From Novosphingobium fuchskuhlense (GTDB lineage: Bacteria > Pseudomonadota > Alphaproteobacteria > Sphingomonadales > Sphingomonadaceae), in NCBI RefSeq assembly GCF_001519075.1, contig NZ_KQ954244.1, forward strand, positions 1-64,000: 64,000 nt of DNA, in the 5' to 3' direction. Every line of letters begins with the position of its first letter. Position 1 is the first letter of the stretch. Made by a program: the position numbers and the translations under genes. This document shows positions 1-64,000 of the stretch, piece by piece. The notes below the pieces were generated by a model. That model saw only the letters and a program-made list of their open reading frames with translations, was not told where the DNA came from and did no database searches.

Positions 1-600
1 TGTGGACACCAGATCGAGGTCATGGTCGAAAGCCGCGCGCTCGGGCATGAACACCTTGTCGAGATCGGCCCGGTAGTAGGCATCATGCAGCCCGTATTCG
101 ACAGCTACGCCGACACCTTCGAGGAAGGCCAGCGCATCGGCGATGGAGGTGCTGACGGGCGTGACCTCGGGCACGGCACTGTCCTCCACGCCATCGACCT
201 GATCGCGGTTGAAGACGACGAAACTGCGCGCAAAGAACCGTGCCCGGCTTTCGCCATCCGAGCTAATTTCGGCAGTGGCATCTGCCCGCTCAACCTTTTT
301 CCAGAGGATGACGTGGGTGCCGATCTCGCCCTTGCGAACCTGTGCCCCGTTGCTCCGCCATTGCTGGTAAGTCGCCCAGGTGCCGGAGGCATAACCATAG
401 GCGTCGGCAGTAGCCCACAGCACAAGGCGGTTGATGCCGGAATAGCGCCGACCGGCAACGCTGGTCGGGCGCATGACCGGCGCGCCGGAATGGTGCCAGG
501 GCATCCGCCAGGAGCCCGCTCCGGCCTCGATGGCCGCGACGAGCTGGTCGGTGACGGTGGCGTAAATGTCGTGACGTGGCTTTGTGGGATGGGGTTTCAT
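1..600 (-). CDS. ardC: ArdC-type antirestriction protein, N-terminal part (runs off left edge)
   Basis: The minus-strand frame starts with ATG at 600, preceded by a GAGGAG ribosome site, and stays open to the left edge, so only about 200 N-terminal residues are visible. The start (MKPHPTKPRHDIYATVTDQ), the SGAPVMRP segment, the YSGINRLVLW motif and the YQQWRSNGAQVRKGE segment are typical of the ArdC N-terminal single-stranded-DNA-binding domain (DUF1738). ArdC proteins protect incoming conjugative DNA from restriction; the metallopeptidase-like C-terminal domain would lie outside the window. It is the last gene of a minus-strand block of plasmid-type functions (parB-like, toxin-antitoxin, strawberry-notch protein), which agrees with an anti-restriction role on a mobile element. 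Confidence 0.85.
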   Translation of the reverse strand, partial: MKPHPTKPRHDIYATVTDQLVAAIEAGAGSWRMPWHHSGAPVMRPTSVAGRRYSGINRLVLWATADAYGYASGTWATYQQWRSNGAQVRKGEIGTHVILWKKVERADATAEISSDGESRARFFARSFVVFNRDQVDGVEDSAVPEVTPVSTSIADALAFLEGVGVAVEYGLHDAYYRADLDKVFMPERAAFDHDLDLVST

Positions 601-687
601 GGGAATTGCTCCTCTGATCCGAGCCGCTGCTCGCACGAGGTCCTCCCCCTTAAGCTTTTGCGAGAGGGGCGCGGCCGTTCGACATGA

Positions 688-719
688 CTGCGGGAACCAG
701 GCAGAACCGGTTCCCGCAG
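688..719 (-). terminator. Hairpin downstream of the parB-like gene
   Basis: Perfect 11-bp inverted repeat, CTGCGGGAACC at 688-698 and GGTTCCCGCAG at 709-719, with a 10-nt loop. It lies 16 nt beyond the parB-like stop codon and before ardC. There is no clear U-tract on the minus strand, so it may act as a stability or processing hairpin rather than an intrinsic terminator. Confidence 0.5.
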
Positions 720-734
720 CATCAGGACGGGATG

Positions 735-2765
735 TCAGGCAGCTTCGGACAGCGGCGCCCCGCCGTCATTCTGGTTGGCGGCTTCCAGGTCGTCGTCTGC
801 GGGAGCGGCATCCGGTCCGGACGACAAGTGATCATCGAGGTCAGCATCGACGCACGGCCGCGCATCGAAGAAACCCATCACGTCAGGCACCCAGGCCATC
901 GCCCGAGCCTTGATTTCGGGTTCGGTGATCGTGTCGCCGGCGCAGAGCCGCGCTGCGGCAGAGGCCAGCTCGGTCTTCTTCGCCGAAGCATAGCGCAGGG
1001 CGAGTTCGGGATCGAACTGACCGAGGATGGCAAGGATCTGGGATTTCTTGATACGGTCGAAGAAGTTTTCCGCACCCGGTCGCCAGTGCTGAGCCACGTC
1101 GATGCCGATATGGGCGCCAAGGCGGGTCTGGAAGGACGAGCCATGTGTTCCGCTGGCAAGGCTAGCCTTAAGGCTCTGGCTCACGGCGTAGGCCATCCAC
1201 CCGGCCTTCACGTCCTCGGCCAGCGCGCGGAAGGCGAGGAAGGAAGCGAAGCTATCCTCCTCACCGGCCCAATCATTGGGCAGCGATGCCCGCAGGCCTT
1301 CCAGGTCAGTCAGCGCCGCGGTGGTGGGCACCCCGCTGAGACCCGAAGGCTCGTTACGGTCAGCGATGCGGATGGTGCAGCCGGTGTCGCTGTAGCCAAA
1401 GTGACCGGCATGATCGCGCGCCAGCGCAAAGATTGTCAGATCGAGTGCCAGCGCCGGGTCATGGGCGATGTGCAGCGCCATGACATCGCGGCGATCCTTC
1501 GCCAGTTGCTCTTCAAGCGACCGCGGCAGGCTGGCCGCCGGTGCAGCTTCGTCACCACCAGCTTCAGCGCCGCCGGGAACCTCGGCAGTGCTGGCGCCCC
1601 GGCGGGAGGGCTTTGCGGTGCTGTAGTAGGTTTCGAGGAGGCGCGGCTGCCCATCCTTGCCCAGCACGAGGAAAGTCCCAACAGTGGGCTTGTCCTCTTC
1701 AGGGATCAGCAGGTCGGTATCGGCAAGCCGGTCATGCTCGGCATCGAGCGCCTGATATTCGGCCTCAAGCGCCTCGACGTCGTCGCCATCCTCCGGACCG
1801 TCGATGATTTCGGCAATTTCGGCCATGCGGTCCGAAATCTCGTCCATCCGGGCCACCGCTTCAGCACTGGGTTCGGCGCGCCGGGGCCAATAAGCGTGAA
1901 GCTCCTTGGTGTCGTCGTAAGTGACATGGGTGGCGAGAGTCGGCTTGACCCAGGCCAGCTTGCTGCCGAGTTCGGCAACTTCCGCTTCAAACGCCAGCTT
2001 CTTGGTCGCCAGATCCATGGCAAGATCGCCATCGAGCCACTGGCCTTCCCCTTCGGCGGCGAACAGGTCGCGTTCGATCCGGCCGCCGCAGGCTGTATAT
2101 TCCGCCTCGCCGACGAAACGGGCGATAGGATGGTCAGCCGACAACGCCTCTTCGGCGATCGCGCGGCGGATCGCCTGCGGATTGTCGCCCTGCCAACTCG
2201 TCGACAGGCGCTCCCATGCGGCTAGCTGGCGTTCGCGGTCACCGGTCGAGCCATAGGCTTGTGCCACGTCGAGCGTGATCTCGCCCTCGGCCAGCGCGAG
2301 AAAGATCGGCTCGGCAAGATCAGCGAGGCGCAGGCGGCCCTGTACATGGCGTACGGTGACGCCAAACCTGCGAGCTACGGCCTCCGCGTCAGTGCCGCCT
2401 GCGATGATGTCCTTATAGGCCCGCGCCTCGTCCGCAGGAGTCATCGCTTCGCGGATAAGGTTTTCAGCCAGGCTGATCTCGCGGGCTACGGCATCCTCAT
2501 TCTCGCACAGGCGCACGTCGATGGCGTAATCCTTGGGCAAGACCCCGCGCTCGATCAGCAGGCCGATGGCGCGCCAGCGCCGCCCGCCTGCGTGGACATC
2601 AAACAGGGTCTTTTTGCCTGCGGACGGGCTGACAATCAGCGGCTGTAACAGCCCATGTTCGGCGATGCTGGCAGCAAGCGCCTCAAGGCCGGCGTTGCCA
2701 TTGGCTTTTCGGACATTGCTTTCGGACAGGCGCAGCTTGGCATGCGCAATCGTGGTGGTCTGCAT
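735..2765 (-). CDS. ParB-like nuclease/partition-domain protein, large plasmid type
   Basis: A 676-residue protein with a ParB N-terminal domain at about residues 5-110, showing the GGRRWRA motif (60-66) and an ENLIREAMTP variant (101-110) of the ParB arginine patch. A helix-turn-helix follows (about 128-150, EAVARRFGVTVRHVQGRL). The remaining 500 residues are an acidic, alanine-rich region without a motif I recognise. ATG at 2765 is chosen over an upstream codon because a GGAGA site precedes it. Classical ParB proteins are about 300 residues and sit beside parA; this one is twice that size and 29 kb from the parA gene of the same element. Such large ParB-domain proteins are common beside ArdC and strawberry-notch genes on alphaproteobacterial plasmids. 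Whether it partitions DNA or has another DNA-related function cannot be told. Confidence 0.8.
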   Translation of the reverse strand: MQTTTIAHAKLRLSESNVRKANGNAGLEALAASIAEHGLLQPLIVSPSAGKKTLFDVHAGGRRWRAIGLLIERGVLPKDYAIDVRLCENEDAVAREISLAENLIREAMTPADEARAYKDIIAGGTDAEAVARRFGVTVRHVQGRLRLADLAEPIFLALAEGEITLDVAQAYGSTGDRERQLAAWERLSTSWQGDNPQAIRRAIAEEALSADHPIARFVGEAEYTACGGRIERDLFAAEGEGQWLDGDLAMDLATKKLAFEAEVAELGSKLAWVKPTLATHVTYDDTKELHAYWPRRAEPSAEAVARMDEISDRMAEIAEIIDGPEDGDDVEALEAEYQALDAEHDRLADTDLLIPEEDKPTVGTFLVLGKDGQPRLLETYYSTAKPSRRGASTAEVPGGAEAGGDEAAPAASLPRSLEEQLAKDRRDVMALHIAHDPALALDLTIFALARDHAGHFGYSDTGCTIRIADRNEPSGLSGVPTTAALTDLEGLRASLPNDWAGEEDSFASFLAFRALAEDVKAGWMAYAVSQSLKASLASGTHGSSFQTRLGAHIGIDVAQHWRPGAENFFDRIKKSQILAILGQFDPELALRYASAKKTELASAAARLCAGDTITEPEIKARAMAWVPDVMGFFDARPCVDADLDDHLSSGPDAAPADDDLEAANQNDGGAPLSEAA

Positions 2766-2974
2766 GAAGGGTCTCCGGACCAGTTCCGAGGCCCAGATCA
2801 TCGAAGACGCTTTTCGCCTCCAGGGGGCCTCGCCCCCAGCCTTCCTTCTCCTCTTTGGTCCTGTGCGATCTTGTCGGACTCACCACGCCGGCAAGCCATC
2901 GCGATCGAAGAGCAAAGCGCACCAAGCTTGATGACCATTGCTCCGGGCAATCGTCGTGGGCAACTGGCAATGAA

Positions 2975-3412
2975 TTACTCGCTGCGGATGATTTGTCCTG
3001 CCCGGCCGCGATCATAGGCTGCCAACCATTTCTCGCGAACAAGATTGTAGAGTGATTCTGGTAGCAAGCCATAGGCGACAGCCCCCGAATCCCCGCCGGG
3101 AACTGGACGAAGATCGGGCCCGGGCCAACTGAAGCGATTGGCCTCATCGATGACGATCCATGATCGCTCGCTATCAAGGCCGAGGCGCGCTTTTGTCGCG
3201 GCGGGGATTTCCACAGCGAGGTCCGGATTGATCGGCGCCGTATGAGTTACCGGCAAGACCGTGACGATATCGCGCCCACTCTGGCTGCGCAGCGACAGCA
3301 GGACAGCGCAAGGGCGATCCTTGCTACCCTCGTCGGCGCCGGCCCTGGCCTCGTGGCTCCAGAGAAACGAATAGCGGATGACAAGGCCGGGAACCGGCGT
3401 CGGAAACGCCAT
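2975..3412 (-). CDS. PemK/MazF-like toxin of a type II toxin-antitoxin pair
   Basis: 145 residues beginning MAFPTPVPGLVIRYSF, with the segment KDRPCAVLLSL followed by VTVLPVTHTAPINPD. This matches the PemK-like growth-inhibitor fold, in which the family members act as mRNA endonucleases. The ATG lies 4 nt after the antitoxin stop and lacks a strong ribosome site of its own, which suggests translational coupling to the antitoxin. The family match is from motifs and context; catalytic residues are not assigned with certainty. Its likely role is stabilising the mobile element. Confidence 0.75.
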   Translation of the reverse strand: MAFPTPVPGLVIRYSFLWSHEARAGADEGSKDRPCAVLLSLRSQSGRDIVTVLPVTHTAPINPDLAVEIPAATKARLGLDSERSWIVIDEANRFSWPGPDLRPVPGGDSGAVAYGLLPESLYNLVREKWLAAYDRGRAGQIIRSE

Positions 3413-3416
3413 GAAT

Positions 3417-3674
3417 TCAATTCATTTCGTTATTGAACGCCTGAGCCTCGCTGGGCGCTTGCGATGCTGCGATCGCTGCCCGGTCTTCATCAGTGAAGTC
3501 GCCAAACGTCAGAACTTCGCGATCGCGGCGCTTGAGCCGCTCATACTCCGCATGCGACAACAGCACGAGGCTGGCGGCACCGTGATGCGTAATCGTCACA
3601 GGCTCCTGAAGGGCTTGCCGGCTGAAACGCCCGAAAGACTTGGAAACCTCGGCTGAACTTGCGACATAGGTCAT
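3417..3674 (-). CDS. Phd/YefM-type antitoxin
   Basis: 85 residues. The N-terminus (SSAEVSKSFGRFSRQAL) and the central ITHHGAASLVLLSHAEYERLK segment are typical of the Phd/YefM fold, which binds operator DNA with its N-terminal half and the toxin with its C-terminal tail. It has a strong AAGGAGC ribosome site before ATG 3674 and is the first gene of the pair, the usual order for autoregulated antitoxin-toxin operons. The partner PemK-like toxin follows after 4 nt. Confidence 0.82.
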   Translation of the reverse strand: MTYVASSAEVSKSFGRFSRQALQEPVTITHHGAASLVLLSHAEYERLKRRDREVLTFGDFTDEDRAAIAASQAPSEAQAFNNEMN

Positions 3675-3791
3675 GACATTGCTCCTTTCCGTAATTTACG
3701 TGAAATCCGGAAAATTTCAAGCTTTGATTCCAAGGCAGGGCGGCCAAGGCTGGCGGACATTGGTACGCCGCTGCCAAGCGCCTTGACCCAT

Positions 3792-6700
3792 CTATGCCGC
3801 CAGCTTGGCGACGATCTCATTCGCGTGATTGACCGGCATGAACAAGCGCGTCTGGTACTGAATGATCTCGGTGAAACAGCCTTTGGCCTTCCACGATGGC
3901 AGTGCGCGGGGATCGAAACCGATGACCTCGAGGCGCTGCTCGCCATTCACGCGCGAACGCTTGAGGCTGGTGCCGGATAGAGCGTCAATGGGGACAACCT
4001 TGCCGCCAAGCGCGGCCTCGACCACTTGTTCGGGCGACAGGGCGATCCGGTCACCGATCCCTAGCTTGTCGAGCAGCATGTTGACGGCCTCAGCAGGCAC
4101 GATGCGACCGAGTACAGACCGGCCGTCCTGGGTGACAAGCCGGCGGACCTGCGCCTCGTCGCCGAGCAAATTCCAAATCGGCAGCAGCCGCCCCGTCGCG
4201 AGGTAGAAGCGCTCGGTGTAAGGCCGAGTTGCCAGATCATCAGCCTCGGTCTGCCAGACTTGATCGAAGGCCTCGCGATCGCAATCATCCCAGTGGCTCT
4301 CAGCGAGTTCGTCAGCGGTAATCCAGCTTCGGCCACCGGGCCGGTGCAGCGTGAAGCTGGCAACCGGTGTGCCATCGTCCATCAGGCGCGTGCGGTCCGG
4401 CATCAGCAATGCCACGCGCGACGATCGGCCATTGCGCAGCAGCCGCGTTTTGGGACCGATGCGCTGGATAATCTCGCCCAGCGGCATGAACTTGGGCGCC
4501 CATTGCGCTTCGAGGGTGAGAAGTTGGGTCGAAGCGCCATTGGCATCCTCGCGAAGGATCCGCTCCTCGATGATGGTCAGCTTGTCGGCCATCAGCGTCT
4601 CAACCCCAGCATCGAATGTGCCGGCCTTGCGCGCCGCATCGATCCGCGCCTCGACCAGTCCGAGGAATTCATCGAAGACGGCATTCTGCAGGGCGATGGG
4701 CAGCGCGAGGATACGGTTGAGCCAGCGCTGGATCGGCGGGAGATTGTCGGTGAGGCAGCCCTCCTGCTCAAGCTGCAGGCCGGTGCGCTCGCAGAAATCG
4801 GCAAATCCGATGCTGGTGAGCTTGCCCTGATGCAACAGGTGATACCAGCGGTTCAGCGCCTCGCGGGCGTAATCGCTCTCGAGGTTGTCGGCAGGATCGA
4901 ACAGGTTCTGCCCACCCGTCTGCCGCTGGCCGCGTGTGAGCGCGCCAAGCGCATCGAGGCGGCGGGCGATGGTCGAGATGAAACGGCGCTCACCGCGGCA
5001 ATCGGTGGTGACGGGGCGAAACACCGGCGCCGAGGCCTGATGGGTGCGGTTGGTACGTCCAAGCCCCTGGATGGCGCGTTCAGCGCGCCAGCCCGGCTCC
5101 AGCAGGAAATGCATCCGGCGCTGCTGGTTCTTGGCGTCCAGACTGGCGTGATAAGAGCGGCCCGTGCCGCCGGCATCTGAGAAGACGAGGATGCGTTTGG
5201 CGCCAGCCATGAAGGCATTGGCATCGGCCAGAGATTGATTGGCGGTGCGCGATTCAAGGCGCTGGCTGCCATCCGGCAAGGTCACCAGGCGGCGCGTCCG
5301 GCCGGTGATTTCGGCAACGCCGTCCGTACCGAAACGCGCGATGATCGCATCGAGCGCCGGCACGATCGGCGGCAGCGCGCCCAGCAATTCCAACGTCTCG
5401 GCCTTGATCCGGAGGGCCTCCTGCGAATGTACTGGGTTGCCAGCCTCGTCAACCATAGGGCGCGAGCGTTCATTGCCGTCCTCGTCCCAGTAGCTCTCCA
5501 TGGCGCGTGTCGGGAAGGCATTGTCGAGATAGTCCGCAACAATCTCGCGAGGCGAAAGATCGAGCTGGATCTCGGCGCGGTCCTCGGCCGAGAGATCGGC
5601 AAGGCGTCGGTCGAGCAAGGCTTCGGCAGTCGAAACTAGCTGAATGACGACGCTATGATCTGTTGCAAGCGCGTCTTCGATGGCGGGGAGCAGCGATGGC
5701 AGTTTCATCGACAACAGAAGCTGGCCGAAGAAGCGTTGCTTCGAGCTCTCGAAGCGCGAGCGCGCTGCGGACAGGGCCTGCCCATTGAGTGTTTTGCCCT
5801 CCAAAGGGTCAACGACGCCCGATGCACCTAGCGCGGCCTCAAGGTTGCGGTGGATGATCGCCCAGGCATCGGCATAGGCGTCGAAGTCGGCGATCTGGCG
5901 CGGGGTGAGCGCATGTTCGAGGATGTCGTATTCGACACCGGCATAGGAAAGCGCGCGGGCCGTGTAGACGCCCATCGCCTTCAGTTCGCGGGCTACAAGC
6001 TCCATGGCTGCAATTCCGCCCTCACGAATACGGGCAATAAACGAGGTTCGATCGGGAAAGGCCGTCCCTTCACCCCACAGTCCGAGACGCACGGCATAGG
6101 CCAGATTGTTCACGTCCGAAGCCCCAGTGGCCGAAGCATAGATCACCCGGGCGCGCGGCAAGCGGTTCTGCAATTCAACACCGGCGATGCCCTGCTGCGA
6201 GCCCTTGGTCGCACCGAACCGGCCTTCACCGCCGGCGACGCCGCCCATGGCATGGGCTTCGTCGAAGAGGATCGAGCCGTCGAAGTCCGGGGTCAGCCAT
6301 TCGAGCAATTGCTGGAGGCGGGTCTTCTCGCCGGTGCCGCTGCGCAGCGTGGCGTACGAGGCGAACAAGATGCCATCGGTCTGCAGGATCTTGGCCTCGG
6401 GCTTGATCTTCGAAAGGGGCTGGATGTCGAGCGTGATGCCGCCCAGCGCCTGCCAATCGCGGCGCGCGTCCTCGATCAGTGCATTGCTCTCGCTGATCCA
6501 GAGATGGCGACGGCTACCGCGCAGCCATTGGTCCATCAGGATCGAGGCGAGCTGGCGACCTTTGCCAGCGCCCGTTCCATCGCCGAGAAAGAAGCCGCGC
6601 CGGTAGATAGCACCCTCGGCATCGGGCACCAGTTCGAGGCCGCGTTCTGGGACGCAATAGCGGCCCGGAAGATCGGATGAGGTCGCATCGAGCGCGTGGA

Positions 6701-8009
6701 CCAGCGTTTCGAGCTGGGCACGGCTCAGCACGCGGTCGCGGATCACCTTGGCGGGAAGCTGGGGGACATAGTTCGGTACCGGAAGTGCGACCGATGCCAT
6801 GGCCGCTGATTCCACCAGTTGAGAGGGATGGTCTGCGGCATCGTCAAAGACCAGGCGTTGCGGCCGATAAGCGACATAGACGCCGATAGCCTGCGCAGCA
6901 TCGGCGATGGAGTCGCTCACGGTATAATCCAAAGGTATGGCCCCGTTTGCGTTGCCGCGGGGCGTTGCAAGGCTAGGTTTCGGGGCGGCTAAGCGAAATT
7001 CGCCCAGCAGGGGTGGCATGGCTTTGGAACGTGGAACTGGGGGCGCTGTCACAAGCTGCAATTCGGCCGCAGTGTGCCTGCGCGTGGGAACCTTGGACAG
7101 GAAGGGGATAAGGTCTGCAAAGTTCGGTCGATTGATGACGGCGCTATTGATCGAGCCTGCGTGCTTATCGACCACCAGCAGGCGAACCGGGATCGAGGTA
7201 CCCTGTTTGGAAAACGCCCGCACAAGCCGGGCATGGAAGGCCACACTCGCGCCTTGAAGCGCACGCTTGAAAAACTCTGCGCGGCGACCATGAGGCTGGA
7301 AGCTGTCGGGCATAACTGCGACGAGGCGTCCATCGGGCTTAAGCACATTCAATGCTGCCGCCAAGTGGCGTGCGGCCGTGGTGGGATCTTCGAGGCCAGC
7401 AACGTTGCGGGCGAATGGCGGGTTCATCAGCACCACACTCGGCCGCTTGGTCAGATGGGCACCGATGCGGGCTGCGTCAAAACCGCTCACCTGCGCGGTG
7501 GGGAACAGTTGACGTAAAATCTCCTGACGGATCGGATCGATCTCGTTGAGATGGAGGCTGGCTGCATGTCTGGCCCAGATAGCCAGCATTCCGGTGCCCG
7601 CGCTGGGTTCGAGCACAGCATCGTCGCACTTGATGTCGGCAAGGTGGGCGGCCAGCCATGCGAGCCCCAGCGGCGTCGAGAAGTGCTGATGCTCGACCTG
7701 CTCTTCACTGCGAACGGTTTGAGTTGGCAGGTGGGCTTCCAGATCGTGCAGAAAGGCAAAGGCCTGCTCAATCGCAGGAGGAATGCTCTGTTCGGCAAGC
7801 CAGCGAAGCACTGCCATTTCCAGCATCTGGAAACTGTCACGTTGGGTCCATGCCCCGGAAGCCGAGGTAGAGCCTGTTGCCGTCTCCATGGTGGAGTTGA
7901 GCACCCGTCGCGAGATCTTTTCGCGCGCAGTTAAATGCGGCGTTAAACAGAGGGCGGCTTCGACAAGCTGGCCCACATACGCTGCGGGCCCGAGGTGGCC
8001 GTGATACAT
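3792..8009 (-). CDS. Methyltransferase-like/strawberry-notch helicase fusion (DarB-like anti-restriction protein)
   Basis: A 1405-residue protein. An adenine-methylase-like domain (about 110-260) carries a SAM-binding LEPSAGTG (133-140) and the catalytic-type NPPF (196-199). A superfamily-2 helicase of the strawberry-notch type follows, with Walker A GDGTGAGKGRQ (476-486), DEAH (583-586) and a C-terminal lobe containing VFSDAGGTGRSYHASLDA and QGLGRTNRTHQ. ATG 8009 is preferred over an upstream TTG because it has an AAAGGA site. The arrangement resembles phage P1 DarB, which is injected with DNA and protects it from type I restriction; related proteins are common on alphaproteobacterial plasmids and ICEs. 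With ArdC in the same block an anti-restriction role is the best inference, but DNA methylation activity is unproven. Confidence 0.88.
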   Translation of the reverse strand: MYHGHLGPAAYVGQLVEAALCLTPHLTAREKISRRVLNSTMETATGSTSASGAWTQRDSFQMLEMAVLRWLAEQSIPPAIEQAFAFLHDLEAHLPTQTVRSEEQVEHQHFSTPLGLAWLAAHLADIKCDDAVLEPSAGTGMLAIWARHAASLHLNEIDPIRQEILRQLFPTAQVSGFDAARIGAHLTKRPSVVLMNPPFARNVAGLEDPTTAARHLAAALNVLKPDGRLVAVMPDSFQPHGRRAEFFKRALQGASVAFHARLVRAFSKQGTSIPVRLLVVDKHAGSINSAVINRPNFADLIPFLSKVPTRRHTAAELQLVTAPPVPRSKAMPPLLGEFRLAAPKPSLATPRGNANGAIPLDYTVSDSIADAAQAIGVYVAYRPQRLVFDDAADHPSQLVESAAMASVALPVPNYVPQLPAKVIRDRVLSRAQLETLVHALDATSSDLPGRYCVPERGLELVPDAEGAIYRRGFFLGDGTGAGKGRQLASILMDQWLRGSRRHLWISESNALIEDARRDWQALGGITLDIQPLSKIKPEAKILQTDGILFASYATLRSGTGEKTRLQQLLEWLTPDFDGSILFDEAHAMGGVAGGEGRFGATKGSQQGIAGVELQNRLPRARVIYASATGASDVNNLAYAVRLGLWGEGTAFPDRTSFIARIREGGIAAMELVARELKAMGVYTARALSYAGVEYDILEHALTPRQIADFDAYADAWAIIHRNLEAALGASGVVDPLEGKTLNGQALSAARSRFESSKQRFFGQLLLSMKLPSLLPAIEDALATDHSVVIQLVSTAEALLDRRLADLSAEDRAEIQLDLSPREIVADYLDNAFPTRAMESYWDEDGNERSRPMVDEAGNPVHSQEALRIKAETLELLGALPPIVPALDAIIARFGTDGVAEITGRTRRLVTLPDGSQRLESRTANQSLADANAFMAGAKRILVFSDAGGTGRSYHASLDAKNQQRRMHFLLEPGWRAERAIQGLGRTNRTHQASAPVFRPVTTDCRGERRFISTIARRLDALGALTRGQRQTGGQNLFDPADNLESDYAREALNRWYHLLHQGKLTSIGFADFCERTGLQLEQEGCLTDNLPPIQRWLNRILALPIALQNAVFDEFLGLVEARIDAARKAGTFDAGVETLMADKLTIIEERILREDANGASTQLLTLEAQWAPKFMPLGEIIQRIGPKTRLLRNGRSSRVALLMPDRTRLMDDGTPVASFTLHRPGGRSWITADELAESHWDDCDREAFDQVWQTEADDLATRPYTERFYLATGRLLPIWNLLGDEAQVRRLVTQDGRSVLGRIVPAEAVNMLLDKLGIGDRIALSPEQVVEAALGGKVVPIDALSGTSLKRSRVNGEQRLEVIGFDPRALPSWKAKGCFTEIIQYQTRLFMPVNHANEIVAKLAA

Positions 8010-8140
8010 GAAAAATCCTTTCGGGTTCAAGGAACTCGAAAGCCTTTCCTCCCACTCTCACTTTGGCGACGTCAGTGATGCAACGCGCTCGGATCTGACT
8101 CTCCCAAGGCAAGATCGGCCCGTTGTCAGCGGTCTTTTGT

Positions 8141-8505
8141 TCACCTCACCGGCTCGAGAACTACCAGTCGAAAAACGCCGCACTCGACTTCGGCCAGCGC
8201 GTGCTGGGGAAACGCAGCGTGCAATCCTGCGGGTGCCGGAACAACCGCAGGCCACCCTCGCGGGCCAACTTGCTCTGCCTGTCCCATGCGGCATGGAAAA
8301 CAGCTCTGGTCTGGCGCAGCCCACGCAACCGCGCCGGCCACGCAGGGGTCGCCCAGCACGCGGCCATAATCGCGGCGGAATTCGGCCAGAACCTGCTGGC
8401 TGCGCGTTTCCCAATCCGGGCGCAGGGAGCGGGCCTGCGCGCTGTTGAAGTTGTACCGCAGCAGATTTGGCTGATCCTCGCCATCGAACAACCAGACAAA
8501 TAGCC
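8141..8505 (-). pseudogene. Decayed MmyB-type (XRE family) regulator, ligand-binding domain remnant
   Basis: Minus-strand frame A gives QPNLLRYNFNSAQARSLRPDW and AEFRRDYGRVLGDP, the start of an MmyB-like ligand-binding domain. The match then moves to a second frame (LRQTRAVFHAAWDRQ, AREGGLRLFRHPQDCTL) and returns to frame A for QHALAEVECGVFRLVVLEP. The pieces are collinear with one MmyB domain, so at least two frameshifts (near 8330 and 8210) have broken the gene. The helix-turn-helix that normally precedes the domain is not visible upstream. It is a dead fragment sitting between the maintenance block and the sulfur cargo. Confidence 0.7.
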
Positions 8506-9018
8506 GCCGCGCAGCCTGCGCCGTGTGCTGCGCTCGCTTTTGCTGCCGTTGATCGGCGGCTCCGATTTAGGTGCTGCATGAGCTTGTTCGTCGGCAAATG
8601 CCTTGCTTTGCAGCGCAATTATCTTCGTGTTGTTTGCCCCCACTGCGAATTGGCTTGTCGCCCGGCATCGCAAGCAGGCCGTTCGCTGCGCCTGTAGGCG
8701 CGGCTGCGATACAAAAGTCTGTGCATCCATGTCGAAAATGTCGAAAGCAGCTTACGTCTGCGTTCTGTCGCAGGTGATCAATCAGAAATATTCCGTCGGC
8801 AACAGTGATTCCTCGGTTCATGCATTTCGGGCGGCCAGAAAACATGACATCAGTGAATGAGCAATTATTCGGCGAAACATCAGACGGATAAGGTGAATTT
8901 TGCTTCGCCAAGTCTGTCGAATTAGGCAGGACAATTCATGCAGTGCCCGGAGGTTGGCGCAAGCCAGGGCCAGACTCTGCAGATGTGCTCGCCGCCGGTC
9001 ACGGCCGCGCCGCGCGGG
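8506..9018. other. Gene-poor stretch between pseudogene and lgt
   Basis: About 510 nt with no frame that shows a recognisable protein motif or a good ribosome site. Base composition becomes clearly more AT-rich from about 8730 to 8940 than in the flanking genes, as often seen at junctions of inserted segments. I see no complete insertion sequence, tRNA or clear inverted terminal repeats. Confidence 0.5.
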
Positions 9019-9870
9019 TCATGGAGCCCATCTGACCTGACCGATTTCCGGCCGACGATAGCCGAGCGCGATGAGCACGGCACCGCCTGCGATCATCGGC
9101 ACACAGAGCCATTGGCCCATATGGAGACCGGTCACCTGCGCGAATGCGATTAGCTGCTGATCGGGTTCGCGAATGAATTCGACGAGGAACCGCAAGACGC
9201 CGTAGCCAAGCACGAAACTGCCGGTCAGCACACCCGGACGCCTTCTGGCGCTGCCCAAGTGATAGAGCGCAAACAGAAGCAAAAACAGCAGTGGCCCTTC
9301 CAAAACGGCTTCATAGAGCTGGCTTGGGTGCCGCGGCAGCGGGCCTGCATTCGGAAAGATGATGCCCCAAGGAAGAGTGGTGGGACGCCCCCACAACTCG
9401 CCGTTTATGAAATTGGCAATTCGCCCGAGCATAAGGCCGAACGGAGTGCACATCGCGACATAGTCGAGAACGCGAAGCCAGTTCAGGTTGCGACGCCGGC
9501 AGAAAAGGAACGTTGCAAAGGCAACGCCAAGTACGCCGCCATGAAATGACATACCGCCCAGCCACAAGGCAAAGATGCGGAGCGGCTGCGCGACGTAAGC
9601 CGCAGGCTCGTAGAACAGCACATACACAATGCGCCCACCTGCTATGATGCCGATCGTCGACCACGCGATAAGATCGTCCGCGTCGCTTCGAGTCAGTGGA
9701 GCATCAGCGTCCCGGGTCAGATGGACCAGATAGAGCCAGCCAAGCGCGACGCCGGCAAGGTAGGCCAGACTATACCAGCGCAGCGCGAAAGGCCCCAGAT
9801 GCAGCAGGACCGGATCGAGGCCGAGAGAGGAAAACGCTATGCCGTGTTGTGCGTCTTGCGCGAGACCCAT
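9019..9870 (-). CDS. lgt: Prolipoprotein diacylglyceryl transferase
   Basis: A 283-residue inner-membrane enzyme that transfers diacylglycerol from phosphatidylglycerol to the lipobox cysteine of prolipoproteins. The family signature GRIANFINGELWGRP is present, followed by HPSQLYEA and FIREPDQQL, along with several hydrophobic segments and GGMSFHGGVLG. The length is normal for Lgt. A chromosomal copy is expected elsewhere, so this looks like a cargo copy. It diverges from the ClC gene. The island's RND adaptor carries a lipobox, which gives a possible client, but that link is inference. Confidence 0.93.
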   Translation of the reverse strand: MGLAQDAQHGIAFSSLGLDPVLLHLGPFALRWYSLAYLAGVALGWLYLVHLTRDADAPLTRSDADDLIAWSTIGIIAGGRIVYVLFYEPAAYVAQPLRIFALWLGGMSFHGGVLGVAFATFLFCRRRNLNWLRVLDYVAMCTPFGLMLGRIANFINGELWGRPTTLPWGIIFPNAGPLPRHPSQLYEAVLEGPLLFLLLFALYHLGSARRRPGVLTGSFVLGYGVLRFLVEFIREPDQQLIAFAQVTGLHMGQWLCVPMIAGGAVLIALGYRRPEIGQVRWAP

Positions 9871-9960
9871 AACGACGCCTTGGGTTATGGACGGGATCGG
9901 TGGCCAGACCCTGTTGCCAATTAACTCCCAACCTAGCCTGAACCAGCGGCGCAGCCAGTG

Positions 9961-11733
9961 ATGCCACGATCCATGATGCAGATTTCATCTACATCCGGTT
10001 TTCGCCTTTCGAATGCGATCCCGCTCTTGCGGCGCATGTTTCGGGTCAGCGAGGTCAGCTTCATCCTGCTGGCGACCTGCGTTGGCGTTGCGGCCGGTCT
10101 GGTCGCCTCGCTGCTTGGCAAATTCGCCCGAGCCTTGCAGGTCGTGATCTATGGGCTCGACAGCCATGCACGGCTCAGCAGTGTCACCGAAATTGCCCCA
10201 GTGAGGCTGCTAGCCTTGCCGCTTGGCGGGCTGATGCTGGGGCTTAGCGCGCTTTATATTCATCGGCGGCGGGCCGCGATCGACGTGGTTGAAGCCAATG
10301 CCCTTCACGGTGGCCGCATTCCGATGCTGGACACCTTGCTGATATCAGCACAGACGCTGCTGTCCAACGGCTGCGGTGCTTCGGTGGGGCTGGAGGCCGC
10401 CTATGCCCAGTCTGGCGGCGGCATCGCCTCGTGGTTCGGGCAGGCCTTGCGGATACGCCGCGCTGACTTGCGTGTGCTCGTAGGGGCTGGCGCCGGCGCA
10501 GCCATCGCGGCGGCCTTCGGTGCTCCGCTGGCCGGGGCCTTCTACGCGTTCGAGATCGTGATTGGCGCGTACACCCCGGCTAGCATCGCCCCGGTTGCAG
10601 CCGCGACGATTTCTGCGGTCATTACCGCCCGCACGCTGGGGGCGACACCCTATCTCATTGCGGTAAGCAGCAGTCGTTCGATCATAACAGCTGACTACCT
10701 GCTCTATGCCGGTTTCGGGCTGGTCGCCGCAATTGTCGGCATTTTGATCATGCGTTTGGTCTCGGTCGTGGAAGCCTGGGTCCGGTATTCCGGGCTTCCC
10801 GAGTGGTCGAGGCCAGCACTTGGCGGGATGCTGCTTATACCGATTGCCTGGGTAACCCCGCATGCCCTTTCAGCCGGGCATGGCGCCATTCACCTGACAA
10901 TCGATGCGGGACTGGCGCTGCGCGCGCTCGTCCTGATATTTACGATGAAGGCCTTGGCTTCGGTCATATCCCTTGGCTTTGGCTTTCGCGGTGGCCTGTT
11001 CTTTGCTTCGCTGTTCCTCGGGGCGCTGCTGGGGCAGATTCTGGCGACCCTGTGGATGATGATCCCTGGTGTCATACCGATCACCTACACCGACGCAGCA
11101 CTGGTCGGCATGGCTGCCCTTGCCGTTGCAGTTGTCGGCGGCCCCATGACCATGTCATTGCTGGTACTCGAGGCCACACACGATTTCGAGATCACCGCAA
11201 CGGTTCTGACTGCCGCGCTCTGTTCGAGCGCCCTTGTGCGGGACCGCTTTGGCTATTCATTCTCGACATGGCGCTTGCACTTGCGCGGCGAAGTGATCCG
11301 CAGTGCCCGTGATATCGGGTGGATGCGGTCTTGGACGGCCCAGAGGATGATGCGCGCTGCACCGCCATCTGCGGCAGCAAACCTCCCCGTCGAGGACTTC
11401 CGACGCCAGTTTCCGCTCGGTTCCACAAGTCGAGTGCTCCTGATCGACGAGGCCGGGCACTATGCCGGCATGGTTCCGACCGCTGCGGCTTTCGCTCCAA
11501 CATTGGCAAATGAGAGTCCCGTTGCCGACCTGGCGATCCTTAAATCCGCATTCCTTGGTCCCGAAGACGGCATCGGCGAAATCATGCGACGCTTTGAGGA
11601 AAGCGAAGCGGACGATCTGGCCGTGGTATCGCCCTCCGGCGCGGTGCTCGGGATCTTGACCGAGAAGTATGTGCAGCGTCGCTATGCCGATGAAGCGGAC
11701 CGCGCGCTCCGCCAACTTTATGGCGAAGGCTAG
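9961..11733 (+). CDS. ClC-family chloride channel/transporter with CBS-like C-terminus
   Basis: 590 residues with the ClC membrane domain. Recognisable ClC elements are HGGRIPM (selectivity motif 1, here GGRIP rather than GSGIP), SVGLEAAYAQ carrying the gating-glutamate position, and GFRGGLFFASLFLGA (third motif). The last 130 residues look like a CBS-pair region (VLLIDEAGHYAGMVP and AVVSPSGAVLGILTEKY). ATG 9961 is used; another ATG at 9973 is possible. These proteins move chloride or other halides, often coupled to protons. The replaced serine of motif 1 means anion preference may differ. It converges on the TauE-like gene. Confidence 0.88.
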   Translation: MPRSMMQISSTSGFRLSNAIPLLRRMFRVSEVSFILLATCVGVAAGLVASLLGKFARALQVVIYGLDSHARLSSVTEIAPVRLLALPLGGLMLGLSALYIHRRRAAIDVVEANALHGGRIPMLDTLLISAQTLLSNGCGASVGLEAAYAQSGGGIASWFGQALRIRRADLRVLVGAGAGAAIAAAFGAPLAGAFYAFEIVIGAYTPASIAPVAAATISAVITARTLGATPYLIAVSSSRSIITADYLLYAGFGLVAAIVGILIMRLVSVVEAWVRYSGLPEWSRPALGGMLLIPIAWVTPHALSAGHGAIHLTIDAGLALRALVLIFTMKALASVISLGFGFRGGLFFASLFLGALLGQILATLWMMIPGVIPITYTDAALVGMAALAVAVVGGPMTMSLLVLEATHDFEITATVLTAALCSSALVRDRFGYSFSTWRLHLRGEVIRSARDIGWMRSWTAQRMMRAAPPSAAANLPVEDFRRQFPLGSTSRVLLIDEAGHYAGMVPTAAAFAPTLANESPVADLAILKSAFLGPEDGIGEIMRRFEESEADDLAVVSPSGAVLGILTEKYVQRRYADEADRALRQLYGEG

Positions 11734-11750
11734 AAAGTACCGTCCACCCC

Positions 11751-12533
11751 CTACATGGTCGACCAACTTTTCCAGAGCATATAGAGCGCGACACAAAAGA
11801 TCAGCACGGCGAAAACCGTGTTCAACAACCCCTTGTGCGCGGACAGACGGCGGGAGGCGGCAACGCCTACGAGACCGCCGAGAACACCGCCACCAATGAA
11901 GACCGCGGCCAGTCCCCAATCGATCAGACCGGAGAAGGCGTAGTTGAGCGCCGTCGTCAGTCCGAATGCGGCGACTGCGACGAGAGAGGACCCAACCGCG
12001 TTGATCATCGGCATGCCGGTTGATGCCATTAGGCCTGGCACAATCAAGAAACCGCCCCCGATCCCGAAAAATCCTGAAAACAGGCCGGTGGCGCTGCCAT
12101 AGGCGATCACTTTGGGGGCATTTTCCCGCTTGCATTCGACGTTGGGGTTCCCCGCCTGTCCGCGATTGCGAAGCATCAGCGCGCCCACCACCAGCATCAG
12201 CAAGGCGAACAGAAACAGCAGCCGCTGGCCATCGAATGCCTTGCCCATGCTCGATCCGAGAAAGGCACCGGCCACCCCGGCAAGTGCATACATACCTGCA
12301 CAGCGCCATTTGACCGTACCCTGCCGCGCATGTGGCACAAGGTTTGCCGCTGCATTCGCGGAGACCGCCAGTGCGCTGGTGCCAATCGCGACATGCGGAG
12401 AAGCGACGCCCACGAGGTAGACCATCAGCGGAACCGCGAGGATCGAGCCGCCCCCGCCGACCAGCCCGAGCGTGAAGCCCACAAGCGAGCCCGACGCGCC
12501 GCCGAGCAGATACTGAATGGGCTCAAGCACCAT
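11751..12533 (-). CDS. TauE/SafE-family sulfite/anion exporter
   Basis: A 260-residue membrane protein with the TauE/SafE internal repeat: a glycine-rich GFTLGLVGGGGSILAVP near the N-terminus and its counterpart GLFSGFFGIGGGFLIVPG in the second half. Members export sulfite, sulfoacetate or other sulfur anions. It is the last gene of the minus-strand operon led by the sulfide:quinone reductase and directly follows the persulfide dioxygenase-like gene, whose product would be sulfite. That order makes sulfite export the most likely job. Confidence 0.88.
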   Translation of the reverse strand: MVLEPIQYLLGGASGSLVGFTLGLVGGGGSILAVPLMVYLVGVASPHVAIGTSALAVSANAAANLVPHARQGTVKWRCAGMYALAGVAGAFLGSSMGKAFDGQRLLFLFALLMLVVGALMLRNRGQAGNPNVECKRENAPKVIAYGSATGLFSGFFGIGGGFLIVPGLMASTGMPMINAVGSSLVAVAAFGLTTALNYAFSGLIDWGLAAVFIGGGVLGGLVGVAASRRLSAHKGLLNTVFAVLIFCVALYMLWKSWSTM

Positions 12534-12550
12534 GGTTTTTCCGGGCCGCG

Positions 12551-13468
12551 CTACAGGCTGTTCAGCGGGAGTTTGAGATAGCGCGTGCCGTTGTCCTCGG
12601 GTTCGGGTAGGTGGCCGCCGCGCATATTAATCTGGATCGAGGGCAGGATCAGGCGCGGCATCCCTAGCGTTGCGTCACGCGCTTCGCGCATCGCCGCGAA
12701 GGCATCCTCGGTGATCCCCGGATGGATGTGAACGTTGTCCCGGCGCTCCTGACCGATAGTCGTTTCCCAGACGAACCGATCCCGGCCCGGAGCCTTGTAG
12801 TCATGGCACAGGAACACCCGGGTCTGGTCAGGCAGTGCCAGCAGCCGGTAGATCGAGCGGTAAAGGGTCCGCGCATCGCCACCGGGAAAATCGACGCGTG
12901 CCGTGCCGTAGTCAGGCATGAACAGCGTATCGCCGATGAAGGCCGTGTCTCCGATGACATAGGCCATGTCTGCGGGCGTGTGCCCAGGGACATGGAGCGC
13001 GATGGCATCGAGCGAGCCGAGCCGAAAGCGTTCGCCGTCCTCCAGCAAATGGTCAAACTGCGAGCCGTCCCGGGCAAAGGCCGGCCCTTCATTGAAGATT
13101 TTGCCGAACACCGACTGGACCGTCAGGATATCGCGCCCGATCGCCAGCGTGCCGCCAAGGTGCTCTTGCAGATAGGGAGCCGCCGAAAGGTGATCGGCAT
13201 GCACATGGGTCTCGAGGTGCATTTCGACCGTCAGCCCTGCCGCCTCGACATAGGCGATCACCTGATCCGCGCAGTCGGTCGACGTGCGCCCCGATGCCGG
13301 ATCGAAGTCCAGCACGCTGTCGATGATTGCGGCCTTGCCAGTTGCGGGATCACTGGCAATGTGGGTGGCGGTGAACGTCGCCTCGTCGAACACAGTATGC
13401 ACTCGCACGCCGCTGGGCGCGGCTGCTTCCACAATGCCGCATGCAGCTTTGAGCGCCCGGTCGGTCAT
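12551..13468 (-). CDS. MBL-fold persulfide dioxygenase (ETHE1/Blh type)
   Basis: A 305-residue metallo-beta-lactamase-fold protein with the metal site HVHADHLSA, then VPGHTPADM, FIGDTLFMPDYGTARVDFPGG and FLCHDYKAPG. The DYGTARVDFPGGDA stretch is characteristic of the ETHE1/Blh persulfide dioxygenase branch, which oxidises glutathione persulfide to sulfite and GSH with one Fe(II). ATG 13468 is chosen because it overlaps the upstream methyltransferase stop by 4 nt (ATGA). It is translated with SQR, rhodanese and TauE-like neighbours, the usual sulfide-detoxification partners. Confidence 0.92.
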   Translation of the reverse strand: MTDRALKAACGIVEAAAPSGVRVHTVFDEATFTATHIASDPATGKAAIIDSVLDFDPASGRTSTDCADQVIAYVEAAGLTVEMHLETHVHADHLSAAPYLQEHLGGTLAIGRDILTVQSVFGKIFNEGPAFARDGSQFDHLLEDGERFRLGSLDAIALHVPGHTPADMAYVIGDTAFIGDTLFMPDYGTARVDFPGGDARTLYRSIYRLLALPDQTRVFLCHDYKAPGRDRFVWETTIGQERRDNVHIHPGITEDAFAAMREARDATLGMPRLILPSIQINMRGGHLPEPEDNGTRYLKLPLNSL

Positions 13469-14313
13469 GCTGCTGCCCGCACCAACCATGCCTTGGCCGG
13501 CACTGCCATGCCCTCCGGCGTTTCGAACTGCTGGAAGAACGCGGTGACCTTGGCGCGGATCGTTTCTTCAAGACCGGGCTCAGCACCCTCCAGCACATTG
13601 GCGAACGAAAAAGCGCGGAGCGAGAATTCGGCAGCCTTGGCAGCGTCGCTGCCCGAGCCGCCAACCGGGATTGCGCCATGCCACGCGGCAATGTCTATTT
13701 GCGAAAAACCGGCCTTGTGCAGCAGGCTTCCAGTAGCATCCGGATCGGCCAGCCTGAACGGTCCCGGGGCCATCGGATCGGCCGTCGGCAGTTCAATGTG
13801 CTCAGCGACAATCGCGCGTGCGCCGCTCATCCAGACATTGTCTTGCGGCGAAGCCCAGACCATGAAATCTGCTCGCCCTCCCTCGACCAGCAGCGTCCGC
13901 AAATGCGTGAAGGCAGCCTCGGGATCGGCGAAGAACATCACGCCAAGCCGCGAGATCAGCCTGTCGAACGGCGCGCCTTCGGGCACGAAGGATGCTGCAT
14001 CGCCCGTGCTGAAGCGCACATTGCCAATCCCTGCTGCCTCGGCGCGGCGGGTCGCTTCGTCCATCAGCATTGGGGCGATGTCGATCCCGTGCACGCTGCC
14101 GCTGGGGGCGACCAGATGAGCAGCCAGACGCGAGGTCCGGCCCCCGCCGCACCCGATGTCAGCAATGTGCTGCCCGTTTTGCAGCGCGGCGCGGTCCAGC
14201 AGTGCGATGCCGAGCGGCTCCAGCATCTGTTCATAGGAATCGAGCTCGGCAAGCCAGAGCGCGCCGCGCGCGTCGGCCCAATCTTCACCGCTCGTGCCTT
14301 GGGAATTGGACAT
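13465..14313 (-). CDS. Class I SAM-dependent methyltransferase
   Basis: 282 residues with the SAM-binding motif IADIGCGGGRTSRLAA, followed by GSVHGIDIAPML and VRFSTGDAASF, a Rossmann-fold methyltransferase of the UbiE/Methyltransf_11 type. ATG 14313 has a GGAG site and is preferred over an upstream TTG. The substrate is unknown. Its place inside the sulfide operon invites the idea of thiol or sulfide S-methylation, but nothing in the sequence proves it. Confidence 0.82.
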   Translation of the reverse strand: MSNSQGTSGEDWADARGALWLAELDSYEQMLEPLGIALLDRAALQNGQHIADIGCGGGRTSRLAAHLVAPSGSVHGIDIAPMLMDEATRRAEAAGIGNVRFSTGDAASFVPEGAPFDRLISRLGVMFFADPEAAFTHLRTLLVEGGRADFMVWASPQDNVWMSGARAIVAEHIELPTADPMAPGPFRLADPDATGSLLHKAGFSQIDIAAWHGAIPVGGSGSDAAKAAEFSLRAFSFANVLEGAEPGLEETIRAKVTAFFQQFETPEGMAVPAKAWLVRAAA

Positions 14314-14335
14314 ATTGTTCTCCAAAATTGATCGC

Positions 14336-14704
14336 TCAGGCCTTGGGCTCAGGAGCCGGTATCTTGGCCGCGAACTGGTCGTAAGCTTCGATGGCCTGCG
14401 CGGCGTACATCAAGCTTGGTCCTGCGCCCATGTACAGCGCCATGCCCATAACCTCCATGATCTCCTCGCGGGTTGCACCCTGTCTGACGGCGGCCTCGCT
14501 GTGAAAGGCGACGCAGCCGTCGCAGCGGATCGCCACGGAAATGGCTAGCGCGATCAGCTCCTTGGTCTTGACGTCGATCACACCGGGCGCTGTCGCAGCG
14601 CGCGCCATGGCCGAAAACGCTTTGGTGACTTCGGGGCTGCCAAGGCGCATTTCCTTGATTGCGCCGGTGAGCTGCTCGGCCATTTCCGGCCAGTCCTTGT
14701 GCAT
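14336..14704 (-). CDS. Carboxymuconolactone decarboxylase/AhpD-family protein
   Basis: 122 residues with the AhpD-type redox signature RCDGCVAFHSEAA (CxxC followed by His) and the helical EEIMEVMGMALYMGAGP segment. Proteins with this CxxC work as alkylhydroperoxidase-like thiol redox enzymes rather than lactone decarboxylases. ATG 14704 is used because a GAGG site lies 9 nt before it; the upstream in-frame ATG at 14713 directly abuts that site. It sits between the TolC-like and methyltransferase genes of the sulfide operon. Confidence 0.85.
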   Translation of the reverse strand: MHKDWPEMAEQLTGAIKEMRLGSPEVTKAFSAMARAATAPGVIDVKTKELIALAISVAIRCDGCVAFHSEAAVRQGATREEIMEVMGMALYMGAGPSLMYAAQAIEAYDQFAAKIPAPEPKA

Positions 14705-14723
14705 CGCGGTCATCCTCTATGCG

Positions 14724-15998
14724 TCAGAATTTGCGGCCGAGCAGGCTGAGCAGCCGGTAGGCAGCCACGATCCGGTCGGTGCCCGCCCTCGCGGCACCGG
14801 CCTCGGCGGACGTCGCCTCGCGCTCCGCATCGAGCAGATCGAGCTGCGGCTTCATGCCGACGCGGACTTCCTGCCTGACGCTGTCGAGCGCTTTGGCAGC
14901 AGCAGCGGTCTGTTCGCCCGCTGCCTGTTCCACGAGCTGGGCTGTCCGCACATCCTGGAACGCGGCAATGACCTGTTCCTCAATCTGCAGCCGCGCCGCG
15001 CGTAGCCGCGCATCGGCGGCCAGAACAGTACTGTCCGCTTCGGCAACTTTGCCCGAGACCCGGCCACCGCTGAAAATCTGCCAGCGGGCGCGTATACCAA
15101 CAGTGGCGCTGTCGCCGCGATAGCCTGGGAAGAACTGGTCGCGCACGGTCGATGCCTCGGCGAAAGCACCTACCGTAGGCATCCGTTCCGCGCGCGCGCC
15201 ACGCGCCGCCGCCTGCGCACCGCGGAGGCCAGCCTCGGCCTGGGCGAGCATCGGATTGGCCTGTATCGCTGCGTCCATCGCCTCGTCGAGCGAAGCCGGG
15301 AGCGGGGGATTGGCAGGAAGCGGCTTGAGATCGGCGGGTTCGAGCCCGGTCAGATTGCGGAACCGCGCCTGCGCCGAAACCTGCATGCCTTGCGCGCGGG
15401 CCAGCCCAGCACGCGCTTCGGCGAGCCGCGCATCAGCCTGCGCAACATCGGTACTGGGGCTCTCGCCCGCACGGAACTTGAGCTGCGCCTGGCGCCCGAT
15501 CTCGGTGGTCTGCGATACGAGCCGGCCATAGAGATCGACGAAATGCGCGGCGGTCAGCACATCGCCGTAGGCTTGCGTCACTGCCAGAACCAGCTGGCTG
15601 CGGGTGCCGGTCTTCCCCGCCTCCGCCGCCGCCATGCCGGCGCGCGCGCGGTCGATCCCCGCACCGACCCGCCCGCCGGTAAACAGCGGCTGCTCGATCG
15701 CCATCTGCGCCGCGCGAGGGGTCACATCGGCTCTACCAAGTCCGAAGAATCCGCCCGGATCGAGGCGGCCATAGCCGATCGTGCCGCTCAGCGTTGCGGT
15801 GGGCATATGCTCGGCCGTGGCCTGATCTACCCGTGCCGAAGCCGCATCGGCATCAGCGTCGGCTGCCGAGACTTCCGGCGCATGCGCCAGCGCGGCCGCC
15901 AACGCGTCCTCGAGCGTGGTTCCATGTGCCGTGCCGCCGAGCACCAGCGGCGCGGCGAGCCACAGCGCGAGCTGGAAAGTGCGGCGCAGGATAGTCAT
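14724..15998 (-). CDS. TolC-family outer-membrane efflux channel
   Basis: 424 residues with a signal peptide (LRRTFQLALWLAAPLVLGG) and two alanine-rich outer-membrane-efflux-protein repeats, visible in the paired GRVGAGIDRARAGMAAAEAGK and GRVSGKVAEADSTVLAADA type segments. It would form the outer-membrane and periplasmic channel for the RND pump encoded divergently at 18.0-22.3 kb. Its start overlaps the DUF2892 stop by 4 nt. Finding the channel in the SQR transcript and its pump in the opposite transcript suggests joint control from the shared promoter region. Confidence 0.9.
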   Translation of the reverse strand: MTILRRTFQLALWLAAPLVLGGTAHGTTLEDALAAALAHAPEVSAADADADAASARVDQATAEHMPTATLSGTIGYGRLDPGGFFGLGRADVTPRAAQMAIEQPLFTGGRVGAGIDRARAGMAAAEAGKTGTRSQLVLAVTQAYGDVLTAAHFVDLYGRLVSQTTEIGRQAQLKFRAGESPSTDVAQADARLAEARAGLARAQGMQVSAQARFRNLTGLEPADLKPLPANPPLPASLDEAMDAAIQANPMLAQAEAGLRGAQAAARGARAERMPTVGAFAEASTVRDQFFPGYRGDSATVGIRARWQIFSGGRVSGKVAEADSTVLAADARLRAARLQIEEQVIAAFQDVRTAQLVEQAAGEQTAAAAKALDSVRQEVRVGMKPQLDLLDAEREATSAEAGAARAGTDRIVAAYRLLSLLGRKF

Positions 15999-16198
15999 TT
16001 GAACGCTGTGCCCGGACGCACGCCCATGGCCTTAAATGCGATCGCGGCAGGACAGAATCCAGTGAACCCGGCCTGGATCATGTTGAGCCCGGCAAAGGCC
16101 GACAGGCCGATCCACCAGGGATGGACGGCAAGCGACAGGGCAATTCCGAGCAGCACGACAAAGCCAGCAAAAATCATCACAGCACGATCAAGAGTCAT
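15995..16198 (-). CDS. DUF2892 small membrane protein (YgaP-like membrane domain)
   Basis: 67 residues with two hydrophobic segments (AVMIFAGFVVLLGIALSLA and WWIGLSAFAGLNMIQAGFTGF) and the FTGFCPA motif usual in DUF2892 proteins. The same domain is fused to rhodanese in E. coli YgaP and appears as a free protein in many BigR/SQR operons. An AAAGGA site precedes ATG 16198. Its function is not established; it is sulfur-operon associated, and the single cysteine in FCPA could bind a sulfur species. Confidence 0.85.
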   Translation of the reverse strand: MTLDRAVMIFAGFVVLLGIALSLAVHPWWIGLSAFAGLNMIQAGFTGFCPAAIAFKAMGVRPGTAFK

Positions 16199-16243
16199 GG
16201 TTCGGTCCTTTCAGGATCGCAGTTCACCGCGGCACGATGCGGG

Positions 16244-17524
16244 TCAGCTCCGCAGCTTCTCGATGCCCATCACCTGCATCGCGAGCTTCTCGTAGAAGGG
16301 CTCGCTCTCTCCCTTGCGCACCTTGCGCAGGAAGTATTTTTCGAAGCCGATCTTGGCGAGGTGGACCCACTTGCCGCTGGCAGCCCAATTGACATTGCGC
16401 GGGGGGATCTGGGGCTGGGCAACAAAGGCAATGCCGCCATCGCCAAAGTCGGCAAGGCAGACCGCATTCCAGGTCGCCTCGGCGGTCGGTTCCTTGCCGT
16501 CGAGGATTGAACTGAGATTGGCAGCAGTGGCGGTCACCATGCTCTCGATCATGAAGCCGGTCTTGGGCACGCCCACCGGCACGTTGGTCGGCCCGGTCGG
16601 CGGGATGGCCACGCACACGCCCAGCGAGAAGATTTCCGGGAAGACCGGATTGCGCTGGTGCTTGTCGATCAGGATGAAGCCGCGCGGATTGGTGAGGCCG
16701 GGGATATCGCGCACGGCAGCCACGCCGCGGAACGCAGGCAGCATCATCGAATAGCCGAACGGCAGATCATGCGTCTTGGCGACTGCGCCGCCGTCCGCGA
16801 TCTCCTCGACATGCATCATGCCTGCCTCGACTTTGGAAACGCGGGCGTTCGTGATCCACTTGATGTGCCGATCGCGCAGTTTGCTCTCGAGCAGTCCCTT
16901 GGTATCGCCCACGCCGTCGAGGCCGAGATGGCCGACGTAGGGCTCGGCCGTCACGAAGGTCATCGGCACCTTGTCGCGGATCTTGCGGCGGCGCAGCTCG
17001 GTATCGAGGATCAGCGCAAACTCGTAGGCCGGGCCGTAGCATGAGGCCCCCTGCACCGCGCCGACCACGATCGGACCCGGATTTTCCACGAAGCGGTCAA
17101 AGGCATCTGCGGCCATCGACGCATGGTCCGTCTGGCAGACCGAAACCGTGTGGCCCTCATGCGGGCCGAAGCCATCAATTTCATCAAACGCCAGTTCCGG
17201 CCCCGTACAAATTACGAGATAATCGTAATTCAGAGAAGTACCATCGTTCAACTCGAGTCGCTTTTCGGTCGCATGAAGCCGCTTGGCGCCGACCGCGGTG
17301 AACCCGATCTTCTTCTTGGCGAAAATCGGCGGAAGATGGATCTGGATCGCCTCAGGCTTGCGCCAGCGCACGGCCACCCACGGATTTGAGGGGATAAAGG
17401 AATAGGTTTCCGTGTTGGAAACCATCATGACTTCGGCACGCCCCTTCACGGCGTCCTGGATCTCATAGGCAGCGATGGTGCCTCCCAGTCCGGCCCCGAG
17501 CACCACGATTTTCGGCTTTTGCAT
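16244..17524 (-). CDS. sqr: Sulfide:quinone oxidoreductase
   Basis: A 426-residue FAD protein with the N-terminal VVLGAGLGGTIAAYE dinucleotide fold. Three cysteines fall at 130 (SVCQTDHA), 162 (GASCYGPAYEF) and 356 (AVCLADFGDGG), the positions of the catalytic trio in SQR enzymes such as that of Acidithiobacillus ferrooxidans. The IPPTGPTNVPVGVPKTGFM segment is also SQR-like. SQR oxidises sulfide at the inner membrane, passes electrons to quinone and releases sulfane sulfur. ATG 17524 is used. It leads the operon SQR-DUF2892-TolC-AhpD-methyltransferase-PDO-TauE and diverges from the rhodanese gene across a candidate ArsR operator. Confidence 0.9.
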   Translation of the reverse strand: MQKPKIVVLGAGLGGTIAAYEIQDAVKGRAEVMMVSNTETYSFIPSNPWVAVRWRKPEAIQIHLPPIFAKKKIGFTAVGAKRLHATEKRLELNDGTSLNYDYLVICTGPELAFDEIDGFGPHEGHTVSVCQTDHASMAADAFDRFVENPGPIVVGAVQGASCYGPAYEFALILDTELRRRKIRDKVPMTFVTAEPYVGHLGLDGVGDTKGLLESKLRDRHIKWITNARVSKVEAGMMHVEEIADGGAVAKTHDLPFGYSMMLPAFRGVAAVRDIPGLTNPRGFILIDKHQRNPVFPEIFSLGVCVAIPPTGPTNVPVGVPKTGFMIESMVTATAANLSSILDGKEPTAEATWNAVCLADFGDGGIAFVAQPQIPPRNVNWAASGKWVHLAKIGFEKYFLRKVRKGESEPFYEKLAMQVMGIEKLRS

Positions 17525-17580
17525 CACGCCTGTTCCTCTCACCTCGATATCTTGCTTGACTGAATATGATGATTACACGA

Positions 17581-17593
17581 TATATGCAATATA
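17581..17593. promoter_or_regulatory. Candidate BigR/SqrR-type operator between sqr and rhodanese operons
   Basis: Perfect inverted repeat TATAT-GCA-ATATA in the AT-rich gap between the divergent SQR and rhodanese genes. BigR and SqrR repressors bind AT-rich palindromes of this kind, and a BigR-like ArsR repressor is encoded in the same divergon at 22,255. The site is central, so one repressor could control both transcripts. The assignment is by pattern only. Confidence 0.55.
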
Positions 17594-17636
17594 CAAATTG
17601 AAGCCCCTCATTCACGACATCTCTTGGAGACCCACC

Positions 17637-17975
17637 ATGTTCGGATTCGGCAAGACCAAGGCGCACAGCGAGATCGACGCGCTGACCCTCAAGACGATGC
17701 TGGCAGATGGCTCGGCCCTGCTGATCGATGTGCGCGAACCCGAGGAGTTCGCCGCTGAACGCATCAAGGGTGCAATCAACGCGCCGCTGTCGGGTTTCAA
17801 TCCGCAGAATCTGCCTGACGCTGCTGGCCGAACGATCGTGCTCCAGTGCGCTGGCGGCAAACGCTCGGGCCTCGGGCTCGATCAGTGCGCCAAGGCTAAG
17901 ATCGCCGTGGACACGCATCTCGCCGGGGGAATCGGGGCCTGGAAGGCCGCTGGTCTGCCCGTCGAGCAGGGCTGA
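17637..17975 (+). CDS. Single-domain rhodanese (sulfurtransferase)
   Basis: 112 residues forming one rhodanese domain: LLIDVREPEEFAAERIKGAINAP at the front and the active-site loop LQCAGGKRSG with Cys71. Such enzymes move sulfane sulfur between persulfides, glutathione, sulfite or cyanide. ATG 17637 has a TTGGAGAC ribosome site; longer frames upstream would run into the operator. It is the first gene of the plus-strand operon and probably takes sulfur from the SQR reaction to thiol acceptors used by the dioxygenase. Confidence 0.9.
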   Translation: MFGFGKTKAHSEIDALTLKTMLADGSALLIDVREPEEFAAERIKGAINAPLSGFNPQNLPDAAGRTIVLQCAGGKRSGLGLDQCAKAKIAVDTHLAGGIGAWKAAGLPVEQG

Positions 17976-18014
17976 ACCATGACGCCCAGGCAATCTGGCA
18001 GGGAGCATGAGGCT

Positions 18015-19040
18015 GTGACCAAGTGGACATGGATAATCGCCAGCGGGGCGATGGCACTGGCGAGTTGCAGCAGCACCTCGCCCAGCGAAACGAGCGCGCC
18101 GACCTTGCCAGCCGGTGAGCAGCTGCAAGTGGCGCTGGTCGAGACCGCCGACGTGAAGGCTGTCGGGGGCGAAATCACCACGCGCGACCAGGCGCAGGCG
18201 TTCGCCCGAATCCCGGGCACATTGGTGAGCTTCTCAGTTCGCGCGGGCGACATGGTATCCAAGGGCCAGCGGATCGGCTCGATCGTCGATTCGCGGCTTG
18301 GTTACGAAACCAGTGCAGCGGGAGCCCAGGTTGCCGCCGCTCAAGCCGAAGCCGCGCGGGCGCGCGGCGATCTGGCGCGGGTCCAGGATCTGTTCAATCA
18401 CAACGTCTACGCCAAGGCGAAGCTAGACCAGTCGGTCGCCATGGCGCGCGCTGCCGATGCGCAGGTCGCGGCCGCGCGCGCCCAGCAGTCTGCGAGTGCA
18501 AGCGTGGCGGGGCAAGGCGCGGTGCTAGCACCGGCCTCAGGCAGGGTGCTTCGCGCCGATTTTCCCGCCGGTTCGGTCGTAGCACCGGGCATGTCGCTGG
18601 CAACGATCACCGTTGGTCCGCCGGTGCTGCGCCTTGATCTGCCCGAGTCGCTGGCCAGTGCCGTGCATGTTGGCGCGGTGGTCACCATCGCGCAGCAGGA
18701 TTTACCCCTCGGGTCGCACCAGGGGCAGGTGACGCAGGTCTATCCTGCGATCGCCGGGGGCCGGGTACAGGTCGATGCGACCGTTCCCGGCCTCACCACC
18801 GAGTTGGTCGGACGTCGGGTCGGCGTCTCGATCGAAGTCGGGCGGCGCAAGGCCATCGTGATCCCGCGCCGCTTTGTGTCCACCCGCTACGGCATAGACT
18901 ATGTCGACGTTTTGAACGCCGACCGGCACGTGAGCGCAGTTGCAGTCCAGACGGCACCAGCAAGTGATCCGGGCAGCGTCGAAGTTCTCGGCGGGGTCGC
19001 CGCCGGTGATACCCTGTTCACCGCGAGGCGCCCGAAATGA
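18015..19040 (+). CDS. RND efflux periplasmic adaptor (lipoprotein)
   Basis: 341 residues from GTG 18015. It starts with a lipoprotein signal peptide ending in ALASC, so it should be lipidated and anchored to the inner membrane. The membrane-fusion-protein plan follows: a lipoyl-like half (IPGTLVSFSVRAGDMVSKGQ), an alanine-rich hairpin (AAAQAEAARARGDLARVQ), the second half (GAVLAPASGRVLRADF) and beta-barrel. An upstream ATG at 17979 in the same frame would add 12 residues before the signal peptide and is less likely. The stop overlaps the pump start by 4 nt. Confidence 0.9.
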   Translation: MTKWTWIIASGAMALASCSSTSPSETSAPTLPAGEQLQVALVETADVKAVGGEITTRDQAQAFARIPGTLVSFSVRAGDMVSKGQRIGSIVDSRLGYETSAAGAQVAAAQAEAARARGDLARVQDLFNHNVYAKAKLDQSVAMARAADAQVAAARAQQSASASVAGQGAVLAPASGRVLRADFPAGSVVAPGMSLATITVGPPVLRLDLPESLASAVHVGAVVTIAQQDLPLGSHQGQVTQVYPAIAGGRVQVDATVPGLTTELVGRRVGVSIEVGRRKAIVIPRRFVSTRYGIDYVDVLNADRHVSAVAVQTAPASDPGSVEVLGGVAAGDTLFTARRPK

Positions 19041-22000
19041 ACCTCGGCCTTTCCGGGCGCCTGACGCGCGCGACCATCTCATCCCCGCTGACTCCGCTGT
19101 TCCTGCTGGCGGCCATCGCAGTCGGCCTGCTCGCACTGTTCACGATCCCGCGCGAGGAAGAGCCGCAGATCAGCGTGCCGATGGTCGATATCCAGGTCAT
19201 GGCCCCCGGCCTCTCCGCGCCCGACGCGGTCCAGCTTGTCGGCATCCCGCTGGAAACGATCGTCAAGAGCGTCGACGGCGTCGAACATGTCTACACGCAG
19301 GCCGAAGACGACGGCGTGATGGTGACCGCGCGCTTCATCGTGGGCTCCAACCCCGAAGCCGCCGCCACCCGGATCGATGAGAAGCTGCGCGCCAACTGGG
19401 ACCGCATCCCGGTCGGCATCCCGGAGCCCAAGGTGACGGTGCGCGGGATCAACGATGTTCCTGCCGTGGTCCTCACCTTGTCACCCAAGGCGGGTGCTGC
19501 AGGGCGTTATGATGACCAGGCGCTCTATACGCTCGCCACCAAGCTGCGCACTGAGATCGCCAAAGTCGACAATGTCGGCCTGACATTCCTCACGGGCGGA
19601 CGCCCCGAGGAAATCCGCATTGCGCCCGATCCGGGCAAGCTCAGCCAATATGGTGTGCCGCTGGGCAGCGTGATCGATGCCGCCGCGCAGGCCAATCGCA
19701 GCTTCCCGGCCGGCAGCATCCGCGAGGGCGGACAGGCTGTTTCCGTGACGGCAGGTCAGACGCTCGGTTCGGCGCAGGATGTCGGCATGCTGACGGTGCG
19801 GTCAGCCAGCGGTGCGCCCGTCTATCTGCGCGATGTTGCTGCCGTATCGCAGGGCCCGCGCGAGGATCAAGCCCGCGCGTGGCGCTGGGCCCGCCGCGAT
19901 GGCCGCTGGTCGAGCGCGCCGGCGGTCAGCATCGCAATTGCCAAGCGCGCAGGCGCGAACGCCGTGGTGGTTTCAGATGCGGTGCTGCAGCGGCTGGAAA
20001 GCCTCAAAGGCAGCCTCATTCCCGATGGCGTCGATGTCGCGGTCACGCGCAACTACGGCGCGACCGCGAACGAGAAAGCAAACGAGCTCCTCTATCACCT
20101 CGCGCTCGCGACGGTTTCGATCATCGTGCTGATCGGCTTCGCTATCGGTTGGCGCGAGGCGGCGGTGACGGCCGTGGTGATCCCCACCACGATCCTGCTG
20201 ACCATGTTCGCCTCGAACCTGATGGGTTACACAATCAACCGGGTCAGCCTGTTTGCGCTGATCTTCTCGATCGGCATCCTGGTCGATGATGCGATCGTGA
20301 TGATCGAGAATATCGCGCGGCACTGGGCCATGCCAGACGAGCGCACGCGCACTGAAGCCGCCATCGAAGCAGTTGCCGAAGTGGGCAATCCCACGGTCGT
20401 GGCCACCATGACTGTGGTCGCGGCGCTGCTGCCGATGCTGTTCGTCTCGGGCCTGATGGGCCCCTACATGGCGCCGATCCCGGTCAATGCCTCCGCCGCG
20501 ATGGTCTTTTCGTTCTTCGTCGCAGTCGTGATCGCACCGTGGCTGATGATCCGCTTTGCGCGCAAGGTGGCAACGGGCGGCGACGCGCCCGGAAGCCATC
20601 ATGGCCATGACAACAGCGGCGGCAAGCTAGGCGGGCTCTATGCCAAGGTCGCGCACCGGATCATCGACAACCGCACTTCGGCACGCAATTTCCTGATCGC
20701 TGTGGGTGTGGCGACGCTGCTTGCCTGCTCGATGTTCTATTTCGAGGCGGTCACGGTCAAACTGCTGCCGTTCGACAACAAGTCCGAAGTGCAGGTCGTG
20801 GTCGACATGCCTGAAGGTACGAGCCTTGAGGCCACTGGCCGCGTTCTGGAAGACGTGGCGCGCCTCACGCGCCAGCTCCCCGAAGCGACCGCGATGGAAG
20901 CCTATCTCGGCACCTCCGCACCGTTCAATTTCAATGGCCTTGTGCGCCACTATTTCCTGCGCAGCCGCCCGGAAATGGGTGATGTGATGGTGACCCTGCT
21001 GCCCAAGGAAGACCGCTCGCGCTCGAGCCACCAGATCGCGCTCGATCTGCGCACCAAGCTGAAGGCGCTGAAACTGCCGGAAGGCGCGTCGCTCAAGGTC
21101 GTCGAAACGCCGCCAGGGCCGCCGGTGCTCGCAACGTTGCTCGCCGAAATCTATGGCCCCGACGCGCAGACCCGCCGCGCCACCGCAACCGAGCTCGAAA
21201 AGATCTTCAAATCGGTTCCCTATATCGTGGATGTCGACAACAGCTTCGGGCAGGCGCGGCCTAAGCTGCGTCTGATCCCGCAGCGCGACCGGATCGACTA
21301 CTACGGCCTCTCGGCGCGCGACATCAACGACTCGATCGGCGCGCTGCTGGGCAGCCGCACGGTCGGCTATGCCCCGCGCGGTAACGAGCGCACCCCGCTC
21401 CCGATCACCATCGCGCTCCCGCAATCGGCGCGCAGCTGGACGCAGACCTTGAACAGTACGCCCGTGGCCATCGGTCAGGGTGGGCAGCTGGTCGAGCTCG
21501 GTGCCGTGGTCGAAGCGCGGCAGGAGCAGAGCAGCCCGGCGATCTTCCGCCGTGACGGCCATTTCGCCGATATGGTGACGGCGGAGCTGGCGGGCGACTA
21601 CGAAGCGCCGATCTATGGCATGCTCGCGGTCGATGCGGCCATCGACAAGTACGATTGGGCGGCCAAGGGCCTCACCAAGCCGGTCATCCGCCTGAGCGGA
21701 CAGCCGACCGACGAACAAGCCACATCGCTGCTGTGGGATGGTGAATGGGAAATCACCTGGGTGACGTTCCGCGATATGGGCGCTGCCTTCATGGTCGCCT
21801 TGCTGGGGATCTATATCCTCGTGGTCGCGCAGTTCCGCAGTTTCACGCTGCCGCTGGTGATCCTGACCCCGGTGCCGCTCACGCTTGTGGGCATCGTGAT
21901 CGGCCACATGCTGTTTGGCGCGCCGTTTACCGCGACCTCGATGATCGGCTTCATCGCGCTTGCCGGGATCATCGTGCGCAATTCGATCCTGCTGGTTGAT

Positions 22001-22258
22001 TTTATCCGGCACACCGCCGCGCCGGAGCGGCCCTTGCGAGATGTGCTGATAGAGGCGGGCACGATCCGGTTCAAACCGATCGTGCTGACAGCGGCGGCGG
22101 CCATGATCGGCGCAGCGGTGATTCTCACCGACCCTATCTTCCAGGGCCTCGCGATCTCCCTCCTTTTCGGGCTGGCCTCCTCGACCTTGCTGACGGTTCT
22201 GGTTATTCCGGCCATCTATATCGTGCTGCGTGACGACGGGAGGCCGGCAAGCCAATGA
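19037..22258 (+). CDS. RND-family efflux pump permease
   Basis: 1073 residues in the AcrB-like layout: TM1 near the N-terminus (PLFLLAAIAVGLLALFTIP), a large periplasmic loop, TM2-TM6, a second loop and TM7-TM12. The proton-relay aspartates are visible in TM4 (GILVDDAIVMIENIARH). A His-rich cytoplasmic patch (GSHHGHDNSGG) lies near the centre. The adaptor upstream overlaps by 4 nt and the ArsR regulator downstream overlaps by 4 nt, so the three are one transcript. The substrate is unknown; the sulfide/persulfide setting suggests a sulfur-linked or toxic small molecule. It lacks the metal-binding Met residues I would look for in CusA-type pumps, but this was not checked exhaustively. Confidence 0.92.
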   Translation: MNLGLSGRLTRATISSPLTPLFLLAAIAVGLLALFTIPREEEPQISVPMVDIQVMAPGLSAPDAVQLVGIPLETIVKSVDGVEHVYTQAEDDGVMVTARFIVGSNPEAAATRIDEKLRANWDRIPVGIPEPKVTVRGINDVPAVVLTLSPKAGAAGRYDDQALYTLATKLRTEIAKVDNVGLTFLTGGRPEEIRIAPDPGKLSQYGVPLGSVIDAAAQANRSFPAGSIREGGQAVSVTAGQTLGSAQDVGMLTVRSASGAPVYLRDVAAVSQGPREDQARAWRWARRDGRWSSAPAVSIAIAKRAGANAVVVSDAVLQRLESLKGSLIPDGVDVAVTRNYGATANEKANELLYHLALATVSIIVLIGFAIGWREAAVTAVVIPTTILLTMFASNLMGYTINRVSLFALIFSIGILVDDAIVMIENIARHWAMPDERTRTEAAIEAVAEVGNPTVVATMTVVAALLPMLFVSGLMGPYMAPIPVNASAAMVFSFFVAVVIAPWLMIRFARKVATGGDAPGSHHGHDNSGGKLGGLYAKVAHRIIDNRTSARNFLIAVGVATLLACSMFYFEAVTVKLLPFDNKSEVQVVVDMPEGTSLEATGRVLEDVARLTRQLPEATAMEAYLGTSAPFNFNGLVRHYFLRSRPEMGDVMVTLLPKEDRSRSSHQIALDLRTKLKALKLPEGASLKVVETPPGPPVLATLLAEIYGPDAQTRRATATELEKIFKSVPYIVDVDNSFGQARPKLRLIPQRDRIDYYGLSARDINDSIGALLGSRTVGYAPRGNERTPLPITIALPQSARSWTQTLNSTPVAIGQGGQLVELGAVVEARQEQSSPAIFRRDGHFADMVTAELAGDYEAPIYGMLAVDAAIDKYDWAAKGLTKPVIRLSGQPTDEQATSLLWDGEWEITWVTFRDMGAAFMVALLGIYILVVAQFRSFTLPLVILTPVPLTLVGIVIGHMLFGAPFTATSMIGFIALAGIIVRNSILLVDFIRHTAAPERPLRDVLIEAGTIRFKPIVLTAAAAMIGAAVILTDPIFQGLAISLLFGLASSTLLTVLVIPAIYIVLRDDGRPASQ

Positions 22259-22596
22259 TGATGACGAGCGGCACGGCCGAGATGCTTTGCGAGCGCGCAA
22301 GCGAAGTCGCCGCGTTCCTTAAGGTTGTCGCAAACCCGCAGCGCCTGCTGCTGCTCTGCCGTTTGCGCGAGGGCGAAGCCTCTGTGAGCGAGCTGATCGG
22401 CCTCTGCGGCTTGTCGCAGTCCAGCGTGTCGCAGCATCTGGCGCGGATGCGCGATGGCGGACTGGTCGAGACGCGGCGCGAGAACACCACGATCTACTAC
22501 CGGATTGCCGACCGCCATACGCTCGCGCTGATCGCGTTCCTCTGTGATCAATTCGGCGATACGTCCGCCGCACCTGCCAGGCAGGCCGTAGCGTGA
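22255..22596 (+). CDS. ArsR-family repressor of BigR/SqrR type
   Basis: 113 residues with the ArsR winged helix: FLKVVANPQRLLLLCRL, recognition region LCGLSQSSVSQHLARMRD and wing ETRRENTTIYYRI. Cys35 (LLLLCRL) and Cys97 (AFLCDQF) occupy the positions of the two persulfide-sensing cysteines of BigR and SqrR, which form a di- or polysulfide bridge on exposure to persulfide and release DNA. Two further cysteines (12 and 51) are present. It is co-transcribed with the RND pump and most likely acts on the palindrome at 17,581. Confidence 0.87.
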   Translation: MMMTSGTAEMLCERASEVAAFLKVVANPQRLLLLCRLREGEASVSELIGLCGLSQSSVSQHLARMRDGGLVETRRENTTIYYRIADRHTLALIAFLCDQFGDTSAAPARQAVA

Positions 22597-23360
22597 TGCG
22601 CCGCGCAACCAGCACTTTGCTCGGCGTATTGTTGGCTTCGTCCCCCCTCACGCTCCGCGCCGAACCCACCCCGCTGGCCATCCGTGTGCTGAGCCTTGGT
22701 GGCAAGTTCATCGGATCGGGCATGGGCGGCGCCCGGATCGTCGTGCGCGATGCCGCAACACAGCGGATCCTGGCGCAGGGCGTCACCACCGGCGGCACCG
22801 GCGACACCAAGCGGATCATGGCTGGCGGACCGCGCAACGCGCAGGTCGCCGATGCCAGCGCTGCGGCATTTCATGCCGTGCTCGATCTCACCGAACCGAC
22901 CCTCGTCGAAGTGGAGGCTTACGGGCCGCAAGCGCAGCTGCAATCGGCGGTTGCCGCGCGGTCACAGCGCTGGGTATTGCCGGGACACGGCGTTGCCGCA
23001 GGCGATGGCTGGGTGCTCGAACTGGCTGGCCTTGTGGTCGATGTCATCGATCCGCCAGCGCATCTGCGAACGGCAGCCGGCGACCACCAGATCACACTCC
23101 GCGCCAATGTCGCGCTGCTATGCGGCTGCCCGATCGAGCCGGGCGGCTTGTGGGATGCAGCGCGCTTCGATGTCACCGCCCGGATCACGCGTGATGGCGG
23201 TGAACCCATGACTCAGCAGCTATCCTACGGCGGGAAGACCGGCGTGTTTGCCGCCAGCATCGATGCCGCCAAGCCCGGGACTTATGCCGTCACCTTAACC
23301 GCGGTGGACCGGGCAACCGACGCCGTCGGCATCGATCGCACCAGTTTCATCATCCCCTGA
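22596..23360 (+). CDS. Exported protein of unknown function
   Basis: A 254-residue protein with a Sec-type signal peptide (RRATSTLLGVLLASSPLTLRAEP). The mature part is beta-rich, with a CGC motif (VALLCGCPIEPGGLWDAARFDV) and a C-terminal Ig- or FixH-like sandwich (KPGTYAVTLTAVDRATDAVG). The start overlaps the ArsR stop (TGATG), so it belongs to the rhodanese-RND operon. I do not recognise a named family. The conserved-looking CxC could bind a metal or sulfur species in the periplasm. Confidence 0.75.
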   Translation: MRRATSTLLGVLLASSPLTLRAEPTPLAIRVLSLGGKFIGSGMGGARIVVRDAATQRILAQGVTTGGTGDTKRIMAGGPRNAQVADASAAAFHAVLDLTEPTLVEVEAYGPQAQLQSAVAARSQRWVLPGHGVAAGDGWVLELAGLVVDVIDPPAHLRTAAGDHQITLRANVALLCGCPIEPGGLWDAARFDVTARITRDGGEPMTQQLSYGGKTGVFAASIDAAKPGTYAVTLTAVDRATDAVGIDRTSFIIP

Positions 23361-23394
23361 CGTTCCGACCAATTCGCTCTCCGCAGGGGTTATT

Positions 23395-23505
23395 CTAGAC
23401 CAGCGGGTTCTCGTCCGTGTCCGAATGGAACTCGTGCCATAGCCCGTTGAGAATACTGAAGCCGACGGCAACGCCAAGGCCGAGAACCCAGGTAAAGTAC
23501 CACAT
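23395..23505 (-). CDS. cydX: Cytochrome bd oxidase small subunit CydX
   Basis: 36 residues in the short frame downstream of cydB: an MWYFTWVLGLGVAVGFSIL membrane helix followed by NGLWHE and an acidic tail. This is the CydX/YbgT layout, including the N-terminal MWYF(T/A)W and the Glu that ends the helix. CydX packs against CydA and stabilises the haem site. It starts 17 nt after the cydB stop. Confidence 0.93.
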   Translation of the reverse strand: MWYFTWVLGLGVAVGFSILNGLWHEFHSDTDENPLV

Positions 23506-23521
23506 CGCTTTGAATCCTCGT

Positions 23522-24670
23522 TCAGTAGAAATCGGGGTTGGTGCGGACATCCTGCAGCGTCACGCGGCCGAACATGACCTTGTAGGCCCAGGCCGTGTAG
23601 AGCAGCACGATCGGCAGGAAGAGCAGCGTCACCAGCAGCATGTTGAACAGCGTCATATGGCTAGAGGACGCATTCCACACCGTGAGGCTGGACGCGGGAT
23701 CGATCGAGCTGGGCAGGATGAAGGGAAACATGGAGAGACCGACCGTGGCGATGATCCCGGTCGCCGCGGCCGACGATCCGCCGAAGGCCAGCGCCTCACG
23801 CCGCGCACGAATGCCCACGAGCGCGATGATTGGCCCGACAAAGCCGAGCAGCGGAGCCAGCAGCATCAAAGGATGCGCGCTGAAGTTGTCGAGCCACGCG
23901 CCCGGTGCTGCGATCATCGCCGCCATATGCGGATTGGACGGGCCCGCAGGATCGACGGCGCCTTGCATGCGGAAGCCGTACCCCATCGTGGCCATCATCA
24001 CACCACCTGCGGCAAACAGAACAATCGACAGCACCGCCGCAATCTGGCCGAAGCGCTTGGCCCGGTCATGGACCGCGCCGTGCTCGATCTTGAGCGCAAG
24101 CCATGCGGAGCCGTGGAGCACCAGCATGGTGACAGACAGCAGCCCAGCGAGCAGCGAGAACGGATGGAACAGGCCGAGCAGCGTGCCTTCGTAGAACGAG
24201 CGCAGATCGCTATCGAGGCGGAAGGGAATGCCTGCCAGCACATTGCCGACCGCGACGCCGAACACCAGCGCGGGCACGAACCCGCCCACGAACAGCGCCC
24301 AGTCCCAGCGGCTCCGCCATGCCGGATCGGGCCGCTTGGAGCGATATTTGAAGCCGACCGGCCGCAGGATCAACGCCGCCAGCACAAGGAACATGGCCAG
24401 ATAGAAGCCCGAGAAGCTGACCGCATAGACAAACGGCCAGGCCGCAAAGATCGCGCCGCCGCCAAGGATGAACCAAACCTGGTTGCCCTCCCAGGTCGCG
24501 CCGACCGCGTTGATCACCATGCGCCGCTCTTCATCGGTCTTGCCAACGAACGGCAGCAGCGCTGCCACGCCAAGATCGAACCCGTCGGTGAGCGCAAAGC
24601 CGATGAGCAGCACGCCCATCAGGAGCCACCAGATGACGCGCAAGGTTTCGTAGTCGATCGGGGGAACCAT
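23522..24670 (-). CDS. cydB: Cytochrome bd ubiquinol oxidase subunit II
   Basis: 382 residues with eight or nine hydrophobic segments. It has the typical N-terminus (RVIWWLLMGVLLIGFALTDGFDLGV), NAVGATWEGNQVWFILGGGAIFAAWP and an HGSAWLALK segment. CydB pairs with CydA in the quinol oxidase that reduces oxygen to water at high affinity and resists sulfide, cyanide and NO. It lies 11 nt downstream of cydA. Confidence 0.97.
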   Translation of the reverse strand: MVPPIDYETLRVIWWLLMGVLLIGFALTDGFDLGVAALLPFVGKTDEERRMVINAVGATWEGNQVWFILGGGAIFAAWPFVYAVSFSGFYLAMFLVLAALILRPVGFKYRSKRPDPAWRSRWDWALFVGGFVPALVFGVAVGNVLAGIPFRLDSDLRSFYEGTLLGLFHPFSLLAGLLSVTMLVLHGSAWLALKIEHGAVHDRAKRFGQIAAVLSIVLFAAGGVMMATMGYGFRMQGAVDPAGPSNPHMAAMIAAPGAWLDNFSAHPLMLLAPLLGFVGPIIALVGIRARREALAFGGSSAAATGIIATVGLSMFPFILPSSIDPASSLTVWNASSSHMTLFNMLLVTLLFLPIVLLYTAWAYKVMFGRVTLQDVRTNPDFY

Positions 24671-24681
24671 GGCGGTATTCC

Positions 24682-26289
24682 TTATTCAGCAGGCAGCGCG
24701 GCGTAGCCCTGAAAGCGGGCCTCGCCTTGCGCCGGATAAGCAGGTTGGTGCGGCACGTGATCTTCGATCGGACCGTGCGCAATGGCGGCCAGCATCAGCC
24801 GAACCTCGATCACGGCCAGCGTGCCGTAAAGCGCGGTGAAACCGATGATCGTGGTCCAGATCTGCGGGATCGTAAGGCTTGAAGCGCCGAGGAATGTCGG
24901 CAGCACGCCGTCGATCGCCCAAGGCTGACGTCCGATTTCGGCGAGTATCCAGCCACCTTCGATGGCGAGCCAAGGCAAGGGAATGATCCAGACGGCCGCG
25001 CGCATGAACAGGCGGCAGAAGCCGTTGGCGCAGCCGAAGCGGCGGATCGAGGCCATGTAGAACGCGGCACCAAAGAAGGCGATGAAGAAGAAGCCGAGCC
25101 CGGCCATGCCGCGGAACAGCCAGAACATCACCGGCACGTTGGGCACCGTGGTCCAGGCCGCCTTCTGGATATCGGCGGGCGTAGCGGCGCGCGGATCAGC
25201 CATGAAGCGCTTGAGCAGCATGGCATAGCCGAGATCGAGCTTGTGTTCCTCGAACTGGGCGCGCGCGGCCAGATCGGTGCGATTGACCTTGAGCTTCTCG
25301 ACCGCATCATAGGCTTTGATCCCGCTTTCGATGCGGGTTTCAGCCTTGACCACCAGTTCATCGATCCCGGCGACCTGCCCGGTCAGGCTACGGGTGGAAA
25401 TCAGGCCCAGAACATAGGGCACCTTGATCTCGTAGCGCGTCTCGCGGCCTTCCATGCTGGGAATGCCGAACAGTGTGATCCCAGCAGGGGCCGGCTCGGT
25501 GTGCCACATTGCCTCCAGCGAGGCGAGTTTCATCTTCTGGTTATCTGTAAGCGTATAGCCCGACTCATCGCCCAATACGACCACCGACAAGGACGACGCG
25601 AGACCGAACGCGGCTGCAACGGTGAACGAACGCTTTGCGACCGCGACCCATTTCCCGCGCAAGATGTACCACGAGGAGACACCGAGCACGAACACCGAAG
25701 CGCAGACATACCCGGCACTCACCGTATGGACGAACTTGGCCTGCGCCACCGGATTGAAGATAACGGCGGCAAAATCGGTGACTTCCATGCGCATGGTATC
25801 GGGATTGAAGCGCGAGCCGGTCGGGTGCTGCATCCAGCCATTGGCGATGAGAATCCACAAAGCGGACAAGTTGGAACCGAGCGCGACCATGAAAGTCGTG
25901 AACAAATGCTGGCGCTTGCTGAGTTTGTCCCACCCAAAGAACATCATGCCGACAAACGTCGCCTCGAGGAAGAAGGCCATGAGGCCCTCGATCGCCAGTG
26001 GCGCGCCGAAGATATCGCCTACATAATGCGAAAAATACGCCCAGTTTGTCCCGAACTCGAATTCCATGGTGATGCCGGTGGCGACACCCAGCACGAAATT
26101 GATCGCGAAGAGCTTTGCCCAGAAGCGCGTGACCACCCGCCAGATCGGCCGGTCGGTCATCACGTAGATGCTCTCCATGATGACCAGCATGAAGGAGAGC
26201 CCGAGCGTCAGCGGCACGAACAGGAAATGGTACAGCGCGGTGAGGGCAAATTGCAGTCGCGAAAGCTCGATGACGGCCATATCCACCAT
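24682..26289 (-). CDS. cydA: Cytochrome bd ubiquinol oxidase subunit I
   Basis: 535 residues carrying the haem ligands. His21 in ALTALYHFLFVPLTLG matches E. coli His19, and FVHTVSAGYVCASVF supplies the haem b558 His. FFLEATFVGMMFFGWDKL holds the conserved glutamates. The Q-loop region is present at about residues 250-390. ATG 26289 follows a CAGGAGTG ribosome site. It leads cydABX and diverges from cydDC over a 118-nt promoter region. Within this island it would re-oxidise the quinol produced by SQR under conditions where cytochrome c oxidase is poisoned. Confidence 0.97.
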   Translation of the reverse strand: MVDMAVIELSRLQFALTALYHFLFVPLTLGLSFMLVIMESIYVMTDRPIWRVVTRFWAKLFAINFVLGVATGITMEFEFGTNWAYFSHYVGDIFGAPLAIEGLMAFFLEATFVGMMFFGWDKLSKRQHLFTTFMVALGSNLSALWILIANGWMQHPTGSRFNPDTMRMEVTDFAAVIFNPVAQAKFVHTVSAGYVCASVFVLGVSSWYILRGKWVAVAKRSFTVAAAFGLASSLSVVVLGDESGYTLTDNQKMKLASLEAMWHTEPAPAGITLFGIPSMEGRETRYEIKVPYVLGLISTRSLTGQVAGIDELVVKAETRIESGIKAYDAVEKLKVNRTDLAARAQFEEHKLDLGYAMLLKRFMADPRAATPADIQKAAWTTVPNVPVMFWLFRGMAGLGFFFIAFFGAAFYMASIRRFGCANGFCRLFMRAAVWIIPLPWLAIEGGWILAEIGRQPWAIDGVLPTFLGASSLTIPQIWTTIIGFTALYGTLAVIEVRLMLAAIAHGPIEDHVPHQPAYPAQGEARFQGYAALPAE

Positions 26290-26407
26290 GGGTGGTCACT
26301 CCTGTTTATCGGTCTGGCCGCACGACTCATGGTGCGGCGTCCGGAATTGATTAGCCATTAGCCGTAAGTGTGTATATGATCAAGTCCAGATCGCTACGGA
26401 TACCATT

Positions 26408-27982
26408 TTGCCCACTCGTGCATTCCTGTTCTGGCTACTCGACGGCCTGCTTGCAATTGCGCTTGCGGCGGCGCTGGCGGTTGCAGTCTCGTTGCTGGCC
26501 GAGCGCGTCGCCGGCGCCGAACTGCTGCTCGCCTTGACACTTCTGTGCACCGCCGGCCTCGCCCGCGCCGGAGCACAAGTGCTTGCTGCAGGTGCCGGAC
26601 AGCACGAGGCGGCACGCGCGAAGCAAGCCTGGCGGGTGCGCGCCTTCGGCGCCGTGCTGCGCGCGCCCGCAGGCCTTCGCGTCATGCTCGGTGAACAGAC
26701 TGCGGACGCGACCGACCGCATCGAAGACCTCGACGGATATCATGCCCGGTTCCAGCCGCTGCGGCTGGCGGCGGTGGCAACCCCGCTGATGGTGGCGGCG
26801 GCTGCCGCGACGGCAAGCTGGGTCGCCGCCGCGATCATGCTGGCCACGCTGGTGCCGTTTGCATTCGGCATGGCCTTCGCCGGCACCGCCGCCGCCCGTG
26901 CTGCGGCACGGCAACTCGATGCGCTGAGCAAGCTCTCGGGCCTGTTCATCGACCGCGTGCGCGCTTTGCCGATCATCCTCGGCTTCGGGGCGCAGGACCG
27001 CGTGGTCCGGCAATTGGGGGCCGCCACACAGGATGTCGCCCAGCGCACACTGGTGGTGCTGCGCGTCGCGTTCCTGTCGAGCGCGGTGATGGAATTCTTC
27101 GCCGCCATCTCGGTGGCGCTGGTCGCGGTCTATTGCGGCTTCAGTCTGTTGGGGCTCCTGCCGTTCCGCGCGCCCGAAACCCTGACACTTGGGCGCGCGC
27201 TGTTCGTCCTCGTGCTCGCGCCCGAGTTCTACTTGCCGATGCGGCGTATGGCCGCCGCATACCACGACAAGCAGATCGGCGAGGCTGCGCTGGAGCGGCT
27301 CACACGGCTCGCGCCGACAGATGGCGCAACGGCAGCGAGTTCAGCCGATCTGACTGCGCCCCCGGGCATGGATATACGCGATCTTGTCATTGCTTACGAA
27401 GACAAGCTGATCGGGCCGTTCGCCTTCATTGCGCCCGCAGGTGAGCTGACCGTGATTTCCGGGCCATCAGGGGCGGGCAAGTCCAGCTTGCTCAACGCCC
27501 TGCTCGGCCTTGCGCCGATATCTTCAGGCGAGATCCTCCTCGATGGCGCACCGCTGGTGGCCACACAGCTTCAAGGTGCGGTCAGCTGGACGGGTCAGAT
27601 GACCCTGTTTCTGCCCGGCACACTTGCGGACAATATCCGCCTGGCGCGTCCGGACGCTTCCGACGAGGACATCGCCGCTGCCGCCGCCAGCGCAGGCTTG
27701 ACCGCCCTGATCGCAGGCCGCCCTGCAGGCCTCCAAACGCCCATCGATCCCCGCGGATCGGGGCTCTCGGGCGGCGAGCGCAGGCGCATCGGCATTGCCC
27801 GTGCCCTGCTGCGCGATGCGCCTTTGTGGCTGCTCGATGAACCCACCGCCGATCTCGATGCCGCATCGGCGGACGCGCTTATCGCGCTGATCCGCTCTGC
27901 ATCGCAGGGCCGCACCGTACTGCTTGTCACGCACGATCCGGCGGTAGCAGCACTTGCCGACCATCACGTGGTGATCGCATGA
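26408..27982 (+). CDS. cydD: CydD, thiol-exporting ABC half-transporter for cytochrome bd assembly
   Basis: 524 residues: a six-helix ABC exporter domain (1-320), then a nucleotide-binding domain with Walker A GPSGAGKSSLLNALLG, signature LSGGERRRIGIARALL, and LLDEPTADLD. CydDC exports cysteine and glutathione to the periplasm and is needed for bd haem insertion. The start is a TTG at 26408 with no better ATG nearby, so the exact start is uncertain. The stop overlaps cydC by 4 nt. Thiol export also fits the persulfide theme of the island. Confidence 0.92.
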   Translation: MPTRAFLFWLLDGLLAIALAAALAVAVSLLAERVAGAELLLALTLLCTAGLARAGAQVLAAGAGQHEAARAKQAWRVRAFGAVLRAPAGLRVMLGEQTADATDRIEDLDGYHARFQPLRLAAVATPLMVAAAAATASWVAAAIMLATLVPFAFGMAFAGTAAARAAARQLDALSKLSGLFIDRVRALPIILGFGAQDRVVRQLGAATQDVAQRTLVVLRVAFLSSAVMEFFAAISVALVAVYCGFSLLGLLPFRAPETLTLGRALFVLVLAPEFYLPMRRMAAAYHDKQIGEAALERLTRLAPTDGATAASSADLTAPPGMDIRDLVIAYEDKLIGPFAFIAPAGELTVISGPSGAGKSSLLNALLGLAPISSGEILLDGAPLVATQLQGAVSWTGQMTLFLPGTLADNIRLARPDASDEDIAAAAASAGLTALIAGRPAGLQTPIDPRGSGLSGGERRRIGIARALLRDAPLWLLDEPTADLDAASADALIALIRSASQGRTVLLVTHDPAVAALADHHVVIA

Positions 27983-29574
27983 CGCGCCCCCAGCTCGACA
28001 CCATGCTGGAGCAAGCAACCCGGCCCTATCGATCCGCTACATGGCTTGCGATCGCCTGCGCTGCGGGTGCAGTGATTACCGGGATCGCATTGCTGGGCCT
28101 TGCCGGATGGTTCATCACGGGCGCGGCGCTGGCGGGTGCCGCCGGGATAGTGGCCGTGCAGGCGTTTAACTATCTGCTGCCCAGCGCCGCAATCCGACTG
28201 CTGGCGATCACCCGCACGGTCACGCGCTACGGCGAGCGATTCTATGGCCACAAGGCCGCGCTCTCGGCACTTGCCGATTTTCGCGTGGCGCTGTTCGAAA
28301 GGCTGGTCTCGGCGCCCGGGACGGCCGCGCCGCGCGGCGCGGGCGATCTCGCCGCACTGCTCATTCAGGATGTTGATGCGCTTGAGGACCGGTTCGTGCG
28401 CCAGCCTGGCCAGATCGCGGCGCTTGTCGGCGCAGCCACGGCGCTGGCATTCGCGATTCCGGCAGGCTGGGCGGCCACCGCTGCCTTGGCCGCGATTATC
28501 CTTGCCGTGGTGATCGCAGCGCGGCTTCTGGCTAGACGCTGGCTCCCTGAAAAGGCGCAAGCCATTCAGCAGGATATCGCCGCGCTCAAACTGGTTTTCG
28601 TCGAATATGCCGCCGCTTCGCCCGAGATCGCGGCCTATGCGCTGGCCGCGCCAGTCGAGGCGCAATTACAGCATCAGGCGGCGCAGCTCGACACCCGGCG
28701 CACCGCGTTTGCTCAAGCTGAAGCCATGCTGGCGGCTCTCGTTACGGCCGCGGGCGGGCTGGCGATGGCGGCGATACTCGGCCTGTCGGAGGCCTCACTG
28801 CCGCTGACCCTGCTGGCCGCGCTGGCGGCCGCCGGCGCGGTAGAAGGTCTGTCGGCGGCCGTGCGCTCAAGCGGGCGTGACGCGGTGATCGCTGCCGGGC
28901 TTGCCCGCCTTGCCGTGCTGATCGGCACTGCCCCGGTGCCAAGCGCTCCGGCTGCACATTTGGCCGGTGATCAGATCACGATCACGCAGAGCGGCCAAAC
29001 GCTGGTCCTGAAGCGTGGGGACCGACTTGTTGTGACCGGCCCCTCGGGCTGCGGCAAGACGAGCCTGCTCGAAACACTCGCAGGCGCGCGCGATGCAGCC
29101 AGCAACGTGATGATCGACGGCGACTTCATCGGAGCAATCCCTGCGGATCAGCGCCGCGCGCTCTTCGCGGTCTCGCCCCAGAGCGCGCAGATGATCGCAG
29201 GCACGATTGCCGACAATCTGGGCCTCGCGCGGCCTGGGCTTACCGCAGACGATATGTGGTGCGCGCTTGAAACTGCGTGCTTCGCCGACGCAGTCCGCGC
29301 CATGCCCGAGGGTCTGGGCACATGGGTCGGCGATGGCGGGACTCGCCTTTCAGGCGGCGAGCGCAAGCGGCTTTCGCTAGCCCGCGCGCTGCTGGCAGGT
29401 CGCCCCTGGCTCCTGCTGGACGAGCCCAGCGAGGGCCTCGATCCGCACACCGAGTGCAAGGTGCAGGTGAACCTTGATGGCTGGCTGGCGGAGACCGGGA
29501 CGGGCCTCATTCTGGTGACGCACCGCGATGCGATGTTGCCGCTCGGCAAGCAGCACCTTGCAATGGGCAGCTAG
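27979..29574 (+). CDS. cydC: CydC, partner ABC half-transporter
   Basis: 531 residues with an ABC exporter membrane domain (ALLGLAGWFITGAALAG, FNYLLPSAAIRLLAITRTVTRYGER), Walker A GPSGCGKTSLLETLAG, signature LSGGERKRLSLARALL and LLDEPSEGLDPHT. It forms the heterodimer with CydD, to which it is coupled by an ATGA overlap. Its stop codon overlaps the convergent ArsR gene by 4 nt, so both transcripts must read through each other's 3' ends. Confidence 0.94.
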   Translation: MTRPQLDTMLEQATRPYRSATWLAIACAAGAVITGIALLGLAGWFITGAALAGAAGIVAVQAFNYLLPSAAIRLLAITRTVTRYGERFYGHKAALSALADFRVALFERLVSAPGTAAPRGAGDLAALLIQDVDALEDRFVRQPGQIAALVGAATALAFAIPAGWAATAALAAIILAVVIAARLLARRWLPEKAQAIQQDIAALKLVFVEYAAASPEIAAYALAAPVEAQLQHQAAQLDTRRTAFAQAEAMLAALVTAAGGLAMAAILGLSEASLPLTLLAALAAAGAVEGLSAAVRSSGRDAVIAAGLARLAVLIGTAPVPSAPAAHLAGDQITITQSGQTLVLKRGDRLVVTGPSGCGKTSLLETLAGARDAASNVMIDGDFIGAIPADQRRALFAVSPQSAQMIAGTIADNLGLARPGLTADDMWCALETACFADAVRAMPEGLGTWVGDGGTRLSGGERKRLSLARALLAGRPWLLLDEPSEGLDPHTECKVQVNLDGWLAETGTGLILVTHRDAMLPLGKQHLAMGS

Positions 29575-29948
29575 AGCATCTTCGCAAACATCGCGGCAGA
29601 CCCGCGCGCTGGAGGCTCCATGCGTTCGAGCTTTGCAAGTCTGCCAGCCCCATCGGATGGTGCGAGCGCGGCAAGGAAGCGCGCCGCTGGTGCAAACGCT
29701 TGTGGCGAAACACTGTAGTAGACTTGCTTTGCTGCGCGGCGAGTCTGCACTAACTCGGCCTTCCGCAAGATCGCCAGCTGCTGCGAGAGGCCTGGCTGAC
29801 CGATGCCGGTCAAACCCTCGATCTCGCTGACAGATTTCTCGCCGTGTTCAAGCAGCGTGGCGATCAGCCGCAGCCGCGTGTCATGGCCAAGCGTGCGCAT
29901 GACCTCGGCGAGCGCCTCGATATCAGGATCCATTTGCGGATCTTGCAT
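29571..29948 (-). CDS. ArsR-family transcriptional regulator
   Basis: 125 residues. The winged helix is evident: VMRTLGHDTRLRLIATLLEHG, IEGLTGIGQPGLSQQLAIL, AELVQTRRAAKQVYYSV. There are no cysteines, so unlike the BigR-type protein at 22,255 it cannot sense thiols through its own cysteine pair. It lies 3 nt downstream of the peroxiredoxin gene and probably controls that promoter through the palindrome at 30,658. Confidence 0.87.
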   Translation of the reverse strand: MQDPQMDPDIEALAEVMRTLGHDTRLRLIATLLEHGEKSVSEIEGLTGIGQPGLSQQLAILRKAELVQTRRAAKQVYYSVSPQAFAPAARFLAALAPSDGAGRLAKLERMEPPARGSAAMFAKML

Positions 29949-29951
29949 CGC

Positions 29952-30635
29952 TTACCCTTTCGCCGGTTGCGGCCTGAGGCGGCAGAACCACGTCGGATCG
30001 TCTGCCTCTGCAAGCAACGCAGCCTGATCCTGATCGGGCGGGATAAGGACCGCATCGCCGGGCTTCCAGCCCTCAGGTGTCACGACATCTTCGCCATCGA
30101 CGGCCTGCAAGGCTGCAAGCACCCGCAGCATCTCGTCAACCGAACGGCCGACCGTGGCGGGATAGCAGGTCATGGCACGAACAAATCCGGCTGGGTCGAT
30201 GAAATAGGTTGAACGCATGGCCGCTGCATCCGCTGCGTGTTCGGCGACCATGCCGTAGGCGCGCCCAATGATCAGCGATGTATCCTCAACGATCGGGAAA
30301 TTGATCGTCACCCCGAAACCGTCGCGGATCGCGCGAACCCAGGCCAAGTGCGAGTAAAGGCTGTCGACCGAGACGGCGAGGAGCGCACATTGGAGCGCCT
30401 CAAACCGGCTGCTTGCCTTTGCCAGTGCGATAAACTCGCTGGTGCACACCGGCGTGAAATCTGCCGGATGCGAAAACAGAACCAGCCAGCGCCCGCGAAA
30501 GTCCGCGAGTGACATTGGCCCCATGGTCGTCCGTGCCTGGAAATTGGGAGCCGGATCGCCGATGTGGAGCGACCTTGGATCGTTAGCCATCTGGGCCAGG
30601 TTGTCAGCCATTTCGCGAGATTCCGTGTCGTCCAT
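29952..30635 (-). CDS. Peroxiredoxin, Prx6-like
   Basis: 227 residues of the AhpC/TSA fold with the peroxidatic site HPADFTPVCTSEF (Cys64) and the C-terminal extension typical of the Prx6 group (VVTPEGWKPGDAVLIPP, WFCRLRPQP). One further cysteine near the C-terminus (WFC) could be a resolving residue. It reduces peroxides, and several Prx enzymes also react with persulfides. It is divergent from trxC, a natural electron donor, across a short regulatory gap. Confidence 0.92.
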   Translation of the reverse strand: MDDTESREMADNLAQMANDPRSLHIGDPAPNFQARTTMGPMSLADFRGRWLVLFSHPADFTPVCTSEFIALAKASSRFEALQCALLAVSVDSLYSHLAWVRAIRDGFGVTINFPIVEDTSLIIGRAYGMVAEHAADAAAMRSTYFIDPAGFVRAMTCYPATVGRSVDEMLRVLAALQAVDGEDVVTPEGWKPGDAVLIPPDQDQAALLAEADDPTWFCRLRPQPAKG

Positions 30636-30657
30636 CTTGGCAAAATTCCATACACGA

Positions 30658-30674
30658 TTACATTACAAATGTAA
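30658..30674. promoter_or_regulatory. Palindromic operator candidate upstream of the peroxiredoxin gene
   Basis: Perfect 7-bp inverted repeat TTACATT-ACA-AATGTAA located 22 bp from the peroxiredoxin start, in the gap shared with the divergent trxC. ArsR-family operators often have this form. The ArsR gene downstream of the peroxiredoxin is the obvious candidate binder, inferred from proximity. Confidence 0.55.
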
Positions 30675-30804
30675 GCCAGAAATTGTTGGGAAGGCTGATG
30701 CCGATGCTGGCAGGTGTTCCCTCGAGATGCTCCGGCGATCACGCTAAGACCCGCGCCAATCAATAGCGGAACGCGAAAAGAGGCGTAAATTCAAGGACAC
30801 AGTC

Positions 30805-31260
30805 ATGAATGCAGCCATGATCGATCCCGCCATCATTCTCTGCCCATCGTGCGCAACGGCAAACCGAGTGCCGTCAACCCGGCTCGAGCAGCACCCGGAA
30901 TGTGGTCGCTGCGGCAAGATGCTTTTCCAAGGCGCGCCTATTGCCGTAAGTGGTGTGACGTTCAATCGCCACGTCAAGACCGGTACGCTACCCGTGCTGG
31001 CCGATTTCTGGGCAAGCTGGTGCGGCCCCTGCAAGGCAATGGCCCCTGCCTTTGCTGCTTCGGCCGGGACACTCGAGCCGAAGGTGCGGTTGCTCAAGAT
31101 CGACACGGAAGCCGAGCAGGCAGCTGCGGCGCAATTCGCCATCAGGTCGATCCCCACCCTGATCCTGTTTGTCGGGGGCCGGGAGATAGCACGCAGTGCC
31201 GGGGCCTTGGATCAACGCGCGATTGTCGCATGGACCCAGCAGCACCTGACAGGAAAATGA
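30805..31260 (+). CDS. trxC: Thioredoxin 2 (zinc-finger thioredoxin)
   Basis: 151 residues. An N-terminal zinc ribbon (CPSC at 13-16 and CGRC at 33-36) precedes a thioredoxin domain with the canonical WCGPC (Cys73/Cys76) and the cis-proline SIPT. TrxC is a stress-induced cytosolic disulfide reductase that can reduce peroxiredoxins and persulfides. ATG 30805 has an AAGGA site. It is the last cargo gene before the replication module. Confidence 0.95.
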   Translation: MNAAMIDPAIILCPSCATANRVPSTRLEQHPECGRCGKMLFQGAPIAVSGVTFNRHVKTGTLPVLADFWASWCGPCKAMAPAFAASAGTLEPKVRLLKIDTEAEQAAAAQFAIRSIPTLILFVGGREIARSAGALDQRAIVAWTQQHLTGK

Positions 31261-31343
31261 TGCTTGGCTTCATCTGCTTTCTGACAATTGATGCTGATTC
31301 ATTGCGTACGTTGGAGGCAGCATAATGAGTGGGGACCTGAGCC

Positions 31344-31631
31344 TCACCCGCCGACCGGGCTTTCTCCATACTTGCGCAGGACGTCATCGAACGCTTCGGA
31401 CATGAGGGCTTGGAGGCTTCGGCCTTGCTTGCGGGCGCAGAAATGCAAGGCCAGCGACATCTCGGGTGAGAAGTAGGCGGCGATGGCCTTGCGCCCGATG
31501 CGACTGGGCGCGGGTGGCACAATCACTGGCGCAGCTGTGCCAGGCTCCTGACGTCCGTTCGCAATCACTTCAGGGCGATGATCCCGAATTTCGGTTTTCG
31601 GCTTGTCGGCCAGATTGGCAAATCGGCTCAC
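31344..31631 (-). CDS. Small ribbon-helix-helix-like protein downstream of parA
   Basis: 95 residues from GTG 31631, which has a GAGGGAG site and follows the parA stop by 4 nt. A proline-rich N-terminal half is followed by RKAIAAYFSPEMSLALHFCARKQ and SLQALMSEAFDDVLRKYG, the strand-helix-helix pattern of ribbon-helix-helix proteins. By position it is the likely DNA-binding partner (ParG/StbB-like) of the ParA ATPase. The family is not certain from motifs alone. Confidence 0.7.
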   Translation of the reverse strand: MSRFANLADKPKTEIRDHRPEVIANGRQEPGTAAPVIVPPAPSRIGRKAIAAYFSPEMSLALHFCARKQGRSLQALMSEAFDDVLRKYGESPVGG

Positions 31632-31635
31632 GGCT

Positions 31636-32283
31636 TCACACTCCCTCATTCGCACACGAGGACCTGTCCACATGTGCGATGATCCACATGTAGAGTTCTC
31701 TGATTTCTGCAGCCGCTTTTCCAACTTGCTCGTTTTCGATGACCGAAGCGCCGGCTGCGCTGGCATGCCGATAGATGGCGCGGTCAGGAAGGATGCACGG
31801 GCACGGTTCCACGCCGAACCCTCGCACCAGTTGGTAGGCCTCCTCGTACATCCTCGGTGCTTGCGGCGGCCCAGCAGTGAAGACGACGAAGGCCGGCTTG
31901 TCGAACAGCCTCACCAGACTGATGGTAGTCTTGATAGCCGCCAGATCGAAGGCACTGGGGCGGCACGGAATCAGGACAATGTCGGCTGCCTCGACCGCCC
32001 TGCTGGCCGCGCTGTCGGCATGGGGCGGCGTATCGATAATGATGAATGTGGCACCTTGATCTTTGGCCGCCCTGATTTTGGCCTGGATGCGCGGTGGGGC
32101 GCTGTCGATGACCTCCGGTGCACGGTCGCTTCGCCACGCGCCCCATTGGCTGGCCGTGGCCTGCGGGTCGGTGTCGATGATGAGGGCGACGGCACCGGAG
32201 TCTTCAGCGGCGGCGGCGAGGTTAACGGACAAGGTGGTTTTGCCCGAACCACCCTTCTGGCTGACAATGGCGATAATGGTCAT
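31636..32283 (-). CDS. parA: ParA-family partition ATPase
   Basis: 215 residues with the deviant Walker A KGGSGKTT (residues 10-17), LIIDTDPQATASQWG and FIIIDTPPHADS. The short form without an N-terminal DNA-binding domain is type Ib ParA, which normally works with a small ribbon-helix-helix centromere protein, as encoded next to it. Its ATG overlaps the repC stop by 4 nt (ATGA). It would segregate the extrachromosomal or integrated element. Confidence 0.93.
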   Translation of the reverse strand: MTIIAIVSQKGGSGKTTLSVNLAAAAEDSGAVALIIDTDPQATASQWGAWRSDRAPEVIDSAPPRIQAKIRAAKDQGATFIIIDTPPHADSAASRAVEAADIVLIPCRPSAFDLAAIKTTISLVRLFDKPAFVVFTAGPPQAPRMYEEAYQLVRGFGVEPCPCILPDRAIYRHASAAGASVIENEQVGKAAAEIRELYMWIIAHVDRSSCANEGV

Positions 32284-33584
32284 GGCAGTCTCTTCACGAG
32301 TTCACATATGGAGATGTGGGAATGTGATTGTTTGGACGGTGGAAGTTGGCTGGTTCGTTCGCATCGATGGCCATGGCCGTCTTTCTCACTGACCTGACGT
32401 TCCAGGCTCGCCATCAACCGCATGGTCAGGTGCGCCATGGGGCCTGCTTGGGCTTCTGACATTTGCAGCCGGCTCGTCGCTTCTGGCGGCGGCAAGTGCC
32501 GGACCTCACGTTCGGTGGCCCGGAACAGGCCCAGAAGGTTGACGCCGTAATTGCCCGCCCGCCGCATCATGCCGGCCAGACACCGCCCAGGTGACAGCAC
32601 GCGGTAACGATGGCCCGCGGGAAGTTCGGCATTCCGATCGATCAGCAAAACGCTAAGTGCCGCGCGTTCACGACCGAATTGCTGGCAGGCCCGGCCCCAA
32701 GTGCTCTGGGAAATGCCGAGCCGCCCGCAACTGCGCCAAGATGCCTCGACGAGGTTCGGCCATGATGGTCCACCTAGCGCCTCGACCAGCCCGCTATAGC
32801 CTTCGGTGGCCACGGCGATTGCGGTCGCTGGCCGGATCCGATCGAGCGGATCGAGCGTCGGTGCTGTACGCCTTCCTGATGATTTTTTGTCCTGTATGTT
32901 GGGTGCGCAGTTTTCTTCCGGCGCGTCGGAAGTTTTCAGCGCACGCACGTTAGCTTCGGGCTCAAGATCGGGCGCGGATTCGATAACTGCGAGCATGGCG
33001 GATAAAGCCTCTCGGATGGCGAACAGACGATCGATGTTGGTGATCCGCGCCGTGCGGCCGTCGGGTAGGATCGTCTCGGCCCTCTCGCGCAGAGCCTCGT
33101 CGCCCGCTTCGCGGATCCGTTGCCCCAGCTGGCGGATTTCGGCGCGACATTGCTGGATGGCGCGGGCCTGCAGTTCAATCGCTGCGGCTTTGGCCTGCAA
33201 TTCGGCAAAACGATTGACCAGCGGCGCGAGGTTGATCCCTGCGGCCCAGACAATCGCACCGTCTTGCCGGTCTCCTGCCCGCTCGCCATTGATGCCGGCA
33301 TTGCGGACGATGAACCCGGCCCGCTCCAGTTCGCGCTCGGCCGAATTGATCGAGCGTGGCGTCAGGCCTAATGCTTCCGCAAAGCGGCAGGCCTGCGACC
33401 AGACCGCGCAGATGCGCCCAGCCAGATAATCGCCATCCATTGTTTTGAGGACATAGTGGCGAACCAGCGCAACGGCCGTCGAGGACAAGCCGAAGCCCGG
33501 CCGTGCGACCTGCTCGAACAGGCGTAGCAGTTCGAAGCGGCCGACACCGACCGGAAGCCCGTCATGGCGCAATGTAGTGCTCAT
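32280..33584 (-). CDS. repC: RepC-like plasmid replication initiator
   Basis: 434 residues from ATG 33584 (GGGAG site). The N-terminal winged-helix region (ALGLTPRSINSAERELERAGFIVR, then NGERAGDRQDG and AAGINLAPLVNRFAELQAK) follows the RepC plan. The C-terminal part (SWRSCGRLGISQSTWGRACQQFG, YRVLSPGRCLAGMMRRAGNYGVNLLGLF) matches the conserved RepC C-terminal domain. RepC initiates replication in repABC plasmids of Alphaproteobacteria. Here the order is repC-parA-RHH rather than repA-repB-repC, and no repB is adjacent. Confidence 0.8.
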   Translation of the reverse strand: MSTTLRHDGLPVGVGRFELLRLFEQVARPGFGLSSTAVALVRHYVLKTMDGDYLAGRICAVWSQACRFAEALGLTPRSINSAERELERAGFIVRNAGINGERAGDRQDGAIVWAAGINLAPLVNRFAELQAKAAAIELQARAIQQCRAEIRQLGQRIREAGDEALRERAETILPDGRTARITNIDRLFAIREALSAMLAVIESAPDLEPEANVRALKTSDAPEENCAPNIQDKKSSGRRTAPTLDPLDRIRPATAIAVATEGYSGLVEALGGPSWPNLVEASWRSCGRLGISQSTWGRACQQFGRERAALSVLLIDRNAELPAGHRYRVLSPGRCLAGMMRRAGNYGVNLLGLFRATEREVRHLPPPEATSRLQMSEAQAGPMAHLTMRLMASLERQVSEKDGHGHRCERTSQLPPSKQSHSHISICELVKRLP

Positions 33585-33926
33585 GGGAGCTCTCCCTTGC
33601 ATTCCAGGCTTGCCCGCGAATCCCGGGAAAGGTATTCTGAAAATGTAGCTGCCCAGCTATATTGTGGACCGTTGCGGAGGGTTGCAGCCCTCCCAACGGT
33701 CTTACAGTTTCCGCAGATTTTCTTGTTGCGCGTTTCGCGCTACCTGCGCGATCTGCGAGTAACTGACGGTTCTGGATGTCGTTTTTGCCCCCTTGCGAGG
33801 TGTGACGACTTTCGTGCCGACACGGCTTGTGGTCCGTTACGCCGCCTGCGGGTTCTGCATTGGGCTTAACGGCATGAAAATGTAGGAAAGTTCGGGAGTT
33901 CAGGCTTTCCATCGGTGACAGAGCCG
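33585..33926. other. Non-coding leader of repC; possible control region or origin
   Basis: About 340 nt without a supported gene between repC and the attachment site. It contains a strong hairpin (33,669-33,699), an AT-richer patch around 33,640-33,665 and a GCGCGTTTCGCGC palindrome near 33,727. In RepC replicons the leader often holds a counter-transcribed RNA that controls RepC, and this region could do so; I see no defined iterons. Confidence 0.45.
33669..33699. ncRNA. Hairpin in repC leader, possible counter-transcribed RNA terminator
   Basis: CCGTTG-C-GGAGGG, loop TTGCAG, CCCTCC-CAACGG: a 12-bp stem with one bulged C, 85 nt upstream of the repC start. Downstream on the plus strand is TCTTACAGTTT, only weakly T-rich. 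RepABC systems use a small antisense RNA ending in a hairpin just ahead of repC. The position fits, but transcription is inferred. Confidence 0.35.
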
Positions 33927-33990
33927 GGTTTGCTAAACCGTCGTACTGGGATTACCGGTACCGAGGGTTCGAATCCCTCCGTCTCCGCCA
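33927..33990 (+). repeat. attR-type site: 3' part of tRNA-Ser(GCU)
   Basis: The 64 nt from GGTTTGCTAAACC (anticodon loop with GCT) through the variable arm, the T-arm GAGGG-TTCGAAT-CCCTC and the acceptor end CGTCTCCGCCA are a tRNA-Ser(GCU) 3' half. The matching 5' acceptor GGAGACG, D-arm and 5' anticodon stem are absent upstream; the bases before it (GAGCC) do not pair. This is the classic trace of tRNA-targeted integration: the element lies to the left and the intact tRNA should stand at its far left end, outside the window. Confidence 0.8.
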
Positions 33991-34272
33991 TATCGTTTTC
34001 AATTGGCTGGATTTTTCTGTCTGGCGGGAAATGTCCGAGCGGCAGCGTCGTGGCGCATTGCGGCATCACTACGACACAGCCTTGCGCAATGCCGGGGTGA
34101 CTGCGCCCCGCCCTCCATCACGGATCAGCCATCACGCAAGCCCTCCAAGCATCGTTTGTGTGCCGGGACTTGCCAGATTCCCCCAATTTCCAGCGGATTT
34201 ACGCTGTGCAAGGCTGGACGGCGGCCGCGCGCCGAGCTAACCGGCCCGTCCAACCGTTGGAGAATTGGGATC

Positions 34273-34548
34273 ATGAATACTGCTGAACTCGCCGAAGCCG
34301 TTGCCGCCAGCGCTGGCCTCACCAAGGCCGATGCGAAGAAGCTGGTCGACACCGTGTTCGCGGCAATTGCCGATGCGGCTGCGAAGGGCGAGGAAGTTTC
34401 GCTGAGCGCCTTCGGGAAGTTCAAGGTCAAGGAAAGCCCGGCCCGCGAAGGCCGCAACCCCTCGACCGGTGCCACCATCCAGATCGCTGCCTCGCGCAAG
34501 CTGACCTTCGCCGCCGCGAAGTCGGTCAAGGACAAGCTGAACGGCTGA
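34273..34548 (+). CDS. hup: HU family DNA-binding protein
   Basis: 91 residues, full HU length. MNTAELAEAVAASAGLTKADAKKLVDTVF forms the helical dimer base, FGKFKVKESPAREGRNPSTG is the DNA-binding arm with its proline tip, and SRKLTFAAAKSVKD the final helix. ATG 34273 is preferred over upstream in-frame starts, which would cross into the tRNA. It bends and compacts DNA and is the first chromosomal gene beyond the attachment site. A hairpin terminator follows. Confidence 0.95.
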   Translation: MNTAELAEAVAASAGLTKADAKKLVDTVFAAIADAAAKGEEVSLSAFGKFKVKESPAREGRNPSTGATIQIAASRKLTFAAAKSVKDKLNG

Positions 34549-34584
34549 TCCATATGGCCGGCTCCACGGAGCTTGCCACGATGC

Positions 34585-34615
34585 GGCGCGCGGGAAGCAA
34601 GCCTTCCCGCGCGCC
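34585..34615 (+). terminator. Hairpin terminator after the HU gene
   Basis: 13-bp perfect stem, GGCGCGCGGGAAG at 34,585-34,597 and CTTCCCGCGCGCC at 34,603-34,615, with a 5-nt loop, 36 nt after the HU stop. The downstream sequence GTTCGCGTTT has only a short T run. Confidence 0.6.
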
Positions 34616-34641
34616 GTTCGCGTTTCTGGAGGAGGCCGGCA

Positions 34642-34908
34642 GTGGGCTTCGATGATCTGATGCGGCGCTATTTCGGCACGGCCGACCTGGGCGGCCTCAG
34701 CCCCGCCGAACTCGAGGCCGGCTCGGAACGGCTTTCTGTCGATTTCGGGCTGGAAACCGATCCCGCACGCCGCTTCGCGCTCTGGGCGCTCATGCATATC
34801 CTCGGCTGCGCGCCCGATCTCGATATCGCCTTCAAGGATCCGGCCGAGCGCAATGCCGCGCGCGATTTCATGGATCTCTTCGCCGGAATGGCCGATCCCC
34901 CGCAATAA
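34642..34908 (+). CDS. Conserved small protein of unknown function
   Basis: 88 residues from GTG 34642, with a GGAGGAGG ribosome site. The protein is acidic and helical (GFDDLMRRYFGTADLGGLSPAELEAG, RRFALWALMHILGCAPD, DFMDLFAGMADPP). I recognise no family. It sits between HU and an enoyl-CoA hydratase gene 64 nt further on and may be co-transcribed with the latter. Confidence 0.6.
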   Translation: MGFDDLMRRYFGTADLGGLSPAELEAGSERLSVDFGLETDPARRFALWALMHILGCAPDLDIAFKDPAERNAARDFMDLFAGMADPPQ

Positions 34909-34972
34909 GCAGAGGTGCAGACCGGTGGTCCGCGTGGTCAAACCCGGGCAACCGCATTCAAGGACCATGCCC

Positions 34973-35752
34973 ATGACCGACCTCATTCTTGTCGCCATCG
35001 AAGGCGGCGTCGCGACCGTCACGCTCAACCGGCCGGAGGCGATGAACGCGCTGTCCAAGGCCTTGCGCGCGCGCCTCGCCGAGGTGATGACCGCGCTGGA
35101 TGCCGATGCTGCGGTCCGCGCCGTCGTTCTCACCGGCGCCGGGACCCGGGCCTTTACCGCCGGGCTCGACCTCAAGGAGCTCGGCTCGACCGAAGGCGCT
35201 CTCGGCGCGGCCAATGCCGAAGGCGCATCCGAAAACCCGGTCAAGGCCATCGAAATCTGCCGCAAGCCGGTGATCGGTGCGATCAACGGCGTTGCCATCA
35301 CCGGCGGCTTCGAAGTGGCGCTGGCCTGCGACGTGCTGATCGCCTCGACCAACGCGCGCTTTGCCGACACCCACGCCCGCGTCGGCGTCTATCCGGGTTG
35401 GGGCCTCTCGCAGAAGCTGCCGCGCCTGATCGGCATCAGCCGGGCCAAGGAACTCTCGTTCACCGGCAATTTCCTCGATGCCGCCACGGCCGAGCGCTGG
35501 GGCCTGGTGAACAGCGTGGTTGCGCCCGAGGACCTGCTCCCCACCGCGCAGCAAATGGCGCGCGACATGGCCTCGATCGACCCCACTTTCCTGCGCAACT
35601 ACAAGGCGCTGATCGATGACGGCTATGGCCTGCCCTTCGCCGCGGGCATGGCGCTCGAGGCCGAGCGGTCCTCCGCCGCCAATTCCGCCGTGCGCCCCGA
35701 AGAAGTCGAATCGCGTCGCCTCGCTGTCCAGGCCCGGGGCCGCAGCCAATAA
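34973..35752 (+). CDS. Enoyl-CoA hydratase/isomerase family protein
   Basis: 259 residues of the crotonase fold: VATVTLNRPEAMNALSKAL, the oxyanion-hole segment FTAGLDLKELG, INGVAITGGFEVALACDVLIAS (second oxyanion glycine), and the catalytic-loop region ARFADTHARVGVYPGWG. The Glu expected in hydratases near residue 140 reads HARVGVYPGWG, so hydratase versus isomerase activity is open. ATG 34973 has an AAGGA site at good spacing; ATG 34967 is an alternative. Its substrate would be a fatty or degradation-intermediate acyl-CoA. Confidence 0.88.
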   Translation: MTDLILVAIEGGVATVTLNRPEAMNALSKALRARLAEVMTALDADAAVRAVVLTGAGTRAFTAGLDLKELGSTEGALGAANAEGASENPVKAIEICRKPVIGAINGVAITGGFEVALACDVLIASTNARFADTHARVGVYPGWGLSQKLPRLIGISRAKELSFTGNFLDAATAERWGLVNSVVAPEDLLPTAQQMARDMASIDPTFLRNYKALIDDGYGLPFAAGMALEAERSSAANSAVRPEEVESRRLAVQARGRSQ

Positions 35753-35782
35753 CAGCAGCGGCCGAAATCCCGATTCGGGACA

Positions 35783-35800
35783 AGTTGACACAGTTGACAC
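35783..35800. repeat. Tandem 9-bp direct repeat containing TTGACA
   Basis: Two adjoining copies of AGTTGACAC, followed by AG, between the hydratase stop and the convergent flavoprotein gene. Each copy contains a perfect -35-like TTGACA. No gene starts nearby on the plus strand, so the repeat's role is unknown. Confidence 0.4.
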
Positions 35801-36001
35801 AGTCCTGAGGGATAATTGCATTCGATCAGTGCGCCGTTTTTGATCGCTGCAATCGATCAGTTGCAGGCCGAGGAACTGGTCGCCAGCACGAGGCGCGGAG
35901 AGGGTGGAGACAGGCATACCCCCACCCTCTCATAGTGCAGCCATGTAGGACAGCGACGGGCACGGGGCGACGTTGAGGGATCACCGTAAAGTCGTGCGAT
36001 C

Positions 36002-38044
36002 CTAGATCGCCACCGCCAGCTCGGTTGCCTGCAGGATCGCGCGCTTGGCATCGAGTTCGGCGGCTTCGTAGGCCCCCCCGATCAGCTGCGGCGCGAGGCC
36101 CCTTGCGACCAGCTGGCCGTAAAGCTCGCGCGCCGGCTCCTGCCCGGCGCAGACGATCACCGTATCCACCGGCAACAGCCGCGGTTCGCCTTCGACGCGA
36201 ATGTGGAGGCCCTCATCGTCGATCCGATCATACTCCACCCCGCCCAGCATCTGCACGCCGCGCCGCTGCAAGGTGATGCGGTGCGTCCAGCCGGTGGTGC
36301 GGCCGAGGCCCTTGCCGACGGCGCTCGCCTTGCGCTGGAGCAGCCAGACCTCGCGCCCGCTGGACGCCACTTCGGGCACCACACCGGTCACGCCGCCGCG
36401 CGGATGATTCTTGAAATCGATGCCCCATTCCCTGGCAAAGACGTCCACATCCAGCGAGCCCGGTGTGCCGGCATGGGTTATGAGCTCGGCAACATCGAAG
36501 CCGATACCGCCCGCCCCCATGATCGCGACCGTCCGGCCCACATTGGCCTTGCCAGTGATCACATCGACATAGCGGACCGCCTTGGGGTGATCGATGCCTG
36601 CGATTTCGGGCTTCCTCGGCGTGATCCCGGTGGCGATCACGATCTCGTCGAACCCGCCAGCTGCCAGCATATCGGCATCGACCCGGGTGGCGAGCTTCAG
36701 CTCGATCCCGTTCACCTCGATCATCCGCCCGAAGTAGCGGATCGTCTCGTCGAACTCCTCCTTGCCGGGGATCTTGCGGGCAAGGTTGAACTGGCCGCCG
36801 ATCTCGCCGGCCGCATCGAACAGCGTGACCTTGTGCCCGCGCCCCGAGGCAATCGTTGCATAGGCAAGGCCCGCCGGCCCCGCGCCGACCACCGCGATCC
36901 GCCGCGCGGTGGTGGCCGGGGCCACCGTGATCTCGGTCTCGCGGCAGGCGCGGGCGTTGACGAGGCAGCTGGTGAGCTGGCCGGTGAACGTGTGATCGAG
37001 GCAGGCCTGATTGCAGGCGATGCAGGTGTTGATCTCGTCCTCGCGGCCTTCCCACGCCTTCTTCACGATCTCGGGATCCGCCAGCATCGGCCGCGCCATC
37101 GAGATGAGATCGGCATCCCCGCGCGCGAGCACGTCTTCGGCCACATGCGGCATGTTGATGCGGTTGCTGGTGATGAGCGGGATCGAGACGACCTTGCGCA
37201 AGCGCCCGGTAACCTGGGCGAAGGCCGCGCGGGGCACCATGGTCGCGATGGTCGGCACCTGGCTTTCGTGCCAGCAGAAATGCGTGCTGATGACGTCTGC
37301 GCCTGCGGCTTCGAGCGCCTTGGCGAGGCTGGCGACTTCCTCCCAGGCGAGGCCGCCTTCCAGCATGTCCATCGCGGAAATGCGGAAGATGAGGATCTTG
37401 TCGTCACCCAGCGCCGCGCGCGCACGCTTCACCACTTCGACCGGAAAGCGCATGCGGTTTTCCCACGATCCGCCCCAGCGATCGGTGCGCTGGTTGGTCC
37501 TCTCGACGAGGAAGGTCGAAATCAGATAGCCGGCGGAGCCGATGATCTCGACCCCGTCGTAGCCCGCCTCCACCGCCAGCGCGGCGCAATTGGCAAAGGC
37601 GGCGATCTGCTCCTCGATGCCCGCTTCATCCAGCTCGACCGGCGGCACCTTGGCAAGGCGCGAGCGCACCGGCGAGGGGCCGACCGGCTCGCGCACATTG
37701 GCGATGGAGCCCGAATGGAGGATCTGCATGCAGATCTTCACATCGGGATCGGCGGCATGGACGGCATCGGTGACCGCACGGTGCATCGGCACTTCCGAGG
37801 GCTCGCTGAGCTTCGCGCCGCGCCCGCCGCTGGGGTGCGGGGTGATGCCGCCGGTGATGATCATACCGACGCCGCCCTGCACACGCTCGACGAAATAGGC
37901 GGACAGCCGCTCTGCCGCATTGGGCAGGTCTTCGAGGCCCGAATGCATCGAGCCCATGATGATGCGGTTCTTGAGCCGGTTCCCCCGGATCACGAGCGGC
38001 GAGAACATCAGCGGATACTTCGGGTGGCTCTGGGCATGTGTCAT
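36002..38044 (-). CDS. 2,4-dienoyl-CoA reductase-type FMN/FAD/Fe-S oxidoreductase
   Basis: 680 residues in two parts. An Old-Yellow-Enzyme TIM barrel (about 10-350) has NRIIMGSMHSGLED, GYDGVEIIGSAGYLISTFL and TNQRTDRWGGSWENRMRFP. A cysteine cluster CIACNQACLDHTFTG...CLVNARAC for a 4Fe-4S centre follows, then a FAD/NAD domain (RIAVVGAGPAGLAYATIA, then VAIMGAGGIGFDVAEL). This is the FadH/trimethylamine-dehydrogenase-like layout that reduces conjugated enoyl systems with NAD(P)H. ATG 38044 is chosen from family length. It is 13 nt downstream of an enoyl-CoA hydratase gene, which supports a role on unsaturated acyl-CoA intermediates. Confidence 0.9.
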   Translation of the reverse strand: MTHAQSHPKYPLMFSPLVIRGNRLKNRIIMGSMHSGLEDLPNAAERLSAYFVERVQGGVGMIITGGITPHPSGGRGAKLSEPSEVPMHRAVTDAVHAADPDVKICMQILHSGSIANVREPVGPSPVRSRLAKVPPVELDEAGIEEQIAAFANCAALAVEAGYDGVEIIGSAGYLISTFLVERTNQRTDRWGGSWENRMRFPVEVVKRARAALGDDKILIFRISAMDMLEGGLAWEEVASLAKALEAAGADVISTHFCWHESQVPTIATMVPRAAFAQVTGRLRKVVSIPLITSNRINMPHVAEDVLARGDADLISMARPMLADPEIVKKAWEGREDEINTCIACNQACLDHTFTGQLTSCLVNARACRETEITVAPATTARRIAVVGAGPAGLAYATIASGRGHKVTLFDAAGEIGGQFNLARKIPGKEEFDETIRYFGRMIEVNGIELKLATRVDADMLAAGGFDEIVIATGITPRKPEIAGIDHPKAVRYVDVITGKANVGRTVAIMGAGGIGFDVAELITHAGTPGSLDVDVFAREWGIDFKNHPRGGVTGVVPEVASSGREVWLLQRKASAVGKGLGRTTGWTHRITLQRRGVQMLGGVEYDRIDDEGLHIRVEGEPRLLPVDTVIVCAGQEPARELYGQLVARGLAPQLIGGAYEAAELDAKRAILQATELAVAI

Positions 38045-38057
38045 CGGTCTGGTCCGT

Positions 38058-38855
38058 TCAGTCAGGCGTATAGTTCGGGCGGCGCTTCTCGAGGAAGGCG
38101 CGCATGCCCTCGGCAAAATTGGGGCTGGCGGCGGTCATCAGCTGGTTGCGGTTCTCGATCGCCATGGCCGCTTCGAGGCTTGGCGCATCGACCGCGAGGT
38201 TGAGGCCTTCCTTCGTCATCCTGAGGCCCTTGGGCGAGGCGGCGAGCAGTTCGGCCACATAGCCCTCGCCCACCGCTTCCAGCTGGTCATCGGGCACGAC
38301 TTCGCTGACGAGGCCTGTCGCCAGCGCGCGCGGTGCATGGATGAAGCGCCCCGTCAGCATGAGTTCGGACGCGACCGACGTGCCGACGAGCCGGGGCAGA
38401 AAATAGCTGACGCCCATGTCGCACGCGGAGAGGCCGAGCTTGATGAAAGCGGCGTTCATTTTCGCGCTTTCGCCCGCGACGCGGATGTCTGCCGCCAGCG
38501 CAAAGGCAAAGCCACCGCCGCACGCCGCGCCCTGCACCAGCGCAACGATCGGCTGCGGGCAGCGCCGCATCTTCACGTAGACGTCGGCGAGATGGCCCTG
38601 AAAGCCGAAGCCCCCGCCGAACGGATCGGGGCCGTTGGCCGCCTGCCGATCCTTGATGTCGAGCCCCGCGCAGAACGCCCGGCCCGCGCCGCGCATCACC
38701 ACCACGCGCGTTTCGCGGTCATTGTAGAGCGCGCCGAAATAGGCGCTGAGCTCGTCCACCATCTCGAGCGAAATCGCATTGAGCTGATCGGGCCGGTTCA
38801 GCGTGAGCCAATCCGCCGCGCCGCGTTTCTCCACCGTGATCGTTCGCCAGGACAT
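38058..38855 (-). CDS. Enoyl-CoA hydratase/isomerase family protein
   Basis: 265 residues, crotonase fold: ADWLTLNRPDQLNAIS, the oxyanion segment AFCAGLDIKDR, and VQGAACGGGFAFALAADIRVAGE. FIKLGLSACDMGVSYFLPRLVG is in the active-site region, with Asp in place of the second hydratase Glu, which often indicates an isomerase or a 4-enoyl-type activity. ATG 38855 has a GGGGAG site. It is translated ahead of the 2,4-dienoyl-CoA reductase-like gene. Confidence 0.9.
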   Translation of the reverse strand: MSWRTITVEKRGAADWLTLNRPDQLNAISLEMVDELSAYFGALYNDRETRVVVMRGAGRAFCAGLDIKDRQAANGPDPFGGGFGFQGHLADVYVKMRRCPQPIVALVQGAACGGGFAFALAADIRVAGESAKMNAAFIKLGLSACDMGVSYFLPRLVGTSVASELMLTGRFIHAPRALATGLVSEVVPDDQLEAVGEGYVAELLAASPKGLRMTKEGLNLAVDAPSLEAAMAIENRNQLMTAASPNFAEGMRAFLEKRRPNYTPD

Positions 38856-39203
38856 GCCCCGCTCCCCTGAGGCGCCTCTGCGGGCGCGCTGGTGTTGTGT
38901 GTCATGGCGCGCCGCATGACAAACCTGCCCATATTGACAGCGCCGCGCCGGACCGCAGGCCTCGCGCAGACCGCCTTGCGCCCTACCCCTATCGAAAGCG
39001 CGCAAACGGCGGATGCGCGTTGCATGGACCTGACCGATCCCTTAGCCACACTCTCCGCCCGACCACAACGCAGGATGGCTTTCGAACGTGCAGCAAGCGG
39101 CCGTGGACCGCCCGCTTTCCGGGCTTGCGCATAGCCAGCGCGCGTTCGGTGCCGCGGTGATCCGCGCGATGGTGGCGACCAAATCCTGTCTGGAGACTGC
39201 CCG
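38856..39203. other. Divergent promoter region between hydratase and thiolase-like genes
   Basis: About 350 nt with no supported gene. It must contain promoters for the minus-strand hydratase/flavoprotein pair and the plus-strand thiolase-like gene. A TTGACAG at about 38,933 could be a -35 element, with no convincing partner -10. No strong inverted repeat is evident. Confidence 0.4.
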
Positions 39204-40724
39204 ATGACCATGACCGATCCCGAACGCATCCCCGTCATCATCGGCGTGGGCCAGCTGAACGACCGGCCCGCGAGCCCCGAACTCGGCCTCGATCCGCCGG
39301 GACTGATGGCTGCCGCGCTGCGCCTCGCCGAAGCGGATGCGGGCGGCAACCTGCTCGCCGATCTCGACAGCCTTGCCATCGTCGACCAGATCAGCTTCCG
39401 CCACCTCGGCAATCTCTGTGCCGGCGTGGCCGGCGCGATCGGGGCCAATCCGCCGATCAGCTACCAGTCCGAAGCCCCGCACGGCGATACGCCGATCCGC
39501 CTGCTCAACGAAGCGGCCAACCGCATCGGGGCGGGCGAAGTGCGCCTTGCCGCCGTCGTCGGCGCCGAAGCCCTGCGCACCGCGGCGGGCCTTGCCGCGC
39601 TGGCCGCGAAAGGCGAGGACAAGAGCTACAACGCGGTGCGAGGCGTCTCCACCCGCCGCGATCCGACGTATGCGCAGGCGCACGGGCTGACCGCGCCGGT
39701 CGATGTCTACCCGATCTACGAGAACGCCGGCCGCGCCGCCTATGGCCAGACCCTCGCCGAAGCGCAGGCGGAAAGCGGCGCGATCTGGGCGGGCATGAGC
39801 GAGGTTGCCGCCGCCAACGAAGGCGCGTGGATCAGGAAGGCCGTCAGCGCCGAGGACATCCTGACGCCCGGCCCCGCGAACCGCCCGCTGGCGTATCCCT
39901 ATACCAAGCTCACCGTCGCCAATTCCTCGGTCAACCAGGGCGCAGGCTTCCTCGTCGCCAGCCTTGCAGAGGCGCGGCGGCGCGGCATTCCGGAAGAGCG
40001 GCTGATCTACGTGGGCATGGGCGCAGCAGCCAAAGAAGACCCGAGCATCCTGCGCCGCGACCGCTATGACCGCTCCACCAGCATGGACACCGCGATCCGC
40101 CGGACGCTGGAGCTCAACCGGATGACGGCTGCGGACTTCGACCATGTCGAGCTTTACAGCTGCTTCCCCTGCGTCCCCAAGATGGCGCGCCGCGTGCTGG
40201 GCTGGCCGGTGGACAAGCCCGCGACCGTGTTCGGCGGGCTGACCTTCGGCGGCGGCCCCATCGCCAACTACATGAGCCATGCGGTGGTTTCGATGGTGGA
40301 GCGGCTGCGCCCGAAGGGGTCTGGGGGCGGTGACGGCAAGACCGGCTTCCTCTTCGCCAATGGCGGCTATGCCACCGACAACCACTGCATCGTGATATCG
40401 CGCGAACCGGTGGCGGCGGCACAGTTCCCGCAGGACTTCGACTATCAGGCCGAGGCCGATGCGGCGCGGGGGCCCATCCCCGAGCTGGAGAAGGACTATG
40501 TCGGCCCCGCATCGGTGGAGAGCTACACCGTGTTTCATGGCCGCGAGGGCGCGCCTTCCGCAGGCGTGGTGATCGCCCGCACCCCGGAGGGCAAGCGCAC
40601 GCTGTGCCACATCGATGTGGCGGACGCCGCGATCTGCGCGTTCTTCATGGATGGTGCGGTGGAGCCGGTGGGGACTGCGGGCGCGATTGCGCTGGAGGGC
40701 GAGCGGCGGGTCTGGGTGCGGTGA
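39204..40724 (+). CDS. Thiolase-like acetyl-CoA acetyltransferase family protein
   Basis: 506 residues in the thiolase fold with a C-terminal extension, like the long acetyl-CoA acetyltransferases of SCP2-type clusters. Visible elements are VIIGVGQLND at the start, TKLTVANSSVNQGAGFLVAS, ELYSCFPCVPKMARRVLG, the GGLTFGGGPIANYMSHA loop with its active-site His, and YATDNHCIVIS. The segment that holds the nucleophilic Cys in classical thiolases reads SEAPHGDTPIRLLNEAA and has no cysteine. It may cleave by a retro-aldol route or be an accessory protein, as for other Cys-lacking thiolase-like aldolases. Confidence 0.82.
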   Translation: MTMTDPERIPVIIGVGQLNDRPASPELGLDPPGLMAAALRLAEADAGGNLLADLDSLAIVDQISFRHLGNLCAGVAGAIGANPPISYQSEAPHGDTPIRLLNEAANRIGAGEVRLAAVVGAEALRTAAGLAALAAKGEDKSYNAVRGVSTRRDPTYAQAHGLTAPVDVYPIYENAGRAAYGQTLAEAQAESGAIWAGMSEVAAANEGAWIRKAVSAEDILTPGPANRPLAYPYTKLTVANSSVNQGAGFLVASLAEARRRGIPEERLIYVGMGAAAKEDPSILRRDRYDRSTSMDTAIRRTLELNRMTAADFDHVELYSCFPCVPKMARRVLGWPVDKPATVFGGLTFGGGPIANYMSHAVVSMVERLRPKGSGGGDGKTGFLFANGGYATDNHCIVISREPVAAAQFPQDFDYQAEADAARGPIPELEKDYVGPASVESYTVFHGREGAPSAGVVIARTPEGKRTLCHIDVADAAICAFFMDGAVEPVGTAGAIALEGERRVWVR

Positions 40725-40803
40725 CCGCTCCCCAAACCAAAATGCCAGTAGGTCGCCGCCGCCGCCCGCTCTAGGATCGTGCCACGATTTGAGGGAGAGA
40801 ACG

Positions 40804-41586
40804 ATGAGCGGACGGTTCGCAGGCAAAGTGGCGCTGATCACCGGGGGCACCTCGGGCATAGGCGCGGGCACCGTGCGGCGGCTCGCCAGCGAGGGCGCGA
40901 AGGTCGTGTTCACCGGGTCGAAGGCCGAAGCCGCTGCCGCGCTTTGTGCGGAAACCGGCGCCGAGTTCGTTGCCCACCGGGTCGAGGATGCGGCGGCGTG
41001 GGACAGCCTGATGGCCGACATCAAGGCCCGGCATGGCCGGCTTGACGTGGCCTTTGCCAACGCAGGGATCGAAACCGGCGACAGCAGCGTGGAAGACATC
41101 ACCATGGAGGCGTGGGAGCGCGTCATGGGCGTGAACCTCACCGGCGTGATGCTGACCATCCAGCACGCGATCCGAGCGATGCGGGCCAATCCCGATGGCC
41201 CCGTCGGCTCGATCGTGGTGAACTCGTCGATGAGCGCCTACCGGCCGCTCGCCAACTATGTCGCTTATTCGGCGAGCAAGGGCGCGCTGATCGCGCTGAT
41301 GAAATCCTCGGCACTCCACTGTGCCACGCTGAAAACGAAGATCCGCGTGAACTCGATCCACCCCGGCGTGGTCGAGACAGAATTGATCCGCAGCGTGATC
41401 GACCGTTCGCCCGACAGCGCCGCCGCGCGGGCGCAATTCAATGCCATGGCCCCCATCGGCCGCATGGCGCAGGTGGAGGAAGTGGCCGCGCTGGTAGCCT
41501 TCCTCGCCTCTGACGAGGCCGGTTTCATCTCGGGTTCGGAATACGGGATCGACGGGGCGAGCACAGCGGGGATGATGGGGGTCTGA
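40804..41586 (+). CDS. SDR family oxidoreductase
   Basis: 260 residues of the classical short-chain dehydrogenase fold: cofactor motif TGGTSGIGAG, the NAG motif (AFANAGIETG), catalytic Ser in NSSMSAYRPL and YxxxK in YSASKGAL. ATG 40804 has a GAGGGAGA site. It follows the thiolase-like gene by 79 nt. It oxidises or reduces a hydroxyl/keto group with NAD(P); the substrate is unknown. Confidence 0.93.
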   Translation: MSGRFAGKVALITGGTSGIGAGTVRRLASEGAKVVFTGSKAEAAAALCAETGAEFVAHRVEDAAAWDSLMADIKARHGRLDVAFANAGIETGDSSVEDITMEAWERVMGVNLTGVMLTIQHAIRAMRANPDGPVGSIVVNSSMSAYRPLANYVAYSASKGALIALMKSSALHCATLKTKIRVNSIHPGVVETELIRSVIDRSPDSAAARAQFNAMAPIGRMAQVEEVAALVAFLASDEAGFISGSEYGIDGASTAGMMGV

Positions 41587-41608
41587 GGCGCCGCGCCCTC
41601 CGCTTCCG

Positions 41609-41640
41609 TTCGTCATCCCCGCGAAGGCGGGGATGACGAA
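41609..41640. terminator. Bidirectional hairpin terminator
   Basis: Perfect 14-bp stem, TTCGTCATCCCCGC with its complement after a GAAG tetraloop, between the SDR and the convergent LuxR-type gene. The T-rich and A-rich ends make it a possible terminator in both directions. Stems with the GTCATCCCCGC core are often dispersed in sphingomonad genomes. Confidence 0.7.
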
Positions 41641-41725
41641 AAATAGGTTGCCGCCAGTGGGTGCCGATGTGGCCTGCGGACGGGGCCCGACCGGCTCAGG
41701 ACCGGATGGTGGTGAAGCCGGGCTG

Positions 41726-42496
41726 TTAAGCCGCAGCCCCCAGATAGCCCAACTGGCCCGCCTTGAAGACGGCCTGGCTGCGGTTCACCGCGTTGAGTTT
41801 TTCGCCCGCACGCTGGATGTGATAGCGCACCGTCGCGTGGCTCAAGGCCAGGATCAGGCTGATTTCCTTGTCGGTCTTGCCGATCGCGGCCCAACGCAGA
41901 CATTCGACCTCGCGCTTCGAGAGGCGGCAGTCGCTCGGGATCCATTGCTGCGTGCGCATGGTGCTGACATAGCTGGCGACGAAGCGCCGGGTCAGCGCGC
42001 CGAGGAAATCGCCATGCTCGGCAAACACGGCCGACATGTCGTCGAGCGTCTTGTCCACCGGCACGAAGCTCGTCGCGGCGATCTGGCCGAACGAGAGGTG
42101 CGAGGGGATGACGATCATCGCCCGGGCCTTGCTGAACTTGTGAAACTCGGAAAAGTTCAGGTCTTCAAGGTAGTTGTTGCGGCTGACGGTGAAGGCCCCG
42201 TGGGCATTGCACCAGAAGGGCTCGCTTTCATACCGCGTCGCGCGCGGGAACGGCGAGGAGAGCGCCAGGGTGCCGTTTTCCCACCAGCGTTCGCCATCGG
42301 CGGTCCAGCCGAAGATGTCGGCGTTGATGATCTTGCCATCGGCATCGAGCATCTGCTCTTTCGACGAAATGTCGGGGCAGACGGCAATGCGCAGATCAAG
42401 CTGCAAGGCAATGTCGCGTATCGCAGTTGCGGCGGGCCGCACGTCTTCAACGGCCCGAATCGTCACCTGCTCGAAGGTGGTGTTCGCCCAGTCCAT
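41726..42496 (-). CDS. LuxR-family transcriptional regulator
   Basis: 256 residues. The N-terminal part (1-165) resembles an autoinducer-binding-type sensory domain in size and in the aromatic-rich GWTADGERWWENG and EPFWCNAHGAF segments. The C-terminal GerE helix-turn-helix is clear: CRLSKREVECLRWAAIGKTDKEISLILALSHATVRYHIQRA. No luxI synthase is seen, so it is an orphan or responds to a pathway metabolite. It lies between two sets of catabolic genes and may be their regulator. Confidence 0.85.
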   Translation of the reverse strand: MDWANTTFEQVTIRAVEDVRPAATAIRDIALQLDLRIAVCPDISSKEQMLDADGKIINADIFGWTADGERWWENGTLALSSPFPRATRYESEPFWCNAHGAFTVSRNNYLEDLNFSEFHKFSKARAMIVIPSHLSFGQIAATSFVPVDKTLDDMSAVFAEHGDFLGALTRRFVASYVSTMRTQQWIPSDCRLSKREVECLRWAAIGKTDKEISLILALSHATVRYHIQRAGEKLNAVNRSQAVFKAGQLGYLGAAA

Positions 42497-42625
42497 GCTG
42501 CATCCTCTGGCCGGTGCCGGTTATTCCGTCATCCGGGTCGAGTCGCATGCTAACCTACTGCGTGCCGTAGCGGAAGCCCCATCCGGAATGGTTGCGGAAC
42601 GGGGTTTCCGGGAAACAATCGTTTG

Positions 42626-42648
42626 CTGTTTCGGCCTGGCCGAAACAG
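42626..42648. repeat. Short palindrome beside the 35-bp inverted repeat
   Basis: CTGTTTCGGCC-T-GGCCGAAACAG, an 11-bp perfect arm pair around one base. It directly abuts the longer inverted repeat at 42,650. Confidence 0.6.
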
Positions 42649-42649
42649 A

Positions 42650-42735
42650 GGCGGCACCGGCCCGCTCCCCCGTCCGGCCACCCATAGCGTACAATGTCGT
42701 TGGGTGGCCGGACGGGGGAGCGGGCCGGTGCCGCC
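42650..42735. repeat. 35-bp perfect inverted repeat with 16-nt loop
   Basis: Left arm 42,650-42,684 begins GGCGGCACCGGCCCGC and right arm 42,701-42,735 is its exact complement, ending GGGCCGGTGCCGCC. The loop is TAGCGTACAATGTCGT. It ends 21 bp before the acyl-CoA dehydrogenase stop codon. It may be the terminator of the long minus-strand operon, but the stem is much longer than a usual intrinsic terminator and has no T-tract. Confidence 0.85.
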
Positions 42736-42755
42736 ATCCGCGTTAGCGGATCACA

Positions 42756-43964
42756 TCAGAGTCCCAGCACCTGCTTGGCGATGATGGTCTTCTGCACTTC
42801 GTCCGAACCGCCGAAAATCGTGTAGGCGCGGCCGTTGAGGTAGGCGGGCATGGAAAGCTGCGCGGCGCGGCTGCCGACATATTCCGGCGCTTCGTTGCCA
42901 TAAAGCGGACGGGTGACGGGAAGCTGCAGGCCCTCGTAGCCGAACAGGTCCACCGCCAGCTCGTCGATCTGCTGCCTGAGGTTGGAGCTCGTCAGCTTGA
43001 CCAGCGAGGTCTGCGGTCCAGCCGGGCGGCCCTTGGCAAGCTCGGCAAGGATGCGCAGTTCGGTCACTTCGAAGGCCTGCGCCTCGAGCCGCAGGCGGGC
43101 AAGGCGCTGGGAGATATTGGGATCGTGGATCATCGTGCCGTTGGTTCCGGAGGCTTCCTCCTTGGCCCAGCGCTCGATCCGGTCGAGCTTGGCCAGCAGC
43201 GCGGGCGCCGCGCAGGAACCGCCGCGCTCGTTCTCAAGCAGGAACTTGGCGATCGTCCAGCCCTGGCCTTCCTCGCCGATCAGGTTGTCGGCAGGCGTTT
43301 CGGCGTTGTCGAAGAACGTGGCGTTGACTTCGTGATCGTTCGCCATCGTGACGATGGGCGAGACGCTGACGCCGGGCTGCTCCATCGGGATCAGCAGGAA
43401 GCTGATGCCGCGCTGCTTCTGCACGGTGGGATCGGTGCGTACGAGCGCGAAGATCCAGTTGGCGTGGTGGGCGTGGGTGGTCCAGATCTTGGAGCCGTTG
43501 ACGACGTACTTGTCACCGACCCGCTCTGCGCGCGTCTTCACCGCGGCGAGGTCGGAGCCCGCGCCGGGCTCGGAATAACCCTGGCACCAGTAGTCCTCGC
43601 CCGAGATGATGCGCGGCAGGAAGCGCGCCTTCTGCTCGGGCGTGCCGAAGTGGCAGATCACCGGGCCGACGAGGCGCAGGCCAAGGATCGGCAGCGAGGG
43701 CGCGCCGGCAATCGCGCATTCCTTCTCGAAGATGTACTTTTGCGTCGGCGTCCAGCCCGGACCGCCGTCCTCGACCGGCCATGACGTCGCCAACCAGCCC
43801 TTTTCGGCGAGGATCGCCTGCCATTCGCGGGTGATGTCGGGCTCGGTGAACACGCTGGGCGTATTGGCCGCGCCTTCGCGCAGGCGGGCGTTGAGCTTGT
43901 CATCAAGGAACGCGCGCACTTCCTTCTGGAAAGCGAGATCCTCAGGGGAGAAATCCATATCCAT
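42756..43964 (-). CDS. Acyl-CoA dehydrogenase (larger subunit type)
   Basis: 402 residues with the full ACAD layout: DFSPEDLAFQKEVRAFL, the FAD-binding GYSEPGAGSDLAAVKT, WTTHAHHANWIFALVR, and the C-terminal GGSDEVQKTIIAKQVLGL. It introduces a double bond into an acyl-CoA. Together with the shorter ACAD at 44,739 it may form a mixed tetramer like the FadE pairs of steroid degraders. The ThuA-like gene lies 11 nt upstream, so they share a transcript. Confidence 0.92.
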   Translation of the reverse strand: MDMDFSPEDLAFQKEVRAFLDDKLNARLREGAANTPSVFTEPDITREWQAILAEKGWLATSWPVEDGGPGWTPTQKYIFEKECAIAGAPSLPILGLRLVGPVICHFGTPEQKARFLPRIISGEDYWCQGYSEPGAGSDLAAVKTRAERVGDKYVVNGSKIWTTHAHHANWIFALVRTDPTVQKQRGISFLLIPMEQPGVSVSPIVTMANDHEVNATFFDNAETPADNLIGEEGQGWTIAKFLLENERGGSCAAPALLAKLDRIERWAKEEASGTNGTMIHDPNISQRLARLRLEAQAFEVTELRILAELAKGRPAGPQTSLVKLTSSNLRQQIDELAVDLFGYEGLQLPVTRPLYGNEAPEYVGSRAAQLSMPAYLNGRAYTIFGGSDEVQKTIIAKQVLGL

Positions 43965-43975
43965 AGCAATAACCC

Positions 43976-44716
43976 TCAGGCGATCTCACTCATGGCCCAG
44001 CGAATGCCACGACGCAGTGTTTCGTAATAGACGGGATAGTTCCAGCTGCAGCGTTCGGGATGTGTCCAAAAGGGCAGGAGTTCAATGACATCGAAGTGGC
44101 TGCGGCAGTGGCCGAGCGTGTTGTACAGAACCCCGCCCTTGCCATGATCGCGCAAGTAGAGGATCGGCACGACGACGTTCGAATAGTTCGCCTCGGTGAA
44201 GCCCGTCGCCTCGCCATCGAAACGCGTTTGCATCAGCACCTTGATCGGCGCCTTCTGCTTCATGATGTAGAGCTCGTCGATCACGTCGAAATCTTCGAGG
44301 CCCTGGGTGAGGGCATGGGTCTTGTCGACCACCTCGACGCGGAACGGCCCGATCGGCGGATGCGCCTTGAACTGGGTGCCGAGCACTTCCATCACATCGT
44401 CGCGCTCTTCGGGGCAATCGACGCCGCCTTCGACGAACTTCAGGATCGAATTGGTGCCGTGAAGCGCGAGCCAGCGCCCGCCGCGGTCGAGGAACTCCTT
44501 GATCTTCACAGTCTCTTCGGGCGTCGGCAGGACGGTGCAGGTGTAGGTCACGAGGAACTGGCATTGCTCCAGCCGCTCGGTGTTGGAAAAGTCCATCGCG
44601 ACGGTCGTGCGGATCTCGGGATGCTCGCCCAGCAGCTTGAGCACTTCGAGCCGGGCGAAGTCGATATCGTGGTATTTGCCGGCGGCCACGAAATGGGCGT
44701 CAATCCGCTTGGTCAT
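43976..44716 (-). CDS. ThuA-like (class I glutamine-amidotransferase fold) protein
   Basis: 246 residues with ThuA features: AGKYHDIDFARLEVL, GRWLALHGTNSILKF, HPPIGPFRVEV, DELYIMK and GGVLYNTLGHCRSHFD. ThuA proteins are linked to trehalose and other sugar utilisation but have no settled reaction. It sits between two acyl-CoA dehydrogenase genes, and a second ThuA-like gene lies 4 kb away, so it probably acts on a pathway intermediate rather than on trehalose. Confidence 0.85.
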   Translation of the reverse strand: MTKRIDAHFVAAGKYHDIDFARLEVLKLLGEHPEIRTTVAMDFSNTERLEQCQFLVTYTCTVLPTPEETVKIKEFLDRGGRWLALHGTNSILKFVEGGVDCPEERDDVMEVLGTQFKAHPPIGPFRVEVVDKTHALTQGLEDFDVIDELYIMKQKAPIKVLMQTRFDGEATGFTEANYSNVVVPILYLRDHGKGGVLYNTLGHCRSHFDVIELLPFWTHPERCSWNYPVYYETLRRGIRWAMSEIA

Positions 44717-44738
44717 TCACTGCACTCCAAAAATCAGG

Positions 44739-45770
44739 TCACGCCGCGCGGGCATAATCCAGAATATCGCTGTCGGGATCGCCGAACAGCTTCGACAGCA
44801 GCACGATCCGCTTGAGACCATGACCGATGCCAAGCTCGTCGCTCATGCCCATGCCGCCGTGCAGCTGCACCGCCTGATGCGCGACCCAGATCGCGTTTTC
44901 GGCGACATGCGCCTTGATCGCCGCCATCGGCGCCGCCGGCTGGAGCAGTGCGCGCAGGATCGCCGACTGCACGCTTTCGACCCGCGCATAGGCATCGACC
45001 ATGCGGTGCTGGAGCACCTGGAACCGGCCGAGCGGCTGGCCGAACTGCTCGCGCGTCTTGAGGTATTCCAGCGTATCGGCGAACAGGCGCTGGGCGATGC
45101 CGACCATCTCCGCCGCCGCCATCAGCCGCGCCCCGTCGATCACCGCCGCGAGATCAGCCGCCAGCGGTCCTTCCGCCGCCGCATCATGGAACGTCACGAT
45201 CGCCGCAACGCCGCCATCGGCCACCGGATAGGGCCGCACTTCGACTTCGGCCGCCTTGGCATCGACCACAAAGAGCCCGGTCTTGCCGTCTTCTTCCGCC
45301 GTGACGACGAAGATGTCGGCCGCGCCGCCACCGAGCACGAACTGCTTGGTGCCGGTCAGCTTGCCACCTCGGACCTTGACGCCCTGCGCTTCGAGCATGA
45401 AGCGGCGGCCCGGTTCGGCGAAGGCGAACGCCGCGATGGTCTCGCCCGCGATCACGCCTTCAAGATGCGCGGAGCCCGCCAGCAGCCGCGCGGGGAGGAA
45501 AGCGCATTCCAGCCACGGCTCCACCGCCTGCGCATGGCCCAGCGCCTGCGCCACGACTGCAAGGTCGCCGTGCGAGCCGCCCATGCCGCCATCATCCTCG
45601 CCCGCGGCAAGGCCGATGAGGCCCAGTTCCGCAAGCTCCTTCCAGCGCGCGCGGTCGATGCCGCCCGGCAGGGCGCGCGCCGCACGGCGGGTCGCCACAT
45701 CCTGGCCCTGGCAGAAGCGCTCGACCGCTGCCTTGAACAGTTCCTGGTTCTCGTCGAGATCGAAGTTCAC
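44739..45770 (-). CDS. Acyl-CoA dehydrogenase (smaller subunit type)
   Basis: 343 residues, shorter than usual, with NFDLDENQELFKAAVERF, LTGTKQFVLGGGAADIFVVTA, and the C-terminal LKTREQFGQPLGRFQVLQHRMVD and QLHGGMGMSDELGIGHGLKR. The FAD-binding middle domain is reduced compared with the 402-residue paralogue. Such pairs form alpha2beta2 enzymes in cholesterol catabolism. Its start overlaps the P450 stop by 4 nt. Confidence 0.9.
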   Translation of the reverse strand: MNFDLDENQELFKAAVERFCQGQDVATRRAARALPGGIDRARWKELAELGLIGLAAGEDDGGMGGSHGDLAVVAQALGHAQAVEPWLECAFLPARLLAGSAHLEGVIAGETIAAFAFAEPGRRFMLEAQGVKVRGGKLTGTKQFVLGGGAADIFVVTAEEDGKTGLFVVDAKAAEVEVRPYPVADGGVAAIVTFHDAAAEGPLAADLAAVIDGARLMAAAEMVGIAQRLFADTLEYLKTREQFGQPLGRFQVLQHRMVDAYARVESVQSAILRALLQPAAPMAAIKAHVAENAIWVAHQAVQLHGGMGMSDELGIGHGLKRIVLLSKLFGDPDSDILDYARAA

Positions 45771-47002
45771 GCGCCAGCCTTCTTGAAAGTGATGGGAACG
45801 GAGACGAATCCGCGCAGCAGCAGGTTGGGCGAAACCTTGAGCTCGGCGTCCTCCTTGATGCGGATATCATCAAGCCGGCGCAGCAACTCGGTGAAGGCGA
45901 CGGTCATTTCCTTGCGGCTGAGCATGTTGCCCACGCACATGTGGATGCCCTTGCCGAAGGCGAGGTGGGTGCGCGCGTTGCTACGCTCGACGTCGAACTT
46001 GTCGGGATCGGGATACTTGGCCGGATCGCGGTTTGCTGCGGCATAGCGGAGCATGATCATTTCGCCCGCCTTGTAGGGACGCCCGCCAAGCTCGGTGTCC
46101 TTCGTAACCAGCCGCCACATGCCGGCGGTCGGCGTATCGAGCCGGAGCACTTCCTCGATCATGTTGCCCACCAGCGCCGGATTGGCGCGGACCTTCGCCT
46201 GCTGATCGGAATTCTGCGCGAGATGGACGATGCCGCCCGCCAGCGCATGCGTCGTCGTCTCGTTACCCGCCACCATCAGCTGCTGCGCGATCGAGAGGAT
46301 CTCGGCATCGTTGAGCGGGGTTTCGCCATCGAGCCGGGCGTTGACGACATCGGACAGCAGATCGTCGGTCGGTGCCTCGCGGCGCGCGTCGATCTTCACC
46401 TTCAGCTTGCGCTGGAAATCGACGATCTCGTGCGCGCATTCGATCTCGCGCTCGCGCGGGATCATGTGGCCCAGCCGGTCGGCAAAGGCATCGGACCAGC
46501 GCTTCACGTCCGCGCGCTCCGCCTCGGAGAAGCCGAGCTGTTCGCAGATCACCTGCACCGGCAGGCCGACGCTGAACGCGGTGACGAAATCGCACTCGCC
46601 GTCTTCGATGAAGCCGTCGATGAGCTTGTTCACCTTGTCGCGGATGCCGGCTTCCAGCGCGTTCACGCGGGGCATCGAGAAGGCGAGGTTGACGAGCTTG
46701 CGAAAGCGCGTGTGGACCGGCGGATCGGCGGTCAGCAGCGTGTTCATCTGCGGCCAGCCCTGCGCCAGAATGCCGCTCACTTCCGGGTCCTCGGCCAGCG
46801 CACCTGAAAGCACACCGCTGAAATCATTCGAGAAGTCTTCCGGCCGGCCCGCCGCTTCCGAGCACATCTCGTAATTCATCACGATCTTCATGCCCGTCTC
46901 GGGCATCTCGATCACGGGCGCGTTCGCGTGGGCCCACTGATAAAGCGGGAACGGGTTCTGCATCACCTCGGGATCGAGCAGGCTCTTGGTCATCTCATTC
47001 AT
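45767..47002 (-). CDS. Cytochrome P450
   Basis: 411 residues, soluble bacterial type. The haem-ligand loop is HLAFGKGIHMCVGN with Cys356, the I-helix oxygen motif AGNETTTHALAGG and the K-helix ExxR in EEVLRL. It needs a ferredoxin and reductase, neither encoded here. It would hydroxylate or epoxidise a hydrophobic substrate. It is in the same minus-strand series as the acyl-CoA dehydrogenases, which suggests side-chain or ring oxidation ahead of beta-oxidation. Confidence 0.96.
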   Translation of the reverse strand: MNEMTKSLLDPEVMQNPFPLYQWAHANAPVIEMPETGMKIVMNYEMCSEAAGRPEDFSNDFSGVLSGALAEDPEVSGILAQGWPQMNTLLTADPPVHTRFRKLVNLAFSMPRVNALEAGIRDKVNKLIDGFIEDGECDFVTAFSVGLPVQVICEQLGFSEAERADVKRWSDAFADRLGHMIPREREIECAHEIVDFQRKLKVKIDARREAPTDDLLSDVVNARLDGETPLNDAEILSIAQQLMVAGNETTTHALAGGIVHLAQNSDQQAKVRANPALVGNMIEEVLRLDTPTAGMWRLVTKDTELGGRPYKAGEMIMLRYAAANRDPAKYPDPDKFDVERSNARTHLAFGKGIHMCVGNMLSRKEMTVAFTELLRRLDDIRIKEDAELKVSPNLLLRGFVSVPITFKKAGA

Positions 47003-47112
47003 GGCGATCCCTACCCCTTTGGCCCCACTGCGTTATGCTTCGATTTGGCACCGTCATATACCCACTGCCACGCGCGAAAATGCTAGGTTGGCCTGCCCGC
47101 TGGGGCAGGTGT

Positions 47113-47865
47113 TCACGAATGGACCATGACCCCGCCATCGACCATGATCCCCTGCCCGGTGATGAAGCGCGCATCATCGGTGGCGAGGAACACCATCACA
47201 TCGGCCACATCTTCAGGCTGGCCGACCCGGCCAAGCGCGGAGCGGCCGGCATAGTAGTCCTTCGCGCCCGGCGTATCCTCGAACAGGCTTCTGGTCATGC
47301 CTGTGGCGATGGCGCCCGGCTGCACGCAGTTCACGGTGATGCCCTGCGGCCCCAGTTCCATCGCCAGCGCGCGGGTCAGGCCCAGCACCGCATGCTTGGA
47401 GGTCGTATAGGCCACCAGCCCCGCATCACCATAGCGCGACATGATCGAGCCGACATTGACAACGCGCCCGCGCCCCGAGGCGGCGAGAAGCGGCATCAGC
47501 GCGCGGGTGAGCTTCATCACCGCTGTGACGTTGATGCCAAGCGCCGCGTTCCAGTCCGCCTCGGCCATATCGGCGAAGGGGCCGCTGGGGCAGACGCCCG
47601 CGTTGTTGATCAGGATATCGCAGCCGCCCAGCAGGCTTTCCGCCGCGCCGGCAATGCTGGCGATGGAATCCGCATCGCCGAGGTCCGCGATGAGGGTGTG
47701 CGTGCCGACGATGCCATCGCCCACCCGGTCGACGCCGAGCACGTGTGCGCCTTCCGCCAGCAGCCGCGCCGCCGCCGCCGCGCCCATGCCGGACGCCGCA
47801 CCGGTGACGACTGCGCGGCGGCCGGTCAGGTCCTTGCCGCGTGCGATCTGGAGAGGCTCGGCCAT
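47113..47865 (-). CDS. SDR family oxidoreductase
   Basis: 250 residues. The cofactor motif is TGAASGMGAAAAARLL with DR (LGVDRVGD) suited to NAD. ILINNAGVCPSG, the catalytic NVGSIMSRYGDAGLVAYTTSKHA and VNCVQPGAIATGMT all fit the classical SDR plan. ATG 47865 begins 1 nt after the epoxide-hydrolase-like gene's stop. It probably oxidises an alcohol formed by the neighbouring P450 or hydrolase. Confidence 0.92.
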   Translation of the reverse strand: MAEPLQIARGKDLTGRRAVVTGAASGMGAAAAARLLAEGAHVLGVDRVGDGIVGTHTLIADLGDADSIASIAGAAESLLGGCDILINNAGVCPSGPFADMAEADWNAALGINVTAVMKLTRALMPLLAASGRGRVVNVGSIMSRYGDAGLVAYTTSKHAVLGLTRALAMELGPQGITVNCVQPGAIATGMTRSLFEDTPGAKDYYAGRSALGRVGQPEDVADVMVFLATDDARFITGQGIMVDGGVMVHS

Positions 47866-47866
47866 T

Positions 47867-48232
47867 TCAGGCAAACTCCCGCCGGAACTCGGCCATGTCG
47901 AAATAATCGCGCCACTGGGTGATCTTGCCCTCGGCATTGATCTCGAACGTGCCGGAGACGCGGATGGCCCGCCAGCGCCCGGCAACGAGGAACTTGTCCG
48001 TCCGCTCGGTCAGCACCACGTTGCCATTGGCGGCGATGTGGTGGGTGATCCATTCGCTGGCCTCGATGGGCGGGAACTGGCCCATCAGCGCCTGCACCCC
48101 GGCAAGGCCCACGGCAGGCTCCATCGGGATGTTATGCCAGACGATGTCCTCGGCCATCATGCCGAACGCGGCGGGCACGTCGCCCCGGTTCCACGCAGCG
48201 ATGAAGGCCTCGACGATTTCCTGCGGGGTCAT
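47867..48232 (-). CDS. Limonene-1,2-epoxide-hydrolase-like protein
   Basis: 121 residues of the SnoaL/NTF2 fold. The active-site pattern of limonene epoxide hydrolase is retained: R77 and D79 in LTERTDKF and D109 in WRDYFD match its Arg99, Asp101 and Asp132, and N34 in WHNIP matches Asn55, while its Tyr53 is Trp32 here. This supports hydrolysis of an epoxide by the one-step LEH mechanism. Placed two genes from a P450, it may open an epoxide made by that enzyme. Confidence 0.82.
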   Translation of the reverse strand: MTPQEIVEAFIAAWNRGDVPAAFGMMAEDIVWHNIPMEPAVGLAGVQALMGQFPPIEASEWITHHIAANGNVVLTERTDKFLVAGRWRAIRVSGTFEINAEGKITQWRDYFDMAEFRREFA

Positions 48233-48244
48233 GCGCTTCTCCTG

Positions 48245-49012
48245 TTATCGCGCGGTCCACGCCAGCGCATTGGCGATCACCCGGCGGACGACCGGGTTGG
48301 CATAGGTGTGCGGACCGTCGCCGAACTGGCAGTAGACGATCTGCGCCGCGCCTGCGGGCTTGGTCCAGGCCACCAGATTGCTTCCCGGCGGATGCGGCCA
48401 ATCGGAATTGTCGAACATGCGGCCTGCCACGGCGTGCGCGGCGGAATAGAAGTTTCCCGCCACATAGTCGTGCAGCGCGCGGATCAGCGGGGTCACATCG
48501 GCCTCGAACACTTCGCCCAGATAGAGCTCGTCGTTCACGTCGAAGGTCTGCGGAATGCCCGCGAGCACGGGATGGTCGGAGACGAGTTCCGCCGTGTAGT
48601 CCACATCGTGGCGGTAGCCGGAATCGAGCTTCAAGGCCCCGCGCACCGGGCCGGGCTGGTAGAGGAAGCGCCCGCCCAACCATTCGCTCCACTGCGGCCA
48701 TTCGGCCCAGCCGGCGATGGCGTGGTGCATCATCACCGCGCCGCGCCCGCTGGCGAAGCGCCGGGTGATCGCATCCTTGAAGCCTTGCGACGGCGCGGCG
48801 GTCTTCACCGTGCCATCGGCGAAAGTATAGCCCGGCATATCGTAGAACAGCACGGCATCCGCGCTGTCTGCCGCGCCTGCCGCGACACGCTCCTCGGCCT
48901 CGGGGTGGACGTAGTGGGTCACCTCCCAATCGCCCAGCCCTTCGAGGAACGCCGCGAAGGGCTCCTCCTCATAGGGGTGGCCGCCGGAGAGGACGAGGAG
49001 CGTCTTGGCCAT
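48245..49012 (-). CDS. ThuA-like protein, second copy
   Basis: 255 residues: LLVLSGGHPYEEEPFAAFLEGL, the ADAVLFYDMPGYTF region, GRGAVMMHHAIAGWAEW, and NDELYLGEVFEAD. It is clearly diverged from the ThuA-like protein at 43,976 and closer to the Trehalose_utilisation group by these motifs. Its stop lies 12 nt before the epoxide-hydrolase-like gene in the same direction. The reaction is unknown. Confidence 0.8.
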   Translation of the reverse strand: MAKTLLVLSGGHPYEEEPFAAFLEGLGDWEVTHYVHPEAEERVAAGAADSADAVLFYDMPGYTFADGTVKTAAPSQGFKDAITRRFASGRGAVMMHHAIAGWAEWPQWSEWLGGRFLYQPGPVRGALKLDSGYRHDVDYTAELVSDHPVLAGIPQTFDVNDELYLGEVFEADVTPLIRALHDYVAGNFYSAAHAVAGRMFDNSDWPHPPGSNLVAWTKPAGAAQIVYCQFGDGPHTYANPVVRRVIANALAWTAR

Positions 49013-49016
49013 GGGT

Positions 49017-50036
49017 TCAGCTCAGCTTGAGGATCATCTTGCCGTCGTTCGAACCGCTGAACAGCCGCAGGAACGCCGGGAGCGCATTGTCGATGCCTTC
49101 GTCGACATGCTCGTCGAACACCAGCTTGCCCTCGGTCACCCAGCCCGCCATCGCGGCGATGCCTTCGCCGAACCGCGGCACATAGTCCGCCACCAGCAGG
49201 CCGGTCATCGAGGCGCGCTTGACGATGAGTTGCCACACGTTGCGCGCGCCGGTCTTCTCGCCCGCGTTGTTGTATTCGCTGATCAGGCCGCACACGCCGA
49301 TGCGCGCATACATCGCAAGATTGTTGAGCCCGGCATCGAGGATATCGCCGCCGACGTTCTCGAAGATCACGTTGACGCCCTCGGGCGCGGCGGCGGCGAT
49401 TTCTGCCGAGAGCTGGTCCACGGTCTTGCCGCGATAATCGATGGCGACATCGAAGCCGTAGCGCTCGGTGAGGCGCTTGCACTTTTCGGGGCCGCCGGCG
49501 ATGCCGATGACCTTGGAGGCGCCCTTGATCTTCGCGATCTGGCCGACGAGCGAACCGACCGCGCCGGCCGCACCCGTGACGAGCACGACATCGCCCGGCT
49601 GCGGCTTGCACACTTCCAGGTAGCCGAAATAGGCCGTCATCCCCACCGCGCCGAGGACGGAGAGGAAGTTTGTCGGCGAGGGCACGATGGCGGGATCGAT
49701 GGCCGCACTAAAACCGCCCGCTGCCGAGACCGAGTATTCCTCGATCGCGTTGAGGCCTGAAACCCACTGGCCGACCGGGAAATCGGCGGCCTTGCTGGCG
49801 ACCACTTCGCCCACTGTCGAGGCGCGCACCGGGGTGCCGAGCGGGATCGGCGGCATGTAGCTTGGCGCATCGTCCATCCAGCCGCGCATGGCGGGATCGA
49901 GCGAGGCAAAATGGTTGCGGATCAGGAACTGGCCCTCCGCCAGTTCGGGCAGGGCTTCAGAAACAAGACTGAAGTCTTCGGCTACCGGCGCGCCATCGGG
50001 GCGGCGGACCAGCAGGAAACGGCGGTTTTCGGTCAC
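49017..50036 (-). CDS. NADP-dependent oxidoreductase (CurA/prostaglandin-reductase-like MDR)
   Basis: 339 residues, medium-chain reductase without zinc ligands. The start RRFLLVRRPDGAPVAEDFSL, SLDPAMRGWM, the Rossmann motif VTGAAGAVGSLVGQIAK and FENVGGDILDAGL fit the leukotriene B4 dehydrogenase/CurA class, which reduces alpha,beta-unsaturated ketones with NADPH. It leads the minus-strand operon and diverges from the carotenoid-oxygenase gene. Confidence 0.92.
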   Translation of the reverse strand: MTENRRFLLVRRPDGAPVAEDFSLVSEALPELAEGQFLIRNHFASLDPAMRGWMDDAPSYMPPIPLGTPVRASTVGEVVASKAADFPVGQWVSGLNAIEEYSVSAAGGFSAAIDPAIVPSPTNFLSVLGAVGMTAYFGYLEVCKPQPGDVVLVTGAAGAVGSLVGQIAKIKGASKVIGIAGGPEKCKRLTERYGFDVAIDYRGKTVDQLSAEIAAAAPEGVNVIFENVGGDILDAGLNNLAMYARIGVCGLISEYNNAGEKTGARNVWQLIVKRASMTGLLVADYVPRFGEGIAAMAGWVTEGKLVFDEHVDEGIDNALPAFLRLFSGSNDGKMILKLS

Positions 50037-50253
50037 TTGAAAAGCTCCTGAACGGGGGACTCCCGACAGGGTAGAGCCTAGACCCCGCCAGCGCCAAGAC
50101 GACTCTCATTTTTGCCCATTGGCGCGGGGCACGCTCTCCATTTTGGCCTACTCCCCTTTTTAGGAGGTGAACCCGCACCCCATCGCACCCACAGTGTACC
50201 AAGGCCGTCCTGCAGCGCGGCGAACAGGGAACTTCACAAGGATTCCGGGGGCC

Positions 50254-51702
50254 ATGGCAGAACCGTTCTTCGATCACCCCTACCTCTCCGGCCACCACGC
50301 GCCGATCCGCTTCGAGGCCGATGCGCCGGATCTGATCGTGCAGGGCAAGCTGCCGGACGATCTGGCCGGCCTGTTCTATCGCAACGGCCCGGACCCGCTC
50401 TATCCGCCGCGCGAGGGGGATTATCACTGGTTCGACGGCGACGGCATGGTCTTCGCGTTCGAATTTTCGGACGGCCGCGTCTCGATGCGCAACCGCTGGG
50501 TGAAGACCGAGAAGTTCGAACTGGAAAAGGCCGCCGGGCGCCGCCTGTTCGGGATCTTCGGCAATCCGATGACCTCTGACCCCAGCGTGCAGGGCAAACG
50601 CTACAACACCGGCAACACCAACATCATCCTCCACGGCGGCCAGCTGCTGGCGCTGATGGAAGGCGCGCCGCCGGTGGCGCTCGATCCGCGAAAGCTCGAT
50701 ACGCTGCACGAGGAGACCTACGGCGGCCTCGTCACCTCCAGCTTCTCCGCGCATCCCAAGATCGATTACGCCACGCGCGAGATGTTCAATACCGGCGCTG
50801 CCATCCACGGCATGATGGGCCCGGCGGAAATGCGCTACGACGTGGTCGCGGCGGATGGGACGATCCGCAAGACCGAGATCATCCCGATGCCGCACTTCAG
50901 CCTGATGCACACCTTCCTGCTGACGGAAAACTGGGCAATCTTCCCGTTCATTCCCATCGACACCGACCTCAAGCGCTTCGCTGCCGGCGGGCCGATGACG
51001 GCGTGGGTCAATAACCGCCCGACCAAGTTCGCGGTGATGCCGCGCGAGGGAACGGCGGCCGATATCAAGTGGTTCGAGTTCGAGCCGCGCCACATGTTCC
51101 ACGAGCTCAACGTGTGGGAAGAGGACGGCAAGATCATCGCCGATGTGGCCGCGGCCAACGGCACCGCGCTGTTCCCCGACGAGACCGGCGCCCGCCGCAC
51201 GCACCTCGATACGCAGCAGAGCCTGCGCCGCTGGACCATCGACCCCACCGGCAACACCGGCTGGATCAAGGAAGAAGTGCTCAACGGGCGCGACATCCAG
51301 TTCCCGCGCCCCGACGACCGCCTGATGACGCGCAAGAGCCGCCACAGCTTCGCCAACATCAACCTCAAATCACGCGATGGCCGGGTCGAGGGGATGGACG
51401 CGGTGCTGCGGTATGACACCCAGACCGGCGAGGAAGACATCTGGCACTTCGGCGCGGGCGCGGCGGCAGGCGAACTGGTGTTCGCGCCGCGCCTTGGCAG
51501 CACGGATGAGGCCGACGGCTATGCCATGACGCTCGTCCACCCCGCGAACAGCCCCACCAGCGAACTGGCGATCTTTGCCGCAAGGGACATCGCCGCCGGG
51601 CCCATCGCCCGCGTGCTGATCCCCTTCCGCGTGCCCAGCGGCTTCCACTGCAACTTCTACGCCGAGGACAATCCGCTCTACCAGCAGACCCTGGCAAACT
51701 GA
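50254..51702 (+). CDS. Carotenoid/lignostilbene-type cleavage oxygenase
   Basis: 482 residues of the RPE65/CCD beta-propeller family. The four Fe(II)-binding histidines are visible at 167 (FSAHPKI), 219 (SLMHTF), 283 (RHMFHELN) and 465 (SGFHCNFY). The front carries YRNGPDPLYPP and WFDGDGMVFAFEF. Members split a C=C bond to two carbonyl products; bacterial relatives act on apocarotenoids or on hydroxystilbenes from lignin. ATG 50254 is chosen over a GTG at 50167 from family length. An acyl-CoA synthetase gene follows 12 nt later. Confidence 0.92.
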   Translation: MAEPFFDHPYLSGHHAPIRFEADAPDLIVQGKLPDDLAGLFYRNGPDPLYPPREGDYHWFDGDGMVFAFEFSDGRVSMRNRWVKTEKFELEKAAGRRLFGIFGNPMTSDPSVQGKRYNTGNTNIILHGGQLLALMEGAPPVALDPRKLDTLHEETYGGLVTSSFSAHPKIDYATREMFNTGAAIHGMMGPAEMRYDVVAADGTIRKTEIIPMPHFSLMHTFLLTENWAIFPFIPIDTDLKRFAAGGPMTAWVNNRPTKFAVMPREGTAADIKWFEFEPRHMFHELNVWEEDGKIIADVAAANGTALFPDETGARRTHLDTQQSLRRWTIDPTGNTGWIKEEVLNGRDIQFPRPDDRLMTRKSRHSFANINLKSRDGRVEGMDAVLRYDTQTGEEDIWHFGAGAAAGELVFAPRLGSTDEADGYAMTLVHPANSPTSELAIFAARDIAAGPIARVLIPFRVPSGFHCNFYAEDNPLYQQTLAN

Positions 51703-51714
51703 CAAGGGCCTCCC

Positions 51715-53343
51715 ATGACCACGATCCCCGCGCAGCCCATTCCGGCGCATTTGGCGCAGTATGCCGCCGACGGCAGCTGGACCAACATGACCATCGGCGA
51801 CTACGCGCGCCGCTGGGCCGAGACCGATCCCGAAAGGCAAGTCTACCTCGGCGATCCCGCAGCGCCGACTTATGCAAGCCTGCTGGCCGACGGCGAGGCG
51901 CTGGCCCGCGCGCTGCGCGATCTGGGCCTGCGCACGGGTGACGTGATCGGCTTTCAGGTACCCAACTGGGTCGAAGCCTCGGTGATCAACCTTGCCGCCA
52001 ACCTCGGCGGCTTTGTGGTCGCGCCGATCGTGCCGATCTACCGCGATGCCGAAGTGATCCAGATGCTGGGCGATTGCGGCGCCAAGGCCTATTTCGTCGC
52101 TGAGAGCTTCCGGGGCTATGACTTCGCCGGGATGATGGACCGGGTGCGCCCGCACCTGCCCGAATTGAAGCACGTCATCTACGTGCGCCCCACTGAGCGC
52201 ACGCCCGATTTCGCCGCACTGGTGGCGCATGGCAGGGGCCTCCATACGCCGCTCGACAAGGTCGACCCGAATGCGCTGAAGCTCGTTCTTTACACCTCCG
52301 GCACCACGGGCCGGGCCAAGGCCGTGCTCCATTCACACAACACGCTGGACCGCGTCGCGCAGTTCGGCCGCAAGTATAGCGGCGTGCCGAACGACGTGAC
52401 GCTGATGCCGTCCCCCGTCACGCACATCAGCGGCTTTTCGGGCGGACTGGAGAAGCCCTTTGCCTCGGGCAGCCAGGTCGTGCTGATGGAAGTGTGGAAG
52501 GCGAAGGACGCGGTGGACCTGATCGACCGCTACGGCATCACCTCCACCGTCGCCGCCACGCCCTTCCTTCAGGAACTGTGCGATGCGGCCGAGGCCGCCG
52601 GATCGAAGCTGCCCACCTTCCGCCGCTTTGCCTGCGGCGGCGCGGCGATCCCCTCGGAACTGGTCTACACCGCCAACAAGCGCCTCGCCCATCCGTGTGC
52701 CTACCGCGTTTACGGCAGCAGCGAAGTGCCGCTGGCAACGCCCGGCGTCCTGCCCGAGGAGAGCCTTGAACTGGCCGCCGAGACCGATGGCCGGCCGCTC
52801 GACTACGAACTGCGATTGGTGGACGATGATGGCAACGAAGTGCCCCAGGGCAATGACGGGGAGATCCTCGTGCGCGGCCCGGCGATGTTCCTGGGCTATG
52901 CCGATCCGGCGCAGACCCGCGAATCGCTGACCGACGACGGTTTCTTCAAAACCGGCGATATCGGCCGGATCACGCCATCGGGCTCGCTCGTCATCACCGG
53001 GCGCAAGAAGGACCTCATCATCCGCGGCGGCGAGAACATCAGCGCCAAGGAAATCGAGGATGTGCTCCACCTGCATCCGGCGGTTCGGGAAGCAGCCGTC
53101 GTCTCGATGCCGCACGCACGGTTGGGCGAAGGAATCTGCGCCTATCTCATCGCGGATGGCGAGGAGACGCCGGACATGGCCGCGCTTTCAGTCTTCGTCA
53201 GCGAGGCGGGCCTCGCCAAGCAGAAATGCCCCGAGCGGATCGAATGGGTGGAGACCTTCCCGCGCACCGCTTCGGGCAAGATCCGCAAGGACGTACTGCG
53301 CACGATGATCAAGGAAAAGATGGCGGCGGAGCAGGCGGGGTAG
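51715..53343 (+). CDS. AMP-dependent acyl-CoA synthetase/ligase
   Basis: 542 residues of the ANL family: P-loop YTSGTTGRAKAV, YRVYGSSEVP, the hinge FKTGDIGRITPSGSLVITGRKKD and the catalytic Lys in PRTASGKIRKD. It activates a carboxylic acid with ATP to its CoA thioester. Coming directly after the cleavage oxygenase, it could activate an acid derived from one cleavage product. Confidence 0.94.
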   Translation: MTTIPAQPIPAHLAQYAADGSWTNMTIGDYARRWAETDPERQVYLGDPAAPTYASLLADGEALARALRDLGLRTGDVIGFQVPNWVEASVINLAANLGGFVVAPIVPIYRDAEVIQMLGDCGAKAYFVAESFRGYDFAGMMDRVRPHLPELKHVIYVRPTERTPDFAALVAHGRGLHTPLDKVDPNALKLVLYTSGTTGRAKAVLHSHNTLDRVAQFGRKYSGVPNDVTLMPSPVTHISGFSGGLEKPFASGSQVVLMEVWKAKDAVDLIDRYGITSTVAATPFLQELCDAAEAAGSKLPTFRRFACGGAAIPSELVYTANKRLAHPCAYRVYGSSEVPLATPGVLPEESLELAAETDGRPLDYELRLVDDDGNEVPQGNDGEILVRGPAMFLGYADPAQTRESLTDDGFFKTGDIGRITPSGSLVITGRKKDLIIRGGENISAKEIEDVLHLHPAVREAAVVSMPHARLGEGICAYLIADGEETPDMAALSVFVSEAGLAKQKCPERIEWVETFPRTASGKIRKDVLRTMIKEKMAAEQAG

Positions 53344-53363
53344 GCCCGGCTTTCCCTTAGGCC

Positions 53364-53400
53364 CCATCGTCACCCCGGGCTTGATCCGGGGTGACGATGG
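53364..53400. terminator. Bidirectional hairpin terminator
   Basis: CCATCGTCACCCCGG with its perfect complement after loop GCTTGAT, between the convergent synthetase and SDR genes. Confidence 0.65.
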
Positions 53401-53435
53401 TGTGTGGGATGAGGCATTTGGGCTGGACGGGAGGA

Positions 53436-54242
53436 TCAGTTCCCTGACGCCTGCAGCGCGGCCATCGCCGCGCCGACGGCCGCCTGGATCTCATTCGGGC
53501 GCGGATTGCGGCGCAGGGTGAGGCCGCCGTTGATCTGCAGGTTCTGGCCCGACATGAAGCAATCGTCGCTCACCACCCACAGCGCCGCCTTGGCGATATC
53601 TTCCGAGGTGCCGACGCGGCCGAGCGGATATTCCTTGATGAAGGCATCGGCGAGGCCGGGGACCGCGAACGACTGCTCGGTCATCGGGCTGTAGGTGAAG
53701 CCCGGCGAAAGCACGTTGGCGCGGATGCCTTGCGGACCATACTGGTTGGCGACGCAGCGGATCAGCGCCTCGGACCCTGCCTTGGTCGCGATATAGGCCG
53801 CGTGGTCATCGATCACGCACTGCGTGGTGGCCGAGGAAATCTGGATCAGCGACCCGCCATGCGGCATCGCGCGGACGAAGGCGCTGAGGAAGTAGTGCAC
53901 GCCCTTCAACTGCAGCGCGATGATCTGATCGAGCTCTTCCTCGGTGATCTCGTGGAGGCCCTTGAGCAGGCCCCAGCCCGTCGCGTTGATCGCGATGTCC
54001 ACTTTGCCGTGGCGATCAAGCGCTGTGGTCGCCAGCGCCTCGACATCGGCCTTCTTGGAAAGGTCGCACAGCGCCCAATCGCCCGCGATCGCGCCGGCGC
54101 ACGCCTTGAGCGGTTCGGCCTTGCGCCCGGCCACGACAACCTTGGCCCCGGCGTCGGCCAGAGTGCGGGCGATGTGCTGGCCCATGTTGTTCTCGCCCGC
54201 CGCGCCGATGACGACGGCCACCTTGCCCGAAAGATTGGTCAT
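53436..54242 (-). CDS. SDR family oxidoreductase with C-terminal extension
   Basis: 268 residues. The cofactor loop is a variant (VIGAAGENNMGQHIA instead of TGxxxGIG), the NAG position reads NATGWGLLKG and the catalytic segment ISSATTQCVIDDHAAYIATKAGS has Ser and YxxxK. A 20-residue tail (IQAAVGAAMAALQASGN) extends past the usual end. It ends the minus-strand operon of SnoaL-like, ABM and SDR genes. Confidence 0.88.
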   Translation of the reverse strand: MTNLSGKVAVVIGAAGENNMGQHIARTLADAGAKVVVAGRKAEPLKACAGAIAGDWALCDLSKKADVEALATTALDRHGKVDIAINATGWGLLKGLHEITEEELDQIIALQLKGVHYFLSAFVRAMPHGGSLIQISSATTQCVIDDHAAYIATKAGSEALIRCVANQYGPQGIRANVLSPGFTYSPMTEQSFAVPGLADAFIKEYPLGRVGTSEDIAKAALWVVSDDCFMSGQNLQINGGLTLRRNPRPNEIQAAVGAAMAALQASGN

Positions 54243-54248
54243 GACAGA

Positions 54249-54599
54249 TCAGTCCTTTGCGGTGAGGAAGGTCGCCGTCGCAACGCCGTCGGGGCCATAG
54301 ACCGGCTCCGAAAGATCGCAGCGATACTTGCGCGTGTTGGCCCCCAGAATGTTGAAGTTCGCCAGATGCGCGCCCATCTTGAAATAGGATTCGGCGAGCA
54401 GGTGGACGGCCAGATCCTCGGCGGTTTCCCACTCCTCGAACACGTGGATGCGGCCCGGATGGTGCGGATCGAGGCTCCACGCATAGTGGCGGCAGCCATT
54501 CTCCGCGAGCGCCATGTCGATCAGCGGCTGGGCGTCCTTGAGCACTTCGTCGCGGACTTCCGGCGCGAAATCGATTTCCCCTGCGACAACAACGATCAT
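54249..54599 (-). CDS. ABM-family monooxygenase-like protein (YgiN type)
   Basis: 116 residues with the antibiotic-biosynthesis-monooxygenase pattern: MIVVVAGEIDFAPEVRDEV, GCRHYAWSLDPHHPGRIHVFEEWE, and HLLAESYFKMGAHL. Members are small cofactor-free ferredoxin-like oxygenases acting on quinols or polyketide-like rings. ATG 54599 overlaps the upstream SnoaL-like stop (TGATG). The role in the pathway is inferred. Confidence 0.8.
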   Translation of the reverse strand: MIVVVAGEIDFAPEVRDEVLKDAQPLIDMALAENGCRHYAWSLDPHHPGRIHVFEEWETAEDLAVHLLAESYFKMGAHLANFNILGANTRKYRCDLSEPVYGPDGVATATFLTAKD

Positions 54600-55003
54600 C
54601 ACGAATACCCTTTCAAAACGGAAAAGCTGCGGCTCTGGTAAAGCCAGGTGCCGCCGCGCCTGACGTATGTGTCCTCGTAGCGGCCGATGCTGCGGCGCAG
54701 GTTGCCTTCCTGGTCCTCGAGCGTCTCGTTGGTGTAGACGCGGCCCGTGGCGGTATCGCCGTCGATCACGATGGCAGCAGTCTGCTGGAAGAAGCCGACG
54801 AAGGCGAAGGTCGACATCGCGCCCGTCCACAAGCCGACGATGGCGTCCTTGCCGTTGACGATGGTGCCGGCAAGGTCCCAGACGGCATCATCGGCCCAGA
54901 GCGCGCCCCAATCGGCAGCGTCGCGCCGGAACACGGCGTCGGCGTAGTTATCATGCAGCGCGCGGATCGCGAGCTGATCCTCGATGGGTCCGGTGATGGC
55001 CAT
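54599..55003 (-). CDS. SnoaL/NTF2-like protein
   Basis: 134 residues: IEDQLAIRALHDNYADAVFRRDAADWGALWADDAVWDLAG followed by a beta-sheet half (VYTNETLEDQEGNL, GRYEDTYVRRGGTWLYQSRSF). This is the SnoaL_4 layout seen in ring cyclases, isomerases and dehydratases of hydrophobic ring substrates. It leads the operon with the ABM and SDR genes and diverges from the SDR gene at 55,150. Confidence 0.8.
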   Translation of the reverse strand: MAITGPIEDQLAIRALHDNYADAVFRRDAADWGALWADDAVWDLAGTIVNGKDAIVGLWTGAMSTFAFVGFFQQTAAIVIDGDTATGRVYTNETLEDQEGNLRRSIGRYEDTYVRRGGTWLYQSRSFSVLKGYS

Positions 55004-55149
55004 ATTCTCTCCCGATTTGAGGCGAGCCTAAGGCGATTCAGGGGGCTCAGAAACTATCATTTCCGCGCGCTGCCAGCCCGCGCGTTTTGGCTATTCTGCC
55101 CCCACAAAGGCCCGGGTCAGCCGGGTGCACATCATGGACGGAGAGCGCG

Positions 55150-55911
55150 ATGGATCTGGGTCTGAAGGGCAAGAAAGTCATCATGAACGGCGGGGCCCGC
55201 GGCATCGGGCTCGAGATTCTCAAGATCCTCACCAGTGAAGGCGCCGATATCGCCTTCTTCTCGCGCGATCAGGCCAAGATCGACGCCGCGCTGGCAGAAC
55301 TGGCCGGCAATCCCGGCACGGCCCACGGTGACGCGTTCGACATGACGAACAACATCGAAGGCTATGTGGCCTGGCTGACCGGCGCGGTGGAAAAGCTCGG
55401 CGGCTGCGACATCTTCATCAACATGGCGAGCGTTTCGGGCGCGGGCGCCACGCAGGACTGGCAGAAGTGCCTCGACGTGGACATCATGGCTGCGGTCAAG
55501 GGCATCGAGACGCTGACCCCGGCGCTCGAAGCCTCGGGCGCGGGCTCGATCATCGTGATGTCGTCCACCGCTGCGGTCGAGACGTTCATCATGCCGCAGG
55601 CCTACAACGCGATCAAAGCCGCGCTGATCACGTATGCATCGCAGCTTTCCCAGGCGCTCGCGCCCAAGGGCATCCGTGTCAACACCGTCTCGCCCGGCCC
55701 GATCGAGTTCAAGGGCGGCAGCTGGGACATGATCCAGGGCGCGATGCCGGACTTCTACAACGGCATCAAGGCGCAGATCCCGATGGGACGCCTCGGTGCG
55801 CCGGACGAAGTGGCCCGCGCGGTGGTGTTCATCGCCAGCCCGGCCTCGTGCTATACCACCGGCGTCAATCTCGTGATTGACGGCGGCTTCACCAAGCGCG
55901 TGCAGTTCTGA
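55150..55911 (+). CDS. SDR family oxidoreductase
   Basis: 253 residues: VIMNGGARGIGLEILK, FINMASVSGAG in the NAG position, SSTAAVETFIMPQAYNAIKAAL with Ser and YxxxK, and VNTVSPGPIEFKGGSW. ATG 55150 follows GGAGAGCGCG. The replacement of the usual NNAG by NMAS is notable but occurs in some 3-oxoacyl and terpenoid SDRs. A SnoaL-like gene follows after 4 nt. Confidence 0.9.
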   Translation: MDLGLKGKKVIMNGGARGIGLEILKILTSEGADIAFFSRDQAKIDAALAELAGNPGTAHGDAFDMTNNIEGYVAWLTGAVEKLGGCDIFINMASVSGAGATQDWQKCLDVDIMAAVKGIETLTPALEASGAGSIIVMSSTAAVETFIMPQAYNAIKAALITYASQLSQALAPKGIRVNTVSPGPIEFKGGSWDMIQGAMPDFYNGIKAQIPMGRLGAPDEVARAVVFIASPASCYTTGVNLVIDGGFTKRVQF

Positions 55912-55915
55912 GACC

Positions 55916-56353
55916 ATGAGCCAAATGCCTCACAAATCCCCGCGCGAACTCGCCGAGACCATGCTCGGCTGCATCGACAAGGGCGACTGGGCCGGCGTCC
56001 TCGCCATCACCTCGCCCGACTATGTCGTCCACGAGCCGCCGGAGCTGCCCTTCGGCGGCGACTGGAAGGGGCAGGACGCGCTGATCCGCCTGTTCCCGCA
56101 CGTATGGAGCTATTGGGACGACGTGGTGGTCGACCGGTTGGGCATCCTGACGGACGAAAACTACTTCTGCCTGCAGCTGCGCATGACGATGACCTCCAAG
56201 CTCACCGGCAACCGCATCAGCACTTCGCTGGCGGAGACGACACGCTGCGTCGAAGGGCTGATGGTGGAATACACGATTCACTACCACGACTGCGCGCTGG
56301 TCGCCCGCGAGGCCGGCCCGCCGCGCCCTGGCGCGGTGAAGCTGGAGGGCTGA
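55916..56353 (+). CDS. SnoaL/NTF2-like protein
   Basis: 145 residues: LAETMLGCIDKGDWAGVLAITSPDYVVHEPPELPFGG, then FCLQLRMTMTSKLTGNRI and a C-terminal sheet. The His at VVHEP is where SnoaL-type cyclases carry an acid/base residue. It lies between two SDR genes in a tight operon (gaps of 4 and 1 nt). A ring isomerase, hydratase or aldolase role is possible. Confidence 0.78.
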   Translation: MSQMPHKSPRELAETMLGCIDKGDWAGVLAITSPDYVVHEPPELPFGGDWKGQDALIRLFPHVWSYWDDVVVDRLGILTDENYFCLQLRMTMTSKLTGNRISTSLAETTRCVEGLMVEYTIHYHDCALVAREAGPPRPGAVKLEG

Positions 56354-56354
56354 C

Positions 56355-57146
56355 ATGGACCGTCTGAAGGGCAAAGTCGCGATCATCACCGGCGCGGCCA
56401 AGGGGCTCGGGGCAGCGGACGCGCGGCTGTTCGTGGCCGAGGGTGCGCGCGTGATCCTCACCGATGTCGATGACGCCGCGGGCAGCGCGCTTGCCGCCGA
56501 GCTGGGCGATGGCGCGCAGTACCAGCACCTCGACGTCACCAGCGAGGCCGCATGGGAAGCGCTCATCGCCGATGTGGTGGCGCGCCACGGGCGGCTCGAT
56601 GTGCTGGTCAACAATGCCGGTATCGTCGAATTCGGCGATCCCGAGACGCTGACGGAGGACACCTACCGCAAGATCATGGCGGTCAGCCTCGACGGCGTGG
56701 TGTTCGGCACCAAGCACGCGATCCCGGCGATGGCTGCGAACGGCGGCGGCGCAATCGTCAACATGGCCTCGATCGCGGCGATCCAGGGCGAGCCGACTTT
56801 CGCCGCCTACAGCGCGGCCAAGGGCGCGATCGATGCCTATACCCGCGCGACGGCGGCCTATTCGATCAAGAACGGGCGCGGCGTGCGGGCCAATTCGGTG
56901 CTCCCCGCCGGGATCGACACGCCGATGGTGCAGAGCCTTGGCGGAAAGCTCGCCGCGCTTGGTGCCGCCGCCCCGGTGCATGACAACGCCACCGCGATGA
57001 ACCGCCTTGGCGAACCGGTCGATGTCGCCAATCTTGTCCTCTTCCTCGCCTCGGACGAGAGCCGCTTCATCAATGGCCAGAGCCACGTGATCGACGACGG
57101 TGCCTCGGTGATCGCCGGCAGCACGGTACCCCGCACAGATCGCTGA
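56355..57146 (+). CDS. SDR family oxidoreductase (3-beta/20-beta-hydroxysteroid-dehydrogenase-like)
   Basis: 263 residues: IITGAAKGLGAADARLF, ILTDVDDAAG for NAD preference, VLVNNAGIVEFGDPE, NMASIAAIQGEPTFAAYSAAKGA with Ser-Tyr-Lys, and SVLPAGIDTPMVQ. This is the FabG3/3-alpha,20-beta-hydroxysteroid dehydrogenase group, which handles alcohols on ring systems. It ends the SDR-SnoaL-SDR operon. Confidence 0.92.
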   Translation: MDRLKGKVAIITGAAKGLGAADARLFVAEGARVILTDVDDAAGSALAAELGDGAQYQHLDVTSEAAWEALIADVVARHGRLDVLVNNAGIVEFGDPETLTEDTYRKIMAVSLDGVVFGTKHAIPAMAANGGGAIVNMASIAAIQGEPTFAAYSAAKGAIDAYTRATAAYSIKNGRGVRANSVLPAGIDTPMVQSLGGKLAALGAAAPVHDNATAMNRLGEPVDVANLVLFLASDESRFINGQSHVIDDGASVIAGSTVPRTDR

Positions 57147-57275
57147 TTGCCGCACCGCACAGCGCAACCTATCACTTTTATGGCTTCTCAAGCATAACGC
57201 TGGGTGGCCATGTCATTCGCATGATCCGCGCGCGGCCATGAGCGCCGCGCTGGCCAGCAAACCGGGAGATTGAAG

Positions 57276-58250
57276 GTGCAACTCAGCCGCGACCAATTGC
57301 TGCGGGCCTATCGCCAGATGAAGGTCATCCGCGAATTCGAGGAACGACTCCACATCGACATCCAGACCGGCGAGATCGCGGGCTTCACCCACCTCTACTG
57401 CGGGCAGGAAGCCGTTGCGGTGGGCGTGTGCGAACACCTCTCGACCGATGACAAGATCGTCTCGACCCACCGCGGCCACGGCCACTGTCTGGCAAAGGGC
57501 TGTGACGTGGACGGCATGATGGCCGAGATCTGGGGCAGCCGCGACGGCCTGTGCAAGGGCAAGGGCGGCTCGATGCACATCGCCGATGTCGACAAGGGCA
57601 TGCTGGGCGCCAACGGCATCGTCGGCGCGGGCGCGCCGATTGCGGTGGGTGCGGGCATCGCCTGCAAGATCGACGGCAAGGGCCACGTTGCCATCACCTT
57701 CTCGGGCGACGGCGCGTGCAACCAGGGCACCACCTTCGAGGCGATGAACATGGCTGTCGTCACCAAGGCGGCCTGCATTTTCGTGTTCGAGAACAACCAC
57801 TATTCCGAACACACCGGCTTCGAATACGCGGTGGGCACCAACAAGGATATCGCCAGCCGCGCCGAAGCCTTCGGCATGAAGGTGTGGCGCGGCGACGGCA
57901 CCGATTTCTTCTCGGTCTATGAAACGATGCGCGAAGTGCTCGACTATGTCCGCGTGCCCGGCAACGGCCCGGCGGCGGTGGAGTTCGATACCGAGCGCTT
58001 CTTCGGCCACTTCGAGGGCGATCCGCAGCGCTATCGCGGGCCGGGCGAACTCGACCGCATCCGCGAGACGCGTGACTGCATCAAGAAGTTCCGCGCCAGC
58101 GTGACTGGCGCGGGCTTGCTGACGGATGCAGATATCGATGCGGTCGACGCCGATGTGATGGACGCCATCGAGAACGCCGTCACCAAGGCCAAGGCCGCCC
58201 CGCGGCCCACACCCGAAGACGTCCTTGAAGACGTCTACATCTCGTACTGA
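57276..58250 (+). CDS. 2-oxoacid dehydrogenase E1 alpha subunit (TPP-dependent)
   Basis: 324 residues: KVIREFEERLHIDIQTGEI, HRGHGHCLAKG, GKGGSMHIAD and the TPP/Mg motif GDGACNQGTTFEAMNMA...NNHYSE. GTG 57276 is chosen for its GGGAGA spacing. With the next two genes it makes an acetoin/pyruvate-type dehydrogenase complex that converts a 2-oxo acid or acyloin to acyl-CoA. E3 (lipoamide dehydrogenase) is not in the window. Confidence 0.93.
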   Translation: MQLSRDQLLRAYRQMKVIREFEERLHIDIQTGEIAGFTHLYCGQEAVAVGVCEHLSTDDKIVSTHRGHGHCLAKGCDVDGMMAEIWGSRDGLCKGKGGSMHIADVDKGMLGANGIVGAGAPIAVGAGIACKIDGKGHVAITFSGDGACNQGTTFEAMNMAVVTKAACIFVFENNHYSEHTGFEYAVGTNKDIASRAEAFGMKVWRGDGTDFFSVYETMREVLDYVRVPGNGPAAVEFDTERFFGHFEGDPQRYRGPGELDRIRETRDCIKKFRASVTGAGLLTDADIDAVDADVMDAIENAVTKAKAAPRPTPEDVLEDVYISY

Positions 58251-58273
58251 TTCCGCCCACGAGGAGCGCGACA

Positions 58274-59287
58274 ATGGCAAGAATGATGTATCGCGAGGCG
58301 GTTCTCTCCACGATCGCCGAGGAAATGGAGCGCGACCCGAACGTCGTCGTGCTGGGCGAGGACGTCGTGGGCGGCAATGGCACCGCAGGCGGCCCCGAGG
58401 CCATCGGCGGGATCTGGTCGACCTCGGCGGGCCTGTGGGGCAAGTTCGGCGGCGACCGCGTGATCGACACCCCGATCTCGGAAAGCGCCATCGTCGGCGC
58501 GGCGGCCGGTCTCGCGCTCTCGGGCAAGCGCCCGGTGGCCGAGCTGATGTTCGCCGACTTCATCGGCGTTTCGCTTGACCAGATCTGGAACCAGATCGCC
58601 AAGTTCCGCTACATGTTCGGCGGCAAGACCAAGTGCCCGGCGGTGATCCGCATGGCCTGGGGCGCCGGCTACAACGCCGCCGCGCAGCACAGCCAGGCCG
58701 CGCACCAGATCCTGACCGGCATGCCCGGCCTCAAGGTGGTGATGCCGAGCACGCCTGCGGACGTGAAGGGCCTCTTGCGCACCGCGATCCGCGACGACGA
58801 TCCGGTGATCTTCCTCGAGCACAAGGCGCTCTACGGCGTGAAGGGCGAAGTGCCCGACGACAAGGATTTCATGATCCCCTTCGGCCACGCGCGCCTCAGC
58901 CGTGCGGGCAACGACGTGACGATCGTCTCCACCGGCCTGCTGCTCGGCTTCTGCGAGGCGGTGGCCGACAAGCTGGCCGCCGAAGGCATCGGCTGCGACG
59001 TGATCGACCTGCGCACCACGAGCCCGATCGACGAGGAAGCGATCCTCGATTCGGTCGAGGTGACCGGCCGCCTTGTCGTGGTCGACGAGGCCCCGCCGCG
59101 CTGCAGCCTGTCGAGCGACATCTGCTCGATGGTCGCCGAAAAGGCTTTCGCCAGCCTCAAGGCCCCGCCGCTCGGCGTGAACCCGCCGCACACGCCTGTC
59201 CCGTTCGCGCGCGAGCTGGAAACCGCGTATCTCCCCTCGATCCCCAAGATCGAAGCGGCGGTGCGCAAGGTTCTCTCGTACCGCTAA
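58274..59287 (+). CDS. 2-oxoacid dehydrogenase E1 beta subunit
   Basis: 337 residues, transketolase-like: REAVLSTIAEEMERDPNVVVLGEDV, FGGDRVIDTPISESAIVGAAAGLAL, GAGYNAAAQHSQAAHQI and VVDEAPPRCSLSSDI. The catalytic His (AQHSQ) is present. It pairs with the E1 alpha product, 23 nt upstream. Confidence 0.94.
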   Translation: MARMMYREAVLSTIAEEMERDPNVVVLGEDVVGGNGTAGGPEAIGGIWSTSAGLWGKFGGDRVIDTPISESAIVGAAAGLALSGKRPVAELMFADFIGVSLDQIWNQIAKFRYMFGGKTKCPAVIRMAWGAGYNAAAQHSQAAHQILTGMPGLKVVMPSTPADVKGLLRTAIRDDDPVIFLEHKALYGVKGEVPDDKDFMIPFGHARLSRAGNDVTIVSTGLLLGFCEAVADKLAAEGIGCDVIDLRTTSPIDEEAILDSVEVTGRLVVVDEAPPRCSLSSDICSMVAEKAFASLKAPPLGVNPPHTPVPFARELETAYLPSIPKIEAAVRKVLSYR

Positions 59288-59298
59288 GGAAGCCCACC

Positions 59299-60741
59299 AT
59301 GGCTGATATCCGCCCGTTCTGCATGCCCAAGTGGGGCATCGAAATGACCGAGGGCACGGTTGCCGAATGGATGGTCAAGGAAGGCGAGGCCTTCACGCGC
59401 GGTCAGGTCATCTGCCTGATCGAGACCGACAAGATCACCAATGAAGTCGAGGCGGAATACGATGCCGTGCTGAAGCGCGTGCTCGTGCCTGCCAGCGACC
59501 AGCCCCAGCCGGTCGGAGCGCTGCTCGGGGTGTTCACCGATGCGGCCACGACCGACGCCGAAGTCGATGCCTTCGTGGCATCATTCAAGCCCGCTGAAAC
59601 GGGCGTTGCCGCTAAGGCCGGAGCCGAAGCGGCACCGGCTGCCGCCGCTGCTCCGGCCCCTGCGGCTGCCGCGCCGGAGCCCAAAAAGATCGTCACCAAC
59701 CGGCCGATCAGCCCGGAGGCGCTGAAGCTCGCCGAAGCGAGCGGTGTGGATATCGAACCCATCACGGGTTCGGGTCGGGGTGGCCGCATCACCTATCAGG
59801 ACGTAGTCCAGGCGATGCGCCCCGAGCCAGTGCTCTCCCCCAAGGGCCCGGCCGACCTTCCGGCCGAGAGCCGCGCCGTCTTCGCCTCGCCGCTCGCCGC
59901 GCGCCTTGCCGCGCAGTACGGCATCGACCTTGCGAGCCTCAAGGGCACCGGCCCGCGCGGCCGTATCTCGAAGGCGGACGTGCTGGGCGCGGTGAAGCCT
60001 GCCGTGCCGGAAGCCGCGCCAGCGCCCGCGTTCGGCGCGCCCTTTGTGGCGGTGGCCAACACGCCGGTCGTCCAGCCCTTCGACAAGGTCCGCAAGGTCG
60101 TCGCCCGCCGCCTGACCGAGGCCAAGCAGACCATCCCGCACTTCTACCTGCGCGTCTCCGCGCGGGTCGATGAGCTGGTCGCGCTGCGCAAGACGGCGAA
60201 TATCGTGATGGGGACGAAAGCCTCGATCAACGACTACCTCGTCAAGGCCGTGGCGATGGCGCTGGTGCGGCACCCGGACGTCAACGTGCAAGTCGCGGCA
60301 GACGCAGTGCACTCCTTCCCCCATGCAGATGTGGCGATTGCAGTCGCGAGCCCCAAGGGCCTCGTCACCCCGATCGTGCGGCAGGCGGACCGGATGCACA
60401 TCGCGCAGATCGCCGCCACCACCCGCGCGCTGATCGACAAGGCTGCAGCCGGACGGCTCAGCTTCGAGGACATGGACGGGGGCACGTTCTCCATCTCCAA
60501 CCTCGGCATGATGGGGATCGAGGAGTTCGACGCGATCATCAATCCGCCGCAGGGGGCGATCCTTGCGGTGGGCGGGATCAACCGCGTCGCCGTGGAGACG
60601 GCGGACGGCGACATCGCGTTCGAGAGCCAGATCAGGCTCTCGCTCTCGGTCGATCACCGCGCAATCGACGGCGCTGCGGGCGCAGGCTTCCTGCAGACCT
60701 TGAAGGCGCTGATCGAGGCACCGGAATCGCTGTTCAGCTGA
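59299..60741 (+). CDS. 2-oxoacid dehydrogenase E2 (lipoyl acyltransferase) with two subunit-binding domains
   Basis: 480 residues: a lipoyl domain (1-80) with lipoylated Lys45 in ETDKITNEVE, an Ala/Pro linker, then two peripheral-subunit-binding-type domains in a row (about 135-173, VDIEPITGSGRGGRITYQDV, and 196-233, IDLASLKGTGPRGRISKADV). The catalytic acyltransferase domain ends with DHRAIDG (452-458). Most E2 proteins have only one subunit-binding domain. It transfers the acyl group from E1 to CoA. The start is ATG 59299. Confidence 0.93.
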   Translation: MADIRPFCMPKWGIEMTEGTVAEWMVKEGEAFTRGQVICLIETDKITNEVEAEYDAVLKRVLVPASDQPQPVGALLGVFTDAATTDAEVDAFVASFKPAETGVAAKAGAEAAPAAAAAPAPAAAAPEPKKIVTNRPISPEALKLAEASGVDIEPITGSGRGGRITYQDVVQAMRPEPVLSPKGPADLPAESRAVFASPLAARLAAQYGIDLASLKGTGPRGRISKADVLGAVKPAVPEAAPAPAFGAPFVAVANTPVVQPFDKVRKVVARRLTEAKQTIPHFYLRVSARVDELVALRKTANIVMGTKASINDYLVKAVAMALVRHPDVNVQVAADAVHSFPHADVAIAVASPKGLVTPIVRQADRMHIAQIAATTRALIDKAAAGRLSFEDMDGGTFSISNLGMMGIEEFDAIINPPQGAILAVGGINRVAVETADGDIAFESQIRLSLSVDHRAIDGAAGAGFLQTLKALIEAPESLFS

Positions 60742-60757
60742 TGCGCAGAGTGCGCTA

Positions 60758-61288
60758 GTGGGCCTGGCCATCCGGCAGATTGCCTACTTCTGTGCCGACG
60801 TGCGCGCGGCTGCTGCTGCGCACCATTCGGCATATGGCTCCGGTCCGTTCTTCGTGGCGGACAACATCCCGCTGGCGCGCTGCGTCCATCGCGGAGTGGA
60901 GCGTCCGCACGATCACAGCTCGGCCTATGGGCAATGGGGTGAGGTGATGGTGGAGTTCGTCCAGCAGAACAACCCCGGCCCCTCGCCGTTTCACGACATC
61001 TATCCCGAGGGCTCGGGCCGCTACGGGTTTCACCACGTTGCCGTCTTCGTCGAGGATGTGGATGCGGCGCTCGCGGCGTTTGAGGCCCAAGGTGCCCCCT
61101 GCGCCATGCGCGCGGAGATGGCGGACGGCTTCGTCTATGCCTTCGCCGATACCAGCGCCACGCTGGGCCATATGACCGAGCTCTACACCCCGCGCCCCAG
61201 CCTGCTTGGTTTCTACGCGATGGTGGCCGATGCTGCGCGCGAGGGCGCTCCGCCGCGTGATCTCATCACCACCATCCGCTTGCGCTGA
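60758..61288 (+). CDS. VOC/glyoxalase-like metalloenzyme
   Basis: 176 residues: IRQIAYFCADVRAAAAAHHSAYGSGPFF and YGFHHVAVFVEDVDAALAAF give two beta-alpha-beta-beta-beta modules of the vicinal-oxygen-chelate fold. His in FHHVAVFV and Glu in HMTELYTP are plausible metal ligands. The family includes glyoxalase I, extradiol dioxygenases and epimerases. Start GTG 60758 is 16 nt after the E2 stop, so it may share the transcript. Confidence 0.78.
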   Translation: MGLAIRQIAYFCADVRAAAAAHHSAYGSGPFFVADNIPLARCVHRGVERPHDHSSAYGQWGEVMVEFVQQNNPGPSPFHDIYPEGSGRYGFHHVAVFVEDVDAALAAFEAQGAPCAMRAEMADGFVYAFADTSATLGHMTELYTPRPSLLGFYAMVADAAREGAPPRDLITTIRLR

Positions 61289-61299
61289 AAGCTGCGACC

Positions 61300-62310
61300 A
61301 TGACCACCAACCGTTTCTGGCAGCTCGATGCCCATCCGCAGGGCGACGCTTTCGCCAGTGCGCTCTCCTTCCGCGAGGAAGCGCTCCAGCCGCTGGCCGA
61401 GGGTGAAGTCCGCATCGCCGCTGGGTGGCTCTCGATGGACGCGGGCACGCGCATGTGGATGAGCCCGCGCACCGATGGCTACCAGCCGCCGTTGCCGCTG
61501 GGCTCGAAGATGTCAGGCCTTGTCATCGGCCGCGTGGTCGAGACGCGCGACCCCGCGTTCCCCGAGGGCACGCTGGTGCGCGGGTTCGGGCAGTGGGCGG
61601 ATTATTCCGTGGTCACTCCCGCCATGGCTGGCCTCATGGCGCTCGACGAGAGCCTGCCCGACCTGCGCGAGCATTTCGGCGCGCTGGGCATGAACGGCTG
61701 GACCGCCCTCCTCGGTGTGCGCGACACCGCGCGCATCCAGCCCGGCCAGTGGATCGCGGTTTCCGCCGCTGCCGGGGCGACCGGCAGCCTTGCGGTGCAG
61801 GTTGCGCGCAATCTCGGCGCGCATGTGGTGGGGATCGCGGGCGGCCCCGCCAAGTGCGCCTATCTCGTGCAAGATCTCGGCGCCGATATCGCCATCGACT
61901 ACAAGGCGGACGACGTGGCCGCGCGCCTCGCCGCCGAAGTTCCCGGCGGGCTCAATGCCTATTTCGACAATGTCGGCGGGCCGATCCTGGATGCGATCCT
62001 GCCGAACATGGCGCTGTTCGGCTGCGTTGCGGTGTGCGGACTGGTGGCGGCCTATGACGCCGACAAGCCGCTGCCGGGCCCGGCGCGCTATGATCAGGTG
62101 CTGATGAAGCGGCTGCGGATCGAAGGCTTCTTCGTGCCCGATCACTTCCACCGCGCCGAGGAATTCATCGCCCCCTTGCGGCAGTGGCACGACGAGGGCC
62201 GCCTCGTCTCACGCTTCGATGAAACGCCGGGCCTTGAAAACACGCTGGCCGCCTATGCGAAGATGCTGGGCGGCGGCGCGATCGGCAAGGTGCTGGTGAA
62301 AGTGGCCTGA
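61300..62310 (+). CDS. NADP-dependent oxidoreductase (CurA/prostaglandin-reductase-like MDR), second copy
   Basis: 336 residues: FWQLDAHPQGDAFASALSF, SMDAGTRMWM, the Rossmann motif VSAAAGATGSLAVQVA, FDNVGGPILDAIL. Same class as the protein at 49,017, with clear divergence. It would reduce an enone. It ends a plus-strand series (E1 alpha, E1 beta, E2, VOC, MDR). Confidence 0.9.
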   Translation: MTTNRFWQLDAHPQGDAFASALSFREEALQPLAEGEVRIAAGWLSMDAGTRMWMSPRTDGYQPPLPLGSKMSGLVIGRVVETRDPAFPEGTLVRGFGQWADYSVVTPAMAGLMALDESLPDLREHFGALGMNGWTALLGVRDTARIQPGQWIAVSAAAGATGSLAVQVARNLGAHVVGIAGGPAKCAYLVQDLGADIAIDYKADDVAARLAAEVPGGLNAYFDNVGGPILDAILPNMALFGCVAVCGLVAAYDADKPLPGPARYDQVLMKRLRIEGFFVPDHFHRAEEFIAPLRQWHDEGRLVSRFDETPGLENTLAAYAKMLGGGAIGKVLVKVA

Positions 62311-62347
62311 CCCCGCCTCCTCTCCCGCTGAACGGGAGGGGGCGGGG
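62311..62347. terminator. GC-rich hairpin between convergent genes
   Basis: CCCCGCCTCCTCTCCCG, loop CTGAA, CGGGAGGGGGCGGGG: strong stem with one bulge, directly after the MDR stop codon and 13 bp before the convergent Rieske stop codon. It could serve both transcripts. Confidence 0.55.
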
Positions 62348-62359
62348 CAGAAACGCGGA

Positions 62360-63703
62360 TCAGTCCGCCATCCACTTTTCCAGATTCTCGTGGAAGTAGC
62401 GCACGCGGCGCTCCTGCCATGCGAGGTAATCGCGCTTGTAACCGCGCGAGTGCAGGCCGCGCTGCTGCGCTTCCCACACCGAGACATCCTGATCGATCCC
62501 GGGGCCGGCAGAAACCTCGCCCCACTTGCCCTGCACGTGCGGGGCGGGGACCGAGACATCGACCCATTCGGACATCGACTGCGAGTAGTAGCGCGTCGTG
62601 CCCGCGGGGAAGAGCGTCATGTACCACATGTCGAAGTAGCACTTTTCCGGTTCGGTTTCGTGCGGGCGGGCGCGCAGCCAGATGTTGCCATCGGGCTTGA
62701 GGCTGAACGAGAGGTTCGGGAAGATCGTGTAGTGCCAGTGATCGGTCAGCTGGTCGTCGTGGTAGGTCGAGAAGTCGAAGCCCTTCTCCGCCCCCTTCGC
62801 GCGCTTGGCCTGCTGCAGGGCCTTGCGGATCTCGCCGGTCTTGCCGCCGCGGAACTGTTCGGGATCGAGGTCCCAGAACTCCAGCTCCTCGCGCAGCATT
62901 TCGAGCGTCTCCGCCTCGCCGCCACGCAGCTGCTTGGTGGGGCCCGCACCCGGCATGAACATGCGCGCATGGCCTTCGGGGTAGAGATCGAACTGGCAGT
63001 GGTTGTAGCCGTACTCCATCACGAACTTCGTCTGCGGGTGGACGAAGGGCACGTGATAGCTCTCGTTGAAATTGTCCTGCACCAGCTTCCAGTTGAAGTT
63101 GCCCTCGATCGTCACCCAGTGCGTGCGGACCATCGCGTCCATCGGATAGGTATCGATCTGATCGGCAATCGGCCCCATGAACTGCCGCAGCGGCGCGGCG
63201 TCCTTGTCCATGTTGATCCACACGAACCCGGCCCAGGTCTCGCACTTCACCTCGACGAGGTTGAGCTTGCCGCAGGGCGAGCCCTGCACGAAATCGGCCT
63301 CGTCGGGCACGACCTTGAGCTTGCCGGTGAGGTCATAGGACCAGCCGTGATAGGGGCAGACGAGCCGCTTGGAGTGGCCCTGCTCGCCCGTCACCACCGG
63401 CATCGCGCGGTGCTGGCACACGTTGTAGAACGCACGCACCTGCCCATCGTCGCCGCGCACGCAGACGATCGTTTCGGGCCCGAAATCGGCGGTCAGCCAA
63501 TCACCCGCATTCGGGATCTGCGCCTGCGTGCCGGCGATCTGCCAGGTCCGCGTCCAGATCCGGTCCCACTCGCGGTCCGCCCATTCCTTCGAGAAATAGC
63601 GGTCCGGCGTGATCGGCGCATTGCCCAGCGGCGGATCGGCCAGCGGGGAGATATCGGCGAGCGACGTGGCGCGGGCGCGGGCGAGTTCGGCTTGCGTGGT
63701 CAT
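62360..63703 (-). CDS. Rieske non-haem iron aromatic-ring oxygenase, alpha subunit
   Basis: 447 residues. The Rieske 2Fe-2S site is C96-x-H98 (NVCQHRA) and C116-x2-H119 (VCPYHGW). The mononuclear iron triad is in DNFNESYHVPFVHP, with H217 and H222. These enzymes hydroxylate or demethylate ring substrates using a ferredoxin/reductase, not encoded here. ATG 63703 has a CAGGAG site. An NTF2-like gene lies 16 nt upstream, a fold also used by Rieske beta subunits. Confidence 0.94.
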   Translation of the reverse strand: MTTQAELARARATSLADISPLADPPLGNAPITPDRYFSKEWADREWDRIWTRTWQIAGTQAQIPNAGDWLTADFGPETIVCVRGDDGQVRAFYNVCQHRAMPVVTGEQGHSKRLVCPYHGWSYDLTGKLKVVPDEADFVQGSPCGKLNLVEVKCETWAGFVWINMDKDAAPLRQFMGPIADQIDTYPMDAMVRTHWVTIEGNFNWKLVQDNFNESYHVPFVHPQTKFVMEYGYNHCQFDLYPEGHARMFMPGAGPTKQLRGGEAETLEMLREELEFWDLDPEQFRGGKTGEIRKALQQAKRAKGAEKGFDFSTYHDDQLTDHWHYTIFPNLSFSLKPDGNIWLRARPHETEPEKCYFDMWYMTLFPAGTTRYYSQSMSEWVDVSVPAPHVQGKWGEVSAGPGIDQDVSVWEAQQRGLHSRGYKRDYLAWQERRVRYFHENLEKWMAD

Positions 63704-63719
63704 GGGATGGTCTCCTGTT

Positions 63720-64000
63720 TCAGGCACCGGCAAAGTGAGGATAGGATGGATCGACGTGGCCGCGTTCCCCGAAGGCGTATCCGGGCATGGCCGTGCGGTC
63801 CCACATATCGGTCGATGGCGCGACCGTGCTCCAGTCATAGACGGCATGGCGGTGGGAAATCTTCCACGTCCCACCGCGCCGCTCGAACCGGTCAAGATAG
63901 CGCCCGGCCGCGACCATGAAGTTGTCGCCGCCAGCCTCGCTCGGGATATGGTGGTGCGCGATGAAGTAGGCCTCGCCCTTGGCCGTATCGCCGTCGACCT
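63720..64000 (-). CDS. NTF2/SnoaL-like protein, C-terminal part (runs off right edge)
   Basis: The minus-strand frame is open from the stop at 63,720 to the window edge; about 93 C-terminal residues are seen. EAYFIAHHHIPSEAGGDN, GRYLDRFERRGGTWKISHRHAVYDW and the proline-rich tail fit the SnoaL_4 group. Given the Rieske alpha subunit directly downstream it could be its beta-like partner or a separate isomerase. The start is outside the window. Confidence 0.8.
   Translation of the reverse strand, partial: VDGDTAKGEAYFIAHHHIPSEAGGDNFMVAAGRYLDRFERRGGTWKISHRHAVYDWSTVAPSTDMWDRTAMPGYAFGERGHVDPSYPHFAGA

Follow-up and report, generated by a model that had tools for sequence, protein, structure and literature searches.

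A likely sulfide/persulfide detoxification and respiration island with RND efflux and cytochrome bd genes in Novosphingobium fuchskuhlense

Do the sulfide oxidation, RND efflux and cytochrome bd genes that lie side by side in Novosphingobium fuchskuhlense form one transferable package, and what would such a package do? We analysed positions 1-64,000 of contig NZ_KQ954244.1 of the draft genome (hereafter the window). An earlier note, made from the sequence alone, had described a mobile sulfide-resistance island here. Every gene that it named was found at 9-31.3 kb by matches to Pfam, NCBIfam and PDB (Table 1), and the tripartite pump is divided between two divergent operons as it had described. 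Most likely, the locus is an island of the BigR/SqrR type that serves sulfide/persulfide detoxification and respiration.

Table 1. Features of the window, with position, strand and supporting match.
Feature	Position	Strand	Evidence
ArdC-type antirestriction gene, truncated by contig start	~1-600	-	ArdcN 7.7e-36, reverse frame of 1-735
ParB-like protein, backbone	735-2801	-	ParB_N, HTH_ParB
Strawberry-notch methylase/helicase, backbone	3792-8030	-	AAA_34, Helicase_C_4
Lgt	9019-9870	-	PF01790 1.1e-77
ClC-type chloride channel, weak CBS match	9958-11733	+	PF00654
TauE, putative sulfite exporter	11751-12533	-	PF01925 8.8e-51
Persulfide dioxygenase (PDO)-like MBL protein	12551-13489	-	PF00753; PDB MBL relatives
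Class I SAM methyltransferase	13465-14325	-	Pfam
Carboxymuconolactone decarboxylase (CMD)/AhpD-like	14336-14713	-	PF02627 7.9e-24
TolC-type outer membrane channel (OEP)	14724-15998	-	PF02321 3e-59
YgaP-like transmembrane protein, YgaP-like_TM (DUF2892)	15995-16198	-	PF11127 7e-11
Sulfide:quinone oxidoreductase (SQR)	16244-17542	-	PDB sulfide-quinone reductase entries 1.4e-139
Putative promoter/operator of both divergent operons	17556-17589	+	TTGAC - AT-rich imperfect palindrome - GCAA
Single-domain rhodanese	17637-17975	+	PF00581 5.6e-13
RND periplasmic adaptor, probably lipoprotein	17979-19040	+	Pfam, NCBIfam
RND efflux pump	19037-22258	+	PF00873 2.2e-150
BigR/SqrR/YgaV-like ArsR repressor	22255-22596	+	best PDB match BigR 4.6e-17
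Secreted-looking protein	22593-23360	+	no Pfam match
CydX	23395-23502	-	PF08173 1.4e-12
CydB	23522-24670	-	PF02322 1.8e-101
CydA	24682-26289	-	PF01654 4.6e-166
GTAANNGTGTAT motif, cydA-cydD promoter region	26364-26375	+	
CydD	26408-27982	+	TIGR02857 467.5 bits, cut-off 435
CydC-like	27979-29574	+	TIGR02868 257.5 bits, below cut-off 329.05
Second ArsR repressor, without cysteine	29571-29948	-	Pfam
Peroxiredoxin	29952-30635	-	PF00578 4e-32, 1-cysPrx_C
GTAANNGTGTAT motif, second copy, 5' of peroxiredoxin gene	30650-30661	-	
TrxC-type thioredoxin (thioredoxin 2), zinc ribbon	30805-31260	+	PF00085, Zn_ribbon_Thio2
Ribbon-helix-helix protein, backbone	31344-31766	-	PF20605
ParA, backbone	31636-32283	-	Pfam
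RepC-like replication initiator, backbone	32280-33602	-	RP-C 2.2e-19
Right attachment-site remnant: 3' part of tRNA-Ser, element end	33927-33990	+	

The identity of the SQR rests on solved SQRs; Pfam yields just Pyr_redox_2 for this gene. Residues 11-431 align with the PDB entries, giving full-length homology to structures that presumably come from A. ferrooxidans, and the gene is the sole match in the genome. Three cysteines are present (SVC, GASCYGPAYE and GVCVAIPP), which we take to be the catalytic cysteines in the expected SQR motifs. Of 109 orthologues, 71, 103 and 60 matched strict regular expressions for motifs 1, 2 and 3; a recognisable third motif was present in 64, of which 60 have Cys. 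On these sequence features the gene is assigned as a sulfide:quinone oxidoreductase. The MBL protein matches PDB relatives such as 4ysk (1.7e-112) and carries THVHADH, GHT and GDTLF, that is, both the fold and the iron-ligand motifs; among 46 orthologues, THxHADH is kept in 44 and GDTLF in 38. The NCBIfam Blh model matches it in the dioxygenase (C-terminal) part alone (375 bits, cut-off 625), and its persulfide dioxygenase activity is a prediction.

The earlier note had listed the pump, Lgt, ClC and methyltransferase as unexplained additions. The pump has to be taken off this list, because it is the most constant neighbour of this SQR and a core part of the package. In 19 of 19 plasmid-collection records with this SQR the pump adjoins it, the starts being 2.1-4.7 kb apart. 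A sample of 296 genomes from the order, N. fuchskuhlense itself among them, contains 34 pump copies, and 30 of these have the SQR within 25 kb. Seen from the other side, 14 of the 44 SQR copies in this sample had no pump match within 25 kb, and 11 of these 14 were the SQRs of at most 65% identity. The other three additions are rare in the compared loci: ClC lies near the cluster in 4 of 147 (L060, L065, L072, L114) and methyltransferase-like matches were found in 3 of 33 and 6 of 80. Lgt had no match in the 147 loci, although 61 of them stop 8.4 kb away from the pump, short of where Lgt lies in the window; it is probably a local addition. The secreted-looking protein has CGCP and GGLWDAA motifs that do not vary across the 4 sequences aligned; its predicted structure is beta-rich (mean pLDDT 76.5), and a fold search with this model gave no useful match.

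The solved structures nearest to the pump are multidrug RND pumps, and two multidrug RND models of NCBIfam score 411.6 and 344.8 bits against 267.9 for CusA/CzcA, all below cut-off. The adaptor contains LASC, which we take to be a lipobox-like motif of a probable lipoprotein. The matches of the pump would suit a general multidrug or solvent pump for which sulfane sulfur is a stress signal alone and the sulfur genes co-travel by chance of selection, and MarR-family regulators are indeed described as sensing sulfane sulfur in the accessible parts of PMC8614764 and PMC11211675. The tight link to SQR speaks against it, as does the class sample of 28 pump loci from more distant Alphaproteobacteria (8.4-kb flanks), where the parts most frequent beside adaptor and pump are DUF2892 (20/28) and a window-like ArsR (16/28), SQR being near in 7 and missing near 21. 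We regard a general drug pump as unlikely. Export of complexes formed from sulfide and metal ions has been proposed for efflux pumps that Azospira suillum raises when exposed to H2S (PMC5358917, available portion); here the lower CusA/CzcA score and the lack of a recognised metal-binding partner gene among the window's family matches count against it, and we judge it improbable.

The cytochrome bd set is complete (CydA, CydB, CydX, CydD and CydC). For CydD and CydC, Pfam gives ABC transporters, and the specific names come from NCBIfam, with CydC below its cut-off. Contig C2 carries another cydA with 78% identity to this one. Where both genes occur in a genome of the order sample, cydA is within 25 kb of the pump in 11 of 15, at 2.4-13.3 kb. 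Most pumps have no cydA nearby: it was found within 25 kb of 11 of the 34 pump copies, near 13 of the best 80 genome-contig loci (10-kb flanks) and in 1 of the 28 class-sample loci (8.4-kb flanks). Pump identity is correlated with CydA identity (Spearman 0.87) over a set of 20 loci that includes a few near-duplicates. Linkage of the package genes is, on the linkage counts, more than chance. Co-encoded SQR and quinol oxidase, with cyd less than 14 kb from the pump in those 11 genomes out of 15, could also mean that the island lets a heterotroph draw additional electrons from sulfide (through SQR and quinol to oxygen), with detoxification as a by-product. However, PDO, TauE, pump and BigR-like repressor suit a stress response, many relatives have the SQR-pump core and no cyd nearby, and cytochrome bd conserves little energy; this energetic role is decidedly unlikely. 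Cyanide is a sulfur acceptor, and rhodanese, SQR and cytochrome bd are all encoded, as an island directed at this respiratory poison would need if the first two made thiocyanate and bd bypassed poisoned oxidases. PDO, TauE, the YgaP-type protein and the BigR-like repressor indicate sulfide/persulfide instead, and a cyanide island is highly improbable.

The cysteine-containing repressor falls by best match within the BigR/SqrR/YgaV/HlyU group, PDB entries ranking BigR, YgaV, the activator entry 5znx and then the ArsR-family entry 13ct/6o8l, which we take to be SqrR. It is named BigR-like and not BigR, because it scores below the NCBIfam equivalog cut-off (81.6 bits against 155). It carries Cys12, 35, 51 and 97; Cys35 aligns with the first sensor cysteine and Cys97 lies 62 residues further on, unlike the 66 residues between the two conserved cysteines of the known sensors sHdrR and A. 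baumannii BigR, as given in PMC12423496 and PMC7315123. Between SQR and rhodanese lies a conserved putative promoter/operator, whose pattern occurs in 58 of 71 unique SQR-rhodanese intergenic regions. It scores 38.8 bits, against 6.7 for the next window site and at most 14.0 in 5 shuffles. With a matrix trained on 53 SQR-rhodanese sites, a scan of 2.94 Mb gave 110 matches; those beyond SQR-rhodanese fell at ArsR/DUF2892/adaptor promoters (9), cydA promoters (5, 4 distinct), peroxiredoxin (1) and elsewhere (5). The window's own cydA promoter lacks the operator, which was present in just 5 of 22 other cydA loci (4 distinct). For the related repressor YgaV, whose E. coli operon includes ygaP, the accessible part of PMC9774250 reports more cydAB and katG transcript in a mutant; catalases lie beside the package on plasmid pIBU218. 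A second motif, GTAANNGTGTAT, was noticed after the fact: it occurs twice in the window against 0.00 expected, in the cydA-cydD and peroxiredoxin-TrxC regions. TTAC-GTAA palindromes stand 5' of the peroxiredoxin gene in several other loci, and GTAANNGTGTA is found in 8 of 207 loci, the window's own among them.

The sulfide block sits among plasmid-type backbone genes, and the strawberry-notch protein matched 541 plasmid records at E<=1e-100. At the end of the element, a 64-bp piece is 94% identical to the 3' part of tRNA-Ser(GCU) at C3:82223-82286; this intact tRNA, on another contig (C3) of the draft genome, has a tyrosine integrase beside it. Of the earlier description as tRNA-integrated, the 3' fragment at the element end stands; the window itself holds no whole tRNA (ARAGORN; Rfam at gathering cut-off), the intact copy being on C3. 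A duplicated tRNA 3' end with an integrase at the tRNA is the arrangement of an integrative conjugative element, here with the copies on separate contigs. C3 also encodes F-type conjugation genes (TraD-type coupling protein, TrwC relaxase, TraG, TraH, TraN, TraU). One continuous element of about 116 kb (82 + 34) is no more than likely, since contig ends C1:1 and C3:1 showed no overlap when compared. No empty integration site was identified in the relatives examined, and this copy was presumably acquired by transfer.

Conjugative sphingomonad plasmids pIBU218, pISP1 and pDB-2 also have the cyd-containing package. They are typed as F-type conjugative and carry SQR-RND-CydXBA-CydDC in an order very similar to that of the window; unlike them, the window copy belongs to an element that has a tRNA-Ser attachment remnant, and it lacks, at the corresponding position, the DUF3365, DUF2202 and TlpA genes that separate pump from cyd on the plasmids. 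pISP1 and pDB-2, from different genera, have 21.4 kb in common at 99.8%. The package recurs across the plasmids and compared loci as a transferable unit, sharing much of its gene content and part of its gene order. The earlier note had named genes that are scattered and never move together as an observation that would refute it; the 296 genomes of the order did not show this.

Known systems contain parts of this set. Like the window, the BigR/SqrR/YgaV systems (BigR-Blh, known from Xylella; R. capsulatus SqrR; E. coli ygaVP; A. baumannii yeeE-yedE-pdo2) combine a BigR-family ArsR with rhodanese, YgaP-type domain, PDO and TauE in varying ways, whereas here sqr, RND pump and cyd lie together in one cluster on a mobile-type element. 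E. coli YgaP is a fusion of rhodanese and membrane domain, unlike the separate genes of the window. SQR and RND pump also stand together in Azospira suillum Dsui_3440-3443 (unknown protein, efflux pump, SQR, RND adaptor), which the available portion of PMC5358917 describes as highly expressed under H2S-oxidising conditions, perchlorate-coupled H2S oxidation being unchanged when the whole operon was deleted; unlike in the window, no PDO, TauE, ArsR repressor or cyd is named for it in that portion. FisR/CstR-type operons of A. baumannii and S. aureus likewise unite SQR, PDO and TauE, with different regulators and no RND pump named in the operon, and in A. baumannii sulfide induces both the PDO-SQR-TauE operon and cydAB, which is at a separate locus (PMC7315123, in part). 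RND pumps and TauE beside SqrR/BigR-type regulators are reported as well (PMC12423496, in part). Thus the earlier impression that the package is undescribed does not extend to SQR-RND operons and BigR-RND neighbourhoods, which are in print; the mobile, cyd-containing package as a whole was not found in the literature.

A horizontally transferred sulfide/sulfane-sulfur response island is in our view the best explanation, and a probable one. The repressor would most likely block a single bidirectional promoter until persulfides form on its cysteines. Derepression would then induce the left operon (SQR, YgaP-type membrane protein, TolC channel, AhpD-like protein, methyltransferase, persulfide dioxygenase, TauE) and the right operon (rhodanese, adaptor, RND pump, repressor, secreted protein). 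SQR would pass sulfide electrons to quinone and make sulfane sulfur, which rhodanese and dioxygenase may turn into sulfite for export by TauE, and the RND pump may clear a sulfur product building up beyond the inner membrane. With CydDC for its assembly, cytochrome bd would re-oxidise quinol once sulfide poisons haem-copper oxidases, which we infer would close a sulfide-quinol-oxygen loop, and the second ArsR, peroxiredoxin and TrxC could handle thiol/peroxide stress. Only tentatively do we propose that RND pump, adaptor and TolC are a dedicated exporter for what this SQR makes: polysulfide or organic persulfide, whether formed on the periplasmic face or arriving there, would be pumped across the outer membrane. 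If true, SQR and pump would be a functional couple, in which a known superfamily has a new inorganic/sulfane-sulfur substrate and is packaged with a sulfide-tolerant oxidase for transfer.

RND pumps have mostly been studied as drug pumps. This pump lineage accompanies SQR and a BigR-like repressor on both plasmids and chromosomes in Alphaproteobacteria, and this suggests reactive sulfur as a natural substrate. The operator is conserved, and the regulon is therefore directly testable. As the loci show, a terminal oxidase that tolerates sulfide can be inherited along with sulfide oxidation, and this co-inheritance might account for the acquisition of sulfide tolerance in a single step.

The source draft genome comprises 3.97 Mb in 7 contigs, and the window is the initial 64 kb of the 2.09-Mb contig C1. 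All genes named in the earlier note were found at the positions it gave. The island is built around a divergent operon pair, both members of which begin in the gap between SQR (-) and rhodanese (+). The left operon, whose genes overlap or are tightly spaced, carries in order SQR, the YgaP-like membrane protein (DUF2892), a TolC channel, an AhpD-like protein, a methyltransferase, the persulfide dioxygenase (PDO) and TauE. The right operon consists of rhodanese, adaptor, RND pump, ArsR repressor and a secreted protein, most of them overlapping, and is followed by cydXBA (-), cydDC (+), a second ArsR with peroxiredoxin (-), and trxC (+). SQR gives a single match in this genome, which also encodes four full-length RND pumps and, outside the window, a second cydA 78% identical to the window copy. 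The AhpD-like gene adjoins that of the methyltransferase, and for both products the NCBIfam matches below cut-off include a model of a fused arsenite methyltransferase-AhpD selenoprotein.

Features of the island and its surroundings (positions on contig C1 unless another contig is named)
Feature	Position	Strand
PemK/MazF-like match	2975-3412	
PDO, persulfide dioxygenase-like MBL protein	12551-13489	-
Methyltransferase	13465-14325	
AhpD-like protein	14336-14713	
DUF2892, YgaP-like membrane protein	15995-16198	-
SQR	16244-17542	-
TTGAC-palindrome operator	17556-17589	
Rhodanese	17637-17975	+
RND pump	19037-22258	+
ArsR repressor (BigR/SqrR/YgaV-like)	22255-22596	+
Secreted protein	22593-23360	
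cydXBA	23395-26289	-
GTAANNGTGTAT site, cydA-cydD	26364-26375	+
cydDC	26408-29574	+
Second ArsR	29571-29948	-
Peroxiredoxin	29952-30635	-
GTAANNGTGTAT site, before peroxiredoxin	30650-30661	-
TrxC	30805-31260	+
3' tRNA-Ser fragment	33927-33990	
Intact tRNA-Ser(GCU)	C3:82223-82315	

The RND pump was used as bait in a search for recurrence among 296 genomes of the order, own genome included, with E-value thresholds of our own choice. The pump was found in 31 genomes (E<=1e-280), SQR in 42 (E<=1e-120) and CydA in 25 (E<=1e-180). The earlier note had proposed looking for co-occurrence of SQR, PDO, RND adaptor/pump and cydAB within 25 kb across Alphaproteobacteria. In this sample SQR lies within that distance of 30/34 pump copies. 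Fifteen genomes encode the pump as well as CydA; 11 of them have the two 2.4-13.3 kb apart, the others carrying them on separate contigs (3/15) or 905 kb apart (1/15). Counted from the partners, the pump lies within 25 kb of 30/44 SQR copies and 11/26 CydA copies. Eleven of the 14 SQR copies without the pump have <=65% identity; at >=68% identity the pump accompanies 30/33, and one of the 3 misses is at a contig end. The Fisher values (2.9e-30 for pump with SQR, 9.0e-11 for pump with CydA) overstate independence, because the genomes are related.

Gene content was counted in the 33 order loci from other genomes, 8.4 kb to each side of the pump, and in the 80 best named genome-contig loci with 10-kb flanks. 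CydA/CydB hits below 55%, CydC/CydD below 42%, SQR below 55% and PDO below 44% identity were dropped as paralogues; no identity filter was applied to ArsR, DUF2892, rhodanese or methyltransferase hits, which counted wherever they lay in the locus. Of the order loci, 29 contained SQR, 28 DUF2892, 26 a window-like ArsR, 26 rhodanese, 13 PDO and 5 CydA, and 10 had at least one Cyd gene. Cyd is undercounted in these loci and in those of the wider class, as they extend no more than 8.4 kb to either side of the pump and contig ends cut several short. The 80 loci gave SQR 67, DUF2892 73, ArsR 74, rhodanese 57, PDO 30 and CydA 13, with SQR, PDO and CydA together in 6; some loci represent one genome twice, e.g. 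L093 and L143. Novosphingobium sediminis (L099) has a gene order near-identical to that of the window: cydXBA is kept, and between CydA and the second ArsR cydDC is missing. The order is also close to the window's in Sphingomonas populi and S. formosensis, where the stretch read contains no cyd.

The wider class sample had the pump in 30/385 Alphaproteobacteria (E<=1e-200), and its 28 new loci contained DUF2892 in 20, window-like ArsR in 16, SQR in 7 and CydA in 1. Five loci of distant Alphaproteobacteria in which SQR was not detected (L181, L185, L194, L198, L205) are small clusters of adaptor, pump and DUF2892, 3/5 with a window-like ArsR. In the plasmid collection the pump occurs on 51 records (E<=1e-150), 40 of them among the matches listed, and SQR on 19 (E<=1e-100), a number including near-duplicates. 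All 19 have the pump beside SQR, with starts 2.1-4.7 kb apart.

Given the linkage counts and the SQR-less clusters, the pump is the constant part of the compared loci; SQR is its usual partner among close relatives, and cyd a frequent but optional partner within the order. That the pump is an accidental neighbour is rejected by the order, plasmid and class linkage, and it is not the unexplained addition that it had been taken for. ClC was found in 4/147 loci (L060, L065, L072, L114), and methyltransferase-like hits in 3/33 order loci and 6/80 best named loci. Lgt was found in 0/147 loci, 61 of which end nearer to the pump than Lgt lies in the window.

Three plasmids typed as conjugative, pIBU218, pISP1 and pDB-2, all carry pump, SQR and cydXBA-cydDC, and the latter two additionally the second ArsR, peroxiredoxin, TrxC, PDO and TauE. 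A stretch of 21.4 kb is common to pISP1 (Sphingomonas) and pDB-2 (Sphingopyxis) at 99.8% identity, which means that the whole block has moved, most likely together with its plasmid. Pairwise identities of the pump correlate with those of CydA (Spearman 0.87, 20 loci) and of SQR (0.85, 110 loci), some loci being near-duplicates. On pIBU218 (L060 6943-9652 and 20500-22842) the package is flanked by katG, c-type cytochromes, catalase and a Dps-type protein; a term search of the text of the pIBU218 paper (PMC9195938) gave no mention of cytochrome, sulfide, sulfur or efflux. One of the 19 SQR records filed as plasmids, NZ_AP026896.1 (L242; Aeromonas caviae, 4.9 Mb), has SQR and RND about 3 kb apart with no genes annotated there, and is probably a chromosome. 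In all, two plasmid records lacked usable annotation in the region examined.

To the left of the island lie ArdC, ParB-like and strawberry-notch genes, and to its right a ribbon-helix-helix protein, ParA and a RepC-like initiator. A Novosphingobium plasmid likewise has strawberry-notch, ParB and zincin genes in succession. Between the ParB and strawberry-notch genes there is a PemK/MazF-like match slightly under the Pfam cut-off. A whole tRNA within the window was rejected, as ARAGORN and Rfam give none; the tRNA-Ser fragment matches part of tRNA-Ser(GCU) at 94% over 64 bp. The intact gene, on contig C3 of the same genome, is followed immediately by an integrase of the tyrosine type. From there to the contig end, 82 kb contain transfer genes of the F type (coupling protein of the TraD type, TraG, TraH, TraN, TraU) and a TrwC relaxase. 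At the integrase end (C3:56000-80000, parts of L023, L024 and L025) more ORFs resemble transport or catabolic genes by eye. The simplest reading would be a single integrated element with conjugation functions, about 116 kb long and divided by an assembly gap; the ends of C1 and C3, where an overlap was sought, have none, and no empty attachment site was identified around the tRNA match in 8 relatives. The sequence upstream of the tRNA was found in 8/8 of these by blastn, but HU and the other genes following the right end here did not turn up within about 10 kb.

The gap between SQR and rhodanese contains a conserved, promoter-like element consisting of TTGAC, an AT-rich imperfect palindrome and then GCAA or ACAA, present in 58/71 unique regions; a term search of two papers for an operator motif yielded nothing usable. 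In a matrix scan the copy at 17556-17589 is the sole strong match in the window, scoring 38.8 bits; the next window site has 6.7, and five shuffles gave no more than 14.0. An operator matrix trained on 53 SQR-rhodanese sites, which are hits by construction, gave 110 sites when run over 2.94 Mb of loci, and mononucleotide shuffles gave one match in 1.26 Mb. Ninety sites are at SQR/rhodanese (training sites included), 9 at ArsR, DUF2892 or adaptor promoters and 5 before cydA; one precedes a peroxiredoxin gene, and the other 5 lie elsewhere. The cydA sites represent four distinct sequences (L076, L093/L143, L116, L131); thus cyd appears to be under the same repressor in some relatives. A single operator for all parts of the island was rejected, since the only strong window site is at SQR-rhodanese and the matrix scan gave no SQR-type operator before the window cydA. 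Simple FNR-type boxes before cydA numbered 0 in the window and were found in 1/22 other loci (L071), some upstream stretches being incomplete. The motif GTAANNGTGTAT is common to the cydA-cydD and peroxiredoxin-TrxC regions (2 in the window against 0.00 expected), having been selected post hoc with both copies already seen. The first ArsR repressor has BigR and YgaV as nearest solved structures. It scores 81.6 bits against a BigR cut-off of 155 (NCBIfam), and its Cys35-Cys97 spacing is 62 residues against 66 in quoted sensors, so that persulfide sensing is likely at most.

As is established for these protein families, SQR passes the electrons of sulfide to quinone, sulfane sulfur is turned into sulfite by rhodanese together with persulfide dioxygenase, and TauE-type proteins export the sulfite; cytochrome bd is sulfide-tolerant. 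RND pumps capture their substrates in the periplasm or at the outer surface of the inner membrane, and from this uptake side the natural guess is that the substrate would be a sulfur product located there. Export of metal sulfides is also possible, as proposed for Azospira suillum (PMC5358917), and so is export of drugs. In E. coli, according to PMC9774250, ygaP is part of the ygaV operon, and cydAB and katG transcripts rise in a ygaV mutant, which the katG beside the package on pIBU218 echoes. In A. baumannii, cydAB and an operon of PDO, SQR and TauE are induced by sulfide (PMC7315123). Such published regulation agrees with the way the genes are clustered.

The secreted-looking protein closing the right operon belongs to an uncharacterised family in which CGCP and GGLWDAA are invariant (alignment of 4 sequences). 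Members of the family are encoded on 6 plasmid records, among which are the three plasmids carrying the package. The predicted structure is all-beta, probably with two Ig-like domains, and fold comparison gave unspecific beta-domain matches, none informative.

To the earlier note the package looked undescribed, a judgement that goes too far. A mobile whole including cyd, a constant SQR-pump pairing on plasmids and an operator common to SQR and cydA in relatives were not found in the open-licence literature, which omits most subscription papers. An SQR-RND operon is already published: in Azospira suillum it is highly expressed during H2S oxidation, and its deletion leaves perchlorate-coupled H2S oxidation unaffected (PMC5358917). 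RND pumps and TauE adjoining BigR/SqrR-type regulators are likewise reported in a survey (PMC12423496), and sulfide clusters of the BigR/SqrR type are already known. The package is real, recurrent and mobile, and the kind of system to which it belongs is already known.
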